Below are positions 1-64,000 of a stretch of 64,000 bases of DNA, piece by piece. Each line of letters opens with the position of its first letter. Position 1 is the first letter of the stretch. The notes under the pieces were generated by a model that saw only the letters and a program-made list of their open reading frames with translations, was not told the DNA's origin and ran no database searches. Origin of the DNA: Tribonema minus (taxonomy: Eukaryota; Sar; Xanthophyceae; Tribonematales; Tribonemataceae); contig JAFCMP010000520.1 in assembly GCA_017506865.1 (NCBI GenBank), positions 434,001 through 498,000 on the forward strand, written 5' to 3'. The position numbers and the translations under genes were made by a program.

Positions 1-52
1 GCGCTCCGCCATCAGCGCGCGGCGCCGCCGCGCCAGCTGGCGCAGCCGCTTC
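1..52 (-). CDS. Unidentified coiled-coil gene, exon 18 (partial, cut by window edge)
   Basis: Acceptor GCGCGCAG at 54-53. It continues the phase from exon 17 as KRLRQLARRRRALMAER and is open to base 1. A near-identical acceptor-side echo lies exactly 160 bp away at 161-212. Confidence 0.7.
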
Positions 53-1729
53 CTGCGCGCGCATTTGCATGGTGTGAAATCAGCTCGCGTCCCAGATCGA
101 CTGGGTCGAAAATGTCCTGAAACATGGTTGAACTTCAAGGTCAGGTTCAAGGGCGTCCGCGCGCTCCGCCGTCAGCGCGCGGCGCCGCCGCGCCAGCTGG
201 CGCAGCCGCTTCCTGCGCACGCGCGCGCGTGTGGTGCAAAATTGGCAGATTGACTGTGAAGGTGAAGTGGCAAGACTGTTTCAGGCACAAATGAACTTCA
301 CATTCGGGTTCACGAGGTCCGCCAACAGCGCTCGTTGACGCCGCTGCGCCGGCTGGCGCAGCCGCTCGTGCGCGCAAACACGCGGTGCACAAACAGCGCT
401 TCACATAAGCACTCCACAAGACTTTGTCCTTCCTTCTGGCGCAGGAGAAAAGGCAGCTGACGCAGCCGCCTTGCGCATGCACACGCACAATGACCTCGTG
501 TTCCCGGACAGTACTGAGCAGCAATGAGGAACATTTGTCGGTGGAAGTCTTGCTGTTTTTTCGTACTCTGCAGTGGGCGCGCAGCGGTCACGCAAGCAGC
601 GCTCGGCATCGCCTGGCGCCCATGGCTGGGAGCACGCTGCCTCCCGCACGTAGCCGCACCGCGTCGCATGGCACGCGCACGCGTCAGGCGCTGTACTCTG
701 CACGCCTAGGATTAGGGCTAGGGCTTGGGCTTAGGGTTAGGATCAGCCCTAACCCAGACCATGCACTGCTGTGCTAGGCCCAGGGCCGTGTGCCCGTGCC
801 CGATGCCCGGAGCGCGCGAACAGCGCGCGCGAGCTAACATAATGAGAACGTGCATCAGTGCATCTGTCCGCACGGCGCATGGCCGTAACGTCAAGTTCCC
901 TTGTTGTCACCTGCTGTGCTGCCTGCGAGTGCGTCCCTGCCCCGCCCCTCGACCGGCAGCACACACAAACGGCGTCGTGCGCGTGCTGAAGCAGTTCTGA
1001 CAGCCATCAGATGAATGCGCGCAAGTGGCACCGCACCTGCAAAAGTACTTACAATTGGGGTTACAGTGGTGAGGGCTTGCGGCCAGGCTAGGTCAGGGAT
1101 GACCCGAAACCCTAGCCCTGCTCTCAACCCAGGGTACAGTATCATGTCGCTATACACTGGTGCTTTCCTGAAGCCCATGACGCGCGCAAACTGCTAACCC
1201 TACAGTAACCCTAACCCTCATCCTAACCCCAACCCTAACCCTAAGTGCAGCACGTCGCGCGCATTCCGCAACACCTGAAGCCCATGTTACGTGCAAACAG
1301 CTAACCCCACAACCTCAACCCTACGGCAGCACGGCACGCGCGCAGTCCGCAATACCTGAAGCCCATGACGCGCGCGAAGAGCGCGAGCGTGTCCTGGAAG
1401 TGCGTGCGGCGCCGCGCGTCGTACGCGCGGTACGTTAGCGGCGCGAGCCGCTGCGTGGCGTTGTGCCAGCCGAGCGCTGCCTCAGGGGTAAGCGTCTCCG
1501 GCCCCGGCTTGGCGGCGGCGGCACTGCTGCTGCCGGTGCCGGCGGTGGCAGTGGCGGCGGCGGCGGCGGCGGCGGCGACGTCCAGCAGCTCGTCCTTCTC
1601 CCAGAGGACACCCTGTGGAGGCAATGTCGCATGTACATGGGGGTGGCGAGAACGTGGTAGTGTATGCGGAGTGCTGTTTGCGGTGACTGCACCTTTCAGC
1701 CTGCCGACTCTGGGCAGTGTTGGCGTTGC

Positions 1730-1760
<31 letters not shown>

Positions 1761-4700
1761 GCTGATGACGGCGGTGGCAGCGGCTGTGGCCACTGGTAAG
1801 CCCTAAATAGACTGCCATCAATTGCGTGTAGTCCTACATCAAGCGTACATTGCGCACTGCGCAGCGCGCACCCAACATGTTTGCGACAGCAGGTGAGCCG
1901 AAATAAACCCCATTACCCCTCACCTCAATATTTGCCGCTAGCCATCCCTCGCCCCAAGCGTCAGCCTTGCAGAGCCAGGCATTGTTGTGCACCCCAATCA
2001 TATCCCGACCCTAACCCTGAGGTGCTCAGCTAGGCCCTAACCTAATGACCGCAACTAACACCACATCCCTAACACCTGGTTCCAGAGTTGACGTCACAAA
2101 CGCAGCCTTTCCGCCCCCATCAAAATTGGCTCTGAGGGTCAGGATGAGGGTTGAGTTCGGGGCTAGGGTTGAGGTTTGCGGCTCGCCTGATGCACGATGC
2201 CCTCCTCATCAAGGTCGACACTGACACTACAGGTCAGAGATAGAAGAGGGATAGGAACATTGCTAGGGTTAGGTTTTCCCTGTTAGGATTAGGTTTCACG
2301 CGTGGCGCCAGGCAGATGCTGACTTTCACAACCAGGGACAGGATCAGGGTCGAATACCAGCATCGGGGTTTGCGTCACTGTCCGCACAAGGCCCGCCTCC
2401 TTGAGGTCTAACGCAGTGTCTCAGCAGTGCGGTGGGGGGCGCAACGACTCGTCCCTTCTCTCAACACTCCACGCCCGCTTTCCTGGGTCAGGGTCAGGGC
2501 TGAAGTTCGAATGAGGTGGGAGGAGGCCTAGGGTTTGTGGCTCGCCTGGCGCACGACGCCCGCCTCCTTGAATTTTTGAATGCGATGCCGCAGCAGTACG
2601 TTGAGGGTTTGTCGCGATGCCTCGGCCCTTCTCTCCGCGCTTGACGCCCGCTTTCCGGGACTAGGGTTAGGGTCAGGGCTGGAGTTGGGTTTTGGTAGGT
2701 TTAGGGCCCGGGTTCGCAACTCACCTGGCGCACGACGCCCGCCTCCTTGAGGTTGACGCGGTGACGCAGGTCGAACTGGTACACCATGGACGCGTCATCG
2801 AGGTCGTAGAAGAGCGCGTCGGCGTCAGCGCCGCGCGCCATCGCAAAGCGCTCCTTCTCCAGCCGCAGCCGCTCTGCCTCCACCGCCGCCAGCGTCATCT
2901 GCGTCGTCGACGACACGATGGTGAAATTGTCGCGGTTGAGGCTGGTGTCATGGCGGCTGTGTGCGAGGTGCAGCTGTGACGGCAAAAAGGGCACTGCAAT
3001 GTGAAATTGAAGTGTCATCGCGTAGCGCTCCTCCTCCAGCCGCAGCCGCTCGCTGCGCCTCCACCGCCGCAGCGGCACGACAGCGTTATTATCTATCGCA
3101 CGATTAGACGAATGTGATGGTGGCTGTGTGCGAGGTGCAGATGTGATGGTGAAAGCAATACTGCAATGTGAAGCTGAAGTGCCATGGCGCAGCACTCCTT
3201 CTCCACTCCGCGTCCACCGCCGCCAGCATCGGCCGGCGACACAACGGCGATGTTGTCCCTCTTGAGATAAGTGTGATGATGGACTGTGCAAGGCTCCGCT
3301 GTGACAGTGAACACAATTACGACGTGACCTTGAAAGCTATGTGCAGCTCTGCCGGGGGGGGGGGGGCGCAATCAACACTTTGAACATGTGGTTTGTGCAG
3401 AGCTGAAGTTTCACCAATCACTCACCTGCCCCGGTGACCTGTCTGCGAGTGCGAATCGGCGGCGCCCCGTTGGATGCGCGGTGCACCGCCCGCAGCGTTC
3501 TTCAGGATGTACAGTCAATGTCATTAGGCAAGTTGGAACATGAGACGGTCCGAGGCTCGGTGCATACATACCGTAGAGGTAGGGCACAGTCCAGTACCAG
3601 GGGTTTCTCCAGCAAGTTCTGGCAAGTTCTGGAAGGTTCTGGTGCCAGTTCTTGAAGGTTCTGGTGCCGCCACGCAACGGCAGGTTCCCGCTGGCCCTTG
3701 CTCACGTGTCAGCGATAGCACCACTTGTTCTTCTCCCACCTCGAGGCGCCTTTCAACTTCAATCTTGTAGTAAGTCTGCACAGCTGAAAATGCGCGAAAC
3801 GCTCACCTGCCCCGGCGACCTGTCGGCAATTTCAACGCGGTGACGCACCCCGTTAGACGCGCGGTGCGCCGCGACAGCGCTCGCCAGCTCCAGCTCGCAC
3901 CTCATTTATTTTTCATGCGTATGGGCTTTTCACAAAGCCATGTGCAGCTCTGCGGGGCAGCTATTGACTTCAAACTTGTAATCAGTGCGCACAGTTGAAG
4001 TTGCACAAATCGCTCACCTGCCCCGGCGACCTGCTACAAGTCAGTGTGCACAGTTGAAGTTGCACGAATCGCTCACCTGCCCCGGCGACCCTGTCAGCAA
4101 GTTCAACGCGGTGACGCGCCCCGGACGCGCCGTGCGCCGTGACAGCGCTCATCACTGCGCACACTTAATGTCATTAACAAGGTTGAAATATGAGATGGTC
4201 CAATACCTAGTGCATACCCTAGGGGTGCGGCACGGCCTAAGCTGTGGCAACTTTTTGAAGGATCTGGTGCCCCCACGGAAGGTTTTCCATGGCCCTTGCT
4301 TACGTGTCAGCGATAGCACCACTGATTCCTCTCCCACCTCGAGGCGCCTTCAACTCGAACCTTGTCGTACGTGTGCACAGCTAAAGTTCAATAGATCGCT
4401 CACCTGCCCCGGCGACCTGTCGGCAAGTTCAACGCGGTGACGCGCCCCGTTGGACGCGCGGTGCGCCGCGACAGCGCTCGCCAGCGCGGGGTCGTCGCCT
4501 GTGCCTACCCCCGCGCGCTGCAGGGGGTTGTCCGAGAGTCCCGTCAGCTCGGCGCCACACGACGTGCACCGCTGCCCCTTGCTGCAGATTAAATTGGGGG
4601 AAAGCGGAGTGCGAAGCGCAGCGGAATGTTGAAGTTTGCGCAGAGAGAGGCGTGTGCTGCAGGAGGTCGTCCGAGAGCCCTGTCAGCTCGGCGCCGCAGG

Positions 4701-7188
4701 ACACGCAGCGCTGCCCCTTTCTGCAAATCAGAGTGCAAAGTGCAGTGTGCGCGAACTGCAGTCAGACGTTGAAGTTTGTTTTTTGGTGCCTACCCCCGCA
4801 CGCTGCAGGGGGTCGTCGGAGAGTCCCGTCAGCTCGGCGCCACACGACGTGCAGCGCTGCCCCTTTCTGCGAATCAGAGTGCAAATTGCAGTGAGATGTA
4901 GAGGTTGGCGGAGAAGAGGGTTAGGGTAAGGGTCAGCGTTCAGGGTTAGGGTTAGGTAAAGGTCAGGGCTAGGGTCAGTGCTGCAGGGGGTCGTCCAAGA
5001 GTCCCGTGAGCTCGGCGCCGCACGACGTGCAGCGCTGCCCCTTCCTGTAAATCGGGGAACAGCACAGTGTGAAATGTTGAATATTGTGGGATAGGCAGAT
5101 TGGGGTTCAGGAGAGTGTAAAACGTAGTGAGATGTTGAAGTCTGCGGGATAGATGGGTTAGGGTTCAGAGTGAGGGTAAGGGCTAGGGTTAGGGCTAGGG
5201 TTAGCGCTGCAGGGGGTCGTCCGAGAGTCCCGACAGCTCGGCGCCGCACGACACGCAGCGCTGCCCCTTTCTGCGAGGCAGAGTGCGATGTGCGGTGATA
5301 TGTACATGGAAGTTGGCGCGGAGAAGAGGGTTAGAATTTAGGGTTAGGGTTCGGTTTAGGGTTAGTGCTAGGGGTAGCGCTGCAGGGGGTCATCGGAGAG
5401 TCCCGTCAGCTCGGCGCCACACGACGTGCACCGCTGCCCCTTTCTGCAAACCGCGGGACAGCAGAGAGTGCGAAGCGCAGCGGAATGTTGAAGTTTGCGC
5501 GGAGAAGAGGGGTTAGGGTATAGCGATAGGGTTAGAGCTAGGTTTATAGTCAGCGTTAGGGTCAGCGGGATGGACAGGCTGCTGTCTCAAAGTCCCGTCG
5601 GGTCGATGCCGTGCGATACGCATCGCTCGCCGCCCTGAGAGTTCTAGCACAATCCCTTATGAAAGCGGAGGGAGGCCCAAGCCCGCATGCCTGCCCCAAA
5701 CCCTAGCTCTAAACCTTTCAAAGGCGCGGGGCAGGCCAAACCCTGCGTCCTCACTCGTCACACCCCCCTTGCGTGACGTCACGAGACGTGCAGTGGACAA
5801 GCAGCGTCTGACCGTCGCAACTGCCCCGCCGGTGCCACAGACACTTCAACTTCAACTCACCCCGATGTGCCTCCCCACGCGGCGGCGCGCGCGTGCACGC
5901 AGCGCAACTTCAGCTCACCCTGACGTGCCAACTTCGACTCACCCCGACATGCCTCCCCACGCGGCGGCGCGCGCGTGCACGCAGCGCGCCGGCGCCGCCA
6001 CCGCGAGCTCAAAGCCGGCGATGCGCAGCGCGGCGCGGCGCGCAGCGGTGCCCATGCGCCCCTCGCGCGCCGCCGCCGCTGCCGCCGCCGCCGCCGCCTC
6101 CGCCGCCGCTGCCTCTGCCGCCACGGCAGCAGCGCCGGCGGCAGCGGCGGCGTCCTCCTGGTCGCGGCGCTTGGCGAGCGCGGTGCGCCTCTTTGCGTAC
6201 TCCTTGGCGATCTGTGCGTTGAGTGCGTTCCGTGACCTTGGGTTGCGGCTGAGTGCAATGTGAAGTCGGAGCGTACTCGTTGTGTACGCGCACGGCCCCA
6301 GAATTTTATGTACAAGTGCGCGTACCTTGCGATCTGCGTCGCAGAGCGCATTCCGTGACCCTTATTGGGGCGGAGCGCTGAGATGTGAAGTTGGAGCGTC
6401 GCTGCCTTATATCACGGATGAATTGAGACGCATGAAAGAAGAGCACCACACATGCAACACGTGGACGGAAGGGTGCAGTGACGAGGGTACCGGTGCCCTG
6501 AGGCCTGGTGCTGTGGGAACGTAGAGCTAGGGTTAGGGTTTGACGCAGCAGCACAGCTCAGCGGCACGGCTCGGCCCGTGGCGTTGCACTGCCACCGAGC
6601 GCATAAATTCAAGAGTGGTTGCAGTACAGACTCGAGCAGAGAGCATGAGCCACGCTGGTCAGCCTACCCTAACCCTAACTCAAATCCTAACTCTAAACCT
6701 GACCCTACCCCTAACCCCAACCCTAATTCTGGGGCCGGAATCAGGGTGCAGGTCAGGGCGAGGGTTTTTCAGCTGGGGGGGTGGGTTACCGACAGTTGAC
6801 CCAACATTGGTGAGCAGCCCTCTACCCCTATCCCCAACCGTAATCCTGATGCCTGCTGTTGACGCGCCTCCGCAAGCATGCCTGACCCTGACTCTAACCC
6901 TAACCCTAACCCTGATCCTAACCCTGGCGCCCCCATCCGCAATCATCCTCCCAGCCCTCAGTGAGACTGTCACGGGGTCTGGCCCTCGCAGCGCGCTCCG
7001 CACCTGCAGCACCGCTCAGCGCGCGTACGCCTCGGCGCACAGCTTGCGGCCCCAAAGTTCACGAACGAGTACTTGTACTTGAGTAAGAGAGCTTGTACGA
7101 GTACCAGCAACAAGTAAATGACTTGTTATGTATCACCGCAACTGTGAGCATCTCGCACCTGCAGCACCGCTCGGCGCGCGCACGCCTC

Positions 7189-7220
<32 letters not shown>

Positions 7221-10200
7221 GGCCGCGGCGCGCCTGATCTCAGCGCCTGACATCAAGAATAACTAAAATGCTGCTTCTGATAACTGAAATACTCACCCCT
7301 TAAGAGTATATTGGGGGCCGCGCAGCGCGTCTCACACCTGCAGCACTGCTCGACGCGCGCACGCCTCGGCGTACAGCGCGCGCCCCCCGTCGGTGACCGT
7401 CACGCCTGACCTCAATGAGAACAACTAAAATGCTGCTTCTGACAACTGAAATACTTTGTTGCGTAAGAGGAGCTTCTTTACTGTTTCAATTAATCGAGTG
7501 CACCGTCACCGGGGCGGCGCAGCGCGTCCCGCACCTGCAGCACCGCGCGGCGCGCGCACGCCTCGGCGTACAGCGCGCGACCCCATAATTCACGTACGAG
7601 TACTTGTACCGTACAGGTACTACTTGAGCAAGTGAGTTTTTTCAGAAGTGAGCAAGAACTTGCCAAGACAGGTCACTCACTTGTTGCCAACAAGTGAATG
7701 ACTTGTTGCCAACAACAAGTGAATGACCTGTTGCTAACAAGTGAATGACATGACTTGTCTTTGGCGCATCGCAACTTTGCGCGTCTCGCACCTGCAGCAC
7801 CGCTCGGCGCGCACACGCCTCGGCATACAGCTTGCGGCCCCAAAATTCACGCACGCGTACTTGTTTTGTACAGGTACTTGAGTGGGAGAGCTTTCACAAG
7901 TGCGAGCAACCAATACTCGCAACTGTGCGCGTCTCGCACCTGCAGCACCGCTCGGCGCGAGCACGCCTCGGCGTACAGCGCGCGCCCCCCGTCGGTGACC
8001 GTCACGCCCCCCGCCGCCGCCGCGTCGACAAAGCGCCGAACTTCAATTTCCGCCAGCTCGTCGCCGTCCGCGAGCGCCTCGGACGCGCGCGTGCGCGCCG
8101 CCGCCGCCGCCTTGATCTGGCGCCGCCGCTTGAGCATCGTGATGATCTGCGTGGGGGGAGGGGGGAAGGGGGGGGGGGGGGGGGGGGAGCGGATGGAGCT
8201 CAGAGCCTGCGACGCTATCGTCACCAGCAGCAAGGCCTGCTGGTGTTTCTACCTGCTCAGACCAAGGGTCTGTGCTGCTGGCAACACCATCTGCTGACGT
8301 GCACGGAGGCTGAAGGATGCAGCGCGCACTCGGTGATTATATTGCACAGCCCACTGTCGCCGACGCCCGTTGGAGTTGTGCATGCCACGCTTTCTTGATC
8401 GCATGCCCAAACTGTGCTGGCTGTGCGAGGGTCCTGCCAGCGCTCAGAGCGTCTGCAAGAGGAGCCGTGGCAACCGCAGGTTTCAAATGCGCAAGGACTT
8501 CAACAAAAATTTTGACATGAATGTTTTCAGTCACCCCTCGAATGTGCACCTTGCAGTGTGCCGAAGATCCTCGCCTAGTGCTCGTGCAGCCATCCATGCT
8601 GCTATTGACCGTGTTGTCCCCGCTGTCCCCGCTGTCCCCCTGGTTCGACGTGCACAGTCGTGCTCCTGCCGTTGCGGAGTGTGCGGATCATACTCTGCGG
8701 CAATGGCCGCCGCCCGCTGCGGGCCGTCCGCCTGCTGCCGGGGTAACTCTGATGCTGACAGTACCCCTCGGTGTGCCCCAACCGCATGGAGCGCTGAAGC
8801 AGCAGCACCAGCTTGATCTTGCATTTGAACTATCTCTCTGCGAGTGTCACCTCCGCTGCCGCCCCATCACGAAGCGTTACTTTTGATGTCGAGATCACTT
8901 TCCAGATTGGCGTCTTCCAACCTCAAGCACTACTGCTACTGCAGCAGCGACACACAGCGGACTCTCACCCTGTCCTCCGCGCACCGCCGCAGACGCACGG
9001 CCGCAACGGCGGCACAACCGCCTCCCGCCGCGCCGCCACCCGCAGCAGCACCGTTCCCGGCACGTTCCTCGCCCTGCGCATGCGCTGCCGCTGCTGCCGC
9101 CGCCGCCGTCCGCGGCGCCGTGCTCGCGAGCGTCCATCGGATCTCATCGAGGTTCACTTCCATGGGCGCCACGGCGGCGGCTGCGGCGGCGCCGCCGCTG
9201 CTGCTGCCGGTGGCGGCGGCGGCGGTGCCGGCGGCGGCGGCGGCAGTGCCGGCGGCGGCGGCGGTGGTGCCGGCAGCGGCGGCGGCGGCGGCAGTGGCGG
9301 CGACGGAGCGCAGCGTGTGGCGCACGACGGGGCGCGTGCCGTTGTCTGCCCAGTCTACGGCGACGGCGTCTACGGCCATGAGGAGGAAGGTCTTGGACGC
9401 GGCGTCGTAGATCTCAACGCGGCGCCCGACGAGCGCCTGCGGCGGCGGCGGCGGCAGCAGCGCTCAGCATAAGTTTTTTGCAGCAGCACGCGGTGACGGA
9501 TGGGTTTTCTGCAGCTCGTGGAGTCCGCATTTGTGGGGGCTGTGGGGTTTCGTCGTGTTGCGCGGTAGGTGTTTCGACCTGTATTCAAATACGTACATAC
9601 ATAGAAGTACATACATATGCGGCACCATCTCGACGCGGCGCCCGACGAGTGCCTGCGGCGGCGGCAATGGCAGCAGCGCGCGGCGTGAGGTTGCAGCAGC
9701 GCTCGGCATGAGTTCGACTGCCACCACTTCCCAGGTATGTACAAGGCCTAAACATAATTCTACAACAAAAGCAAAATATACTTCTACACCAAATCCCTCA
9801 GCGGGGCATATACAGAGCCTAGACAAAAGTATACAAAAAACGTCAAATATACACACTCCGAATCCCTTCGTGTGGGGCGCGCAGCGTGCGCGGGCAGTGC
9901 ATTGTCTGCGTGCTGCAGAAGCCTCGTCTGAGGGCGCGTCGCATGTGCAGGCGGTGCTGCGAAGCATCCCCTGAAATGCATCAGTGATCAGCGCTATGAG
10001 CGTCGCCGACGCCGTCATGGAGGGCGGCGAGCGCCTGCGGCGGCAGCGCTCGGCGTGAGGTTGCGGCAGCACGGGGTAACGGGGACGGTCTTTCTGCAGC
10101 TCGCGGAGGCCGCGTCTGAGGGGGTTGTGGGGTTGCGTCATGTTGCTCGGTAGGTACTCCGATATGCTCGTGGCCAGCAGCGGCGACCACGGTCATTGGT

Positions 10201-13200
10201 GGGAGGCATTCAATTTGACGGCTAACCACGCCTTGTCACCTAGAGCTCCACGATCTTTTAATTTGTTTCCATGTACGTATGTACAAGGGCGTATCTGCGC
10301 AGCAGCGATCCGCGGCGCCGCCTGCGTGCGCTCCCGTCGCACCTGCTGCTGCTGTGCCGCGATGCAGTCTGCGTGCGTAATCACCCTTAAACTGCGCCTA
10401 TCAGCTATCGCCTCCACTGCAGCAGCGCCTAACACTCGTTGGCTGCTTGTCAGCACGAGGTGTAATTTGGCACACTGCCGGCTTCCCCCGGGAGCTCGCA
10501 AAAGTACCCATTATACGCCTGGTCCCCACTGTAGCTCATTGCCTGGTTGTTGAAAAAAGAAGAAAAAAATGGAACATACACTGTCAAAAACAGTTGGTCC
10601 CCGTGTACACGGGCGCACCTGCGCAGCAGCGATCCGCGGCGCCACCTGCGCGCGCTTCCGCCGCACATACGCCAGCTCGCTGCGGTGGCAGCGCGCCTCG
10701 CGCGCGCGCGCGGCATCGGAGGCCTTGCCGCCCTTGCCCCCGCGCAGGCTCGCGTGCGCGTGTGCCTTTGTCTTGCTGAGCAGTGAGGCGATCTCGGCCC
10801 TGCCATGCACAGGGCAGTGAGGAGTTAGCTTCTCTCCGCCTGAGAACACCGACGGCAGTCGGCGTGATCGTGCAAAGTGACGCTGCGCAGGCTCGCGTGC
10901 GCGCACGCGCGCCTGGGTCTTGCTGAGCAGCGCTGCAATCTCAGCCCTGCGGCGCACCGGCAGACGCGACGCGATGGAGCAATGAGAAGTGAGCTTCTCC
11001 CGCCTCCAAACGCCGATGGCAGTCTGCGTCATCGTGCAACGTGACGCTGTGCCCGCTAGCGTGCGTGTGCGCACAGGTCTTGCTGAGCAGCTGCGTCATC
11101 ATGCAAGAAGGCAGTGAGTAGTGAGCCGTGAACCCGTGCACCCAGAAAGACTGACAGCAGCAGTCTGCGTCGCCGTGCAGTGATGCTGTGCAGGCTCGCG
11201 TGCACGCACGCCCTGGTCTTGCTGAGCATCGCTGCAGTCTTAGTCCTGTGCGGCGCAACGGCGCACAGCACGCGTGGCGGTGAGCGACCGACTGCAGACA
11301 ATACGCTTCAACGCGACGCTATTTGTTTCCCGCACAGCAACAGCGGTAGCCCTTTGAGGCAGGAGCACTGACACAGCGCTGAGTGATGCCCCTCCCCAAC
11401 CCCCAACCCCCCCCCCCCCAACCCCCCCCCCTACCGCATGTCTCCCCCCCCCCAGGACATCTTTAATGTGCGCCGTCACAGCGCAGTGCCACCTGGCCAG
11501 CTCTGTGCGGTGCACATGCGTTTAGCGCCACAGCAATGTGACAAACAGGCGGACTCAAGCCGCCCTCTCGAGTGCTTTGTTTTCACTTCGACAGGGAACG
11601 ACAGGCAGAGTGGCACACAATGCTCGGTGCCACGCAAGGAGTGCTGCACCCAGTGCGTCTCCCAGGCTCGTCGCAAAAACTTCACAACCTATATGGGCCT
11701 GTGACCCATGCGATTGGCTGAGACATGCCGCGCATGCGCCGGCGGGCCGCCGCACGCGCTTGACCAGCTCTGCATGCGCTGCGTCGTCTCACCGCTAGGC
11801 GAGCACTGGGCGGCCCATTCCAAACAGATACGCTACTTACACCAACCCTAACCCTAACCCTAACCTTAAAAAAGCATGCCGATGTAACCCTAACTCTAAC
11901 CCTACACAGCGCGCACCTGGTCAGCTCCATGAGGTACGCGCATGGGAGGCTGCTGCGGCGTCGCGCAGAGAGACGGGCAGCCCTCACGACAGCGCGCGCG
12001 GACACATGCCACACACATACCGGCACACTCACGCGCGCATGCGACTACTAGAGACAACGCCGTGCACGCGCCGCCGCCGCGGCCACCTGGCCAGCCCTAT
12101 GTAGTACGCACCTGGCCAGCTCTATGTAGTGCGCGCGTGGGTAGCGCTGCGGCGTCTCGTGCAGGCGCGCGCAGGCACACGCTACACACACACGCGCGCG
12201 CGCACACGACTCCCCAAGACGACCCTTACTTGAACCTGGCCAGCTCTATGTACTGATACGCACCTGGCCAGCTCTATGTAGTGCGCGCGCGGATAGCGCT
12301 GCGGCGTCTCGTGCAGGCACGCGCAGGCGAAAGCCACACACACACGTACGCGCGCACACGACTACCCGAGACAACCAATATTGCGCACGCACCGCCGCCG
12401 CGGCACGCGCTGCGACCTCACCTAGCCAGCCTCATGAAGTGCGCACCTGGCCAGCTCTATGTAGTGCTCGCGCGGGTAGCGCTGCGGCGTCTCGTGCAGG
12501 CACGCGCTGTCCCACGTGTCCGTCGTCGCCGCCATCGCGGCGTCCACATCCTCCAGGAGGCGAATGGCGCGCGCGTCGGGCGCCGCAGCCTCCAGCCGCA
12601 GCATCCGCACGTAGCTGCTCAGGCAGTGGCCATCGACCTGGGGGAGGAGCGAGAATTCCACGGCATCAGCTCTGCTGTGAGGATTGCGTTGAAAGTGTGG
12701 CTGCGGCGGCTCTCCAACTACATGCGTGATAGCCGCTGCCTCCAGGTGCAGCAGCCGTGCGTAGCTGCTCAGGCAGTGGCCGTCGACCTGAAGGGGGAAG
12801 CGCAGGGGGCAGTAGCAGCAGCTGTGAGGGCGAGAGGGATAGGGGGAGCGGTGACAACGAGGAGGGGAGCGGGTGGGGGTAACAGTAACCCTAACCCTAG
12901 CCCTAGCACCGCGCGCGCGTCAGGCGCCGCCGCCTCCAGGCGTAGCAGCCGTACGTAGCTCAGGCAGTGGCCATCAACCTGGGGAAGGGGCGAGAGTTGC
13001 ACGGCATCAGCTGCCGCTGTGAGGGTCGCCCTAGAATATTGCTGAAGTTTGGCAACGTGATTCTCCCACTACACGCGTGTCAGGTGCTGCCGCCTCCGCG
13101 GCGCAGCAACCGCATGTAGCTGCTCAGGCAGTGGCCATCGACCTGAAGGGGGCGCGCGCAGGGGAGCTGCTGCAATGAGGGTGGGAGGGGGGAGGGAGTA

Positions 13201-14451
13201 ACACAAACTCAACCCCTAGCCCTAACCCTAGCACCACGCGCGCATTGGGCGCCGTCGCCTCCACCCGCAGCAGCCGTACATAGCTGTTCAGGCAGTGGCC
13301 ATCGACCTACCAGGGCGGGGGGGGAGAGGCTGGTGCGTGCGTGCGCATGATTAGCTGCGTCTGTGAGGGTCGCGCGCTGAACTACTGTTGAAGTTTGGCA
13401 GCGGCGACTCTCTACTGAGCGCGCGTCGGGGGCCGTTGCACGTGGCTGCTGCGCCACTGTGCCGCTGCCGCAGCATCTGCACGTTGCTGCTCGGGCAGTG
13501 GCCGTCGACCTGGACTGGATTACCTGCTGCGAAGAGGGTGTGGGGGGGGGGGTTGGAGGGAGTGACAACCCCTAACCCTAACCCTAGTGCTGGTGATCGC
13601 ACACCTCAAATCAGCCCGGATGTCAACTCCTGGCGGCGTGCGGCAACCATGCAGTGCCCCTCGCATACCGGTGGCGAGCTCACGTCATTCACGCCACAAA
13701 CTCCAACAGAGGCGCACCCCCACCAGCGGCGGCAGCGCGTGCGTCTCGTACTGTTTGTGATTCGCACCACACAACCTCAACAGCGCGCACCTCGACCGGC
13801 GGCGGCAGCGCGTGCGTCGCATACTGTTCGTGATTCGCACCACACAAATTGCAACAGCGCGCACCTCGACCGGCGGCAGCAGCCTGCCTCACAGAGCGTT
13901 CGCGTGCTCGTGCCAGTCCGACCACAAACTTCAACAGCGACGGACCTCCACCAGCGGCGCCTCACGTACTGTCAGCGTGCTCACACCAGTCTGACCACAA
14001 ACCTCAACAGCGCGAATCTCCACCAGAACGCTGCCTCACATACTGTCTGCGCGCTCACACCAATCACACCACAAACTTCAACAGCGACGCACCTCCACCA
14101 GCGGCGCCTCACGTACTGTCTGCGTGCTCACACCAGTCCCAACCACCACAAACTTCAACAGTACAAAACTTCGACGGCGACGCACCTCCACCAGCGGCGG
14201 CAGCGCATGCGTCTCGTAGCGCCCCGCCTCGACCACGAGGTGCGCGCGCGCGTCCTGCGTCGCGCTCGAGAACTCAAATCGGTAGCACAGCGCGTCGCCG
14301 CGCCACGTGTGCACAATCTCGCGCCCGCCCACGCCGTCGGCGGCGGCGGCGGCAACGTCCGCGCCGCTCACCGGCGGCAGCGCCGCTGCCGCCGCGCTGC
14401 CGCCGAGCCGCACCCCGACAAAGTCGGTCGCGTCGAGGGGCTGCGCGCCGC

Positions 14452-14499
<48 letters not shown>

Positions 14500-17400
14500 T
14501 GCCGCCGCCGCCACCGCCGCCACCGCCGCCGCCGCCGCCACCGCCGCCGCCGCCGCCAGGCGGCCGGGCGCGCACTCGCAGCCGCACCGTCCACAGGCCA
14601 AAGCACGGCAGCGGCATGCTGCCGGAGACGAAGCCGAGGTGCGCGGCGCCGAGGGAGACGCCGCGGGGGGCGCGCAACTGCGGACCGTCGGGGGCCTCCG
14701 GGGAGGGGGAGGGGGGGCCGGCGGGGGGGTGGCGGTCTTCGGGCGTCCACGGCTCGACTTCCGCGACGTCTTTGCGGTCCCTGCAGGGGGGCGGGGGGAG
14801 GGGGGTGTGGGGTGTGTGTGTGTGTGTGGGGGGGGGGGGGCGAGAGCTCCTGCGTGAGTAATCGTGCGACGCTTGCAGTGCTTTGTCCCTGACCGGAATG
14901 CAAGTGGGCGGGGGGGGGGATTGCGGGGGTGAGGTACGAGAGCTCTTTCGTGAGTAAACTTGCGGCACTTGCAGTGCTCTGTCCCTGACCTGGAAATGGC
15001 ACGAAATGCCAACCGCAAACTGACACGTGATTGTGACCTTGGCCCTGCTGCGCGTTCGCCACGCCAGGCGCTGCTGCGCCTTCGCCACGCCAGGCGCTGC
15101 TGCCAGAAGCGCCAAGCAGTACATCCTGTGCGCTGCATTGGCATCAGCTACCGCCTCACCTTCACTGCCGCAGCCCGCGGCGCCGGAACTGCGCAGCAGC
15201 GCCAAACTTCAATGCACTGCGCTGAGCACTGCTGCCATTGACCACTCTCACCTCCACCGCCACCAGTCCACGGCGCCGGAGTGCAGCTCCTGAGCGTTGC
15301 GCAGCAGCGCCAGAACTTTAACTTCAAACTAAAAAGCAGCGACGTAGCGCCAAAACTTCAATGCACAGCACTCAGCACTGCCACCGCTCTCACCTCCACC
15401 GCCAGCAGTCCACGGCGCCGCAGAGTGCAGTGCTCCTGAGCACGCTATGCAGCAGCGCCGATCTTTAACTTCAAACTAGGGACTTACGCAACGACGCAGC
15501 GTGGAACCTCAAATGCACAGCGCTCCGCGCTGCTGCCAGTCAGCTCCCGCTCCCTCTCACCTCCACCGCCACCAGGCCACGGCGCCGCACTGCAGCTCCT
15601 GAGCATTACGGGCAGCAGCGCCACATCTTCGACTCTACAGTGCTGAGCGCTGCACTCACCTCCACCGCCACAGGAGCTGGCGATAAAGTAGTGCAAAACT
15701 TCAACTCTGCAGTGCCAAACCTTCAACTCTACAGCGCTGAGCGCTGCCACTCACCGCCACCGCCACCAGTCCACAGCGCCGGAGTGCAGCTCCTGAGCAT
15801 TGCGCAGCAGCGCCAGCGAGCCGTCCGCATGGAAGGCGCGCACGGCGTCGATGAGGGCCTCGCGCTGCCGCTGGCCGTCGGCGCGCTGCAGCCTGCGGGC
15901 ACGTCACAGTTGAAGTTGGTGGGTGGAGGCTGTCGACACGTGAATCATCGTGTTGACCAGCGTCCCGCGCTGCCGCCCGTCAGCGCGCTGCAGCTTGCGG
16001 GCGATCGCAGGGGCATGTCACAGTTGAAGTCGGTGTCGTCAGACTGTGTGTTGAGTTGCGTAGTAAATCGATCAGCGCCTCGCGCTATTGCAGGCCGCCG
16101 GCGCGCCGCATGCAGCCGATGGCATGTCGCATTTTCATTGCTTTTGTTGAATTGCACTGCTGGAATGCGAATTCGCGGCTTGCTGACGAGATGCGCAGTC
16201 GTGTGCTTATGTGCTGGCCATCGGCGCGCTGCACATCAGTGACGCTTAGGCTGCTGAAGTGAGCAGGCGTATGGAACAGAGTGCGTAGTTTCTGCGGAGT
16301 GACTTGAGGGAAGCAGCGCGCAGCAGTGGAGGGCGACCGGGCACCTCACAGTTGAACTCGACGTATGCAGACTGCTCAACCTAACCCTAACCTAACCCCA
16401 ACCCTGACCCTACCCCTAAACCCTAACCCTGACCCGAAGCAAGACTTGCACAGTGACGGGGTCGACCTCAACTGTCTGTCACCCCCGCCAGGCGCGAGAC
16501 CGCCCCTTCCAGCTCTTCCCGCTGGCCCTCATGGCAAAACCGTTTCCAAATTCAGCTTCAAGACCAAGCAGAGACCAAACAAAGGTTTCCCCTGACATTA
16601 TACTTCAATCGACGGTGTCAACTTCACCTCTCCATCACCCCCGCCAGGCGCGATACTGCCCCCCTCAGCTTCTCGCGCGCGCCCTCGTGGCGTGACTATC
16701 TCAACCTATCTCTACCCGAACTTCAACACCATGTAAGAACTTGCTCGCCCGCCGACGTTGCATTTCAATCAATGGGGTCAACTTCAATCAACGGCGTCAA
16801 CTTCACCCTTCTGTCACCCCCGCCAGGCGCGATACCGCGCCCTGCAGCTCCTCGCCCGTGCCCTCACGGGGACACCCGACTCAACTTCATCTTCAATACC
16901 GAACAAAGTCTCCCCCTGACGTTAAATACTGCAATGGCCGTAGTCAACTTCACCCTCCGGCACCCTCGCCAGGCATGATATACCTCTTCCGGCTCCTCGC
17001 GTGCACCCGACCTATCTGCACCTCAACTTCAAAACCACGTTAAACTTCAACCGAGGGCGTCAATTTCACCTCTCCGTCACCCCTGCCAGGCGCGACACAG
17101 CCCCCTCCAGCTGCACAGGCGCGCCCTCAAGGCGCGATCTATCTCAACCTATCTCTACACGAACATCAACACCATGTAAAACTTGCTCGCCCCCTAACGA
17201 TAAACCTCAACTGACGTGGTCAACTTCACCTCTCCGTCACCGCCGCAAGGCACGAGTCAGCCCCCCCTGTACCTCGTCGCGCGCGCCCTCATGGCGCAAC
17301 CTATCTCAACCTCAACTTCGACTCCCCGTCAAACTCGCTCGCCGCCATAGCGTTCAACTTCAATCAACGACGTCAACTTCACCTCTCCGTCACCCCCGCC

Positions 17401-20400
17401 AGGCGCGACACAGCCCCCTCCAGCTCCTCGCGCGCGCCCGCAAGACCCTCCGCCGCCGCCCACGTGCCGCGCGCCGCCGCCGCTGCCCCCCCCCTCACCG
17501 CCAGCGCCCCTTCCACCTCCCCGCGCAGCGCCACCAGCGCCGACGCGCGCAGCACCGCCGCCACCTCCGCCGCCAGCGCCGCCGCCCTCGCCGCCGGCGG
17601 CGCCGCCGCCGGCGCCGCCGCCGCCGCCACGTGCGCCAGCGAGTGCCCGACGACGACGGGCAGCGGTGCGCAGCCATCACCGGCGGCGGCGGCGGCGGCG
17701 GCGCGCGTGGCGTCGCGGCGCAGCGCCAGGTCGCGCGCCGCGGGCAGCGCGGCGGCGTCGGCGGCGCGGCGGCGCGCGGCGGCGGCGTCGAAGCGGCCGC
17801 GCGCGGCGCGCAGGTCGGCGCGCAGCGCCGCGCGGCGCGTCGCGCGCAGGTGCGCGGCGCGCTTCTCCGTCTGCGGGGCAGCGCGGGCGGCGGCGGCGGC
17901 GGCGCCGCAGCAGCAGCGCTCAAGCACTCAGCACGTACGGCGGCGCTCAAAACGCGCGGAGCAACGCCCGTATCAGAAGTGCAAAGCGACGAGCACACTA
18001 GACACTATACATTACCTTGGTGGTGTTGCAGTCGGTCAGCGCGCAGAGACGCTCCGTCCCCGCGGCCTCCTCTTCACACACAGTACGAGGCGTCTCAAGC
18101 GCAGAGCGGCGTGCTGCGTCCGCAGCACGCACACACCAGCGCTCGAAACGCAACTGCAGCACCCGCATCGCAAGTGCGAAGTGGCGAGCACACAAGACAC
18201 GATGAATGTCTGCAGCACAGAGCTGTATGCTGCCTGCGCAGCGCGTACACAGACGACCGCAACTGCAGAGCAACACCCGCACCGCACATAACAATGTGGC
18301 GAGCGCACTGGTCATCAAAACTTGTGGCGAGCGCAATGGTCATTGCAGCTGGTCAGGGCACGGCGGCCACCCGTAGCACAAGTGCGGGGTGGTGAGCACA
18401 CTAGATATATCATATTCAATAACAAACTACCTCGGTGGCGTCGCGGTCCGTCAGCACGCGGCAGCGCTCCGCCTCCGCTGCCTCCTCCGCCAGCTGCTCA
18501 TTGTCGTCTGTCTGGGCGCTTGACGATGACGCAGCTACACTTGCAACAGGCTAGCAAGCAGCAACATTCTGCATCGCGGTGATCATAACGTACCTCGGTG
18601 GCGTCCCGGTCGGTCAGCGCGCGGCAGCGCTCGGCCTCCGCCGCCTCCTCCGCCAGCTGCCGCGACTCCGCCTCCATGCGCGCACGCGCCGCCGCGAGCG
18701 CCTCCTGCTCGCGCGCCGCGTCCGCAGCTTCACCGACGAGCGCGTCGTACAGCGCCTGCGGCGAATGGCATTGCAAATGAGCCGAGTCATTCACGTACTT
18801 CATTGCGCCGGCGCAGCAGTGCTTAGTCTGTTGAACTCACAGGCATACATAACCTCAGAAACACAGACCTGCGCGCGCGCCTCCGCAGCCGCCGCCGCAT
18901 CCGCCGCCGCAACTGCATCTTCATACTCCGTATAGTGCGGCGGCGCCAGCAGCCCCGCGCCGAGCAGCCTTCCGCCGTCGCCGCTGCTGTCTAGCTGCCG
19001 CTGCCGCCGCCGCCGCCGCCGGTAGTTCCGCCGCGGTGCCGCCGTCCAATCGGAGCCAGCGGGTGCGGCGGCGTCGGCCCATGCAGCGGCGCCGCCGACC
19101 CCTGCTCCTGGCTGCCCTGGGGTCTGGTCATCTGACGCGCTGCCGCCGCCGCTGCTGCCGCTGCCGCTGCCGCCGTCCGAGTCCCGCGCCTCCTCTTCCG
19201 AGCGCCGCGGCGACAGCAGCGGCGGCGGCTCAAAGATGCCAAGCGCTGCTGCCGCCGCCGCGCCGCGCGCCGACCCGCGCGGCGCCAGCGCCTGCTCCTC
19301 TAGCGCGCCCCACGCGCGCGCGCGCAGCTCGCGGCGGCGCGCGGCATCGCGCGGCGCGGCGGCGGCGGCGCGGCGCGCGGCGTTCGCAGCGGCGGCGTCC
19401 GCGCCCAGCGGCGGTCCACGGGCGGCGTGGTGCGCGGCGAGCGCGCGCGAGTGCGCCGCGCGCGCCGCGGCGCGGCGCCGCTCGCGCGCCTCCAGCGCCG
19501 CGCGCTGCTGCGCGGCGCGCTCCGACTGCCGCCGCCGCCGCCGGTGCCGCCGGTGCCACGCGAGCGGGCGTGCGGGAAAAGACGCGATGTAAGACGCGGT
19601 GTAAGACGCGGTGTTCGGTTCATGGTCAAGGTGAGGAGAGGCGTGTGACGACAGGCGCACATCAGCGCTCGACCGATCGCGCCCTGCGGTCGCTGGCGAC
19701 GGGGCGCGGGGAAGCCCGCGGGGGGCGCTCGCGCCGCGGCCCCACTGGCGTTGCTTGCCGCAGCGCCGCGCTCTATAGTCTTTGTTTCATTTGAGCTCAC
19801 GACGAAAATACGGACACTTTGTGGCGCGCAGCGCGTCCGCAGCAGCCGGAGGCGCGCACGACAGCTCTAGAGGCGCGCCGCACGGCGCTGCGCTGCCCCG
19901 CCGCCGCGCCCCTCGCGTGGCGCCCATTCCTTCTCGCCGCTCAGTCAGTGCTCACCGGCGCCGCCTTGCAAAGTCAATGGTGTGGCCTGTGCACCAGCGA
20001 GCAGCGAGGCACTGCTGAGGGGGCCTTACCCCTACCCCTACCTCTAACCCTACCCTCATCCTAACCGTGGCCCCAAATCAACCGCGACTCTCATCAAGCA
20101 AGTGACAGCGCTGTACGCTGAGCGCTGACGCAGCACCTGTGCATACGAACACACCCAGACGCTGAGCGCTGACGCAGTACCTGTACATGTGCTGAGCGCC
20201 GACGCGGTGACTGTACATGCGTACATACCTGCACGCTAAGCGCGCGCGCGTGGAACCCCGCGACTTCCTCTCCGCGAATTCACCACCCGACGCTGTCAAC
20301 TCGAACTCTATTACTTTCCCCAACCCTACCCCCCTACCCCCACCACAACCCCGACTTCCATCAGGCGAGTGTGTCCTCGTGCGGCATGCCGCCGAGCCCG

Positions 20401-23400
20401 TCACGACGCGCGCTGATGCCATGCATGCATACATACATACATACCTGCACGCTGAGCGCTGATGCAGTGACTGCGCATACATACATACCTGAGCGCTGAG
20501 CGCTGATGCAGTACCTGGCCACACATACATACCTGCATGCTGAGCAATGATGCGGTACCTGGGCATACATACATACTACGTCATACATACATACTACATA
20601 CCTGCACGCTAAGCGCGCGCGCGTGGAACCCCGCGACCTCCTCGCCGCGGCGCCGGTCCGCCTCAGTGCTCAGCAGCGCGCGCTTGATGGCGTCCGTTGG
20701 TGCGGCGTGCCGCAGCTCGCGCCGCCTGCCAAGGGGCAGCGCTCATCATAGAGGTGACATTGCTCAGCTCGATGGAGCGCCGGCAGCCAGCAAACACATG
20801 GCTCCATGTTCAAATTTGTTTGTTTATAGAATAGACGTGCTACATCTCAAAAGCTGCTGTGCTTAATGGCGTCTCATCGGCGCGGCGCGGCGCGCCGCAG
20901 CTCGCGCCGCCTGCGAGGCGCGCAGCGCTCACCACAGAGGCGACAGTGCTCAGCACAATGGAGCGCCGGCAGCCAGCAGCAACATGGCCAATGTTTGATG
21001 GATAAAGCAGATGTGCTACTGTCTCAGAGCTGCTGTGCTTGGCGGCGTCTCGTCGGCGTGGCACGCCACAGCGTTCGGCGCAGAAGCGGCGCGGCTCAGC
21101 ACAACAGAGCAGCAGCGCAGCGAGCAGAACACCAGCCTGTGCAGCAACGCTCGTCCTGCCCCCGCAGCGTCACGGTATTGGAAACTTCAGCGCTGCACGG
21201 TGGGCTGTGCCCTATACACTCACGGCAGCGCTCAGCGCGGCGCGCACCTCATCTTGGCGAGCGCGGCGTCGCACAGCGCGACCTCGTTGCACGCACGCCG
21301 CGCCGCCGCGATGTCGCCGTAGGTGCCTCCCATCTGCTACAACGACCTTTTTCTGCTTCAGGTCTCTTGAAATATGTATATAGAAGTAGTTTTACTGAAA
21401 AAGTGCTGCACATGGCAGCGCTCAGCGCGGCGCGCACCTCATCTTGGCGAGCGCCGCGTCGCGCCGCGCGACCTCGTCGCACGCGCGCCGCGCCGCCGCA
21501 ATGTCGCCGTAGATGCCGCCCATCTGTGCCTCCGCGGCGGCGACGTGCCGCAGCGCGCCGCGCCGCCGCCGCGCCGCGCGCACCCACGGCGGCGTCAGCA
21601 TGTCGCCCAGGTCCTCCGCTGCGAGGCGCAGCTCCTGCGAATCGCAAACGAGCCGCAGGCGGAGTCGCGATCACAGTTGATATGTTTCGGAGTAGTTGCA
21701 TGAAATTACCTTTCTGGCCTCGTGACAAGGAGTTGAAACTGAAGTTGTGCCGCGCGCACCCACGGCGGCGTTAGCATGGCGCCGAGGTCCTCCGCCGCGA
21801 GGCGCAGCTCCTGTGAATTGCAAACGAGCCGCAGGCAGAGTTGTGATCATTATGTGAAGATGCTGGTCTATCAATAGATGAATACAGGGGCGAGGGCTCA
21901 GTTGAAGTGTAGTTGAAGTTGCGCCGCGCGCACCCACGGCGGCGTCAGCATGGCGCCCAGGTCCTCCGCCGCGAGGCGCAGCTCCTGCAAGTGGTGCATG
22001 CAAGTCGCAGGCGGAGTCACGATCATTATCTATCAACCTGAATCAGACACTTCTACTTCTAGATACTTTTCCTGTTCCCGTGGCAGGAGAGCTCAGTTGA
22101 ACGTGAAGTTGAACATGTGCCGCACACGCCCGCGACGGCGCGAGCGTGCCGTCCAGGGCCTCCGCCGCGGCGCGCAGCTCCCGATTGGCGTGGTCGAGTC
22201 GCAGGTGTCATCGTGATTGTCGTACTTCAAAGCGGGGGGCGCCGTTGTTGGTTCGACCAAATATCGGAAGACTGCTCAGTGTCCACAAAAGATTCGCGGT
22301 GTGAGCGCGTCCTGCGGGGTCTATGTACGCAGCAAGGCGCAGCGCCTGATGCGTGGCGGGTGCTCATGTCGCAGGCGCCGCCTCTTAATCGCCATTGCGA
22401 CGCGGCGAGGTTTACACTTGAGGTTCAAAGGTGAAGTGCGGCGAAGCGCGGACTCACCTGAGAGAGGAGGCTCACGAGGACACCGCCATGGCGCGCGACC
22501 CGCGAGGCTTATATTTCAAGTTCAAAGGTGAAGTGCGGCGGAGCGCGGACTCACCTGAGCAACGAGGCTCGCGAGGCCGCCGCCGTGGCGCGCCATCAGC
22601 GAAGCGGCAAACAACTGTATACTCGAAGTTTGTAGGTGAAGTGCGGGGCACAGACTTGCCTGAGCGACGAGGCTCGCGAGGCCGCGCGGTAAAGTGCACA
22701 CTTGAAATTTAAAGGTAAAGTGCAGCGGAGCGCGGACTCACCTGAGCGACGAGGCTCGCGAGGCCGCCGCCGTGGCGCGCCACCAGCGCGAGCGGCGCAT
22801 TTGCCTTGCGCGCCGCGATGAGCGCCGCCTTCTCGTGCAGCCGGCTGACGCCCTGCGCGCGGAGCGTCACCCGCGGAGCATCACCACCACAGGAGCGTCA
22901 CCATCAGAGGAGCGTCACCATCAGAGGAGCGTCACCATGAGAGGAGCGTCACCACCAGAGGAGCGTCACCGCAAGAGGAGTGTCACCATGAAAGGAGCGT
23001 CACCACGCGCGTGCGGCAGCGGGGCGTCACTTCCCGAGGAGCGTCACCACAGGTGCGGCAGCGGCGGAGCGTCACCACCAGAGGAGCGTCACAGCGGGCG
23101 TGACGTGCGGCGCGAGAGCTGCATTCACGTTTCGAATGTGAGTATCAAATGAGTATAATTTATTCAATTGGTGGTGTTGGCGGGGCGCGGAAGTGCTCAG
23201 CAAAGCCAGCATCGGCGGCCCGCTGCGCATGTGGAGCAAGCCCGGTCGCTGCTCATCGCCGCGACGGAGCAGGCTGGGCCAGCGAAATGCCTCCGATGAC
23301 GCAGGGCCGACGGAGGCGCTGAGTCAGTCGTGTGGCTGGTGTCGGTCCCGCGTGCCTGCTTCCTTGTTTTGAGTGGACAAGCCCCCGGAGCACAGGCATG

Positions 23401-25114
23401 TCAGGGCGAGAGGTGCCGCGCACATCGCGAGAGCGCGCCGCTACGTCAGACCCAGTTCTGTCAGAGGGTGAGTGCGCGTTGTAGTAGTTGCAGTTGAGGT
23501 TTTCGGGCAGCGCACGCGGGGGGCGGCTGCAGCGCTCGCGCGCCGCTACGTCAGACCCAGTTCTGTCAGAGGGTGAGTGCGTGTTGTAGTAGTTGCAGTT
23601 GAGGTTTTCGGGCAGCGCACGCGGGGGGCGGCTGCAGCGGGGCTTGGTGCGAGCGTAGCGCTGCAGTAGAACATAAAGTAGAAAGTGAAGGACTTTGTAG
23701 TACGTATCGGAGCAAAACGGAGGTATGCAGGTCGTTACAACCCGCCGGGAGGTCAGCATCCATGAGGCACGCAGAGGTCAGCAATAGCAGGGTTTCGTTT
23801 GCTCGCTGCAGGCCTGTGTGCTGCGACACACAGTGCACCGGCGCCACTCGCTGCATTGGAGCGTCACCAGGTGAAGTTATGTGGTTTGCGGGCAGCGAAG
23901 CGAGCGAGCCGCCTGAACACTGCTGCGGTCGGATGCCAATCGGCGCGCTTGAGCGCAGTGAGGCGCAGATGCGGGTGAACGACGATGCGCGGCAGCCCTG
24001 AGCACTGCTGCGCACAGCGCTGCCACGGCCCGTGCCGACAGCACCATACTCGGCGATATAGACGCGCGCATTGGCATACTGCTGACGCACATTCAGTGCT
24101 GCAGCAGGGGCCACGTCCGCCAAAGCCTCCATGCCACCATTATCGTCGCTAACTCCCTAGTAAACCCCCCCCCCTCCCCCCTCTTACATTGCAATGCACA
24201 TGGCTAGTCTTGCTCTCTGGCAGACAGCGCCGCCAACATGGGAATTTGCAAGAGCCTTGCTGCGCCCTACACCGTCAGGCACCTTCTCTGCTGCATGCGT
24301 GCATGCACCGGCGCAAACATTTGTCCAGAGTCGCGGACCTGCCACTTTCTCATGGCCGTTGCTCCTATGCCAGCACACGACATTGAACCTGCACCTGAAG
24401 GCAGTGCCGTGCAAGACGGCGCAACATATCCACGGTATGTACGCGCCTCACGTGTACGACCGACACGCACTTTGTCCACGTCCATTCGAGGGGCGGACAC
24501 TCCTTGAGATATGCAATGTACGCAGCGCTAACGCCTGTGCAATGCGTGTGCTCGCTGCGCACATGTACGCTGGCAGTTGAATGCAAGCGCTACCTATGCT
24601 CAGCCGTGCCTTGTTACCCAGTCGGATCAGGTCATGGCCACAGCACCAGCTGGACAACGTCCATGTATACCTCTCTGTGTATGCAGAGGGGCGCTTGCTA
24701 GTCTGACAGCATGGCAGGCACTTGCCTTTATTTCAGCATCGGAAGCAGCAATGAATGTGCAGGCACCAGCAAAACAGAAAGCGTAAACTTGCTGCCGACT
24801 CAAGACAATCCATCAGTCACCTGCAAATCCTCGACGGCCCGCTGGACCTCCGCCTGCTTGGCGGCACTGGCCTTCCTTGCAGCCTCCATCTCCCTCTCCC
24901 TATCAAGAGCAGCCAGCATCTCGCCGACAGATAGCTCCCTGTCAGCGGTGCCCCACACGGCATCATCCTGCTCGTCCTGATCTTCCATGCTGCGCTCATT
25001 AGGAGGCTTGCTGCTGCTGTATGGCGATGCAGAAGACAGCACTGGGGACAGCGGCAGCACGCTCCGGGGACTGGCCATCGGGTGTCCCCGAGGAGACCCT
25101 GGTGCGTTCGACAT
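1..25114 (-). CDS. Large alanine-rich, coiled-coil-like multi-exon protein, unidentified (partial, 3' end off the window)
   Basis: I do not recognise this gene. Eighteen minus-strand exons join in phase: 25114-24821, 22852-22742, 21634-21438, 20725-20602, 19525-18869, 18755-18594, 17870-17394, 15885-15755, 14780-14186, 12637-12447, 10799-10619, 9436-8969, 8146-7940, 6211-5943, 4581-4404, 2898-2725, 1612-1356 and 52-1. Together they give 4725 nt (1575 codons) with no stop, so the C-terminus lies beyond base 1. The protein has charged heptad-like helices rich in Ala/Arg/Glu (residues about 60-135, 460-680, 980-1040, 1197-1230 and 1266-1290), a poly-Gly tract (around 750-790), a short beta-rich segment starting ALVGRRVEIYDAAS (from 1041), and one CTSCGAEL motif (from about 1359) that could bind metal only with a partner pair I do not see. 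No signal peptide or membrane span is evident. A cytoskeletal, flagellar or scaffold role is possible but unproven. Introns are packed with degraded copies of exon ends. Confidence 0.7.
155..480 (-). repeat. Acceptor-side echoes of exon 18 (coiled-coil gene), 3 copies
   Basis: Copies at 161-212 (offset exactly 160 bp, almost identical), 328-372 and 435-478, each keeping the intron end and GAAGCGGCTGCGCCAGCTG-like exon start with increasing decay. TTGAAGT motifs separate them. Stretch 480-1160 holds TTAGGG-like runs at 715-745. Confidence 0.75.
1160..1300 (-). repeat. Donor-side echoes of exon 17 (coiled-coil gene), 2 copies
   Basis: Copies of CCTGAAGCCCATGACGCGC (plus-strand reading) at 1167 and 1274; the true exon end is at 1355. 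(CCCTAA)n-like sequence lies between them (1200-1245). Confidence 0.65.
1356..1612 (-). CDS. Unidentified coiled-coil gene, exon 17
   Basis: Residues 1473-1557, GVLWEKDELLDVAAAAA, Ala/Thr/Ser linker, then LGWHNATQRLAPLTYRAY to LFARVMGF. Acceptor CTCCACAG, donor GTATTG (weak), ends in phase 2. Confidence 0.72.
2180..2600 (-). repeat. Donor-side echoes of exon 16 (coiled-coil gene), 3 copies
   Basis: Copies at 2181-2217, 2373-2427 and 2540-2596 of the exon end (plus reading GCACGACGCCCGCCTCCTTG). The nearest echo has GC where the true exon has its GT donor. The stretch 1613-2180 otherwise shows only TTAGGG-like runs. Confidence 0.72.
2725..2898 (-). CDS. Unidentified coiled-coil gene, exon 16
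   Basis: 58 codons (residues 1415-1472), MTLAAVEAERLRLEKERF to HRVNLKEAGVVRQ. Acceptor GACGCAG, donor GTGAGT, phase 0 on both sides. Confidence 0.78.
3016..3250 (-). repeat. Acceptor-side echoes of exon 16 (coiled-coil gene), 2 copies
   Basis: Copies at 3016-3085 and 3185-3250 of the exon start (plus reading CTCCAGCCGCAGCCGCT...CCACCGCCGC). A G-run at 3354-3366 follows. Confidence 0.65.
3418..4380 (-). repeat. Donor-side echoes of exon 15 within a larger intron duplication
   Basis: Echoes of the exon end (CTCACCTGCCCCGGCGACC on plus) at 3423, 3801, 4014 and 4071. In addition 3508-3780 and 4158-4380 are related over their whole length, including TGTCAGCGATAGCACCACT at 3706 and 4301, so intron sequence was duplicated along with the exon edge. 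Confidence 0.75.
4404..4581 (-). CDS. Unidentified coiled-coil gene, exon 15 (CxxC)
   Basis: Residues 1355-1414, starting KGQRCTSCGAELTGLSDNPL and ending HRVELADRSPGQ. The single CxxC resembles half a zinc knuckle. Five acceptor-side echoes (4645-5452) also keep the CxxC codons; four donor-side echoes lie at 3418-4160. Confidence 0.77.
4640..5460 (-). repeat. Acceptor-side echoes of exon 15 (coiled-coil gene), 5 copies
   Basis: Copies at 4645-4735, 4795-4882, 4975-5060, 5206-5283 and 5374-5452, each with the exon start that encodes QRCTSCGAELTGLSD or a close variant. TTAGGG-like runs fill the gaps. 5460-5843 holds more TTAGGG-like sequence and nothing else recognised. Confidence 0.8.
5845..5930 (-). 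repeat. Donor-side echo of exon 14 (coiled-coil gene)
   Basis: About 55 bp of exon end plus donor repeated (plus reading CCTCCCCACGCGGCGGCGCG), with a shorter fragment at about 5910-5930. An acceptor-side echo of the same exon is at about 6300-6372. Confidence 0.68.
5943..6211 (-). CDS. Unidentified coiled-coil gene, exon 14
   Basis: Residues 1266-1354, IAKEYAKRRTALAKRRDQED, an Ala/Glu tract, then GRMGTAARRAALRIAGFELA to AAAWGGMS. Acceptor ACGCACAG, donor GTGAGT, ends in phase 2. Confidence 0.74.
6990..7860 (-). repeat. Donor-side echoes of exon 13 (coiled-coil gene), 5 copies
   Basis: Copies with CACCTGCAGCAC (plus) at 7001, 7156, 7335, 7532 and 7789; the true site is at 7937. Between them lie ACTTGT/CAACAAGTGAATGAC repeats (7050-7130, 7600-7760). 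Stretch 6373-6990 has TTAGGG-like runs. Confidence 0.8.
7940..8146 (-). CDS. Unidentified coiled-coil gene, exon 13
   Basis: 69 codons (residues 1197-1265), IITMLKRRRQIKAAAAARTR to EACSRRAVLQ. Acceptor CACGCAG lies just after a C-tract (G-run at about 8154-8188 on the plus strand). Donor GTGCGA. Five donor-side echoes follow at 6993-7845. Confidence 0.78.
8969..9436 (-). CDS. Unidentified coiled-coil gene, exon 12 (beta-rich segment then Ala/Gly tract)
   Basis: 156 codons (residues 1041-1196). The first 45 residues, ALVGRRVEIYDAASKTFLL to RPVVRHTLRSV, look like a small beta-barrel of the Tudor/SH3 kind, judged only from the pattern. A long Ala/Gly/Thr tract with APMEVNLDEIRW in it follows. 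Acceptor GCCGCAG; donor GTGAGA is the least certain boundary. Confidence 0.65.
9630..10350 (-). repeat. Acceptor-side echoes of exon 12 and donor-side echo of exon 11
   Basis: Exon 12 start echoes at about 9633-9675 and 10030-10065. Exon 11 end echo at about 10285-10345 (plus reading GCGCAGCAGCGATCCGCGGC). A 9470-9545 block recurs near 10060-10150 (TGTGGGGTTTCGTCGTGTTG against TGTGGGGTTGCGTCATGTTG). Confidence 0.65.
10619..10799 (-). CDS. Unidentified coiled-coil gene, exon 11
   Basis: Residues 980-1040, RAEIASLLSKTKAHAHAS to KRAQVAPRIAAAQ, basic and helical. Acceptor ATGGCAG, donor GTGCGC, phases 2 to 0. Confidence 0.76.
10885..11260 (-). repeat. Acceptor-side echoes of exon 11 (coiled-coil gene), 3 copies
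   Basis: Copies at 10885-10950, 11050-11100 and 11188-11255 share GGTCTTGCTGAGCA and the acceptor side. C-runs at about 11400-11450 follow. Confidence 0.7.
11485..12330 (-). repeat. Donor-side echoes of exon 10 (coiled-coil gene), 6 or more copies
   Basis: Plus reading CACCTGGCCAGCTCTATGTA recurs near 12090, 12112, 12240 and 12264, with more decayed forms near 11489, 11760 and 11915. Longer copies also keep GCGCTGCGGCGTCTCGTGCA. (CCCTAA)n at 11843-11868. Confidence 0.72.
12447..12637 (-). CDS. Unidentified coiled-coil gene, exon 10
   Basis: Residues 917-979, VDGHCLSSYVRMLRLEAAAP to QRYPREHYIELA, phase 0 in and 2 out. Acceptor CCCCCAG, donor GTGCGC. It has the richest echo set of this gene: five acceptor-side and several donor-side copies. 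Confidence 0.78.
12740..13515 (-). repeat. Acceptor-side echoes of exon 10 (coiled-coil gene), 5 copies
   Basis: Exon-start junctions at 12787, 12978, 13142, 13306 and 13509 against the true start at 12637. Intervals are 150, 191, 164, 164 and 203 bp. Each keeps CAGGCAGTGGCC and the adjoining acceptor with modest decay. Confidence 0.82.
13700..14165 (-). repeat. Donor-side echoes of exon 9 (coiled-coil gene), about 6 copies
   Basis: Exon-end copies (plus reading CACCTCCACCAGCGGCG or variants) begin near 13711, 13789, 13862, 13943, 14014 and 14088, about 70-80 bp apart, each followed by ACTTCAAC-type sequence. Confidence 0.77.
14186..14780 (-). CDS. Unidentified coiled-coil gene, exon 9 (poly-Gly)
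   Basis: Residues 718-916. It begins RDRKDVAEVEPWTPEDRHPP, has a Pro-rich stretch, a beta-like run (LGFVSGSMPLPCFGLWTVRL), a Gly/Ser tract of about 35 residues, then GREIVHTWRGDALCYRFEFS and ends LPPLVE. Acceptor CCCTGCAG, donor GTGCGT. The flanks of the Gly tract could form one beta sandwich; no family assigned. Confidence 0.72.
15243..15690 (-). repeat. Donor-side echoes of exon 8 (coiled-coil gene), 3-4 copies
   Basis: Copies at 15243-15313, 15383-15455 and 15553-15620, plus a short one near 15655. Plus reading CTCACCTCCACCGCCA; several read GAG|GTGAG at the junction, a stronger donor than the modelled exon. Confidence 0.75.
15755..15885 (-). CDS. Unidentified coiled-coil gene, exon 8
   Basis: Residues 675-717, RADGQRQREALIDAVRAF to SGAVDWWRW. 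Acceptor GGCTGCAG, phase 0 in; donor GTGAGT, phase 2 out. Downstream echoes at 15243-15690 carry the same exon end with a GAG|GTGAG junction, a better donor match than this exon's own GCG|GTGAG. Which donor is used needs RNA. Confidence 0.68.
15955..16240 (-). repeat. Acceptor-side echoes of exon 8 (coiled-coil gene), 3 copies
   Basis: Copies near 15960-16010, 16070-16125 and 16200-16235 of the exon start (plus reading GTCAGCGCGCTGCAGC). They end in TTGAAGT-type sequence. Confidence 0.65.
16475..17300 (-). repeat. Donor-side echoes of exon 7 (coiled-coil gene), 6 copies
   Basis: Plus reading CACCCCCGCCAGGCGCGA or variants at 16480, 16636, 16815, 16961, 17078 and 17238, with the true exon end at 17391. 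Intervals are 117-179 bp, most near 155. ACTTCAACTTC-type sequence precedes most copies. Confidence 0.82.
17394..17870 (-). CDS. Unidentified coiled-coil gene, exon 7
   Basis: 159 codons (residues 516-674), TEKRAAHLRATRRAAL to GAREELEGAVSRLAG, with an Ala-rich helix and a central PLPVVVGHSLAHV. Acceptor CCCCGCAG, donor GTGACG after a G-run, so the end could shift by a base or two. Six donor-side echoes follow. Confidence 0.72.
18008..18500 (-). repeat. Donor-side echoes of exon 6 (coiled-coil gene), 2 copies
   Basis: 18425-18500 and 18008-18078 repeat the exon end (plus reading CGGTCGGTCAGCGCGC...). Both keep a GTA-type donor. The sequence at 18080-18400 holds further GCAAGTGCGAAGTGGCGAGCA-like repeats. 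Confidence 0.72.
18594..18755 (-). CDS. Unidentified coiled-coil gene, exon 6
   Basis: 54 codons (residues 462-515), strongly helical: ALYDALVGEAADAAREQEAL and so on, ending TDRDATE. Acceptor TCGCCGCAG, donor GTACGT, phase 0. Two donor-side echoes at 18425-18500 and 18008-18078. Confidence 0.78.
18869..19525 (-). CDS. Unidentified coiled-coil gene, exon 5
   Basis: 219 codons (residues 243-461), the longest exon of this gene. It begins SERAAQQRAALEARERRR, is Arg/Ala-helical for about 120 residues, then Ser/Gly/Pro-rich, and ends YTEYEDAVAAADAAAAAE plus ARAQ. The donor GTCTGT is weaker than its neighbours. Long opposite-strand ORFs here are GC-driven shadows. Confidence 0.72.
20224..20600 (-). 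repeat. Donor-side echoes of exon 4 with CATA repeats
   Basis: A long echo at 20224-20275 repeats the exon end (plus reading CCTGCACGCTAAGCGCGCGC). Short copies near 20452, 20490 and 20530 read CCTGCACGCTGAGCGCTGA or a variant. ACATACAT runs mark each donor. 19526-20224 otherwise shows no gene. Confidence 0.7.
20602..20725 (-). CDS. Unidentified coiled-coil gene, exon 4
   Basis: Residues 201-242, RRRELRHAAPTDAIKRAL to FHARALSVQ. Acceptor TTGGCAG, donor GTATGT, phases 2 to 0. The following intron starts with CATA-rich sequence and holds short donor-side echoes. Confidence 0.75.
20870..21090 (-). repeat. Acceptor-side echoes of exon 4 (coiled-coil gene)
   Basis: Exon start and acceptor copied at about 20870-20925 and, more decayed, 21043-21090 (plus reading CCGCAGCTCGCGCCGCCTGC). 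Confidence 0.62.
21235..21340 (-). repeat. Donor-side echo of exon 3 (coiled-coil gene)
   Basis: About 100 bp of exon end plus donor repeated with some 10 percent change against 21425-21530 (plus reading CGCGCACCTCATCTTGGCGA). Confidence 0.78.
21438..21634 (-). CDS. Unidentified coiled-coil gene, exon 3
   Basis: Residues 136-200, starting ELRLAAEDLGDMLTPPWV and ending RRDAALAKM. Acceptor TTCGCAG, donor GTGCGC, ends in phase 2. Three acceptor-side echoes precede it and one donor-side echo follows it. Confidence 0.77.
21750..22180 (-). repeat. Acceptor-side echoes of exon 3 (coiled-coil gene), 3 copies
   Basis: Copies at 21755-21815, 21925-21990 and 22125-22180 of the exon start (plus reading GTCCTCCGCCGCGAGGCGCA), each ending in ACTTCAAC-type sequence. 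The nearest two keep the frame and a CAG acceptor. Confidence 0.8.
22440..22690 (-). repeat. Donor-side echoes of exon 2 (coiled-coil gene), 3 copies
   Basis: Copies at 22442-22500, 22542-22600 and 22648-22690 of the exon end (plus reading CTGAGCGACGAGGCTCGCGA or a variant). Two keep CTCAC, the complement of GTGAG. Confidence 0.8.
22742..22852 (-). CDS. Unidentified coiled-coil gene, exon 2
   Basis: 37 codons, residues 99-135, starting GVSRLHEKAALIAARK and ending HGGGLASLVAQ. Acceptor GCGCGCAG, donor GTGAGT, phase 0 on both sides. Three donor-side echoes follow in the next intron (22440-22690). Confidence 0.75.
22861..23095. repeat. Minisatellite of about 17 bp
   Basis: About ten imperfect units of GGAGCGTCACCATCAGA sit directly upstream of the exon 2 acceptor of the coiled-coil gene. 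Confidence 0.8.
23433..23640. repeat. Near-perfect 105-bp tandem duplication
   Basis: Units 23433-23537 and 23538-23640 differ at very few positions. The unit length is a multiple of three, so a minus-strand frame (LPENLNCNYYNTHSPSDRTG) reads through both. It lies in intron 1 of the coiled-coil gene. 23641-24820 shows no supported exon. Confidence 0.85.
24821..25114 (-). CDS. Unidentified coiled-coil gene, exon 1 (N-terminus)
   Basis: Codes residues 1-98. It starts at the first in-frame ATG (MSNAPGSPRG) after a Ser/Pro-rich leader, then an acidic patch and an Ala/Glu/Arg helix ending QRAVEDLQ. Donor GTGACT, phase 0. The start is inferred; no transcript evidence. Confidence 0.68.
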
Positions 25115-25939
25115 CTCAGCTAGGCCTGGTGTATGTATGAAGACTCATTCTCGTCAATGCCCCAGTAGTCCCATCACAGTTGGCAGACACAAATTGTGCT
25201 CATGCATGTGCCACGATGCAAGGATATGGATTTCATTTGTACACTTCAACTTTTTGACGGTTACAAACTTGAAGTTGGGTACCGTGACACAGTGTGTGAG
25301 TGAGTGTGCATGGTAGGCGTAGTCAGTCAATGTCAGTATTTCGCAGATGATGGCATCACATAAGTGCATGATCAGTTCTTTGCACGGCGAACCTTGCCTA
25401 TTATTACAGAGCTCAACTAGTTAGAAAAAAAAAAAGGCTGTAGCTCAACAAATGAATTCGCCCCCACGTCCTAGGTCCAGCGCGAGTGCGCCAAGCAGCA
25501 AGCTAGCAGCACAAGCAACACAGGCAGCGCGGATCAATCCAGCCTGGCGTTGACCGCATTGGGCTGGAGCCTTGCTATGATCGCAACTTCTCGACACGAC
25601 TGTTCGTCCCAACTCCAGATGGCTGTGCTACATGGCACGTGGCTGGCTATATGTGTTGTTGCTGTAGGGTTGTAACATTCCTGGTTGTGTGTCAAGTGTT
25701 GCGGGTATTTAGCACAGTGGCGAAGGCGAGAGAAGGCGCAGTGCGTGCACTGTGTCGCGTCAGTGAACTGTACTTTTAAAGCGAGCGACGAGCGAGGGTG
25801 GCGCATGGAGGCGGGACACACAGCAGCTGCAGGCGTGCCGGGGGGGGGATGCTGCTGTGAGCGAGGCAGGAGCAGCTGCACCAGCAGCATCAGAGGGGAA
25901 AGCACCAGCCCGAAACACTTGAGACACACGGCTAGCAGC
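25115..25939. promoter_or_regulatory. Shared upstream region between divergent genes
   Basis: It separates the minus-strand coiled-coil gene (start 25114) from the plus-strand kinase (start 25940, or 25685). GC is lower than in the exons, with an A-run at 25426-25435 and a TTGAAGT-type motif near 25245-25275. No convincing TATA box was found. Inferred bidirectional promoter. Confidence 0.45.
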
Positions 25940-26424
25940 ATGTTCAGCCCACGGTCGCTAGACGACGCTGTGCCAGAAGCGGCCGAAGCAGGCGGGAAGG
26001 CTGGTAATGGACTCCACGCGCAGCAACTACATCAGCATCACCACGGGGCCATGAATGGCGACCTGCTGAACGCCCTCTCTTTCACTGCGTTTGTACCAGG
26101 CTACTGGTACCTGCACTTGACAGCTCCAGAGAAGGGCTCGCTCCTCGTGAGCTGTGCCTTTGTCGTTACAGCGGCGCTGTGCTGGGGGTCCTATCTCTCC
26201 AGAAAGGAGTTCGTGTCGGCCCTGGCGTTTCTGTCCATGTGCGTGTCGATCGCTGCCATGAACCTCACGGGCTGGCCTCACAACGGGGAGGTCTCAGCCG
26301 TGCCCCAGTTCATCTGGTCTCTCGTCATAGTCAGCGCCAACTTCCTGAACCCAACGTGGTCCACCCTGCTGGCAGCGGTCTCGTTCGCGAACACCGCGAT
26401 GATTCTGTACCTGCATCCGGCCGG
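25940..26424 (+). CDS. Hybrid histidine kinase, exon 1 (N-terminus, membrane domain)
   Basis: I chose the start MFSPRSLDDAVPE because the upstream extension to the ATG at 25685 is Cys/Arg-rich and low in character. It encodes a His-rich segment (QLHQHHHG) and about five hydrophobic helices. Donor GTGAGT, phase 2. Confidence 0.72.
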
Positions 26425-29400
26425 GTGAGTGAATGCCTGTTGAATTGAACTTGCGTGACGCGATGGGTGATTATTGGCGTCGTTTCGAATTATTTGCACC
26501 TGGGAGTATATGTTTGTTTACGAGGAACTGACTTCCTCTACCGCGCCAGTTTCTGCATGTCATTTGCTGTCATGCTCTGGTGTGGATGGTGAGCTGCATG
26601 ACATCTGTCACGTGCAGCTCACGGCACCAGCCTCACAGAGCATGGCACCATACTTCCAGCTTCTCTCAGCATTGAGTGATGCAAACCAAAGCAGTGCCAC
26701 TACCACGAGGCATCCACACGCAGTACATTTGCCATGCTGTACACACCTCCACTCTTTGATGGTGCGCACGTGCCGCCGGTAACAGCTGCCGCCACTGCTG
26801 CAAGCGGCTGCCGCAGCCGCTGCTGCTGGTGCTGTGCTGCTGCGACGGCCCTGCTGTTCTTTCACTGAGGCTGCCAAGGCGTCCATGCTATGTACAACGC
26901 TGGTGGCCACTTCCAGCGCAGCGACATAGCCCAGAACTTGCGATTGCGCAGCTGGTCCCGCTGCTGCCGCGCTTTTTGCTGCGGCAGCAGCGCGCGCGCT
27001 CCGCCGCCGCGGCGGCGCACGCGCCGCTGCTGCACGCAGCCTATCACATTGCGCATTGCGGGCGCGCGCACAATATGGCGTGCATGCCATGCGCCCTGGT
27101 ATTCATACCTACGTACCCATCATGCCTATACCTACCCGCCATGCACCACAAACGTACCTGCGTGCTATAACGTGTCGCCGGCCCCCCCCCCCGCGCCGCA
27201 GTGACCTGCACGCGTCGCTGCCGGTGGTTGTCGTGGCGTGCTGCGCGTTCAACCTGCACATCATGTACTCGGCGCGCACGGGCGGCGGCGCCATCTCCTC
27301 GCAGACGGCGATCACGGTGCTGGCGGTTACGTTCTCGGTGAGTGCGTATGTAGTGGAGCGCATGGCGATTACGTGCTCATCCATTGCCGTTGAACAAAGA
27401 AAGGCAAACTACATGGGGTGTCTAACCAATAATGCTTTGGAGTTGCGTGCTCGACTGTTACGGCAGTTGCACTTGCCGGTACACGGAGACCACAGTACCA
27501 TCACTGCTAGCAGCGCGCGACTGGCATCGGTCTTCTGTTGTGTTGGCCATGTTGATGGCTACCTCTGTCGGTGCAAAACCGAAAATGCTTTCTCGCGGTC
27601 TCGCTGAGCGGTGGTGGCTCTTTCGGGATGCCGTCAAAGTGAAGTGAACGCTGGGGACTTTAGGCGCTGCCGTGTGTGTTTGCGTGTGGCGCCGGTGGCG
27701 GCGGCGGCGGCAGCGGTCTCTGTGCGCTGTGCGCTGTCTCAGGGCTCGGGTCTGGGGGCTCAAGGGGAGGGGTGGGTGGTGGTGTCAGGCAGCGATGGCC
27801 GTGGTGTCGATGACGAAACGCACGCGTGGCAGTTACACCTGTGGCAGTTACACACAACGCGCGCGTGCGCGCTGGCGTCTGCGGTGCCCACCACGTGCAG
27901 GCAGCGGAGGACGCCGCGATCGATTTCTGATGCTCCAATGCGATTTGCATGTGTGCGCACGTGATGACCATCGCGCGCAGGCAGCGGAGGACGCCACGCT
28001 CGATTCATGACGCTCTGATGCATGCGCGTGCGCGCCGTCGCTAACCTCGACGCCCTCCGCCCGCGCTTTCGCTGCCCCCCCTGCGTCCCGCAGTACCACT
28101 GCATGAACGAGCTGCTGAACATGGTGAGTGGAGGCGCGGCCGTCCTCCCAACTTCAACAAACGCTTGCCGCGTCACGCTTTGGAGTTGCGCCGAACGTAG
28201 CCGTGCCAAAGCTGGCGGTACCGGCGACGAGACCCGTGGCGCTGTGCGGGCAGACGCGAGTGATGGCCGTTACGGCAGCAGCGGTGACTGCTGCAGCCGC
28301 CGCTGTGGCGGGGTACTTCAACAACGCTGGATCACTGGGTCGTGCGTTGAGGTTGCGTCAGCGCTCAGGCGCTGCTGCTGCGGAGCGCCAGCTGCCGTTT
28401 TGCATTTGCGCAGCGACTCCGGGCAAAGGATTTCGCGCACCTGCTACGCCTGCTTAAGCGCGCCGCGTTTGTTATGTTGCAGTGGTTTGTCAAAACGTGT
28501 CGTGCCGTGGTCTCTGGAGGCCTAGGGTTAGGGCTAGGGTTAAGGATCAGGTCACGGACGCGGGCGCCTCCGTAGGCATCGCGGCGGCATTCACCGTGAG
28601 TGCTGATTCCTGCAGCTGACAAAAGTATTACTGAGCGCTGATGCGAGCGTACTGTTGCTGAGCGCTGACACATGCAGCTGGTAGACGCGCTGATCATGTT
28701 GCTGAGCGCGCTGATGCAGCGTAGCGTTGCTGAGCGCGGATGCAGGTATCATTGCTGAGCACTGGCATTGCTGAGCGCTAGCATTTGCTGAGCGCTGACA
28801 TCGCTGAGCGGTGTTTATCTGCAGCTGGTGGACCCAGACACGCTGATCCAGTGCGGCTACAACATCCTGAAGGCGGGGTTCTTTGCAGCGGTGGGGTTCC
28901 TCTCGGCGGGCGCGCTGCGCACGCAGACGGGGCTGCGTGAGTCGCTGGAGGGGCTGGTGAGTCGTGCGGCAGCGCTCAGCACTGGGTTGCGCATACATGC
29001 CAGCCCAACAAGTGTTAAATTTGGAGTGTACGTAAGGCAGACGAGCTGCGGGAGTCGCTGGAGGGGCTGGTGAGTCGCGTGCGGCAGCGCTCAGCAACTT
29101 GCGGCAGCGCTGCGCTGTGCGCACATATGCCCTGCGTGTTTTTTAGTACATCAAAAGTCTTGTTCGATTCAGCGTCGAAGCAGCCGGGAGGGGCTGGTGA
29201 GTCGCACGGCAGCGCTCAGCAGTGCGGTGCGCACACATGCCCCTTTGCACAGATGTTAACGTTGAGGTTTATTTTTCAGCACCGAGGCAGATGGGGCTGG
29301 TGAGTCGTGCGGCAGCTCTTCGCAATGTACGTTTGCAGGATGCCTTAACAACGGAAAATCAACTACTGCATTGAGTAGTACGCCATTCAGCGTCGAGCCA

Positions 29401-32400
29401 GATGCGGCTGTCGCAGTCGGTGGAGGGGTTGCGGTCGTGCGGCAGCGCTCTGCAATTTGCGGCAGCGCTCCACTGGGCGCACACATGCCCGCGCGAAGAG
29501 TGTTCTTGACCACTGCAACGATTGGGACATCACTCAGCGTTGAGGCAGACGCGGCTGTGGGAGGCTGGTCAGCCGGCAGTGCGCAGCGGCAGCGCTCAGC
29601 AATGGTGTTCATGCATGCTGGTGCAGTGAGCTTCACCAGTGACGTCACTGCATCAGTTGAGCAAATCGTTCACTATCAAAGCTTCACAGCAAAACGGTAT
29701 CTGTGACATCTCCTGCGTGCGCGGCCCCCTGGTCCGAGAGCGCACCGCGCAGCTGCCGCAGAACCGCCACCCCTCTCTCCGAAGGCCTCTTGACCGCCTT
29801 TGAGCTCGCCATGTAGGCGTTCGCCGCTCGGCAGCGCCAGTGGCCAGCCCGGCGCCTTCAAACACACTGCGCGCTCGCACCTCGCTCAGCAGCGCACAGT
29901 GCGTACGTGTGCGCACGACGCGCTGCTTCGCCTGCTGTACCTTCAACCGCCGTCCGCGACTCTCCCCTGCGCGAGCACGTGCCCAGGTCGGCGGCGCGCA
30001 GCGCGCGCGCGCGGCTGCGCGCTACGCGCGCTGCTTTGCCTGCTGTAACTTCAACCGTTCCGCATTCGGATCGCGGCAGCACCTGCGCACGACCCTGCTC
30101 TGCAGTTCGGGTTACCCACTTCAACTTCAGCCGCTGCTGTTGCGCGCCTCCAGGTCCAGGAGCGCACGGCGGAGCTGCTGCAGCGCAACCGTGAGCTGCA
30201 GGTCGTGGACATGGCGGTGCAGGCGAGCGAGACGGCGGTCATGATCACCGACGCGGAGCACCGCATCGTGTGGGCCAACCGCGCCGTCGCCGCGCTCGCG
30301 TGCTGCGACATCGCCGCAGCCAAGGTATGTAGGGTACAAGGTGCAGCCGCTGTAAGTTATGTAGGGTATATGTTGCAGACGCTATGTGTGTGGCAGTACG
30401 TAGGTGCGAACGATACACAGATGCCAAGCACCGCATCGTGTGGGCCAACCGCGCCGTCGCCGCGCTCGCGTGCTGCGACATCGCCGCCGCCAAGGTGTGT
30501 AGGGCATATGTTGCAGCCGCTGTGGTGCACCCGCTGCGTGTGCGGCGGACAGGCCGCGTGACAATGGCACACTATGTAGGCGCGGAGCACCGCATCGTGC
30601 AGGGCAACCGCGCCGTCGCCGCGTGCTGCCTCTGCTGCCGCGAAGCGCGTCGGCACGACTCAACCCGCTCCGCACACGCCACTGCTTCTTCCGCCGCCGC
30701 CGCCGCAGGGGCGCCGCTTCCGCGACCTGTTCCGCTTTGAGGGGCTCGAGGGGGGCGCCGAGGCGGCCGAGGCAGCGCTCACCATCGGTCCCGACGAGCG
30801 CAGCGCATCCGCGGAGGTGCACGCGGTGACGTGGGCGGGCGACAACGTGACGCTCGCGGTGAGTTCAAGTTGAAGTCTCGGCTGAAGTGTGCCGCGTCGG
30901 CGCGCTCACCATCGGCGCCGACGAGCGCAGCACGTCAAAGTTGAAGTTTCACTTGAAGTTGCAGTTGAAGCGTGCTTAGTCGGGGAGGCGCGAGCGGGGA
31001 TGCGGCGCCGGCTAACGGGCGACAACGTGACGCTCGCGGTGAGTTGAAGTTAAAGTTGCAGCTGAAGTGTGCCGAGGCAGCGCTCACCATCGGCACCTAC
31101 GAGCGCAGCGCTGGTGGAGATGCACGCGGTGACGTGGGCGGGCGACGACGTCACGCTCGCGGTGAGTTGAAGTTGCAGTTGCAGTTGAACTGTGCTGCCC
31201 AGCACGCTTGCCTTTGTTCTGCTTTGATGCGGAAACGCTGCGGGCCCATCAGGTGCATGGCAGGCTCCGTTGTGGCGCGCAGTGGAGTTGCCAGGGGAGA
31301 CAGACGCAAGTTTCAAATTGGGGTTTGTTGCCCCGTGTGTTGCTTTTTAATGTACTTCTATCTATACTGAAGCGTTATCGCAAGTGTTATGTACGCGCAT
31401 CTGCCGTTTGCAGGTGGAGGTGTCGCGTGTCCCGGACCACCTCGGGCACGGCCACCACCTCAATATGATCATACTTCAAAAAAGTAGGCAGAAACTTCAT
31501 CGAAGCATCCGGCGCACATGTGCACACCTTCAAAGCATCAGGCAGCAGTGCGTAACAAAAAAAAATTCACTTTTTGTGTGCGCGCAACAGGTGGAGGTCT
31601 CGCGCGTCCCCGACCACCTCGGGCACGGCCACCACCTCAAGATCATGCGCGACATCACGGCGGTGCGCCAGATGCAGGACGCCAAGACGCGCGCGGAGCG
31701 CGAGGCGCTCGCCAACAAGGTCAAGACGGAGACGGTTCAGGCGCTCAACCACGAGCTACGGACGCCCCTGCAGGTGCGTCATTTGTTGAAGTTTTACATG
31801 AAGTCAACTTGAAGTTATTAGGTGAGGTATTCGCTCGCCGACAAGGTCAAGACGGAGACGGTTCAGGCGCTCAACCACGAGCTGCGGGTAAGCTGTACTT
31901 CAACCGTTCGTTGAAGTCAACTCGAGATTATGTATACCTTGAAGATCTTGTTGTCTATGGAGACGACGGTGCAGGCGCTCAACCACGAGCTGCGGACGCC
32001 CTTGCAGGTGCGCTGTACTTCGCGTTTACGCTGTGTTTTGTTGAAGTCAACTGAGGTGATATCTGCACGATAACGAGCGCAATTCATCTCATTTAACTGC
32101 TGTTGTTGCCGCCGCTGCAGGGCATCATCGGCATCACCTCCACCATGCTCATGGACATGACGCCCGAAACCGACGACAAGTACAACCTGCTCATGACGGT
32201 CATGGCGAGCTCGCGCCTCCTCCTCACGCTCATCAACAACATGCTCGACATGCGAAAAATGGAGACCGCAAACATGGGGCGCTTTGAGCTCGAGCGCACG
32301 CCCGTCGAGCGCTGCCTGCGCGACGCTATCGATTTCTGCCTCCCTTTCGCGATGCTCAACGAGGTAAGGCAGCATTCGGTTTAGGGCTGGCCTTCGTTTC

Positions 32401-35188
32401 AAATGTTACTGTCGGGCATTCGGTCTAGGGCTGACCGTAGTTTGCAATGTTACTGTGGGGTAGGGTCAGGGGTAGGTGTAGGGTTGACACGTCGAGCGCT
32501 GCCTGCGCAACGCCATCGACTTCTGCCTCCCCTTTGCCATGCTCAATGAGGTGAGTCATTTCAGCATGGGGTTTTTGGTTTAGCATGGGGTTGGGGTAAA
32601 AGTAGGGGTAGGGTTAGGGTAGGGTTAGGGGCAGGGTGATGGGTAGGGCTAGGGTTGGGGTTTTTTAGGGGTTTTGGTGAAATTAAGGTTGGCACGTCGA
32701 GCGCTGCCTGCGCGACGCCATCGACTTCTGCCTCCCCTTTGCCATGCTCAACGAAGTAAGGCATTGCAGTCTAGCGGTAGGTGTGAGGGGAAGGGTTAGG
32801 GTTCGAGATGGGGATAGGGTAGCTGCCTGCGCGACGCCAGTGACTTATGCCTCCCTTTTGCCATGCTCAACGAGGCGAGTCATTGCAGTCTAGGAGTGGG
32901 GTGAAGGTTAGGGGGTGGTACATAGGGTTAGAACAGGGTAGTGTTAGGGTTAGGGTTAGGGTTGACACGTCGAGCGCTGCCTGCGCGACGCCATCGAGTT
33001 TTGCCTCCACTCTGCAATACTGACAGTAATGAGGTGAGCGGTGCACATGACAGTGGCTTGGCCATTTCTGCCTGCCCACTACCGATATGTATCTATTTAC
33101 ATATAAATTCACAAATGTATGCATCGTGATTATATAAGCACAACTCACACCCAACTGACGCGCCTCCCGCACGCCCCTTCATGTCAAGGTCGACGTGACA
33201 ATTGGCGCACGTGCTGCGCGGCGCGCACGCGTAGGGCATACTTACATACCTGTCCATGTACTTCAAAGTGTATATTGCACATGTCTATGATACATATATT
33301 TGTGTACGATACATTCGTCCACTCATATGATATGACGTACGCTCACTGCCCGCCCGCCCCTGCAGGTCAAGGTGGACATGACGATGGCGGGCGCGCCAGC
33401 CGGCGTGCACGCGTGGGCGAACCCGCAAATATGTACACAGTCGAGTATGTGTATGTTCACACACGCATGCACACTTGAAGTGCACACGACTCACGCTCCA
33501 TAATCGACGCCGCCGCATATATGTTGCGTCAGGTCAAGGTGGACATGGCGATGGCGGACGCGCCGGCCGGCGTGCACGCGTGGGCGAACCCGCTGCGCCT
33601 GCAGCAGGTGGCCATCAACCTGCTCTCCAACGCCATCAAGTACACGGTGAGGCCTAGCCCTAGTCCCGACCCTAACCCTAGCCCCCACCCTAACCCTAGC
33701 CCCCACCCTAACCCTAATTTGTGGCCATCGACCTGCTCTCCAACGCCATCAAGTACACAGTGAGACCTATCACCGAGTAAGGGTTTTACCAGTTGGGACT
33801 AAGGTTAGGGCTAGGCCTAGGGTGGGGCTAGGCTAGGGCCAGGCCTAACCCTAGCCCTAGTCTAGCCCTGACCCCACCCCCAGCCTTGACCGTCCTCCGC
33901 CGAATGCTGTCCAGCTGTATCCGTCACCCTTCGCCGCTGCTCACCGCGTCGCTGACGTGAGCGCCCGAGTTCCGGAGTGCTGGCGTGACACCAAGCTGTG
34001 CCGTTGCGTCCAATCACCGCATTCATCATCACCTCACCAAAACCCTATCGTGTGCGTGCCTGCTCCTCGTGTCCCCCCCCCCCCCCCAGGGCGTCGGGAC
34101 GCGCGTGACCGTTACGATTCGCGTAACCACGCGCAAGCGCGCCATGGCGGACGCGCGCGCCGCCCTCTGCTCCGACCTCTCGCACCCGGAGCTCGACGCG
34201 GGCGACACCTCTGCCCCCGCCCCCGCCGCCGCCGCCCCCGCAGCCGCCGCCTCCGCCGATGACGCTGCCGCGGCAGCAGCGGCGGCGGCGGTGGCGGCAG
34301 GCGACGACGCAGACGGCAGCGGCGCCGCCCCCGTGGTCGTGGTGACATTCGCGGACGAGGGCGGCGGGCTGCCGCCGTCGGAGCGCCACCGCGTCTTCGG
34401 GCAGTTCCTGCAGCTCGGCAACAGCGGCGCCGCGGCGCTGCGCGGCGGCGCCGGCGGCGGCGTCGGCCAGCCGTCTGGCACGGGCCTCGGCCTCAGCCTG
34501 TGCCTGCGCTTCGTGCGGCGCATGCGCGGGCACATCTGGGCGGACAACCTCGCGCCGCCGCTGCCGCCTGCTGCGGCAGCGCTCAACGGCGACGGCGGCG
34601 GCGGCGCTGCGGCGCTGAATGGCGGCGAGGCGGCGCTGAACGGCGGCGGCGGCGGCGGCGGCGGTCACGGGGCGGCATTCAGCTTCTTCTTGGAGGTGAG
34701 GGGGTGGGGAGTTGAGCACTGCCTTTGTCTTTTTCCTTGTAGGCAGGGATGAATCTAGCGGTGGCCGTCGATCCGCGTGCAAGTGCGCAGGCGTCTGTCG
34801 CCTGGCGGCGGCCGGCGGCGCGCGCCGCATGTAATCAAAACCAATCAGCAACGCGCACTCGTTGCAAACTCTCGGCGCTCAAGCACTGACCCCGACTCTC
34901 TGCGCTGCTCCCCCCCCCCCCCCCCTTCCCCCCTTCTTCCCCCCCCCCCCATCAGATCGTGGACGTCCCTCCCCCCGCAGAGGCCACCCCCAAGGCTGCG
35001 GCGCTGTCGCGGCGGAGCACTGCCGCGGCTGCGCAGCCGCCGCTGGCGGCGGTGCCGCGCGAGCCCCCCGTGCCCGTCCCCACGGCTCAGCGAGGTTCGC
35101 TGAGCCTCGCTGCGCTTGAGCCGTCGCCGCCGCCAGCAGCAGCGGCGGCGGCGGCGGCGGCGGAGAATGGCGGCGACGGGGTGGTGGC

Positions 35189-35219
<31 letters not shown>

Positions 35220-36676
35220 CCGCGGCGGCGCGTGCTGGTTGTGGACGACTCGATCATCAACCTCAAGGTGAGGTGGCGCGCGGACGCTCAGCTGCAGCTG
35301 CGCAGCGCAGCGCACTGGCGCCATGTACATCAACATATAGTAGAGACACACAGTATATAAGCCTTGATAGACGTCCTTCCTGTCTTGCCTGCCAGCTACT
35401 CCTCAGGGCTCTGCTCCAGCCGCTTGCCTCGTGCCAGCCAGGAACTTCCAAGTGATATCACCAACTTCATGTGATGTACATGTACAGTGCTTTGCGTCGA
35501 AATACGTTCTTTCCGAGTTGCCTGCCAGGCAGGGACGGGGCGCGTTTCGCTGGAGTGCGGACTCACGGTCCCCCGCGCCGCCCCGCACGCACTCACGCGC
35601 GCATTCGTTCGTTCGTTTGCGCAGGTGATGCGGCACATGCTCTCCAAGATCGGCGTCGCGTGCGAGGTGTGCGGCAGCGCGGCGGCGGCGCTCGAGCGCC
35701 TGCGCGCGGACGCGGCCCTGCCGCCGGAGGCGCGCTTCGAGATCGTCTTCACCGACGTCCAGATGCCCGACATGGATGGCTACGGGTGAGTCATTGCCGC
35801 CGCCGCCTCAACTTTCACGTTAAACTCCCGCTGCAAGCTCATTCCCCCCACTCCCCCCGCCCCCCACAAACAAGAAGGACAGCCCTACCATTCACATGTG
35901 AGCATGCCATTCACATGCGAGCATAGGCATCAGCCTGATTGTTTCCTGTTTCTGATGACCCGCCCCCCGCCGGCACCCTCCTGGTGATATAAACAGGCTT
36001 GCCAGCGCTCTGATGGAGCTGCCGCTGGACCCGCGCCCGCGCCTCATCGGCCTAAATCAGCCTCGCCATTCACGTATGAATATGGGCATGTTGTCAGCCT
36101 TATCTGTTGCTCTTTCTGATGCCCCCCTGCGACCCCCCCCCCCCTCGTGATAAAAACAGGCTTGCCAGCGCGCTAATGGAGCTGCCGCTGGACCCGCGCC
36201 CGCGCCTCATCGGACTGACCGCCGACACAGCGCCGGAGACGACGGCGCGCTGCCTGAGCTCCGGCATGGACAGCGTGCTGCACAAGGTACGTATGTATCC
36301 ATGAGTACATGTGTACCCTCGAGGAGTACACTTAGTGTTAGGGTTAGCGCCCGAGTTCCGGCATCAACAGCGTGCTGCACAAGGTACGCATGTATCCAAT
36401 GAGTACATGTGTACCTTTGAGGAGTACATTTAGGGTTAGGGTGAGTGCCGGAGACGTTGGCGCGCTGCCTGAGCTCCGGCATGACAAGCACATGTGCCCA
36501 CATGCCACTCTGTGCCCCCAACGGTGTGTGCGCCGGAAGCACGTGATCTGACGCCTTGCCACCCCCCTCCCCCCCCTTCTCCCCCCCTCCCCCCGCAGCC
36601 CTGCAGCGTGTCCCAAATGAGAGAGGTACTGGGCGCTGCGCCGCCGGACATGGCCTCCCCCGTGCCGCTGGCATAG
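25940..36676 (+). CDS. Membrane-anchored hybrid sensor histidine kinase (PAS, HisKA, HATPase, receiver)
   Basis: Fourteen exons join in phase: 25940-26424, 27202-27337, 28094-28123, 28825-28956, 30154-30324, 30709-30858, 31591-31773, 32121-32363, 33533-33646, 34090-34695, 34956-35267, 35625-35785, 36160-36286 and 36599-36676 (975 residues). Residues about 45-245 hold some seven hydrophobic helices. Then come a coiled linker (VQERTAELLQRNRELQVV), a PAS-like fold (about 282-395), the H-box ALNHELRTPLQ with His422, the N-box NLLSNAIKYT (Asn543), a G1 box DEGGGLPP (Asp637), an F box VFGQFLQL, a G2 box GTGLGLSL, and a receiver with VLVVDD, Asp898 in FTDVQMPDMDGYG, GLTA and a terminal K-P. This is the standard set for autophosphorylation on His and transfer to the receiver Asp, probably at a membrane. 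The N-box to G1 gap is about 95 residues because of an Ala-rich insertion. An in-frame ATG at 25685 would add 85 residues. The ligand is unknown. Confidence 0.85.
27202..27337 (+). CDS. Hybrid histidine kinase, exon 2
   Basis: Membrane helices DLHASLPVVVVACCAFNLHI and ISSQTAITVLAVTFS. Acceptor CGCCGCAG after a C-run, donor GTGAGT, phases 2 to 0. Confidence 0.8.
28094..28123 (+). CDS. Hybrid histidine kinase, exon 3 (30-nt exon)
   Basis: Ten codons, YHCMNELLNM, between CCCGCAG and GTGAGT. It keeps phase 0 and completes a membrane helix between exons 2 and 4. Confidence 0.68.
28605..28824 (+). repeat. Cluster of TGCTGAGCGCTG motifs before kinase exon 4
   Basis: About nine copies of GCTGAGCGCTGA or close variants in 200 bp. 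One is linked to an acceptor-side echo of exon 4 near 28673 (GCAGCTGGTAGACGCGCTGA). Confidence 0.75.
28825..28956 (+). CDS. Hybrid histidine kinase, exon 4
   Basis: 44 codons, LVDPDTLIQCGYNILKAGFF to RESLEGL, the last membrane helix. Acceptor TCTGCAG preceded by a run of TGCTGAGCGCTG motifs. Donor GTGAGT, with about five donor-side echoes after it. Confidence 0.8.
29040..29600 (+). repeat. Donor-side echoes of kinase exon 4, about 5 copies
   Basis: GAGGGGCTGGTGAGTCG and decayed forms near 29058, 29188, 29290, 29420 and 29560, each followed by GCGGCAGCGCTCAGC-like sequence. An acceptor-side echo of exon 5 is at 29731-29765. Confidence 0.77.
30154..30324 (+). CDS. Hybrid histidine kinase, exon 5 (coil and start of PAS)
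   Basis: 57 codons: linker coil, then ETAVMITDAEHRIVWANRAV, a typical PAS opening, ending CCDIAAAK. Acceptor CCTCCAG, donor GTATGT, phase 0. Confidence 0.86.
30415..30650 (+). repeat. Donor-side echoes of kinase exon 5, 2 copies
   Basis: 30418-30494 repeats nearly 70 bp of exon end (GTGTGGGCCAACCGCGCCGT) with donor GTGTGT. 30583-30640 is more decayed. Confidence 0.83.
30709..30858 (+). CDS. Hybrid histidine kinase, exon 6 (PAS core)
   Basis: 50 codons, GRRFRDLFRFEGLEGG to AVTWAGDNVTLA. Acceptor CCGCCGCAG, donor GTGAGT followed at once by TTGAAGT motifs. Three donor-side echoes follow. Confidence 0.83.
30895..31170 (+). repeat. Donor-side echoes of kinase exon 6, 3 copies
   Basis: Copies at 30898-30935, 31016-31042 and 31074-31161. 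The last two keep ACGCTCGCGGTGAGTTGAAG, donor included. Confidence 0.82.
31409..31470 (+). repeat. Acceptor-side echo of kinase exon 7
   Basis: TTTGCAG followed by about 50 bp of the exon start (GACCACCTCGGGCACGGCCA) with few changes, before the true acceptor at 31590. Confidence 0.82.
31591..31773 (+). CDS. Hybrid histidine kinase, exon 7 (H-box)
   Basis: 61 codons, from VEVSRVPDHLGHGHHLKIMR to the H-box ALNHELRTPLQ. Acceptor GCAACAG, donor GTGCGT. One acceptor-side echo (31409-31470) and two donor-side echoes (31840-32010). Confidence 0.88.
31840..32015 (+). repeat. Donor-side echoes of kinase exon 7 (H-box), 2 copies
   Basis: Copies at 31842-31888 (donor GTAAGC after the Arg of LR) and 31957-32008 (full TPLQ end, donor GTGCGC). 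Both re-encode ALNHELR. Confidence 0.84.
32121..32363 (+). CDS. Hybrid histidine kinase, exon 8 (HisKA second helix)
   Basis: 81 codons, GIIGITSTMLMDMTPETDD to CLPFAMLNE. It contains LLTLINNMLDMRKMETANMG, the second helix of the dimerisation domain. Acceptor GCTGCAG, donor GTAAGG. Four donor-side echoes follow. Confidence 0.87.
32480..33040 (+). repeat. Donor-side echoes of kinase exon 8, 4 copies
   Basis: Copies end at 32550, 32756, 32875 and 33033; the true exon ends at 32363. Each repeats up to 65 bp (TTTGCCATGCTCAACGAGGT). Donors are GTGAGT, GTAAGG, GCGAGT (broken) and GTGAGC. TTAGGG-like runs lie between. Confidence 0.86.
33176..33425 (+). repeat. Acceptor-side echoes of kinase exon 9, 2 copies
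   Basis: 33364-33424 repeats the exon start after CCTGCAG; 33176-33230 is more decayed. Confidence 0.8.
33533..33646 (+). CDS. Hybrid histidine kinase, exon 9 (N-box)
   Basis: 38 codons, VKVDMAMADAPAGVHAWANP then the N-box INLLSNAIKYT. Acceptor TGCGTCAG, donor GTGAGG. Acceptor-side echoes at 33176-33230 and 33355-33425; donor-side echo at 33720-33768. Confidence 0.86.
33655..33775 (+). repeat. Donor-side echo of kinase exon 9 plus TTAGGG-like run
   Basis: CCCTAACCCTAGCCCC repeats at about 33665-33718 lead into a copy (33721-33760) of the N-box codons and a GTGAGA donor. Confidence 0.8.
34090..34695 (+). CDS. Hybrid histidine kinase, exon 10 (ATPase core)
   Basis: 202 codons: GVGTRVTVTIRVTTRKR, an Ala-rich insertion of about 60 residues, VVVVTFADEGGGLPP (G1), VFGQFLQLG (F), GTGLGLSLCLRFVRRMRG (G2), a Gly/Asn/Ala insertion, ending FSFFLE. 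The acceptor lies directly after a C-run at 34073-34087. Confidence 0.88.
34956..35267 (+). CDS. Hybrid histidine kinase, exon 11 (linker and receiver start)
   Basis: 104 codons: Pro/Ala linker, then RRRVLVVDDSIINLK, the receiver's first strand with its acidic pair. Acceptor CATCAG after long C-runs (34911-34950); donor GTGAGG. Confidence 0.86.
35625..35785 (+). CDS. Hybrid histidine kinase, exon 12 (receiver phosphoacceptor)
   Basis: VMRHMLSKIGVACEVCGSAA to FEIVFTDVQMPDMDGYG. The Asp in FTDVQMP is the expected phosphoacceptor. Acceptor TTGCGCAG, donor GTGAGT, phase 2. Confidence 0.88.
35990..36060 (+). repeat. Acceptor-side echo of kinase exon 13
   Basis: ATAAACAG then about 55 bp of the exon start with one or two changes (GGAGCTGCCGCTGGACCCGC), 162 bp before the true exon. 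Confidence 0.84.
36160..36286 (+). CDS. Hybrid histidine kinase, exon 13 (receiver C-terminal half)
   Basis: LASALMELPLDPRPRLIGLT, then ADTAPETTARCLSSGMDS and VLHK. GLTA carries the conserved Thr. Acceptor AAAAACAG, donor GTACGT. An acceptor-side echo at 35990-36060 and donor-side echoes at 36348-36490. Confidence 0.86.
36345..36490 (+). repeat. Donor-side echoes of kinase exon 13, 2 copies
   Basis: 36352-36385 repeats CAGCGTGCTGCACAAGGTAC with donor; 36448-36485 repeats an inner part of the exon. Confidence 0.8.
36599..36676 (+). CDS. Hybrid histidine kinase, exon 14 (C-terminus and stop)
   Basis: PCSVSQMREVLGAAPPDMAS then a TAG stop. The first Pro completes the receiver's K-P. Acceptor CCCCGCAG. 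A rival last exon may start near 36813 (VLERIHAALASEPETR), but it would lose the Pro. Confidence 0.72.
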   Translation, partial: PCSVSQMREVLGAAPPDMASPVPLA

Positions 36677-38363
36677 CCCCCCCCCTCCCCCCCCCCCCCC
36701 CCCCGCCCCCCCCGCCCGACCCCCCAACCACAAATCAACACAAAAAACGGCCCACAGCTGCCGCACGAGTGCATCCCGTGCACGCGTCATACCTACCGCC
36801 GCCGCCAGCTGAGGTGCTCGAAAGAATACACGCGGCGCTCGCTTCTGAGCCGGAGACACGGTCAGGATGCCACCCCCGCTCTCACTCGTCCGTGAGACGG
36901 CAATGGCGACGGCCGCACACCCTTCGCGCTCGCTGAACGCTGCTGCTGCCTTGGCTGGGATCGGCGCGCCCACTCCAGCGCCGCCTGGTCTCGCTTGTCT
37001 GTGAGATGGGCGCGCCGCTGTCGAGCGCTGCCTCAGCGTGGAGCGCTGCGCTGCTGCGCTTCCGTCCCCCCCCCCCCCCCCGCCCCTTCCCCTCCCCGCG
37101 CCGTGTCCGCGCGGGGCAGGGGGCGAAACGCGTTGTCAGAGACCCCGGGGTTTGCCCGGTACCCCTTTTGCCGAGTCACTTACTGGTTACTTGCATGTTA
37201 ATAAGAGCGTGTGTCCCCCCCCCCCCCCCCCCCCCCTACACACACACACACACACACACAAGTGCGCATCTGCCCCGTAAGGAGCAGCATCGACTGCGCC
37301 AGCACACACGCCCCCCGCCCCCGATCGCTGTTCATCTGCGCACCGTTGCTGTGCACCGCCGCTCTGCGCTGCGCGCCACCCCCGAGCGCGCGCCTTTCGG
37401 CAGTGCGCGCCGGCGACAGAGAAGCCATCGATCCACTGATGCATACCCTGCCTTCAACCCCCCCCCCCCCCCCCCCCCCCCAGATGCCCCCCTTCTCTCC
37501 CCGCGCCTGCACTCCGCAGTCGCGTGGGCTCCTTTGCGTGCGTGCGCGCGTCCTGTGTGAGATACTGCTCGTTGCTGCTCTCCGGTGCTGTCGCGACGTT
37601 CATGTGTGGGGTGTTTCCTCTGCTCTCGCCCGCGGTGCCAGGGGCACCGCTGAGCGCTGTGCTGCTGGCGGCGATGGCGGCAGCGCTCAACACTGAGGCA
37701 ACGCGGAGCCTCGTGTCGTGTTGCGCGCGCGCGCTTGCGCAGCACACTGCGTCCCACGCTGGCGCTTGCAGATTTCGTGAATGGAAGTTTCTTACTTTTA
37801 TTTCGCGGACTGCTGCTGACATGTGCTCCTGTAGCTTGTTGCGTGCCGCCATTGCCTGCTCACGTGCCGTGCGCATGGCAAAGGGTGAAGGTTGTTGTTG
37901 CTCATGTCTGCTTGAGTTTCTTTCGTATTTTGAATATGTGAGCGCTGCTGCTGTCATGCTCAGGGTCGTCATGTGCGGCCACAGAGTGTGTATGGGCCAA
38001 GGGCCCACGTCCTCGTTGCTGGCAAAATTGCAGCACACGGAAGATGCAAGCAAGTGCAATGCCATCATGCATGCCGCCCACCTGCACAAACCCTGATGGG
38101 GGGTACAGAGGACAACGTCGACTTCAACTGTGCAAGGTTTCATGCGTTTCAAAGTTGAAACGTTTTTTTTGTCTGCGAGATGAAGATCAGGCATCGATAT
38201 TGCATCATGCTGCATGGCCGATGTTCACGGCTCGCAGCATACACGTACCTGCGATGCTGCATCGTTGCACGCAGCGTTCGAATAGCAACGCCAGCACCAG
38301 TACCAAGAGCCTAAGCACACGCCAACTTGTGAACTGTCCAGTGCCCTGACCCATGTATGCAGC
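36677..38363. other. Spacer between kinase and ankyrin genes
   Basis: Holds several C-runs (36680-36703, 37063-37081, 37217-37236, 37460-37482), a (CA)n microsatellite at about 37238-37261, and a possible alternative kinase exon near 36813. No supported gene. Confidence 0.55.
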
Positions 38364-38676
38364 ATGGTCGGCGGTGCCAACAGAGTCACGGACCTGCACA
38401 AAGCGTGCACAGAGTCCCGTTGCGCGCCTGCGGTGCAGCAGCTGCTCACCACTACCGCAATCGACCCAAACGCGCGCGATTCGGCTGGCGCAACGCCTCT
38501 TCATTACTTGGCGCAGGCGGCGGCAGTGAACGGTGGCCCTAAGGCCACAGCCTGTGCGCGCCGAGCTGCACGACTGCTGCTGCAGGCGGGCGCCGACGTG
38601 AACGCTGCCACAGGGGATGGAGAAACTCCACTGCACTGGGCTGCTGAAGCCGCTGATGACACAACTAGCACTACAG
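38364..38676 (+). CDS. Ankyrin protein, exon 1
   Basis: MVGGANRVTDLHKACTESRC to DTTSTT, with two or three repeats (NARDSAGATPLHYLAQ; NAATGDGETPLHWAAEA). Donor GTACGA, phase 1. Confidence 0.82.
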
Positions 38677-39456
38677 GTACGAACTTCAACTGAAGTAAGA
38701 CTGAAATCCGCGGACGTTGCACGCACTCCCAGTTATGTCTGCTCTGTCACGGCACAGTCAGGTTTCCGCGCCTCCGTGCTCATGAGCTGCGAATGCCATG
38801 CGTACACTTGGCACTCGCATGCAGCGCCAGTGCGCCACCAGGCATTCCTCCCCCCCCCTCCTGAGCCCCTTGCCTTGCGGCTACACCGACGCTGTAACAT
38901 GCAGGCATCACTCAGCTGCTGCTGGAGGCTGGCGCCGACCCCGGCGCGCTCTCCGCGACGCAGCAAACGCCGCTGCACGGGGCGGCACGCGGCGGCGGCG
39001 GCGGTGGCGGCGGCAGCGGCGGCGCGGCGGCGCTAGCCGCGTTGCTGCTGCGCGCCGGCGCGCCGCTGCACGCACGCGACGCGCACGGCAGGACGGCACT
39101 GGATCTCGCCGTCGCCGGCGGCGCGGAGGCCACGGTGCGCGTGCTGCTGCTAACGCACAGCTGTGCAGACGGCGCCGCTAGCACCGCCGCCGCTGCGGCG
39201 CCGCCCTGCCAGCAGGCCTGCCACCAGCAGCAGCAGGGCGGCGGCGGTTGCAGCCCCGGAATGAGGCAGCTGCTGCAGGCGGCGCGGCTCGGTACGCGCG
39301 CCGCCGCCGCCGGTGCCGCCGACTTTGATGTCAACTTCCCGCTGCACGCTGCTGCGGCGCAGGGGCGCGCCGGCGCGCTGCAGGCGCTGCTGGCGCAGCA
39401 CAGCGCTCTGAGCGCCAGTGACAATCGCAGCGGTGGCAGCCGCGGCGGCGGCGGCA

Positions 39457-39491
<35 letters not shown>

Positions 39492-42400
39492 AGTGGCAGC
39501 GGCGGCGGCGGCAGCGACGGCAGCGACAGCAGCGCTCACGTGGACGCGCTCGACCGGCGGCGGCGCACCGCGCTGCTGTGCGCATGCGAGAGCGGCAGCG
39601 GCGCGTGCGTAGCGGCGCTGGTCGCGGCGGGAGCGGACGTGCGCGCGGCGCTCAGCAGCAGCAGCGGCGGCGCTGGCCGCACGGCGCTGCACTGCGCGGT
39701 GCTGTCGGGGAGCGCTGCCGCGGTCGGAGCGCTGCTGTGGGCGCCGCACGTGGACGCTGTGCTTGATGTGGCAGATGGGTGAGTTGTGTGCTGCACGCCG
39801 CCGCAGCGCTGTTGGTAGCGGAGGCTCCGGTGAATCGGGGGACGTAAACAAAAAAAAAATGCGCTACGTGATGGTGGGGGACTGTGTTAGGCCTCCCCGC
39901 TGCAGGTGTTGCGCCTGCCTGGTGACCATGCCCTGATGCGTCGAGCTCTCTGATGCTGAACCCTGATTTGCAACAGTTTCACGGGGACTGGTACCTTGCG
40001 GCAATGCGGTGCCTGAATACTGCTGTGCGTGCCACACACAATTTGTGCGCCATACGCAGCCGCCCGGCCAGCTCAGCACGCGACGCCACGCTGCTGGGGT
40101 CTGCTGCACGGCTACCGTCTACGCATGTGTGAGAGACGCACAGCGGCGCCTTGACAGCGTCGCCGTGAACCACGGCGCACGCGCAGCTGCAAATGTTCAA
40201 GTTGACACTACGAAGGACGCTAATTTCGCCAGCCACCGCCATGACGCCACCGCGCCTCCTCCTGTACGCCGCGACAGGCGCGGCAGCGCGCCGCTGCACT
40301 ACGCCGCGGCCGCGGGGCGCGCGCGCATCGTGCGGCTGCTGCTGGCGGCGGGCGCGTCGCCGCTGGCGCACGACGGCGCGGGGCGTACGCCGCAGCAGCG
40401 CGCGGCGGCGCGCGGCCGCGCGCGCGCGGCGCAGCTGCTGCGCGCCGCCGCCGCCGCTGCGCTCGGTGGCAGCGCTGCGGCGGTGCTCAGTGGAAGCGCT
40501 ACGCCAGCGGCGCTCGGGAGCGCGCCGGCGGCAGCGCTCGGCAGCCGTGCTGGCGGCGCAGAAGCAGCGGCGGCGGCGGAGGAGAGGCGACAGAGGGTGC
40601 GCGCGGCGCTGGCTGCTGCCACAACAGCCGCTCATCCTCCAAAAACCTGTACAGGGGAAATTGGGCGTAACGACACTGTAGAGGGGGGAGGTGCAGCCCG
40701 GGTCCAGGCAGCGGCGGGCGCGCAGCTGCTGCTCGCTGTGCAGCGGGGCGACGCCGAGTCGGCAGCGGAGGCGCTGCGGTGCTGCGGCGGCGGTGCGGCA
40801 GCGGCGGCGCGCGCCGCGGACTGCGCGGGGCGCACGCCGCTGCACCTGGCCTGTCTGGCAGGCCATGTCGACATTGTGGAACTGCTGCTGCAAACGCTAG
40901 CTGCAGAAGCTGCAGTGCTGCCGCCACCAGCAGCGAGATCTGCTGCCGGCGGTGCGACGGCGGCGGCAGCAGCAGTAGCAGCAGCGGCGGCGGCGGCACC
41001 CGCATGGGACGTCCCCGAGTCCAGCGGATTCACGCCGCTGCTGCTCGCGTGCCGCGCGGGCCACGCGCGCGCCGCGGCGGCGCTGCTGCACATGCAGCCG
41101 CCCGCGCGCGCCAGCGCCGCCGACGCCGTGCTGCGGTGGCCGTGCGAGCGGTGGGCGCGCGTCGGCGGCCACAACGCCGTTCTCGTGGAGCTGCAGCGAC
41201 ACCTGAGCAATGCTACGCATGCAACTTCAACCTCAACTCAGCCATGGCAAGCACCGTGCCCTGCGTCGTCGCCCGCGTGGCGCGATCCTCCGAGCGCCCA
41301 CTGCCTGCGAGGCTGCGGCGGCGGCGGCGGCGGGCGGCGCGCGCTGCCGCTGGCGGCGCTGCGGGCGGCGGCGGAGCGCGGCAGCGCGGCGGACATCATG
41401 GCGCTCGCGGAGCTTGTTGAGGCGCGAGCGCGCTACTGCACTCTGAGCGCTGCCGCTGGGGCTGCACTCAGCGGCAAGGCCAGTGTTGATGCCGCCGCTG
41501 CTGCCGCTGCAGCTGCTGCCGTGCGCAGCTTTGTGAACGCGCCGCTGGCCGCGGCGGCGTGGGGCTACCGCTGCGGCAGCAGCAGCGGCGGCGCCTCGTA
41601 CGGCGATTGCAGTGGCGGCAGCGGTCCCTGCAATGCTGGCCGTCAACGCAATGGCGGCAGCTGTACATCACACACCAATGGCAGCAGCTGCCGCAGCGGC
41701 ATAACAGTGCTGCACTTGAGCGCCAACGGCGGCCACGCAGCGGCATTCGCAGTATTGCTGGCGCTGGGTGCGTCGTGCGACGCACGCGACGCTTGTGGCC
41801 ACACCCCGCTGCACTACGCCGCCGCTGCCGGGTCCGCAGCGTGCATATTGGAGTTGGCGCGCTGCAGCGGCAGCAACAGCAGCGGCAAAGCTTGCGGCAG
41901 CAGTAGCGAAACAAAACGCGGCTGCGACAGTAGTGGTGTCATTGGCAACAGCCGTCGCGGCAGCGGCGGCAGCGGCGGCGGCAGCAGGGGTGGCGGCGGC
42001 GGCAGCGGCACGAGCGCATGCCGCTGTCTGGCGGCACGCTCATCATGCACAGCGTCGACTGCGCTGCACCTGGCGGCGGCGGCGGGGCACGGCGATGCGG
42101 CGGTGGCGCTGGCGGCGGCGGGCGCGCCGCTGAATGCGCGCGACGCTGACGGCTGCACCGCGCTGCACTGCGCAGCGGCGGCGGGCAGCGCGGCGGTGGC
42201 AGACGCGCTGATTTCGGCGGGAGCGCAGCTTGATGTGACCGACAAGATGGGTTGGACGCCGCTGCGGCTTGCCATCGACGCGGGAGCGGAGGCTGCAGTC
42301 GAGGTGCTGCGCCGCGCCGCGGCACGGCGCGACGCTGACCGAGCGCTGTCGCGGCATGTTCCAACAGGTGCTGAAGCAGCGGTCGGCGCAGGAGGCGCGG

Positions 42401-43356
42401 CGGCGGCGGCGCTGGCACCAGCGCAGGCGGCAAAACAGGCCACGCCTCTTGCGACCACGCCTGTCACGGCGCACAGACTATTGGCGCCCCAGGGACCCAG
42501 CCCTAGTCCTAATCCTAACCCAGCTGCCGCGGCTGAAATGGTACATGACGCACATGCTGCCGCTGCAGAGCAGTCAGTGCCGCCGTCTGCTGCGAGGCCC
42601 ATCACCGATCCGCCGCGCCGCAGCAGCGTGGGCCGCCGCTCATTCTCGCAGAGCACTGCTGCGAGCATGGTCACCATCGCCGAGGTTCCGGGGCCGCGCC
42701 CGTCCACGGCGCCGGCCCGTGAGAGCAGCAGTGCTCAGCGAGTTTCAACAGGCAGCAGCACTCCGTCGGCAGCAGCAGCACCACGCAGCGGCAGCACGCA
42801 GCCAGCAGTCGACAGCAGCAGCAGCAGCAGCAGCGCGCGGCGTGTGACAGAGAGCAGCGGTCATCAGCAGTTGGAGGACATGGCGGATGTGTACAGCCGG
42901 TGGGGCGTCAGCGCACCCGGCAGCACCGGAGCGCTGCTGCTGCCGAGCACTGTTGCGCGTCAGTCGGCGGCAGCGGGCGTCACCGCTGCCGCCGCAGCGC
43001 CTGCCGCGGGTCCACAGCATACGCTCGCAGCAGCAGCAGCAGCAGCAGCGCCAACAGCAGCAGCAGCAGCAGCAGCGACAGCAGCGGCAGTTGCCGCAAA
43101 AGCATCATCGCCAACCAACGCTGCTGCGCCGGAACGCACACGCGACAGCAGCGACGACGCCGCATCGTTTAAGGATGACCCGATGGCGGACTACCTGAGT
43201 GATGGCAGCAGCAGCAGCGGCAGCAGCAGCAGTGCGCACGATGGCGGCGGCGGCGGCGCACTGGATGCGCATGACGGGCGGCGGCGGCGGCGCAACACGC
43301 AGGAGCTCCTGGACATGAGCTTCAGCCCTAGCCTCGTGCGAAGGCTGCCACAATAG
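38364..43356 (+). CDS. Ankyrin-repeat protein, about 1421 residues
   Basis: Three exons join in phase: 38364-38676, 38905-39778 and 40278-43356 (TAG stop). Residues about 1-1075 hold many ankyrin repeats with the TPLHxAA and LLxAGAxxxxxD signatures, such as GATPLHYLAQ, ETPLHWAAEA, RTALHCAVLSG, RTPLHLACLAGH and HTPLHYAAAAGS. They are broken up by Gly/Ser/Ala tracts, including one near 39425-39530. The last 345 residues are Ser/Ala/Pro/Gln-rich, from GCA/CAG repeats, and probably disordered. No other catalytic or membrane domain is seen. Ankyrin repeats bind partner proteins, so a scaffold role is inferred; the partner is unknown. Unlike its neighbours this gene has short introns (228 and 499 bp) without exon echoes. 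The ATG at 38364 is the first in frame. Confidence 0.85.
38905..39778 (+). CDS. Ankyrin protein, exon 2
   Basis: ITQLLLEAGADPGALSATQQ to VDAVLDVAD, with several repeats and a Gly/Ser tract. Acceptor ACATGCAG, donor GTGAGT. The spliced junction restores LDVADGRGSAPLHYAA. Confidence 0.85.
40278..43356 (+). CDS. Ankyrin protein, exon 3 (most repeats and tail)
   Basis: 3079 nt. The true exon begins after GCGACAG at 40277; the open frame upstream to 40009 is intron. Repeats run to about 42330 (DKMGWTPLRLAID), then a low-complexity tail with poly-Ser and poly-Ala, ending SFSPSLVRRLPQ. Confidence 0.86.
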
Positions 43357-45289
43357 CACTCAGCGTCGTCAGTATCCTGCTCGCTCCAACTGTGCTCCTT
43401 GCTGCAAGGGGGGCGTCCAAGTTTGATCCAAGGATGCACGTGTAAACTTCAAGTTTTGGAATGTGCCTGCCTGCTGATCAACAGCCGCATTTGATTTCCG
43501 CCAACCATGTACCACCACAAAACACGCTTACGGCAGGGAATATGATAGAAGCATCTCTTCCAACTGATCATCTTGCTTTGGGAAAATGGCACCATGCAGG
43601 CATCTGTGGCGGTGTGCACATCTGCCATGGCAACTGAATGACAGGAAGTGCTCAATGGCAACAGAGCGGCGGTGCTGCCGTGACAAGGAAGGTTCTGGCC
43701 TGTCGCCGTACTGCATGAGATATCAGTGACCTTCTGCAGCACGCGTGCTGTGCGGTGCCACCGATGTTGCAGGTGCACGTACCGTGATACAGTGTGGTGT
43801 ACATGTACCAAGGACGCTGCACAAATTTATTTGAGGTGCAAGCTTTGACGGCAAAATACATGAGGCAGGCAGGAGTGAGGGTTGGAGCAGGGCTTAGGAC
43901 TAGGCTAGGGTCAGGCTTAGGGTTAGAGTTAGGGTTAGGGTTAGGATTAGGCGTAGGGTTAGGTCTGTCGGCGAGCGCTGCTGCAGAACACACAAAGGCG
44001 CAGGACCGATGTGAGTCGCCGCACTGCGTGAGGTGTCTGTGAGCTCTTGCAGCCCACGCGCTGTGCGCTGCCGCTGATGTTGCGAGTGCACGTGCATGGA
44101 TTCACTGCGGAGCATGCCCACCGAGGATGCCGCACGTACTTGCACGCTTTGACAAAGCTGATGTGGAAGATAGGTCGCTGAACTGAGGGACCCATGTCTG
44201 GGCAAGCACTGCAGCCCGATGAGAGTCGCCGCACTGCGTGAAGTGTCTGTGAGCTCTTGCAGCTGTTTTTTACGTGCCGCGCACCGCCGTTGATGCTGCG
44301 AGTGCACGTGCATGGATTCAAATGCGGGACGTGCATGCTCACCACCAAGGACGCCGCACACACTTACACGCGTTGACAACAAAGCACGTGTGGTAGATGG
44401 GCAACTGAACGAGACTAGTGTCTGGGCGAGCACTGCTGCAGGTCGCGCAAAGGGGACAGTGGTGGTACGTACACCTTGCAGACTCAGCCATTATGGGGGC
44501 GTGCACACCATTTGGCGATATTTGCGAGAGCGCTGCATGGGACAGAGACGGCCGCGACAACAGCGAGATTGATGAGCAGAAGATAAAAAGTGTCTCATCG
44601 ATGTCCGCTTTTGGTGTGAGTGTGGAGCATCGCGTCCCTTTCAACAGACGCGCAGTCGCTCGGCATACCCATCTGGCTTGACGTGGCCGGCTTCAAGTTG
44701 AACATTGTGACTGCGCTGTGAGAGGCAGCTTGTGACTCGAGTATGATGTTTTCCTGTGCAAAGTGCACCTTTGGACTTGAAACAGTACCATATGATGATC
44801 ACTAGAACGCTCCTGCTACTTCAACAACCACGCTGAGTGATCGGACCCATCAGCGAGCGTTCACTGCGCCCGTTCCGGCAACACACAACCTATCTGCCCA
44901 TGCCTGTGAACGAAAGTACTGTCACCCACCAATGATGCAAGCCGAGCGCACAAAATCGAACGCGGCATCGATGCAACGGCCGGGCGTGAAAGGCGGCATG
45001 CGCCGCACGGCCGAAAAAGAAACGGAAACCGCCAAATTCAGCTCCGAGAAACCGTAGCGCTCACGACGCCGCACGTGATGCGGCGCCGAACGAGCGGCAG
45101 GGGCTGGGGCGCAGCGGCAGCGGGCATCGCTCGTCATTGCAGTGCATAGCTGCGTTTCTGCAGCAGATGCGTCGGTGCCACGCAGCAGCGGCAGTGGCCG
45201 TCGTCAGCTGCGGTGGCAGCGGCAGCGGCAGAGCGGCCGCAGCAGCGGCGCCGCAGCTCGATCGCAGCAAGCGGCAGTGCCGCAGCACC
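43357..45289. repeat. Convergent intergenic spacer with a duplicated block of about 210 bp
   Basis: Lies between the ends of the ankyrin and glycosyltransferase genes. Two related blocks begin near 44008 and 44218, both with GAGTCGCCGCACTGCGTGA and later TGCGAGTGCACGTGCATGG. A weaker third is near 43715-43800. TTAGGG-like runs at 43905-43965. No gene supported. Confidence 0.6.
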
Positions 45290-45779
45290 TTACGCCCACG
45301 CTGCCGCATCATCGGCGTCCATCGCCGCGGCAATGGCACTTGCTGCGGCAGCGGCTGTGGCAGCGGCGCCGGCAGCGTCGTAACGCTCTGTGCTGCCGGC
45401 TTCAGCATCAGCGGCGGTTGCGGCGGCAGCGGCGGTGGTGTGGCCAGCATCGGTAGGTGATGCGGCGGCTGCTGCGGCTATGCCGGCAGCAGCGGCGACG
45501 GCGGCAGCCGCGGAGGCAGCGGCGGCGGCGGCGGCGGCGTCTGCCGCGCCGCTGTTAGAGCTGGATTCGCTGCCGTCAAAGCTGACGGAGGGCGTGTCAG
45601 TGCTCTGCAGGGAGCATGTGGCGACGTTCCTGGTAGACGACGTGAGTGCGAGGGCCTTCTTGCTGAGCGCTGCTGCCGCTGCCTTGGGGTCGTCGCACGC
45701 GTTGACCTCTTCAATCTCCTCGACGCACGCCACGATCTCGGCGATGGCGTCCATCATGTCGCGGCCGCCGTACTTGGGG
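45290..45779 (-). CDS. Glycosyltransferase, last exon
   Basis: NPKYGGRDMMDAIAEIVACV, an acidic helix, Ser/Thr-rich stretch and an Ala-rich tail ending AMDADDAAAWA and a stop. The acceptor CACGCAG follows long C-runs (G on plus, 45790-45815). Confidence 0.8.
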
Positions 45780-48700
45780 CTGCGTGCGAGGGGGGGGGCG
45801 GGGGGGGGGGGGGCAGGGGGTATGCATGTATAGACACACTGATGAGTAGGGGGGGGGGGGGGGGGGGGGGTATGCATGTTCAGACACACTGATGAGAGTG
45901 CGTCGCGTTCGACACGTTGGGGCATTTGACTCGGCATACTGTCCTGCCGAGCGCCTCGCAGCGCGTAGGAAAGGGCGGAGGGGGGGGGGCGGCTCAGGTG
46001 CTCTACCTACTGGTCGTAACGGCCGCGCTTGCTTCACAGCACTCGACAGGGGTGCAACTTCAAGGTTTTTATGGCGCAGACACTGGAACGTCACCTTTGC
46101 AGTGCTCAGCAGGCACAACTTCAGTTCTGCAACGGAGGCACATCACTCACTTCCATTGGGCGCCGTCACCGTCGTGCCAATTTCACAGTGCTCAGCAGGT
46201 ACGACTTCAAGTCTACAGGCAGAGGCACATCACTCACTTCTCGTCTGGCGGCGTCCCTGTCCTGCGGCTCGTGCCGATGACGTAGAGCGGGAACGTGAGC
46301 AGCACGCCGAGGTACGCAATGATGGCGGAGTGGTTGGTGGTGAGCGCGCCCCAGTTGGCGGCGAGGATCGCCACGAGCGCCGCCGCGGCGAGCAGCAGCT
46401 CCATCTGCAGCAGCGCTCAGGCGGATCACGCAAACTTCCTTCAAATATGCATATTTGGAAGTACTCGCTGTACCTCTGCCCGTACGACTTCAACCTGAAT
46501 TTCCGCTAAAGTCATTGATACTTTTTGAAATGTATGTATTCATAAACTACGGATGGGTGCACGCGTGTGAGTCTGCGCGGAGCGCGAGTGAGTGAGGCGG
46601 CGGGAGCGCCGATGAGGAGCGGTGCATCCGGCACGGCGCTTTGAGGGAGCGAGCACTGGTGTCATGTGCAGAGGATCTTCGAGAGACAAGCGGGTGGCTG
46701 GCGTACTCCTTGAAGGAGAGAGAACGCACGCTGTGTTGTCAAAAGATGTGACAGGGAGCTCTGGGCTGGCTACTTCTTGCAACTGAGAGAACGCGCATTG
46801 TGAGCCGGACTTTGATCGTCCATAGATAAATACTGAATACGGACGTTGATCGTTGCCATAGACAAGTATATAGAAGTATGCAGAACGCCTCGACGGCTGT
46901 TGGTAGCGCAACAGTGGCAGTGGCAGAAGCTTATGACTCGAGACGGTTGGTACCGCAGCGATGCTGCAGTGATGCCCTAGCAATGGGCGCGCTGATTGGG
47001 GAGGCCTCTGCACATAGCACCTGCAGAACCTGCGACGATCACTTGAAAGCCGCGACAACGGTGTGCAAGGCGCTGGTCCCCAGCGACTGGAGCATGTACC
47101 ACTTGAGTTGCACTACTTCAAACTGTGACTCACCCAGGTGTACTTGCAGAAGGAGACCATGGTCTGCCAGGGGCTTGTCCCGAGCGACTGGAACGTGCGC
47201 CACTTGGTGTTGCCAGTAATGACCTTGAGCATGCCGCGCGCGCAGCGTGCGCTGCCGTAGAAGATGTCCACGACCCCAAAGTAGATGGTGTGGATCTGCC
47301 GGATCAGGGTCACCGCGAGGGGTTGGGGCCCCCGGGGGGAGGGCAGGGGGGGCAATGAGAAGGTGATGGGGGTAGGGCGAACGCAGTCATTGCATCATGT
47401 CAACACTGAGGACATCTCAAAATTCCTGTGTGATGTTTGGACCGGCACTGGCGGAACAGAATTCTGAAAACTGCATTGCACTCGACATATTGTCAATGAT
47501 GGCCTTGCAGCACGCATGTGCGCGTCGCAGGATGCGCAACGCTGCGCGGCCGCGTCAGGTTCTGGAAGACAGATGTGGCTTATTTGCGGCAGCGGCAGCG
47601 CCTCTCACCTGCAGCATGACCTTCTCCTTCCACGTCAGCCCCTTGACGACCATCATGCTGACGACGAACGGCAGCAGCACGATCTGCACATTGACGACAA
47701 TGGCCAGGTAGTACATGCCTGCGCGCACAACAGGACAGCTGGCCGTAAAGAGTGTGGAGAGTTTGCGAAGCGTCTGGAGGAGGCAGCAGTACTTGCATCA
47801 CTGCTTGCTTGGCACCAACAACCAAGACTACGCACACAGCTGTAGCAGAGCACTGACTGGTACGCTAGCATAGAAAGTACCTGCCTGCACGCACAAAATA
47901 AGCAGTTGACGACGATGGCCAGGTAGTACATGCCTGCGCGCGGAAAACGAGTGCAATGAAGTCACACCTGCTGGCCGCCTGCACTGCTGGTGACAATGAG
48001 GAAGCCAGCAGTGGCAGCGTGCTGGTATTGCCGCGCTTGGGCCCGCCAGAACTCACGGACATCGCAGTGCCACTGCGGGCGTCACGGTTGCCGGAGCGAC
48101 GAGGCGGTCTGGGCATGCCGCTTTTGGGGCTACTGGCACCAGCCGCATACACGGCCCAGGCATGCACAACACTGCGGCCTGCAATAATTCATGCCACTGA
48201 GGCAGCAGGGGCCCTGAGGCTCGGCACTGACGAACACGGCGCAGTCACCTGGTTCGGGCAGCACTCATGCGCAATACGCGAGGACCAGGGACTGCCGCCA
48301 ATCATCGAGGCCGTGCGACGCTCTACGCGAGCGCTGACAGCTGATGGCGGCGAAAAATCACGCACAGCTGTGGCCGAGCAGCTCCCAGCATCGTTGCTAC
48401 GGTGTGCAGCAGATACGACGGCCGCAGCGTCGACGCTCCCCACTGCGGTGCAAGCGATCTACGCCGCAACTGCCGTCACGGAGACGGGGACCACTGAGCC
48501 AGCCCCACACACCCACGGCATTGTGCCTGGCGCCGAGGCGGCCGCTGCGGCGGCGACCGTACCTGGCCCTCAAGCCGCTGCCGCGGCTGCCTCTTCCACG
48601 CCCGCTAAAACACAAACTAGCGCGGAAGAAAGCAGCTGCAGCGGCGGGCAGGAGGACGACGACGACGACTGGGAGGCCTATGCTGACGAGATCTGCAGGA

Positions 48701-51700
48701 AGGTAGTGCCCCGCCGCCGGCGCGGTCACTTCACGCACGGACTACAAGCCGGCCTTTCAAATGTTCTTCGACGTCAATACGAGGACTGCCTGGTGGAGGA
48801 CCTAGAGGCTGCCTCGGCTGGTGCCGTGGGCAAGCCGACGCAGGCTACACTTATTGGTGACTCGCGTGACACCAGCCGCCGCCGCCAACAGGCTAGCGCG
48901 CGGGTCCTGGCGCAGCTGCGCAGCCAGCGTGCGTCCGGGGCAATGGCGTGGATGAGCGTGCTGCCCGCTGCCAATGACCGCCCGGGTGCGGCGCCCATGT
49001 CCAGTATGGCAGCAGCCACGATGATTTTGGTTGCGATCTTTATAGACGGGTGGGGCATACAGGGCGAGGTGTGCCCATGGCGGTGCAGTGACGTGAGCCC
49101 CACCTCCACGCATGCGATCAGCTGCCCCAGCCAGCACATACGGGGGCACAACGCGACACACACTGCCCAAAAGCGGTGCCTACAGCGCATCTTGAGACAG
49201 CACCATGTCTCTATTGTCCGCAATGAGGACGCTAGCGTCTTCAAGGTACCGGGGTATCGGGCGGACACAGTCATTGACCCAGGGTGTCTGCACTTTAGCA
49301 GTGCATACCGTAACAAGGGAATAGTGCTAGACACAAGTGTGCGCGCGCCCACAGCGAGCTCGTACCTGACAGGCAAAACAAATGCCTCGAACACGGACGG
49401 CTATGCTGCTGGGGTGGGGGAGGACGCGAAGGTCAAGCACCACACCGGCACCTTGACGTCATCTTGGGCTTTCGTGCCATTCGTGCAGGAGTCGTACGGA
49501 CGGCTGGGCAAGCAGACAAGCCTTTTTGTTAAGGAGTTGGCAATGCACTCAGCACTGTGCTCAGGGGGGGGGAAGGCAGATGTGTTACGCAAGGCCGGGT
49601 TAGCTAAGCGTCAGATCCACATTGAGCTGAGCATATCGCTGGCGCGGGAGTTGGCGGAGCGCGTCATGGCATACACACGTGGAGCGCGAATGCTGGGCTG
49701 TGTTGCGGCGCCGGTATCCAAACTCCTAGGGCACAGCGCAGACTAGGCTGCTGCGTTGACGCAAGCTTTTCGATTGCATAGGCAACCCGGCCTCCCTTGG
49801 GCCTTTATAAATACAAGTCCATACGTGCAATGAGCTTGCGTTATCATCTAGTCCACGACATGATTCGTTTCTGAAATGTGACGCGACGCACTGCGAGAAG
49901 TATCAGCCAGCACAGCTCAATAACACTGGGGACCAGGCGTAGAGCGGGTACTTTTTGCAAGCCCCCGGGGAAGTTGGCAGCGTGGCCAAATGACACTTCG
50001 CGCCGGTAGCAGCCAGTGTTTGGCGCAGCTGCAGTATTGGCGATCGGGCAGACAAGTTTGACAGTTGTCAGGCGGACAACATGCGTACTTCAACATCATT
50101 ATTTCACCATCATTTTTCAACAGCGTTAATTGCGATCACAAGTTTCACTGACCGCACACACCCTGGGCAGCTTATAACCTCCACAACCGGGCATGGGCCG
50201 AAGTGAGTCTTTCAGATGAAGTGCTCCCTTTTTGAAGGCTCTTGACCTTTTGTAAACAGACCTGCGAAGTTCTTCGCATTGTACATGAAAGTAGTTTTAA
50301 AAGTACAACTTTACAGTAGTATGCTCGGAATGTGTGCTCATGTGGGACTTTGTGTTGCTGCGTAAGCTTTACAGCATTTTGTACGTGTACTCATGGTGTA
50401 GTTCTCTTGGAAATAGAACTTGGGGTATTTTGCCCGGCACTGCTCTGATCTAAGCCATTTCAAAGATCAAATCTGTAATGTATATTGCACCCTCACTGAA
50501 GGTTATCAAGATGTTACCGACTTTATGGCTATTGAGAAGCGCGACACCTGCGCAGCGCTACGCATTCGAGCACACACACTAGCAGCTCTGGCAAGTCACC
50601 TCTCCACTTTTGCCAGCCAAACTGCAACTTGAACTCACCCAGCAGCTCCGACTGCAGGAACGTGAACGTCACCATCGTGATGAGCACGGCGGGCTTGAGG
50701 TAGATGCAGCGTATGTTGAAGGTGCTGGAGTAGACGGCGCTTGCCATCTTGGCAAAGTACGCCGCGTAGAACGCGCGCACGTGGCTGCGTGACGCGAGAG
50801 CAATGCGTGCAACGCAGCGGGGCTCAGGCTTCAACATGTGCGAGTAAACAACAGATCAGAATTTTTGGCAATTTTGTGAAAAACCGGGTCCAAAAAACAG
50901 GAACCAGCAAGCCGCGCAGAGAAGGGGGCGAGGCGAGCATGCGGTAGCCAGTCACACTCTGTTTGACCACACGAGATCAAAGCCCTTGTGGTGACAGCAA
51001 CACCAGACTGAGTCAGCCAGTGGACACGGTAGCGAGTCTGGTCAGCTGAAACGAAGAAACGCACACACATACATACATGCATATATGCATACTTACCATA
51101 GTAGAGAAATTAACTCGCCGCAGTAAAGGATTGCCCTGTAGAAATCCCGATAGCAACACATGTGGCACATGCGCACCCAGGGGAGGTGAGAGTCTTAGGG
51201 GGATACCTGCAAGCGCACCCCGTCAAGTTGACGCCCTGTAAAGTCCGGTCGGCTCTTGGCGTCGTACACCTTATACCATTTACAATTACGTATACTATCA
51301 TGTTGCGATGTGTGCGGAGGATTTCACAAAAAAACTGGTCAGCGTAAAACCAATGTGGGTGTGGTGGTGCAGGCGCGCACAAGAAAGAAGCAGAACAGCC
51401 TGCACAACAGCATCGGATAAAAGTGCTCCAAAATTTGCAACTCTGTCCTCGTGAAACAAAAAGGTATCACAAGTGCATCTGCAACAAATGTGGCCAGCAG
51501 TACAGTGCATGTGCGCTGGCGAGAGCAAGAGACGACACGGCTGCAAGGAGAGCTTATTAGTGCCCGTATGTAACTTCAACTGCTGTAATGAGTGCTGCCA
51601 CTTCCTGAGCGTTGCCACCCACCAGAAGGAGAAGCGCGAGAGCAGGTTGGGCAGCAGCCCAAAGGTGAAGGGAAACAGGTACTTGGAGATGATGATGTCC

Positions 51701-54700
51701 CCCAGGTCTGCGCAGGGCAGCGCGGCAGCGCTCAGCATAAGTGCGCGGAGCGGGGCAGCTTCGACATTGGCTCACAGTGCATGGTCTCCAATTTAGATCA
51801 AGACATTATGCTACTTCGTTTCATTTGTCCGGAACACTTCTGATATGCTCAGAGTTTATCATATTAACCTTGAAGCGATGTATCTGTATCATTTGTGCTT
51901 GATGGATTGAACGCGTGGTTCAAATGGTTCAAATCACTTGCCCACAAGGCTTTATATTGAGGGTGTCGGGTAGATGGAGAAATACATGGGTCTGTGAATC
52001 ATTCGAGGGCATTCACAGCGAAGCACAAGAACTCAGGTCATGCCAAGGCGAGCGCTGACCGGACACCCACGTGCTAGACACGGTCATCTGGGACATCTTG
52101 CCAAGACATGTGACTGACCCCCATTGCTCACTCTAGCCGCTCACATGAAGGGGGGAGGGGAGGGGATGTGCACTTTCAATCAGCGGTTGAAAAGTGCAAA
52201 GACCTGAAAGTCAGCATCATTTATCATGACTTGCAGCAGGGTGCTTTATTTCTTGCACGTTGGTTGAACTACTGCTGCAATAAACGCACCAGACTGGACA
52301 ACAGAAAGAAATATATGGGAACGGAAGCAAATACTCTCAAACAATAGCAAAGAAGGCACAGACTTGAAGCTCACCCCATCTGTTCTGGCGGAGGTGCCAC
52401 TCGACGTGCGTCAGCGGGAAGTCCTCGTACACCGCAATCTCGGGCGCTGCGGCACAGGGCACGAGCACTGCTGTGAGTTTGGCGCAGGGCAGGGGCTGCG
52501 AGCGCATCACGATCACTGCGATAAGGCGCCGTACAGGTCTACCCCTGAGGGCGGCGGCAATAGCGAATGTCTCGTGTGGTGTACACACGAGTCCTGACAA
52601 CTATTATACGCGTCAGTGTGCATGCGCAGTTTGCGTTTGCTGCCGTTTTGTTCTCTTGTGCAGAGGAGGAGGCTCTGTCACATTTTGTCCAGGTGTTGTC
52701 AGTGCCGTCGCGGCCCGGCACCTGGACGCTACCTCCGCGTGCCTGCCACGCGTCTGCTGTACAGGGGCCAATGGTGCTTATGCGATGGCATCAACAGGGC
52801 CCAAGCGCACGGCAAGACGTTGCACAGCTGCATGGCTCACCCAGCATGGCCTTTATGACGCTGCTCGCTATTATGTCGTGGCTGATGAGGTCAAATCCAG
52901 CAGCCAAATTGACAGCCCCTATTTCTGCAATATGATGTCAAAGCAGTGGTGGTAGCGCAGGCAAGCATGCGCGTGTGCGCGCACACTCGCGCCTCACCGA
53001 GCATGGTCTTCATGACGCTGCTCTCTATGATGTCGTGGCTGATGAGGTCGCGCGGAATGCGCTCCCCCTCCTTGGTCAAGCCTGTCTGCGGGTCCCACCC
53101 CAGCAGCGTCTGGTTGTACGTCGACCTGGGCGGCACGTGTCGCGGGGGGGGGGGGGATGAAGGGTTAGGGTTAGGCTCAGGGGTCTAGGGTTCAAACTTC
53201 AAGTATGAGATGTTGAAGCTCTCCGCAAATTATGCAGAGAATGGACTACGGTTACCTGCAAGTATGTGATGGTGAAGCTCTCAGCACATTTTGCAGACAA
53301 CAAATTAGGGTTGGGGTCACCGTTCGGACTCACAGGGGTTACGAGTGGGTACAGGCAATGGCGTTTGGGCAGCAGCTCAGCGCACGCTCGCATCGGTGGC
53401 GGCGCGCGACATCCTTGCTCGGTGCATGAATTCAGTGCTCAGTGCCACGCTGGCGCTCCTGGCATCGGTTTTTGTGCTCATGGGGTGTGAGCATGCGTCC
53501 AGTGGCACCGCCGTATGTCCAGGTCTAGTATTGCCTGTTACGATTGGCAGGCCAAGCAGATGCCTTGGACGGCGGCGGCACGCCCCAGCAGGGGCGGTGT
53601 CACGGCTCACCAGGAGCTGTGGTGCGGCTAACAAGAGGCTGTGGCACGGCAAAAAGCAGGCGCTGTGGCACCGCTCGACAGGCTATCCTGTGGTGATGCT
53701 CTGCTCTCACCCTCCAGGCGATGCATCGACGGAACCTCCGTCTGGTGCTGAAAATCACCAACATGTCCACGTCCGACGTGCTAACCTCTGTGGCATAGCT
53801 CAACAGGGGGGTGCAGCATGTCTCGACGGGGGCTGTGGCACGGCTCCACGGGGTGCCGCGTGCGGCTGTCCTAGCAGTTCATTGCTTGGAATTAGGGATA
53901 GGGCTAGGGATAGGGCAAGGGTTGTCGTCATGGCAGCCTGGCAGCGCGCAGCGGAAGCGCCTGAGAAGGAAAGCCTCGCTTTCTCTGTCACTCATATGAT
54001 ATGATAAAAGTGTACATGCCCCTAAAGCCGATCAAGTACGGCCACTGAACATGACCAAGGTCATTGTACAAGTGCCACACTAGGCGCATGGGCGCACCAC
54101 CAATTACTTACCAAAGCGACACTGAGCAGGCAGGCAGGTAGGTACGTACCTGCGGATGATACCCTTGCCCCAGAATGTTGCGGAGGGGATGAAGACGCGC
54201 TTCCAGTCCGCCAGCTCGTTGCCCAGCACCTGCAGAGTGGGGGGTCGCAACAGGGGAATCACTCACTCACTCACTAACTCAATCACTCACTCACAGATGA
54301 ACACGCGCTCTCAGTCGCGAGCTCGTTGCCCAGCAGTTGCAGCAGCAGCGCCCGTCACTTGTGAATGAGAGCGCGGCTTTGGTAAGGTTACATTAAGGAA
54401 CAAATCTCTTTATTGTATCGTCTGAAGTAATTTTCTTTTGTTTTGTTTTTGTATTTTCTGGGCAGTTTTTCATTCAAGTATTTCAGTGGGGCCAAGCAAC
54501 TAGGTCTATGTGGGTGCATGCGCTGCAATTTGAAGCTGGCTGGCCGAGCGTGGACGACCACGCGCTGCCGGTCCGTACGTGCGTAGCCCAGCGCCTGCGT
54601 CAGTGCGCAGCTACAATTTACAATTATGTTTTTTAGCAGAAAGGTGGGGGTATTGGATGCCTCGAGGGTTGCCCTGAATGTAGAGCGCTGAACCCCAGCT

Positions 54701-57700
54701 TGAGCACTTGCTTAAAATCATTACCCTTAAATCAACCTACCCCTGACTATGACCCTAGCCCTGAGCCATTCGTAATTCCAGGCGGGTGAGTGCTGGTGCA
54801 TACTTCAAAGGTACGTTTCCTCACATGCGGATGCACGTACTTAGTGAGGCCATTGCCGGTATGATTTCAGCGCACATGGACTCACCTGACCTTCTGTCTC
54901 AACAGCACTTCAACACACAAACTTTGAAAGTGTGTCACGCGCGACGTGCCAAGCACACAATGCTGCTCAACCTTCATTTTGTCTGTCGAGCGTAGAGCAG
55001 ACATCAAGTACCCGTGCACTGCTGCAGTGCCTCTAATAAGTTATTACTTCCAGTGTGATCATGACAGTAAATCCACATGCACTTGCAACATTATATCAAC
55101 TGAAACATCTATACTTCAAGGCGAACATACCCACCTCGTTGCCGACCCGTGCACCTGGCACTGGATGCCACAGAGATGTACCACCTGTCAAAGCTACATT
55201 CGGAACGCATATCATTGTTATGTGTGAAATGCATGCTTCAATGTACGTCAAAATTATACATCATTTTTCCTTAGGTGACTACAAGTACCAAAACTTGGCG
55301 CCCCTGGAGGTGTAGTAGCTCTCGCCGCCGCTGATGGCGCGCCGTAAACACAGCTTCGCAATGAACCATGAATTCATACTTTTGAAGGACATGAATCCAC
55401 GCGCGTACCTGGAACTTGGCGCCCATGGATGTGTAGTAGCTATCACCGCCATTGACGGCGTGCCAAAAACACGTGCTTCGATATGCACTGCAAATTTACA
55501 CTTTGAGGTACATGAATTTGCAAGCAAAACTCATAAAAGCACATGAATTCGCCCGCGTACCTGAAACTTGGCGCCCATGGAGGTGTAGTAGCTCTCGCCG
55601 CCGTTGACGGCGCGGCGGAAGCACTTGGGGAAGGGCGTGATGGCGGGCTGCAGTATCTCCAACTCGGGGTATGCCGCAAAGAAGTTGTTGGCCGTGTTGA
55701 AGAACTCAGGGCTCAGCCTGCGCAGTTAGGGTTACGGTTAGGGTCAGGGTTGAGGTTGAGGTCAGTAGGGTTACGGTTAGGGTCAGGGTTGAGGTTGAGG
55801 TCAGTTGGGTCAGGGGGTTAGGGTAAGTTAGCGCCAGCGAGCGTGTTTTATGCAAATGTCATGTATGAGCTCATCTGCACGGCACAAGCGCTGGTACTAG
55901 GGCTGGGAATGCAAAGAGTGGCGTGCTTGCAAGCCACAGGATCCAGAACTCTTTGTTGGTGTCGTGAGCCGTGTACACACACCGTTGGTCTCAAGGAGCC
56001 GTGATCGCAGCTCTTGCAACAACGGGCGGTAGCGTGTGTGAAGAAAATTGTGCGCTGCGGTCAGATGGTCGCCAGGCCGCCAGTGCAAGTCACGTTGTCA
56101 AGGTGGACATGCCGTACTTCAAGTACTTCAAATTACAAAATGATTGAAACAGGATCTGGTGCAGGACCTCACTGAGTGCATCGTGACCAGTTGATGCGAG
56201 GGGGAGCTAGCTAGGAGGCTGGTGCATACAATTCAGCCGGCGCCACAGAGTCTGGAGGTGTGGCATATTGTCAGCTGATCAGCACTACAAAAGTGATAAA
56301 GTTGAATAAACCTGGCTTGGAGTATTTGTGTGAACATAACCCACGCAGCAGCATTTTGCATATACATACATATTGACGGGTCAGAGTGCAAAGCTCACCA
56401 AGAGCGTCAGATTGCCCTGCGTCCAAAGGAGTGTCACCCACGTTGGCAGCATTTAGGGTTCGCATTCTGCGCAGATCACAGCCGCGCTTTGATGCAGGAG
56501 TACTAGTAGATCAGAAGTGACGCACGTGTGTGCACATTGCATTCAGCCCGACGCGTCGTTGCACAGAGGCAGTTGCTGTTGGCTTTGTGATACTCGTTGC
56601 AATATGGACCTTGCTCACATCCTTCCGCAGTGTTTAATGCAGCATCAGCCCTCATCAGTTGCGTAATACCTGATGACATCCTTGCGACTACATGCTGTGA
56701 AATGGCCGTTACATTACGGTTACGCTTCATACTCACATGTTGTCGCGATCCATGATGGCCAGGAACTCAAAGTCGCTGCCGCAGAAGAATTCCAAGTCGG
56801 TGGCGGGGTCGAAGCACAGCCCGGAAGGGTGGTTGGACTTGATGTCCTGCACGGCAGTTTTGTGTCACAGTGCTCAGCGTAACACTTTTTTATGCAGATG
56901 TTTCATAACGAGGGGAGACACTGCGTGGTTCACCCCCACGGTTGAAAGCGGCACGGCGGCGTACATCATCTTAAGCAGAATCTGTTGTATGCGGATACCC
57001 ATCGATTTGGAACTTATTCATAGCATGCCCCCTGGCTGCTTCAGTATATACTCGCAGCAATGGCGCGTCTGCGGCACGACCCTGACCCTAACCTAACCCT
57101 AGCCCTAACCTAAGGTTACTCACCCTGTAGAGCATGGGCTGCTTGTACCCGTTGAGCAGCATGATGAAGTCCAGGTACTGCAGAGGCGAGCAGGACATGG
57201 CAAGGGCGCAAAATGAGCGCTGCTGCACTGTTGCGCACATCAGGTCCGCTTTTTCCTGGGCAATCCAGAGCCCGCTTCATGCAACTGCGCCAAAAGTAAC
57301 TCAAGAGGGCTGCCAGTGGTGCACTGCTATCGTACGTAACTTCTGACTCTAAGACTCTCAACGCGATGCAGCATGCATATGCCAAGCATCTGGCAGATGG
57401 TGCAGCTTGCTGGGGCCACACTGAGCACAAGACCACGCCCGTTGACCAAACTGATGCCTGAATAAATAGTGCCAGTGCCTTGAAAGCCCGATCAACCGGC
57501 AGACCTAACAGGCAGGCGCGCTTCACGCTTCAAAGCCATATTTCTGCAGATGCATATGCAGTCTTTGCATTTACAGGCGCACCCGTTCGTATCGAGCGTG
57601 CATGTACGTACCTGCCCGTACTTGAACAGGATGGTGCGCGTGCGGCGCACGTAGTAGCAGCGGCCGCCCTCCTCCGCGTAGCGCGCATTCCACGCGCGCA

Positions 57701-60700
57701 CGGCGTTGTGCTCGTGCGCCGCGAGCGCCAGGTCCTGCGTGCCGCTGCACATTGCGAAAAACGTACAGAATTCTTATGGATAAAAATTGGAGTTTCTTCT
57801 GTGGTTTCTGGATTAGATTTTTTTTTCAAATCACACCTTATTCTTAAAAAAAGAAAAATAATGAAAATGATTACTCTGATTGGCACGTTCTGCCGCGGAA
57901 GCAGCTCCGGCCGTGCAGACTGAGCGCTGCGCTCGTGCGCTGCTAGCGCCAGATCCTGCGTGCCACTGCGCGCAGCGTCAGAACAACACAGCGGTACAAC
58001 AGTTGCTCAAGGAAAAATCATCAAACTGTTGATGTAGTTGGCAGGTTCAGCCGGGGAAGCAGCTCCGGCCATGCAGCGCAGGCTCAGAACTGGGCGCTGT
58101 GCTCGTGCGCCGCTAGCGCCAGGTCCTGCGTGCCGCTGCGCGCATCGTCAAAACGACACGGCGGTACAACGGTTACTCACATTATACGTACTGCTGAGTC
58201 TCGGTCAGCGGGTGGGGCAGAAAGCACCGAAAGCTGTTGTCAAGCTCGCTGCCAGAGTCTGCGTGTACCCTTGTGGTGACAAAGTGTATCAGTGCTCATT
58301 GGCGATGGGTCTCAAGCGGGAGCTCTCCCCCCACTACATCCCTGTCCATCTATCGGCCACCTCTGGCCTTATACTTTTGAGGGCTGAGATGCGCCGCGGC
58401 GGAGTACACAATATGGTTCTTCAAAGTACATGAGATTACGATCATCACTACGTCGCAGCGCGTCGCACGGCCCGTGCGCTGCTGCAGAACGCAGCGCGGC
58501 CGCACACAGGCTGCTTACTTTAAGACGATGCGGCATGCAGGACAGGACTGCGGCACATGCTTCAAAGTCATGCTAGCGAAGGGCAGCATGCTCATCACGT
58601 ACTGCTGGCTGCGTGCGCGAATGCACCGCCGGCGCAGGCCACGGTGCCGCAGTCTCGACGGCGGTGATCTCATGCGTGCGAGCAAAGGCGCGACGCGCGT
58701 TTCGCGCCACCTACTGCGTGTGGCGCAGGTATTGCGCCTTCAACGAGTTACCCTCATGCGAACAACCCAAAAACGCACAGGGCAACAGCGGCGGTCTTGC
58801 GCGTGCAAGTGCGAGTGTTGAACTGTGTGATCATCCAAGCGCGTGCCGCCCACCTGAGCACGACGTAGGTGGCCTTCTTGTACTCCTGGTTGAGGCGCCA
58901 TGACGCCTGCATGAACATGAGCGTCTCCTGCAGTGCTCAGCAGACATGCAAGGGGGGGGGCGGGGGCAGCGAGCAGTCGCGCAACATTAGTACGGTTGTA
59001 GGCATGAGGGCATTTATGGCGCACAGGGCCACCGCACAGCAGCGTGACGGCAAGAGTACGACTGCACAAAGTAGTAGTGAGCGGTCATACAATTCTTGAG
59101 CACTGCTGCCAGAACGGGGGAGGGGGGGGATGACATCGTGTGTGGTCCTAGTCCTAGCCCTAGCCCTAACACGTGGGCTGCAGTGAAGACACGTCAGCAT
59201 TGGAGTCCCGTGACAGGCACAACTTCAAAAAGTTTATTTTATGATGAAAGTTTTATCGTGACGCAAGCTCAAGTGCGTGCACGCGCTTGCTTCAGAAGAA
59301 ATCTCGCTCAAATGCGTGTACGCGCTTGCTTCCTGAGAAATTTCTGAGGCGGCAGCCATTGTCAGCATCTGATGGATGACGTGCTCATGACTGGATCAGG
59401 GTATGGGTTGCAATCATATTGTCAGCACCAAGCTCAACTATCACAAGCATGCCCTGGCAGCATGCGACATGAAGGCGTAGTCAAACTATTGCGTCCCCTG
59501 TCCCTGAAGCGGTACTACGGGTCCTAACCCTAACCGCGAACCCAATGATCAACACGCTACCTGAGCACCATCGCACTACTAGCATTGGGAGCTGTGCGAC
59601 AGGCACAGCATCAGAGTTTTTTCTCGTCGTGATGCAAGCTCAAGTGCATGTACGCGCTTAAAGGAAGTCTAGGATATGGACAGCCAGCCCTCCTCAGCAT
59701 CTGACGGATGACGTGATCATGACAAGGTTAGGGGGTAGTGCTAGAATCAGGTTGTCAATTAGGGTTAGGTTTAAAATCAGGTTGTCAACATTCACCGCGG
59801 AGCTGGACGTCTCTGAAGCAACACAGGTCGAGGGCCCTCAGCTTTAACCTGGTTGTTATCATTCCTGAGCATCAACACGGCGAACGTACCTGCACGTCGG
59901 CGGGCTTGGTGCTCTTGAGGCAGTACACGACCAGGAACTTGTTGGCGCTGCCCGGCGTCATGGGCTCGCACGTGATCTGCAGCAGCGCTCAGCACAATAG
60001 ATCACCGTCAACATGAGTGATACGGCGCGGAAGGGTTTGCTGATGAGGCCTGCAGTGCTATTTGTCGGCTCAATGATGCAGAGATGGATACTAGATGCTG
60101 TGAGTATTGACCCATGCAGTGACGCTCAGCTACCAGCACGTGCTGGACAAGCCGCCGCTGTGCATATCTGCTGAAAGTGCACTTGTTTTCGGTCAGGGCC
60201 CCAAGGTAGGCCAGGTGACCTATGCAATCGTGAAATTTACTCATATGCAATCGTGAAATTTACTCATATGCAGCAGCCTACTGCAGTCTGCAGCTTGTGC
60301 TCATAACTGCCGCCGACCACTGCCTGCAGCATTAGCAACGATGACACAGATGGAATGCATTCAGATTTAGATTGGGTCGACAGCAGCGTCAACCCCAACT
60401 TGAACTTGCATGAAATGATGCGGGCTCGCATTGGCCGCCATCTGCGCTTACAGGAGGGGGCGGTGGTAATGCAGATCGTGAGAGTTGTGTGAACTAGAGT
60501 CTGAGTTATCAGCAGCTTCAACCTCGACTTGAATTGCGACCGGGCTCACTTAGCTGCCTTCCTGTGCTTGCAGCAGAGGGCGATGATGATGCAGATGGCG
60601 ACAGTTGCGTAAAGCATGGTTGAGTTATCAGCAGCATCAACCTCAACTTGAACTTGCATCAGAGGGTGATGTGGGCGCACCTTGGCCGGCTTCCTGTGCC

Positions 60701-63461
60701 AGGCAATGACAATGCAAGTGGCGTCTGCATTGAAGTAGAGTTGAGTCACCAGCGTTAACTTCAACTTCATCAGAGGGCTCACCTTGGCCGCCTTCCTGTG
60801 CTTGCAGCAGAGGGCGATGATGATGCAGATGGCGTCCGTCGTGATGTCCGCCACTAGGATGTTGGTGATGCACGTCATGACGGCCAGGATGACCTGTCAG
60901 CGTCACCAGTAGAGCAGGGAGTCAGCAGCGCTCAACATGTTACACGCAGTTGAAGTGCTTGTGAAGTTTGCATGGGAGGTGCGCGTGCACCCCTCGAGTG
61001 ACCGACGTTACTTGTGATCGTGTCACCATCCCATGCTGTAAGTTTGCGCTTGGAGATACACCCGCCTGCCGCTCGCCAGCTACAAGGTGAGGAACCGCGG
61101 CAAGCGTGTCTCAACACGTACTCGCCATCAGATGCAGAGGCGGGCGATTCTTGCACCGCCACTGTCACGCCGTCCGGACGTTGGCGTGCTCGCACTCGGC
61201 GCTGCCCTACCACTCATGCGCAACAGAGCCAGCAACCGGGGTGATCGCGTCTCAAGACGTACTCACCATCAGGTGCAGCGCGGGGCGGTTCTGCTGCTCC
61301 TCACCCTAACCCTAACCCTAACCCTAACCCCAAACCCTAACTCTAACCCTCTCCAGCACTGCCACTGTCACGCTGTTTGGACGTTGCTCGCACTTAGCTC
61401 TGGCCTACCACTCATGCGCAACAGGGCGAGCAACTGGGGCGAGCGCGTCTCAAGCCATACTCACCATCAGCTGCAGAGGGGGGCGGTTCTTCTGCTCCAG
61501 CACCGCCAGCAGCAGCGCGCACAGGTTGACGGCGTACGTGAACCACCACACGGACTCGAAGACGGCGCCGCGGCCGCGCCACTGGTCGCTGGGCTCGCTG
61601 CTGTCGACCGCGCCGCTGCGCTCCGCCTGCGCGCGCGGCACGATGCATGCGGTGAAATTGAAGTTGGCACTAAACACGCGCGGCACGATGCTGTGGTGAA
61701 GTTGATCTTGGGACTAAGCCCCAGAGAAGTTGGCACAAATACTGGCTTTGGTACAATCCGCATGAGCTTGGCGGTGGGGGCGGGTGTTGCTGTGCAAGTC
61801 ACAATGAGGTTTCTGCGTGCGTAGTGAGGTTTGTACATGCGTCGCGAGGTTTTATGCATGCGTAGTGAGCTTTCTACATGCATAGTGGCGTTTCTACATA
61901 CGTAGTGAGAATGTGAACCTGCATCTCCGGCGCCGCCTCGTGCACGGTGTCCACCTCGTGCACCACGCTTTTTCACCCTAGTAAACATTCCGCAGTAATA
62001 TGCTGCGCAAACAATGAAGTTCCACATGTGTGCGTCTGTGCTAGGTAGGCAGGTATCACCTGTATCTCCGCCGCCGCCTCGCGCACAGTGTCCACCGCGT
62101 GAACCACGCTGCTGTACGCGCTGCCGGTATAACTATAAGTATACACTACACTCTGATACGCTGCGAATGCTGTGAAGTTTCTACATGCGCAGTGAGGGAC
62201 CTAAATGTGCACCTGTATCTCCGCCGCCGCCTCGCGCACGGTGTCAACCGCGTGAACCACGCTGCTGTACGCGCTGCCGGTGATGTTGCCCAGGAGGCTG
62301 GCGGCGCGCGTGTGCCCCCCCGCGCGGGAGTGACTGCCGAAGCGGCCGTGCTCAGCACGGTGAGGCCACTCCCTGCTTGCAAATTCAGGGGGTAGGGGGT
62401 AGGGGGGGGGGGGGGAGGGGGAAGACACGCATGGCGAAGAGCTGTGTCAGCAGCTATGCTGCAGGAAAACATCAAGTGAGAGTGGTGTGGCTGAGTATGT
62501 CAGGGCGGTAAGTGCGTGCCTGTGCGGGGGTGACTGCCACATTGGCAGTGCTCTGCGTGTTATGGCCACATGAGGGCATACGCCGAACAGCGGGGCCACG
62601 AGACTGCATACGTCTTCAAGTGCCGTGTCGACTGCAACACGAGCCGCCCAGATGCATTACCGCCAGAAATTTCACGACGTGAGCCACGTCTGCAGCGGCG
62701 TACTTCAAGTTTGCTGAGGAACAGCAACAAGAGCGGCTGCCAATTGAACCTTTGCTGCAATATGCAGCCCTGACCCTAACGCTAACCCTAAGCTGTCACT
62801 TACGTGTGGGGCTTGGCGAGCGGCGAGGGCACCGCGCTGCGTGTACCCCGCACGGGCAGATCGTACTCCAGCACAGTGCTCGGCTGTAGCTGGAAGGACA
62901 CCTGGCGCGCATGCGACTGCAGAGGGGGGGGGGGGGGGGGGGAGGGGACACAACGCATACTCCTATCTTACAACTCTTTCGCGCGTGCATGCGCGATGCA
63001 GCGGCGAGCACTTGCATCACAAACAGCAGGCTCGTCATTGCACACATGCAGTCCATCGTGTACCAGAAAAGTATTGCCCGAGTGTGTTCAGTTTCCACCG
63101 TTTCTTGGTTACAAAAACAGCCCAGATGATCATCAGAACGCTGGGGAGGCCTACCGTGAACGACAGCAGTGCTCAACTAAGCTGAACTTCATTTTTGTAT
63201 ACGGCCAACTGTACCATGCCGATGTCACTCTCGACGGGGGGGCACAAGATCCCACTTCAATTTCATCAAGCGCACACTCAAAAACGTACCTTTCGCACCC
63301 TGGCGGTGGCAAGTGACGGCAGCAGCGCCGCGCGCTGCGGCGTGACCGTCTGCGTGACGGACTGCACGTCGCCGTCACTGCGCGCGAGTGCAGGGAGCCC
63401 AGCGGCGCACACGATCGGCGTCAGGCACGTGAATAGGGCGCACAGGCGCGAGCGGCAGTAT
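45290..63461 (-). CDS. Family-2 processive glycosyltransferase, MdoH/OpgH-like, membrane-bound (5' end uncertain)
   Basis: Twenty minus-strand exons: 63461-63290 (uncertain), 62916-62804, 62333-62213, 61626-61465, 60893-60783, 59976-59890, 58927-58854, 57744-57612, 57177-57124, 56846-56737, 55717-55561, 54229-54150, 53125-52998, 52446-52375, 51707-51623, 50784-50639, 47718-47609, 47295-47134, 46404-46238 and 45779-45290. Without the first exon the protein has 853 residues. Two N-terminal membrane segments precede a catalytic domain in family order: YVVLSGTQD (first-Asp region), YYVRRTRTI plus KYGQ, FLAIMDRDN (the DxD), FWGKGIIR, LISHDIIESS (catalytic Asp432) and LRQNRW (the QxxRW-type motif). 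Some five more membrane helices and an Ala-rich tail follow. Families with this layout polymerise glucose from UDP-glucose at a membrane; the product here is not known. In MdoH the first motif reads SDxxD, here SGTQD. A retroelement-like ORF sits antisense in the 50638-47719 intron. Confidence 0.85.
46137..46245 (-). repeat. Short donor-side echo of glycosyltransferase exon 19
   Basis: AGGCACATCACTCACTTC occurs at 46135 and 46223; only the second joins the coding exon. Confidence 0.6.
46238..46404 (-). CDS. Glycosyltransferase, exon 19 in window (membrane helices)
   Basis: MELLLAAAALVAILAANWGA to TGTPPDE, two helices. Preceded by TGCTGAGCGCTG-like sequence and CTGCTGCAG. Donor GTGAGT, phase 2. 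Confidence 0.82.
47134..47295 (-). CDS. Glycosyltransferase, exon 18 in window
   Basis: IHTIYFGVVDIFYGSARCAR to SFCKYTW, including KVITGNTKWRTFQ, the usual cytoplasmic loop before the last helices. Acceptor CCGGCAG, donor GTGAGT. Confidence 0.82.
47609..47718 (-). CDS. Glycosyltransferase, exon 17 in window (membrane helix)
   Basis: GMYYLAIVVNVQIVLLPFVV to WKEKVMLQ. Acceptor GCGCGCAG, donor GTGAGA. An acceptor-side echo at 47904-47945 lies beside the inserted ORF. Confidence 0.82.
47956..49746 (+). mobile_element. Retroelement-like ORF (596 codons) antisense in a glycosyltransferase intron
   Basis: A single unbroken frame from ATG at 47956 to TAG at 49746. The N-terminal half is Ala/Thr-rich with an acidic run (QEDDDDDWEAYADEICRK). 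The C-terminal half has GAMAWMSVLPAANDRPGAAP, a Cys/His cluster (CPWRCSDVSPTSTHAISC then HIRGHNATH), GYRADTVIDPG, GIVLDTSVRAPT and WAFVPFVQESYGRLG. That order (WL..LP, zinc-like CxxC...H...C, RHN, R-x-D, LDxxV, F.P.VxExxG) resembles the region after the reverse transcriptase in some non-LTR elements, where a PD-(D/E)xK-like nuclease lies. I see no reverse-transcriptase YxDD core here, so this is a fragment or a domesticated tail. Terminal repeats and a target duplication were not seen. Confidence 0.55.
50639..50784 (-). CDS. Glycosyltransferase, exon 16 in window (membrane helices)
   Basis: CHVRAFYAAYFAKMASAVYS to FTFLQSELL. Acceptor CACGCAG, donor GTGAGT, phase 1. The 2920-bp intron after it holds the antisense retroelement-like ORF. 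Confidence 0.8.
51623..51707 (-). CDS. Glycosyltransferase, exon 15 in window (membrane helix)
   Basis: DLGDIIISKYLFPFTFGLLP to LLSRFSF. The donor is probably GTGGGT, which gives the phase 2 end the next exon needs; GTGGCA four bases on breaks phase. Confidence 0.74.
52375..52446 (-). CDS. Glycosyltransferase, exon 14 in window (RW motif)
   Basis: APEIAVYEDFPLTHVEW then HLRQNRW, the (Q/R)xxRW motif that holds the growing chain in processive enzymes. Acceptor TGCCGCAG, donor GTGAGC. Confidence 0.83.
52998..53125 (-). CDS. Glycosyltransferase, exon 13 in window (catalytic Asp)
   Basis: RSTYNQTLLGWDPQTGLTKE to LISHDIIESSVMKTML. The Asp in SHD is the expected catalytic base. Acceptor CGCCCAG, donor GTGAGG, phase 1. 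Donor-side echo at 52820-52895. Confidence 0.85.
53590..53860. repeat. Imperfect GCTGTGGCACGGC repeats in an intron
   Basis: Variants of GCTGTGGCACGGC recur near 53638, 53660 and 53830. A minus frame at 53700-53780 was tested as an exon and does not fit the phase. Confidence 0.5.
54150..54229 (-). CDS. Glycosyltransferase, exon 12 in window
   Basis: VLGNELADWKRVFIPSATFW and GKGIIR, equivalent to the GHNAIIR-type acceptor motif. Donor GTACGT. Acceptor-side echo at 54296-54345. Confidence 0.83.
55276..55470 (-). repeat. Donor-side echoes of glycosyltransferase exon 11, 2 copies
   Basis: 55276-55335 and 55407-55470 repeat the exon end that encodes GESYYTSMGAKF, with point changes. Both keep a GTAC-type donor. 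Confidence 0.82.
55561..55717 (-). CDS. Glycosyltransferase, exon 11 in window
   Basis: MLSPEFFNTANNFFAAYPEL to YYTSMGAKFQ, including LEILQPAIT, matching the conserved ...IQ... strand after the DxD. Donor GTACGC. Two donor-side echoes at 55276-55335 and 55407-55470. Confidence 0.86.
55725..55830. repeat. TTAGGG-like tandem run in an intron
   Basis: Two copies of a GTTACGGTTAGGGTCAGGGT block. The rest of the 55718-56736 intron shows nothing recognisable. Confidence 0.75.
56737..56846 (-). CDS. Glycosyltransferase, exon 10 in window (DxD)
   Basis: DIKSNHPSGLCFDPATDLEF to FEFLAIMDRDN. DRD is the metal and UDP-sugar binding DxD. Acceptor CGTGCAG, donor GTGAGT inside the codon after Asn. Confidence 0.86.
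57124..57177 (-). CDS. Glycosyltransferase, exon 9 in window
   Basis: 18 codons, YLDFIMLLNGYKQPMLYR. Acceptor CTCTGCAG, donor GTGAGT, phase 0. Confidence 0.8.
57612..57744 (-). CDS. Glycosyltransferase, exon 8 in window
   Basis: SGTQDLALAAHEHNAVRAW to YYVRRTRTILFKYGQ. Aligns with the SDxxD and RRR..K-GN segments of MdoH from memory of the family. Two acceptor-side echoes at 57925-57975 and 58085-58150. Confidence 0.85.
57920..58155 (-). repeat. Acceptor-side echoes of glycosyltransferase exon 8, 2 copies
   Basis: 57925-57975 and 58085-58150 repeat the exon start and acceptor (plus reading CTAGCGCCAGGTCCTGCGTG). Confidence 0.78.
58854..58927 (-). CDS. Glycosyltransferase, exon 7 in window
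   Basis: ETLMFMQASWRLNQEYKKAT then YVVL, leading into the first acidic motif. Acceptor GCACTGCAG, donor GTGGGC, ends in phase 2. Confidence 0.82.
59207..59725. repeat. Duplicated intron block, about 380 bp apart
   Basis: 59212-59395 and 59590-59722 share GACAGGCACA, CAAGCTCAAGTGC, GTACGCGCTT and TGACGGATGACGTG-type segments in the same order. No exon in either. Confidence 0.65.
59890..59976 (-). CDS. Glycosyltransferase, exon 6 in window
   Basis: ITCEPMTPGSANKFLVVYCL plus KSTKPADVQ, the first strand of the GT-A fold. TGCTGAGCGCTGCTGCAG precedes the exon. Donor GTACGT. Confidence 0.84.
60275..60745 (-). repeat. Donor-side echoes of glycosyltransferase exon 5, 3-4 copies
   Basis: Copies near 60670-60735, 60540-60605 and 60420-60480, with a faint one near 60285. 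Plus reading CTTCCTGTGCTTGCAGCAGA or variants. Confidence 0.75.
60783..60893 (-). CDS. Glycosyltransferase, exon 5 in window (membrane segment)
   Basis: VILAVMTCITNILVADITTD to CCKHRKAAK, second membrane span. Acceptor GCTGACAG, donor GTGAGC. At least three donor-side echoes follow. Confidence 0.82.
61100..61360 (-). repeat. Donor-side echoes of glycosyltransferase exon 4 plus (CCCTAA)n
   Basis: Copies at about 61105-61155 and 61245-61300 (plus reading TACTCACCATCAGGTGCAG). CCCTAA repeats at 61303-61345. Confidence 0.75.
61465..61626 (-). CDS. Glycosyltransferase, exon 4 in window (membrane segment)
   Basis: AERSGAVDSSEPSDQWRGRG, then FESVWWFTYAVNLCALLLAV, a membrane span. Acceptor GCGCGCAG, donor GTGAGT. 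Donor-side echoes at 61245-61300 and 61105-61155. Confidence 0.82.
61915..62135 (-). repeat. Donor-side echoes of glycosyltransferase exon 3, 2 copies
   Basis: 62058-62133 and 61917-61977 repeat the exon end (plus reading CACCTGTATCTCCGCCGCCG). The first is almost unchanged for 70 bp. Confidence 0.82.
62213..62333 (-). CDS. Glycosyltransferase, exon 3 in window
   Basis: THSRAGGHTRAASLLGNI to VDTVREAAAEIQ. Acceptor TCGGCAG, donor GTGCAC. Two donor-side echoes at 62055-62133 and 61915-61977. Confidence 0.77.
62804..62916 (-). CDS. Glycosyltransferase, exon 2 in window
   Basis: SHARQVSFQLQPSTVLEYDL to PSPLAKPH. Acceptor TCTGCAG after a long C-run (62924-62941 as G on plus), donor GTAAGT, phases 0 to 2. 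Confidence 0.74.
63290..63461 (-). CDS. Glycosyltransferase, first exon in window (5' boundary uncertain)
   Basis: Frame CRSRLCALFTCLTPIVCAAG to LPSLATARVRK, donor GTACGT, phase 0. It has no ATG and an in-frame stop lies upstream, so an acceptor such as CCCAAAG at 63462 is assumed and the true start is elsewhere. Confidence 0.45.
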
Positions 63462-64000
63462 CTTTGGGTCGCAATGAAGGTAGAGTGTAGGGTTCAGGAG
63501 CAAGCACTTTAATTTTCAAAGTGAGCGCTAGGGTTAGGGTCGGAATCAGTGTAAGGGGTAGAGCGACGCCGCGGCCAAACTCGGGCGTTAGGGCACTACC
63601 GTCAGGCCCAGCGCAGTAGTGCCAGCTCTATGGCACATTATAAATGACCTCCTGAACTGCCGTGCAGTGCCCGCTGCAGATGCGCGCGGGGCAGCGTGCT
63701 GAGCGCTGATGATTGCCGTCTGGCAGGCGCTGCGAGGCTGCAGAACGGCACTGGACAGCTCTACTTGCATGCCCCCCATCAGTGGTTCAACATGACACCG
63801 TGCCATGCCCTTCGCCTGTCACCAGCTGATGAAATTCAATATGCATAACCTAATGTGCATACTTCGAAGTATATGACAGCTGCCGCAGGCGCTTCGACAC
63901 TCATGAACATATGAACTTGTCGAGGTGCTTGTATCCTTGCAGTCGCTACCTACACACCCTTGTGCTGCCTGGCTGGGGTGCATCCCTGCTAACCGGCAAG
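63462..64000. other. Right-edge region, no supported exon
   Basis: May hold the glycosyltransferase 5' exon or promoter. A TTAGGG-like run is at about 63529-63540 and a TGCTGAGCGCTGATG motif near 63696. A 72-codon minus frame at 63588-63806 is unconvincing. Confidence 0.4.

Follow-up and report, generated by a model that had tools for sequence, protein, structure and literature searches.

Short tandem duplications arising from break repair are known in plants and primates, where they are direct, local, around 100 bp in length and subject to neutral decay. Tandem repetition may also involve the boundaries of exons, as with minisatellites whose units span a splice site, or with tandem exon duplication and mutually exclusive exons, where exon sequence is repeated in the neighbouring intron. 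A vertebrate case of intron gain by tandem duplication of an AGGT-containing segment is also known, and some introner elements display a nucleosome-sized spacing. Intron gain in the potato RdRp by tandem genomic duplication of AGGT-containing segments is described in PMC4974935, and large-scale change of introns by introner elements in PMC9860276.

Herein, a stretch of 64,000 nt from the xanthophyte Tribonema minus (C517:434001–498000 of a 158-Mb assembly of 554 contigs), hereafter the window, was analysed for echoes, by which we mean copies of an exon edge and its splice site that lie within the adjacent intron. The components of this pattern are of known kinds, and what is new is the density of the echoes, their common spacing and the strength of the intact decoy sites. 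Echoes resemble break-repair duplications in being direct, local, around 100 bp in size and neutrally decaying, but differ from them in being dense within introns and arranged in arrays with a spacing near 150 bp. Unlike boundary minisatellites, they affect many junctions of several genes, each with its own unit; no gene-wide minisatellite case of this kind was found in the literature as represented by titles and abstracts. Similarly, they differ from mutually exclusive exons in being nearly always partial and in lacking coding constraint.

With regard to intron gain by AGGT duplication, the likeness lies in a local tandem duplication that copies the sequence around a splice signal; the difference is that a new intron arises there, with ends that repeat each other, whereas here existing introns grow. 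The signature of such gain, intron ends repeating the flanking exon ends, was present in 1 of 60 introns in the window and in none of 87 in other pieces of the assembly, and on these counts intron gain was rejected. Introners, in contrast, are dispersed, whilst the tested echo array at 21550–22600 occurs nowhere else in the genome; genome searches with this stretch and with 31500–33700 disclosed, among the matches listed, no scattered near-identical copies that make up whole introns. No description of exon-edge echoes was encountered in titles and abstract openings of a literature that excludes most subscription journals, nor in the available part of PMC12730881.

Extent of the exon-edge echoes

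Gene models were generated by a small HMM gene finder, self-trained on the window together with 20 pieces of 10 kb from scattered places in the assembly, and are predictions made without RNA; they were obtained for 16 of the 20 other pieces, and in the window three genes were rebuilt. Gene A (1–24989, minus strand) retains 20 HMM exons and has many introns of 0.5–1.7 kb with many echoes. Pfam returned no match for its first 304 residues, and its designation as a coiled-coil gene is the label of a first-pass annotation, made from the sequence by eye of a model. Gene B (26172–45460, plus strand) is modelled as a PAS–histidine kinase–receiver gene (Pfam HisKA, HATPase_c, PAS_4 and Response_reg), to which ankyrin repeats (Pfam Ank) are linked by the HMM model only, and its 3′ end is uncertain, as it overlaps the 3′ end of gene C in the models. 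Gene C itself (45290–63377, minus strand) is modelled as a group 2 glycosyltransferase (Pfam Glyco_trans_2_3). Rfam gave no match in the window.

Exon edges were examined by aligning the terminal 40 bp at either end of an exon to the adjacent intron, with a score of at least 18 taken as a match and length-matched other introns as the null; 16 echo-like HMM exons were removed from the models beforehand. In the window, 46 of 130 edges matched their own intron, compared to 1.8 % for other introns, which upholds the first-pass proposal that introns hold copies of the adjacent exon edge and its splice site, matches to the own intron being far commoner than to others. Controls gave a single match for opposite exon ends (1/113), another for reverse complements (1/130), and 3 of 63 for exon middles (null 3.3 %). 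A catalogue built with queries of up to 60 bp of exon plus 30 bp of intron at each junction lists 116 echoes, which fall at 29 donor and 20 acceptor sites (49 of the 118 splice junctions) and occupy 35 of 59 introns, where the first pass had counted more than 80 at about 35 junctions. Three minus-strand exons of gene A that overlap gene B (26770–27333) are included in the 130-edge test and left out of this catalogue. The splice site is crossed by 105 of the 116 catalogued echoes, with a maximum of seven copies at one junction.

Beyond the window, the edge test yielded 22 matches for 174 edges in the other pieces, comprising 10 of 87 donors (null 0.6 %) and 12 of 87 acceptors (null 0.3 %), with controls of 2/133 for opposite ends, 4/87 for exon middles and 0/174 for reverse complements. 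Introns of at least 1000 bp carry an echo in 17 of 21 cases in the window and in 7 of 28 in the other pieces. A sample independent of the gene finder was assembled from 17 kinase and light-harvesting genes on other contigs, each with two successive Pfam matches, by searching the interval between these matches, some of which may contain more than one intron. Echoes, six copies in all, were present in 3 of the 17 intervals and at 4 of 34 edges, against 9 matches in 544 comparisons with intervals of other genes; the clearest case, L042, has echoes of both the preceding and the following exon. Within gene B, 8 of the 11 junctions judged to be supported by Pfam bear an echo by edge-test score. Since echoes are also found in the other pieces and in the homology-anchored genes, they are not confined to the window, which is approximately three times richer than the other samples. 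The echo pattern is genuine: local duplications that straddled splice junctions have left dense traces, now decaying.

Arrangement of the copies

On the plus strand, an array that illustrates the pattern lies at 31706–32009, where the exon end coding TVQALNHELRTPLQ is followed by its true donor after 31773, a junction supported by HisKA, and by two donor-side copies at about 31832–31887 and 31960–32009. A donor echo of exon 30154–30324 (30257–30523, echo junction 30495) retains an exonic identity of 0.98, and the exon ending at 32363 (ERCLRDAIDFCLPFAMLNE) is accompanied by a donor array at 32303–32893 in which several copies alternate with telomere-like blocks. Acceptor echoes on this strand include that of the exon starting at 33533 (33363–33593, echo junction 33366) and that of the receiver-domain exon starting at 36160 (35984–36213, echo junction 35997). 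The words AAGTTGAAGTTG and GTTGAAGT recur in the introns flanking echoes (e.g. 30865–31190 and 31785–31830), and are a possible intron filler motif.

The minus strand displays similar arrangements. An acceptor array at 21422–21990 belongs to the exon start ELRLAAEDLG..., with echoes at about 21760–21810 and 21934–21984, and exon 22742–22852 has a donor array (22397–22852) in which CTCAG/GTGAGT is repeated. Further donor copies accompany exon 12447–12637 (array 12084–12637, echo junctions 12263 and 12111) and exon 15755–15892 (15252–15892, with one junction at 15251). Exon 4404–4581 is flanked on both sides, by an acceptor array at 4404–5640 of about five copies 140–230 bp apart, together with telomere-like blocks, and by a donor array at 3426–4581 with echo junctions at 4076 and 3806. 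In gene C, the exon ending at 62213 has a donor array (61917–62280) with echoes 153 and 294 bp downstream.

Taken over the window and the other pieces, 144 matches are direct and 4 inverted. The spacing of successive copies forms one peak with a median of 153 bp (103 of 163 spacings lie between 100 and 200 bp), and first and second spacings within an array are correlated (Spearman 0.54, p 0.0002; permutation of within-array variance, p 0.065). In-register intronic homology, with a median of 77 bp, is displayed by 48 of 120 echoes, and these copies are thus duplications of DNA that spans the junction. A genome search with the 1-kb array at 21550–22600 recovers only its own place and neighbourhood, and one with 31500–33700 recovers elsewhere only the telomere-like part, among the matches listed. 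No allelic or paralogous copy with which the duplications could be dated was found for 21550–22600, nor for 31500–33700 among the matches listed. The direct orientation, local matches, correlated spacings and in-register homology all agree with the tandem duplication proposed in the first pass. The accompanying suggestion of intron growth fares less evenly: echo-bearing introns in the window are longer than those without (median 974 versus 373 bp), but for the other pieces (890 versus 649 bp) the correlation is not significant.

Origin and decay of the echoes

The best reading, to which we attach slightly better than even confidence, is that local tandem duplication is frequent in non-coding DNA and is made visible by the frozen exon. 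Segments of roughly 100–200 bp would often duplicate locally in tandem, perhaps through break repair with fill-in, replication slippage or unequal exchange. Where such a segment spans a splice junction the gene would survive, as one intact site of the pair suffices for the right mRNA, and an extra exon edge with its splice site would remain in an intron that is lengthened accordingly. The exon, being under selection, would provide a frozen standard against which its copies can still be recognised once purely intronic ones have decayed, and thus would account for much of the apparent restriction of echoes to exon edges.

This reading bears on the first-pass claim that duplication is tied to splice junctions, for which local copies were sought by alignment of 60-bp windows in introns of at least 400 bp, with low-complexity windows left out. 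In the window, such copies exist for 37 of 76 exon edges and for 80 of 788 intron interiors outside echo units (null 1/318); the corresponding figures for the other pieces are 18/116 and 189/2733 (null 0/607). Simulated copies of equal age that contain a frozen exon are detected 1.4–2.8 times more often, and after correction for this the junction excess is about 1.7–3.4 fold in the window and 0.8–1.6 fold in the other pieces, which have poorer models. We conclude that much of the echo pattern is general local tandem duplication which the frozen exon brings to light; some excess at junctions remains. The proposed tie to junctions is only partly upheld, by a residual excess in the window, and is weakened by the interior copies and by the near absence of excess elsewhere. 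Features that sit poorly with frequent general duplication are the mismatched exonic and intronic clocks described below, the short reach into exons, the 2–3 fold junction excess of the window and the high intron indel rate needed to account for the loss of similarity on the intron side.

Measurements of repeat cover by BLAST self-comparison, which misses some tandem pairs, show a flat profile of local direct repeats from the exon edge into the intron and a drop 60–100 bp inside the exon. By the same comparison, with the same shortfall for tandem pairs, direct cover in unannotated DNA of the other pieces is 0.100 and inverted cover 0.007, and the 1805 unannotated bases of the window have no repeat cover. 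Cover of exon interiors is uninformative, because its inverted component is nearly as high as the direct. Uniform duplication, as might be read from the flat profile, is questioned by the breakpoints, and the echo arrays themselves fill the intron. Counts of array anchoring (42 junction versus 3 internal in the window, 23 versus 21 in the other pieces) were unreliable and were set aside in favour of the 60-bp-window alignment, since the self-comparison had missed tandem pairs such as the 105-bp pair at 23433–23639. This pair, detected by Tandem Repeats Finder in a long intron of gene A, has 99 % identity and is probably the youngest of such size in the window.

A second account places the cause at the junction itself: duplication would start, or be preferentially kept, at junctions, from 40–80 bp inside the exon, and would recur, such that introns grow from their ends. 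We consider this unlikely, though well short of negligible. In its favour, exonic matches extend up to the junction in 125 of 144 cases (94/98 in the window, 31/46 in the other pieces), and their reach into the exon is mostly 40–80 bp, even for exons of at least 180 bp. A reach of at least 90 bp is seen for 8 of 125 copies, compared to 105/225 and 112/220 in simulations with uniform placement of 100–200-bp units; whole-exon matches number four, all to predicted exons of 27–49 bp. The excess left over in the window after correction is also as such an account would have it, but local copies inside introns, and the little or no excess in the other pieces, are not. In donor arrays, echoes differ from one another about 1.4–1.8 times more than from the exon (exonic part near the junction), as if each were derived from the exon; in acceptor arrays of the window the difference between echoes is no greater than that between echo and exon (32 pairs), such that derivation from the exon is supported for donor arrays only. 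Nor is decay with distance, as claimed in the first pass, supported. Where two copies are compared, the one lying closer has the higher identity in just 69/134 pairs (window) and 15/26 pairs (other pieces), on which grounds an outward increase in age was rejected, and identity over all window matches displays a weak trend with distance (Spearman −0.19, p 0.04).

Next in order, and likewise improbable, stands the possibility that the tandem duplications are old and that their exonic part has been refreshed by gene conversion from the exon, a lasting template kept by selection. The exonic and intronic parts of echoes do not share a clock: their similarities are uncorrelated (Spearman 0.03, n=120), whereas neutral simulations give 0.58–0.65, and all four simulated settings keep the correlation that the real echoes lack. 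Among echoes whose exonic identity is 95 % or more (n=18), the intronic score is 16.6 against 29–41 in simulation. The missing correlation would be accounted for by gene conversion from the exon, or else by copying that halts close to the splice site. Echo similarity also drops steeply just past the splice consensus, and mismatches are slightly clustered, with 9 of 75 echoes at p<0.05, but this clustering is weak (mean p 0.41). Moreover, no conversion is needed for the 48 echoes with clear intronic homology, where divergence is 0.131 in the exonic and 0.181 in the intronic part and the mean ratio fits a single age. Intronic parts that are short, together with rapid indels in introns, could produce a similar pattern, as the mean fall on the intron side is approached by an indel rate about 4x higher in introns than in exons, or by an overall intron rate of about 2x. 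Selection on the echoes as the cause of the steep fall is unneeded given the higher intron indel rate, and is contradicted by neutral decay.

A speculative combination of the two preceding accounts, with a small but appreciable chance of being correct, would hold that junctions are hot points at which segments of about nucleosome length (40–80 bp of exon plus tens of bp of intron) are recopied into the intron, with their exonic parts refreshed by conversion. Introns would grow in this manner, and the spliceosome would reject decoys of equal strength, for example by a rule of first donor and last acceptor.

That the echoes function as exons, or as regulatory decoys under selection, be it as cassette or mutually exclusive exons or as splice-control elements, is very improbable. 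As many as 16 echo-like segments had been incorporated as exons by the gene finder, which makes the first-pass statement that no echo has both splice sites and an intact frame too strong, but coding constraint is absent from the copies. Only 7 of 66 indels in the exonic parts are divisible by three. Single-base changes in 596 codons comprise 308 nonsynonymous and 280 synonymous ones along with 8 stops, close to the 10.6 stops expected when a neutral echo branch is combined with an exon branch that admits synonymous changes only. Change per codon position is 0.101/0.094/0.175 in the window and 0.145/0.122/0.191 in the other pieces. The copies left behind evolve as DNA free of constraint would beside a constrained exon. 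As indels ignore the frame and stops lie near the neutral level, the echoes are not cassette exons, and the first pass was likewise right in setting mutually exclusive exons aside.

At the splice sites themselves, GT is kept in 69 of 95 donor echoes and AG in 46 of 56 acceptor echoes, or, in 149 aligned copies, one or the other in 117, slightly above the 0.68–0.74 for other dinucleotides of the same alignments; splice dinucleotides are thereby hardly better kept than the rest. Scores, which are relative, the matrix having been built from predicted sites, nevertheless place the intact sites among real ones. Intact donor echoes have a median of 8.76, equal to that of predicted real donors and reached by 1.4 % of other intronic GTs, and intact acceptor echoes one of 8.10 against 8.64 for real acceptors, a value reached by 3.3 % of other AGs. 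About three quarters of copies keep their GT or AG, and intact candidate decoys score like real sites, in keeping with the first-pass expectation that echoes leave decoys behind.

Lastly, an artefact of assembly or gene modelling is scarcely credible, for although the HMM models were made without RNA and at least one edge is wrong (the acceptor at 30580 lies inside an echo, the true one being read at about 30710), 21 copies with an exonic identity of at least 0.94 still differ from the exon, clearly so on the intron side, and the echoes at homology-fixed junctions in 3 of 17 genes lie on other contigs.

The echoes point to a lengthening of introns without transposons, and the frozen exon edge allows duplication and decay of local copies in non-coding DNA to be timed. 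By score, the splicing machinery confronts decoys that look as good as real sites, and three neighbouring genes supply dozens of natural test cases in which a real site lies near decaying copies of equal strength. RNA sequencing can test directly how a true splice site is distinguished from decoys that almost match it.

Neighbouring repeats and gene families

Degenerate telomere-like (TTAGGG)n blocks number 23 in the window, in both orientations (e.g. 1194–1253, 5156–5214, 33649–33723, 55720–55806 and 61288–61350). By comparison of positions, every one of them falls in a predicted intron, and such introns account for about three quarters of the window. The 20 other pieces contain 16 more, and five shuffles of the window contain none. 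TTAGGG-like arrays occur at the ends of many contigs, and one window block matches such contig-end arrays; the blocks may be scars left by break repair. Within an intron of gene C lies a dispersed element of about 360 bp (49470–49832), for which a first look at the genome gave 1277 candidate copies. The 40 copies scored are 99–100 % identical, and the element is probably young and of high copy number.

The light-harvesting (LHC) gene family sampled above is sizeable, with 92 exon-level matches in the genome. For two of its exons, L038 and L040, the best PDB relatives are multi-domain 9vfj chains of up to 1048 residues, which suggests polyprotein-like LHC genes; the next-best matches are chains that we take to be of cryptophyte-type or other LHCs, and one further LHC exon searched gave no match. 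Amongst the sampled contigs, C90 (L016), C179 and C21 have rearranged stretches in common at 72–95 % identity, and the kinase genes L002, L006 and L007, on C112, C21 and C90, are 73–78 % identical. The shared stretches and related kinase genes are possibly inserted virus or selfish DNA.
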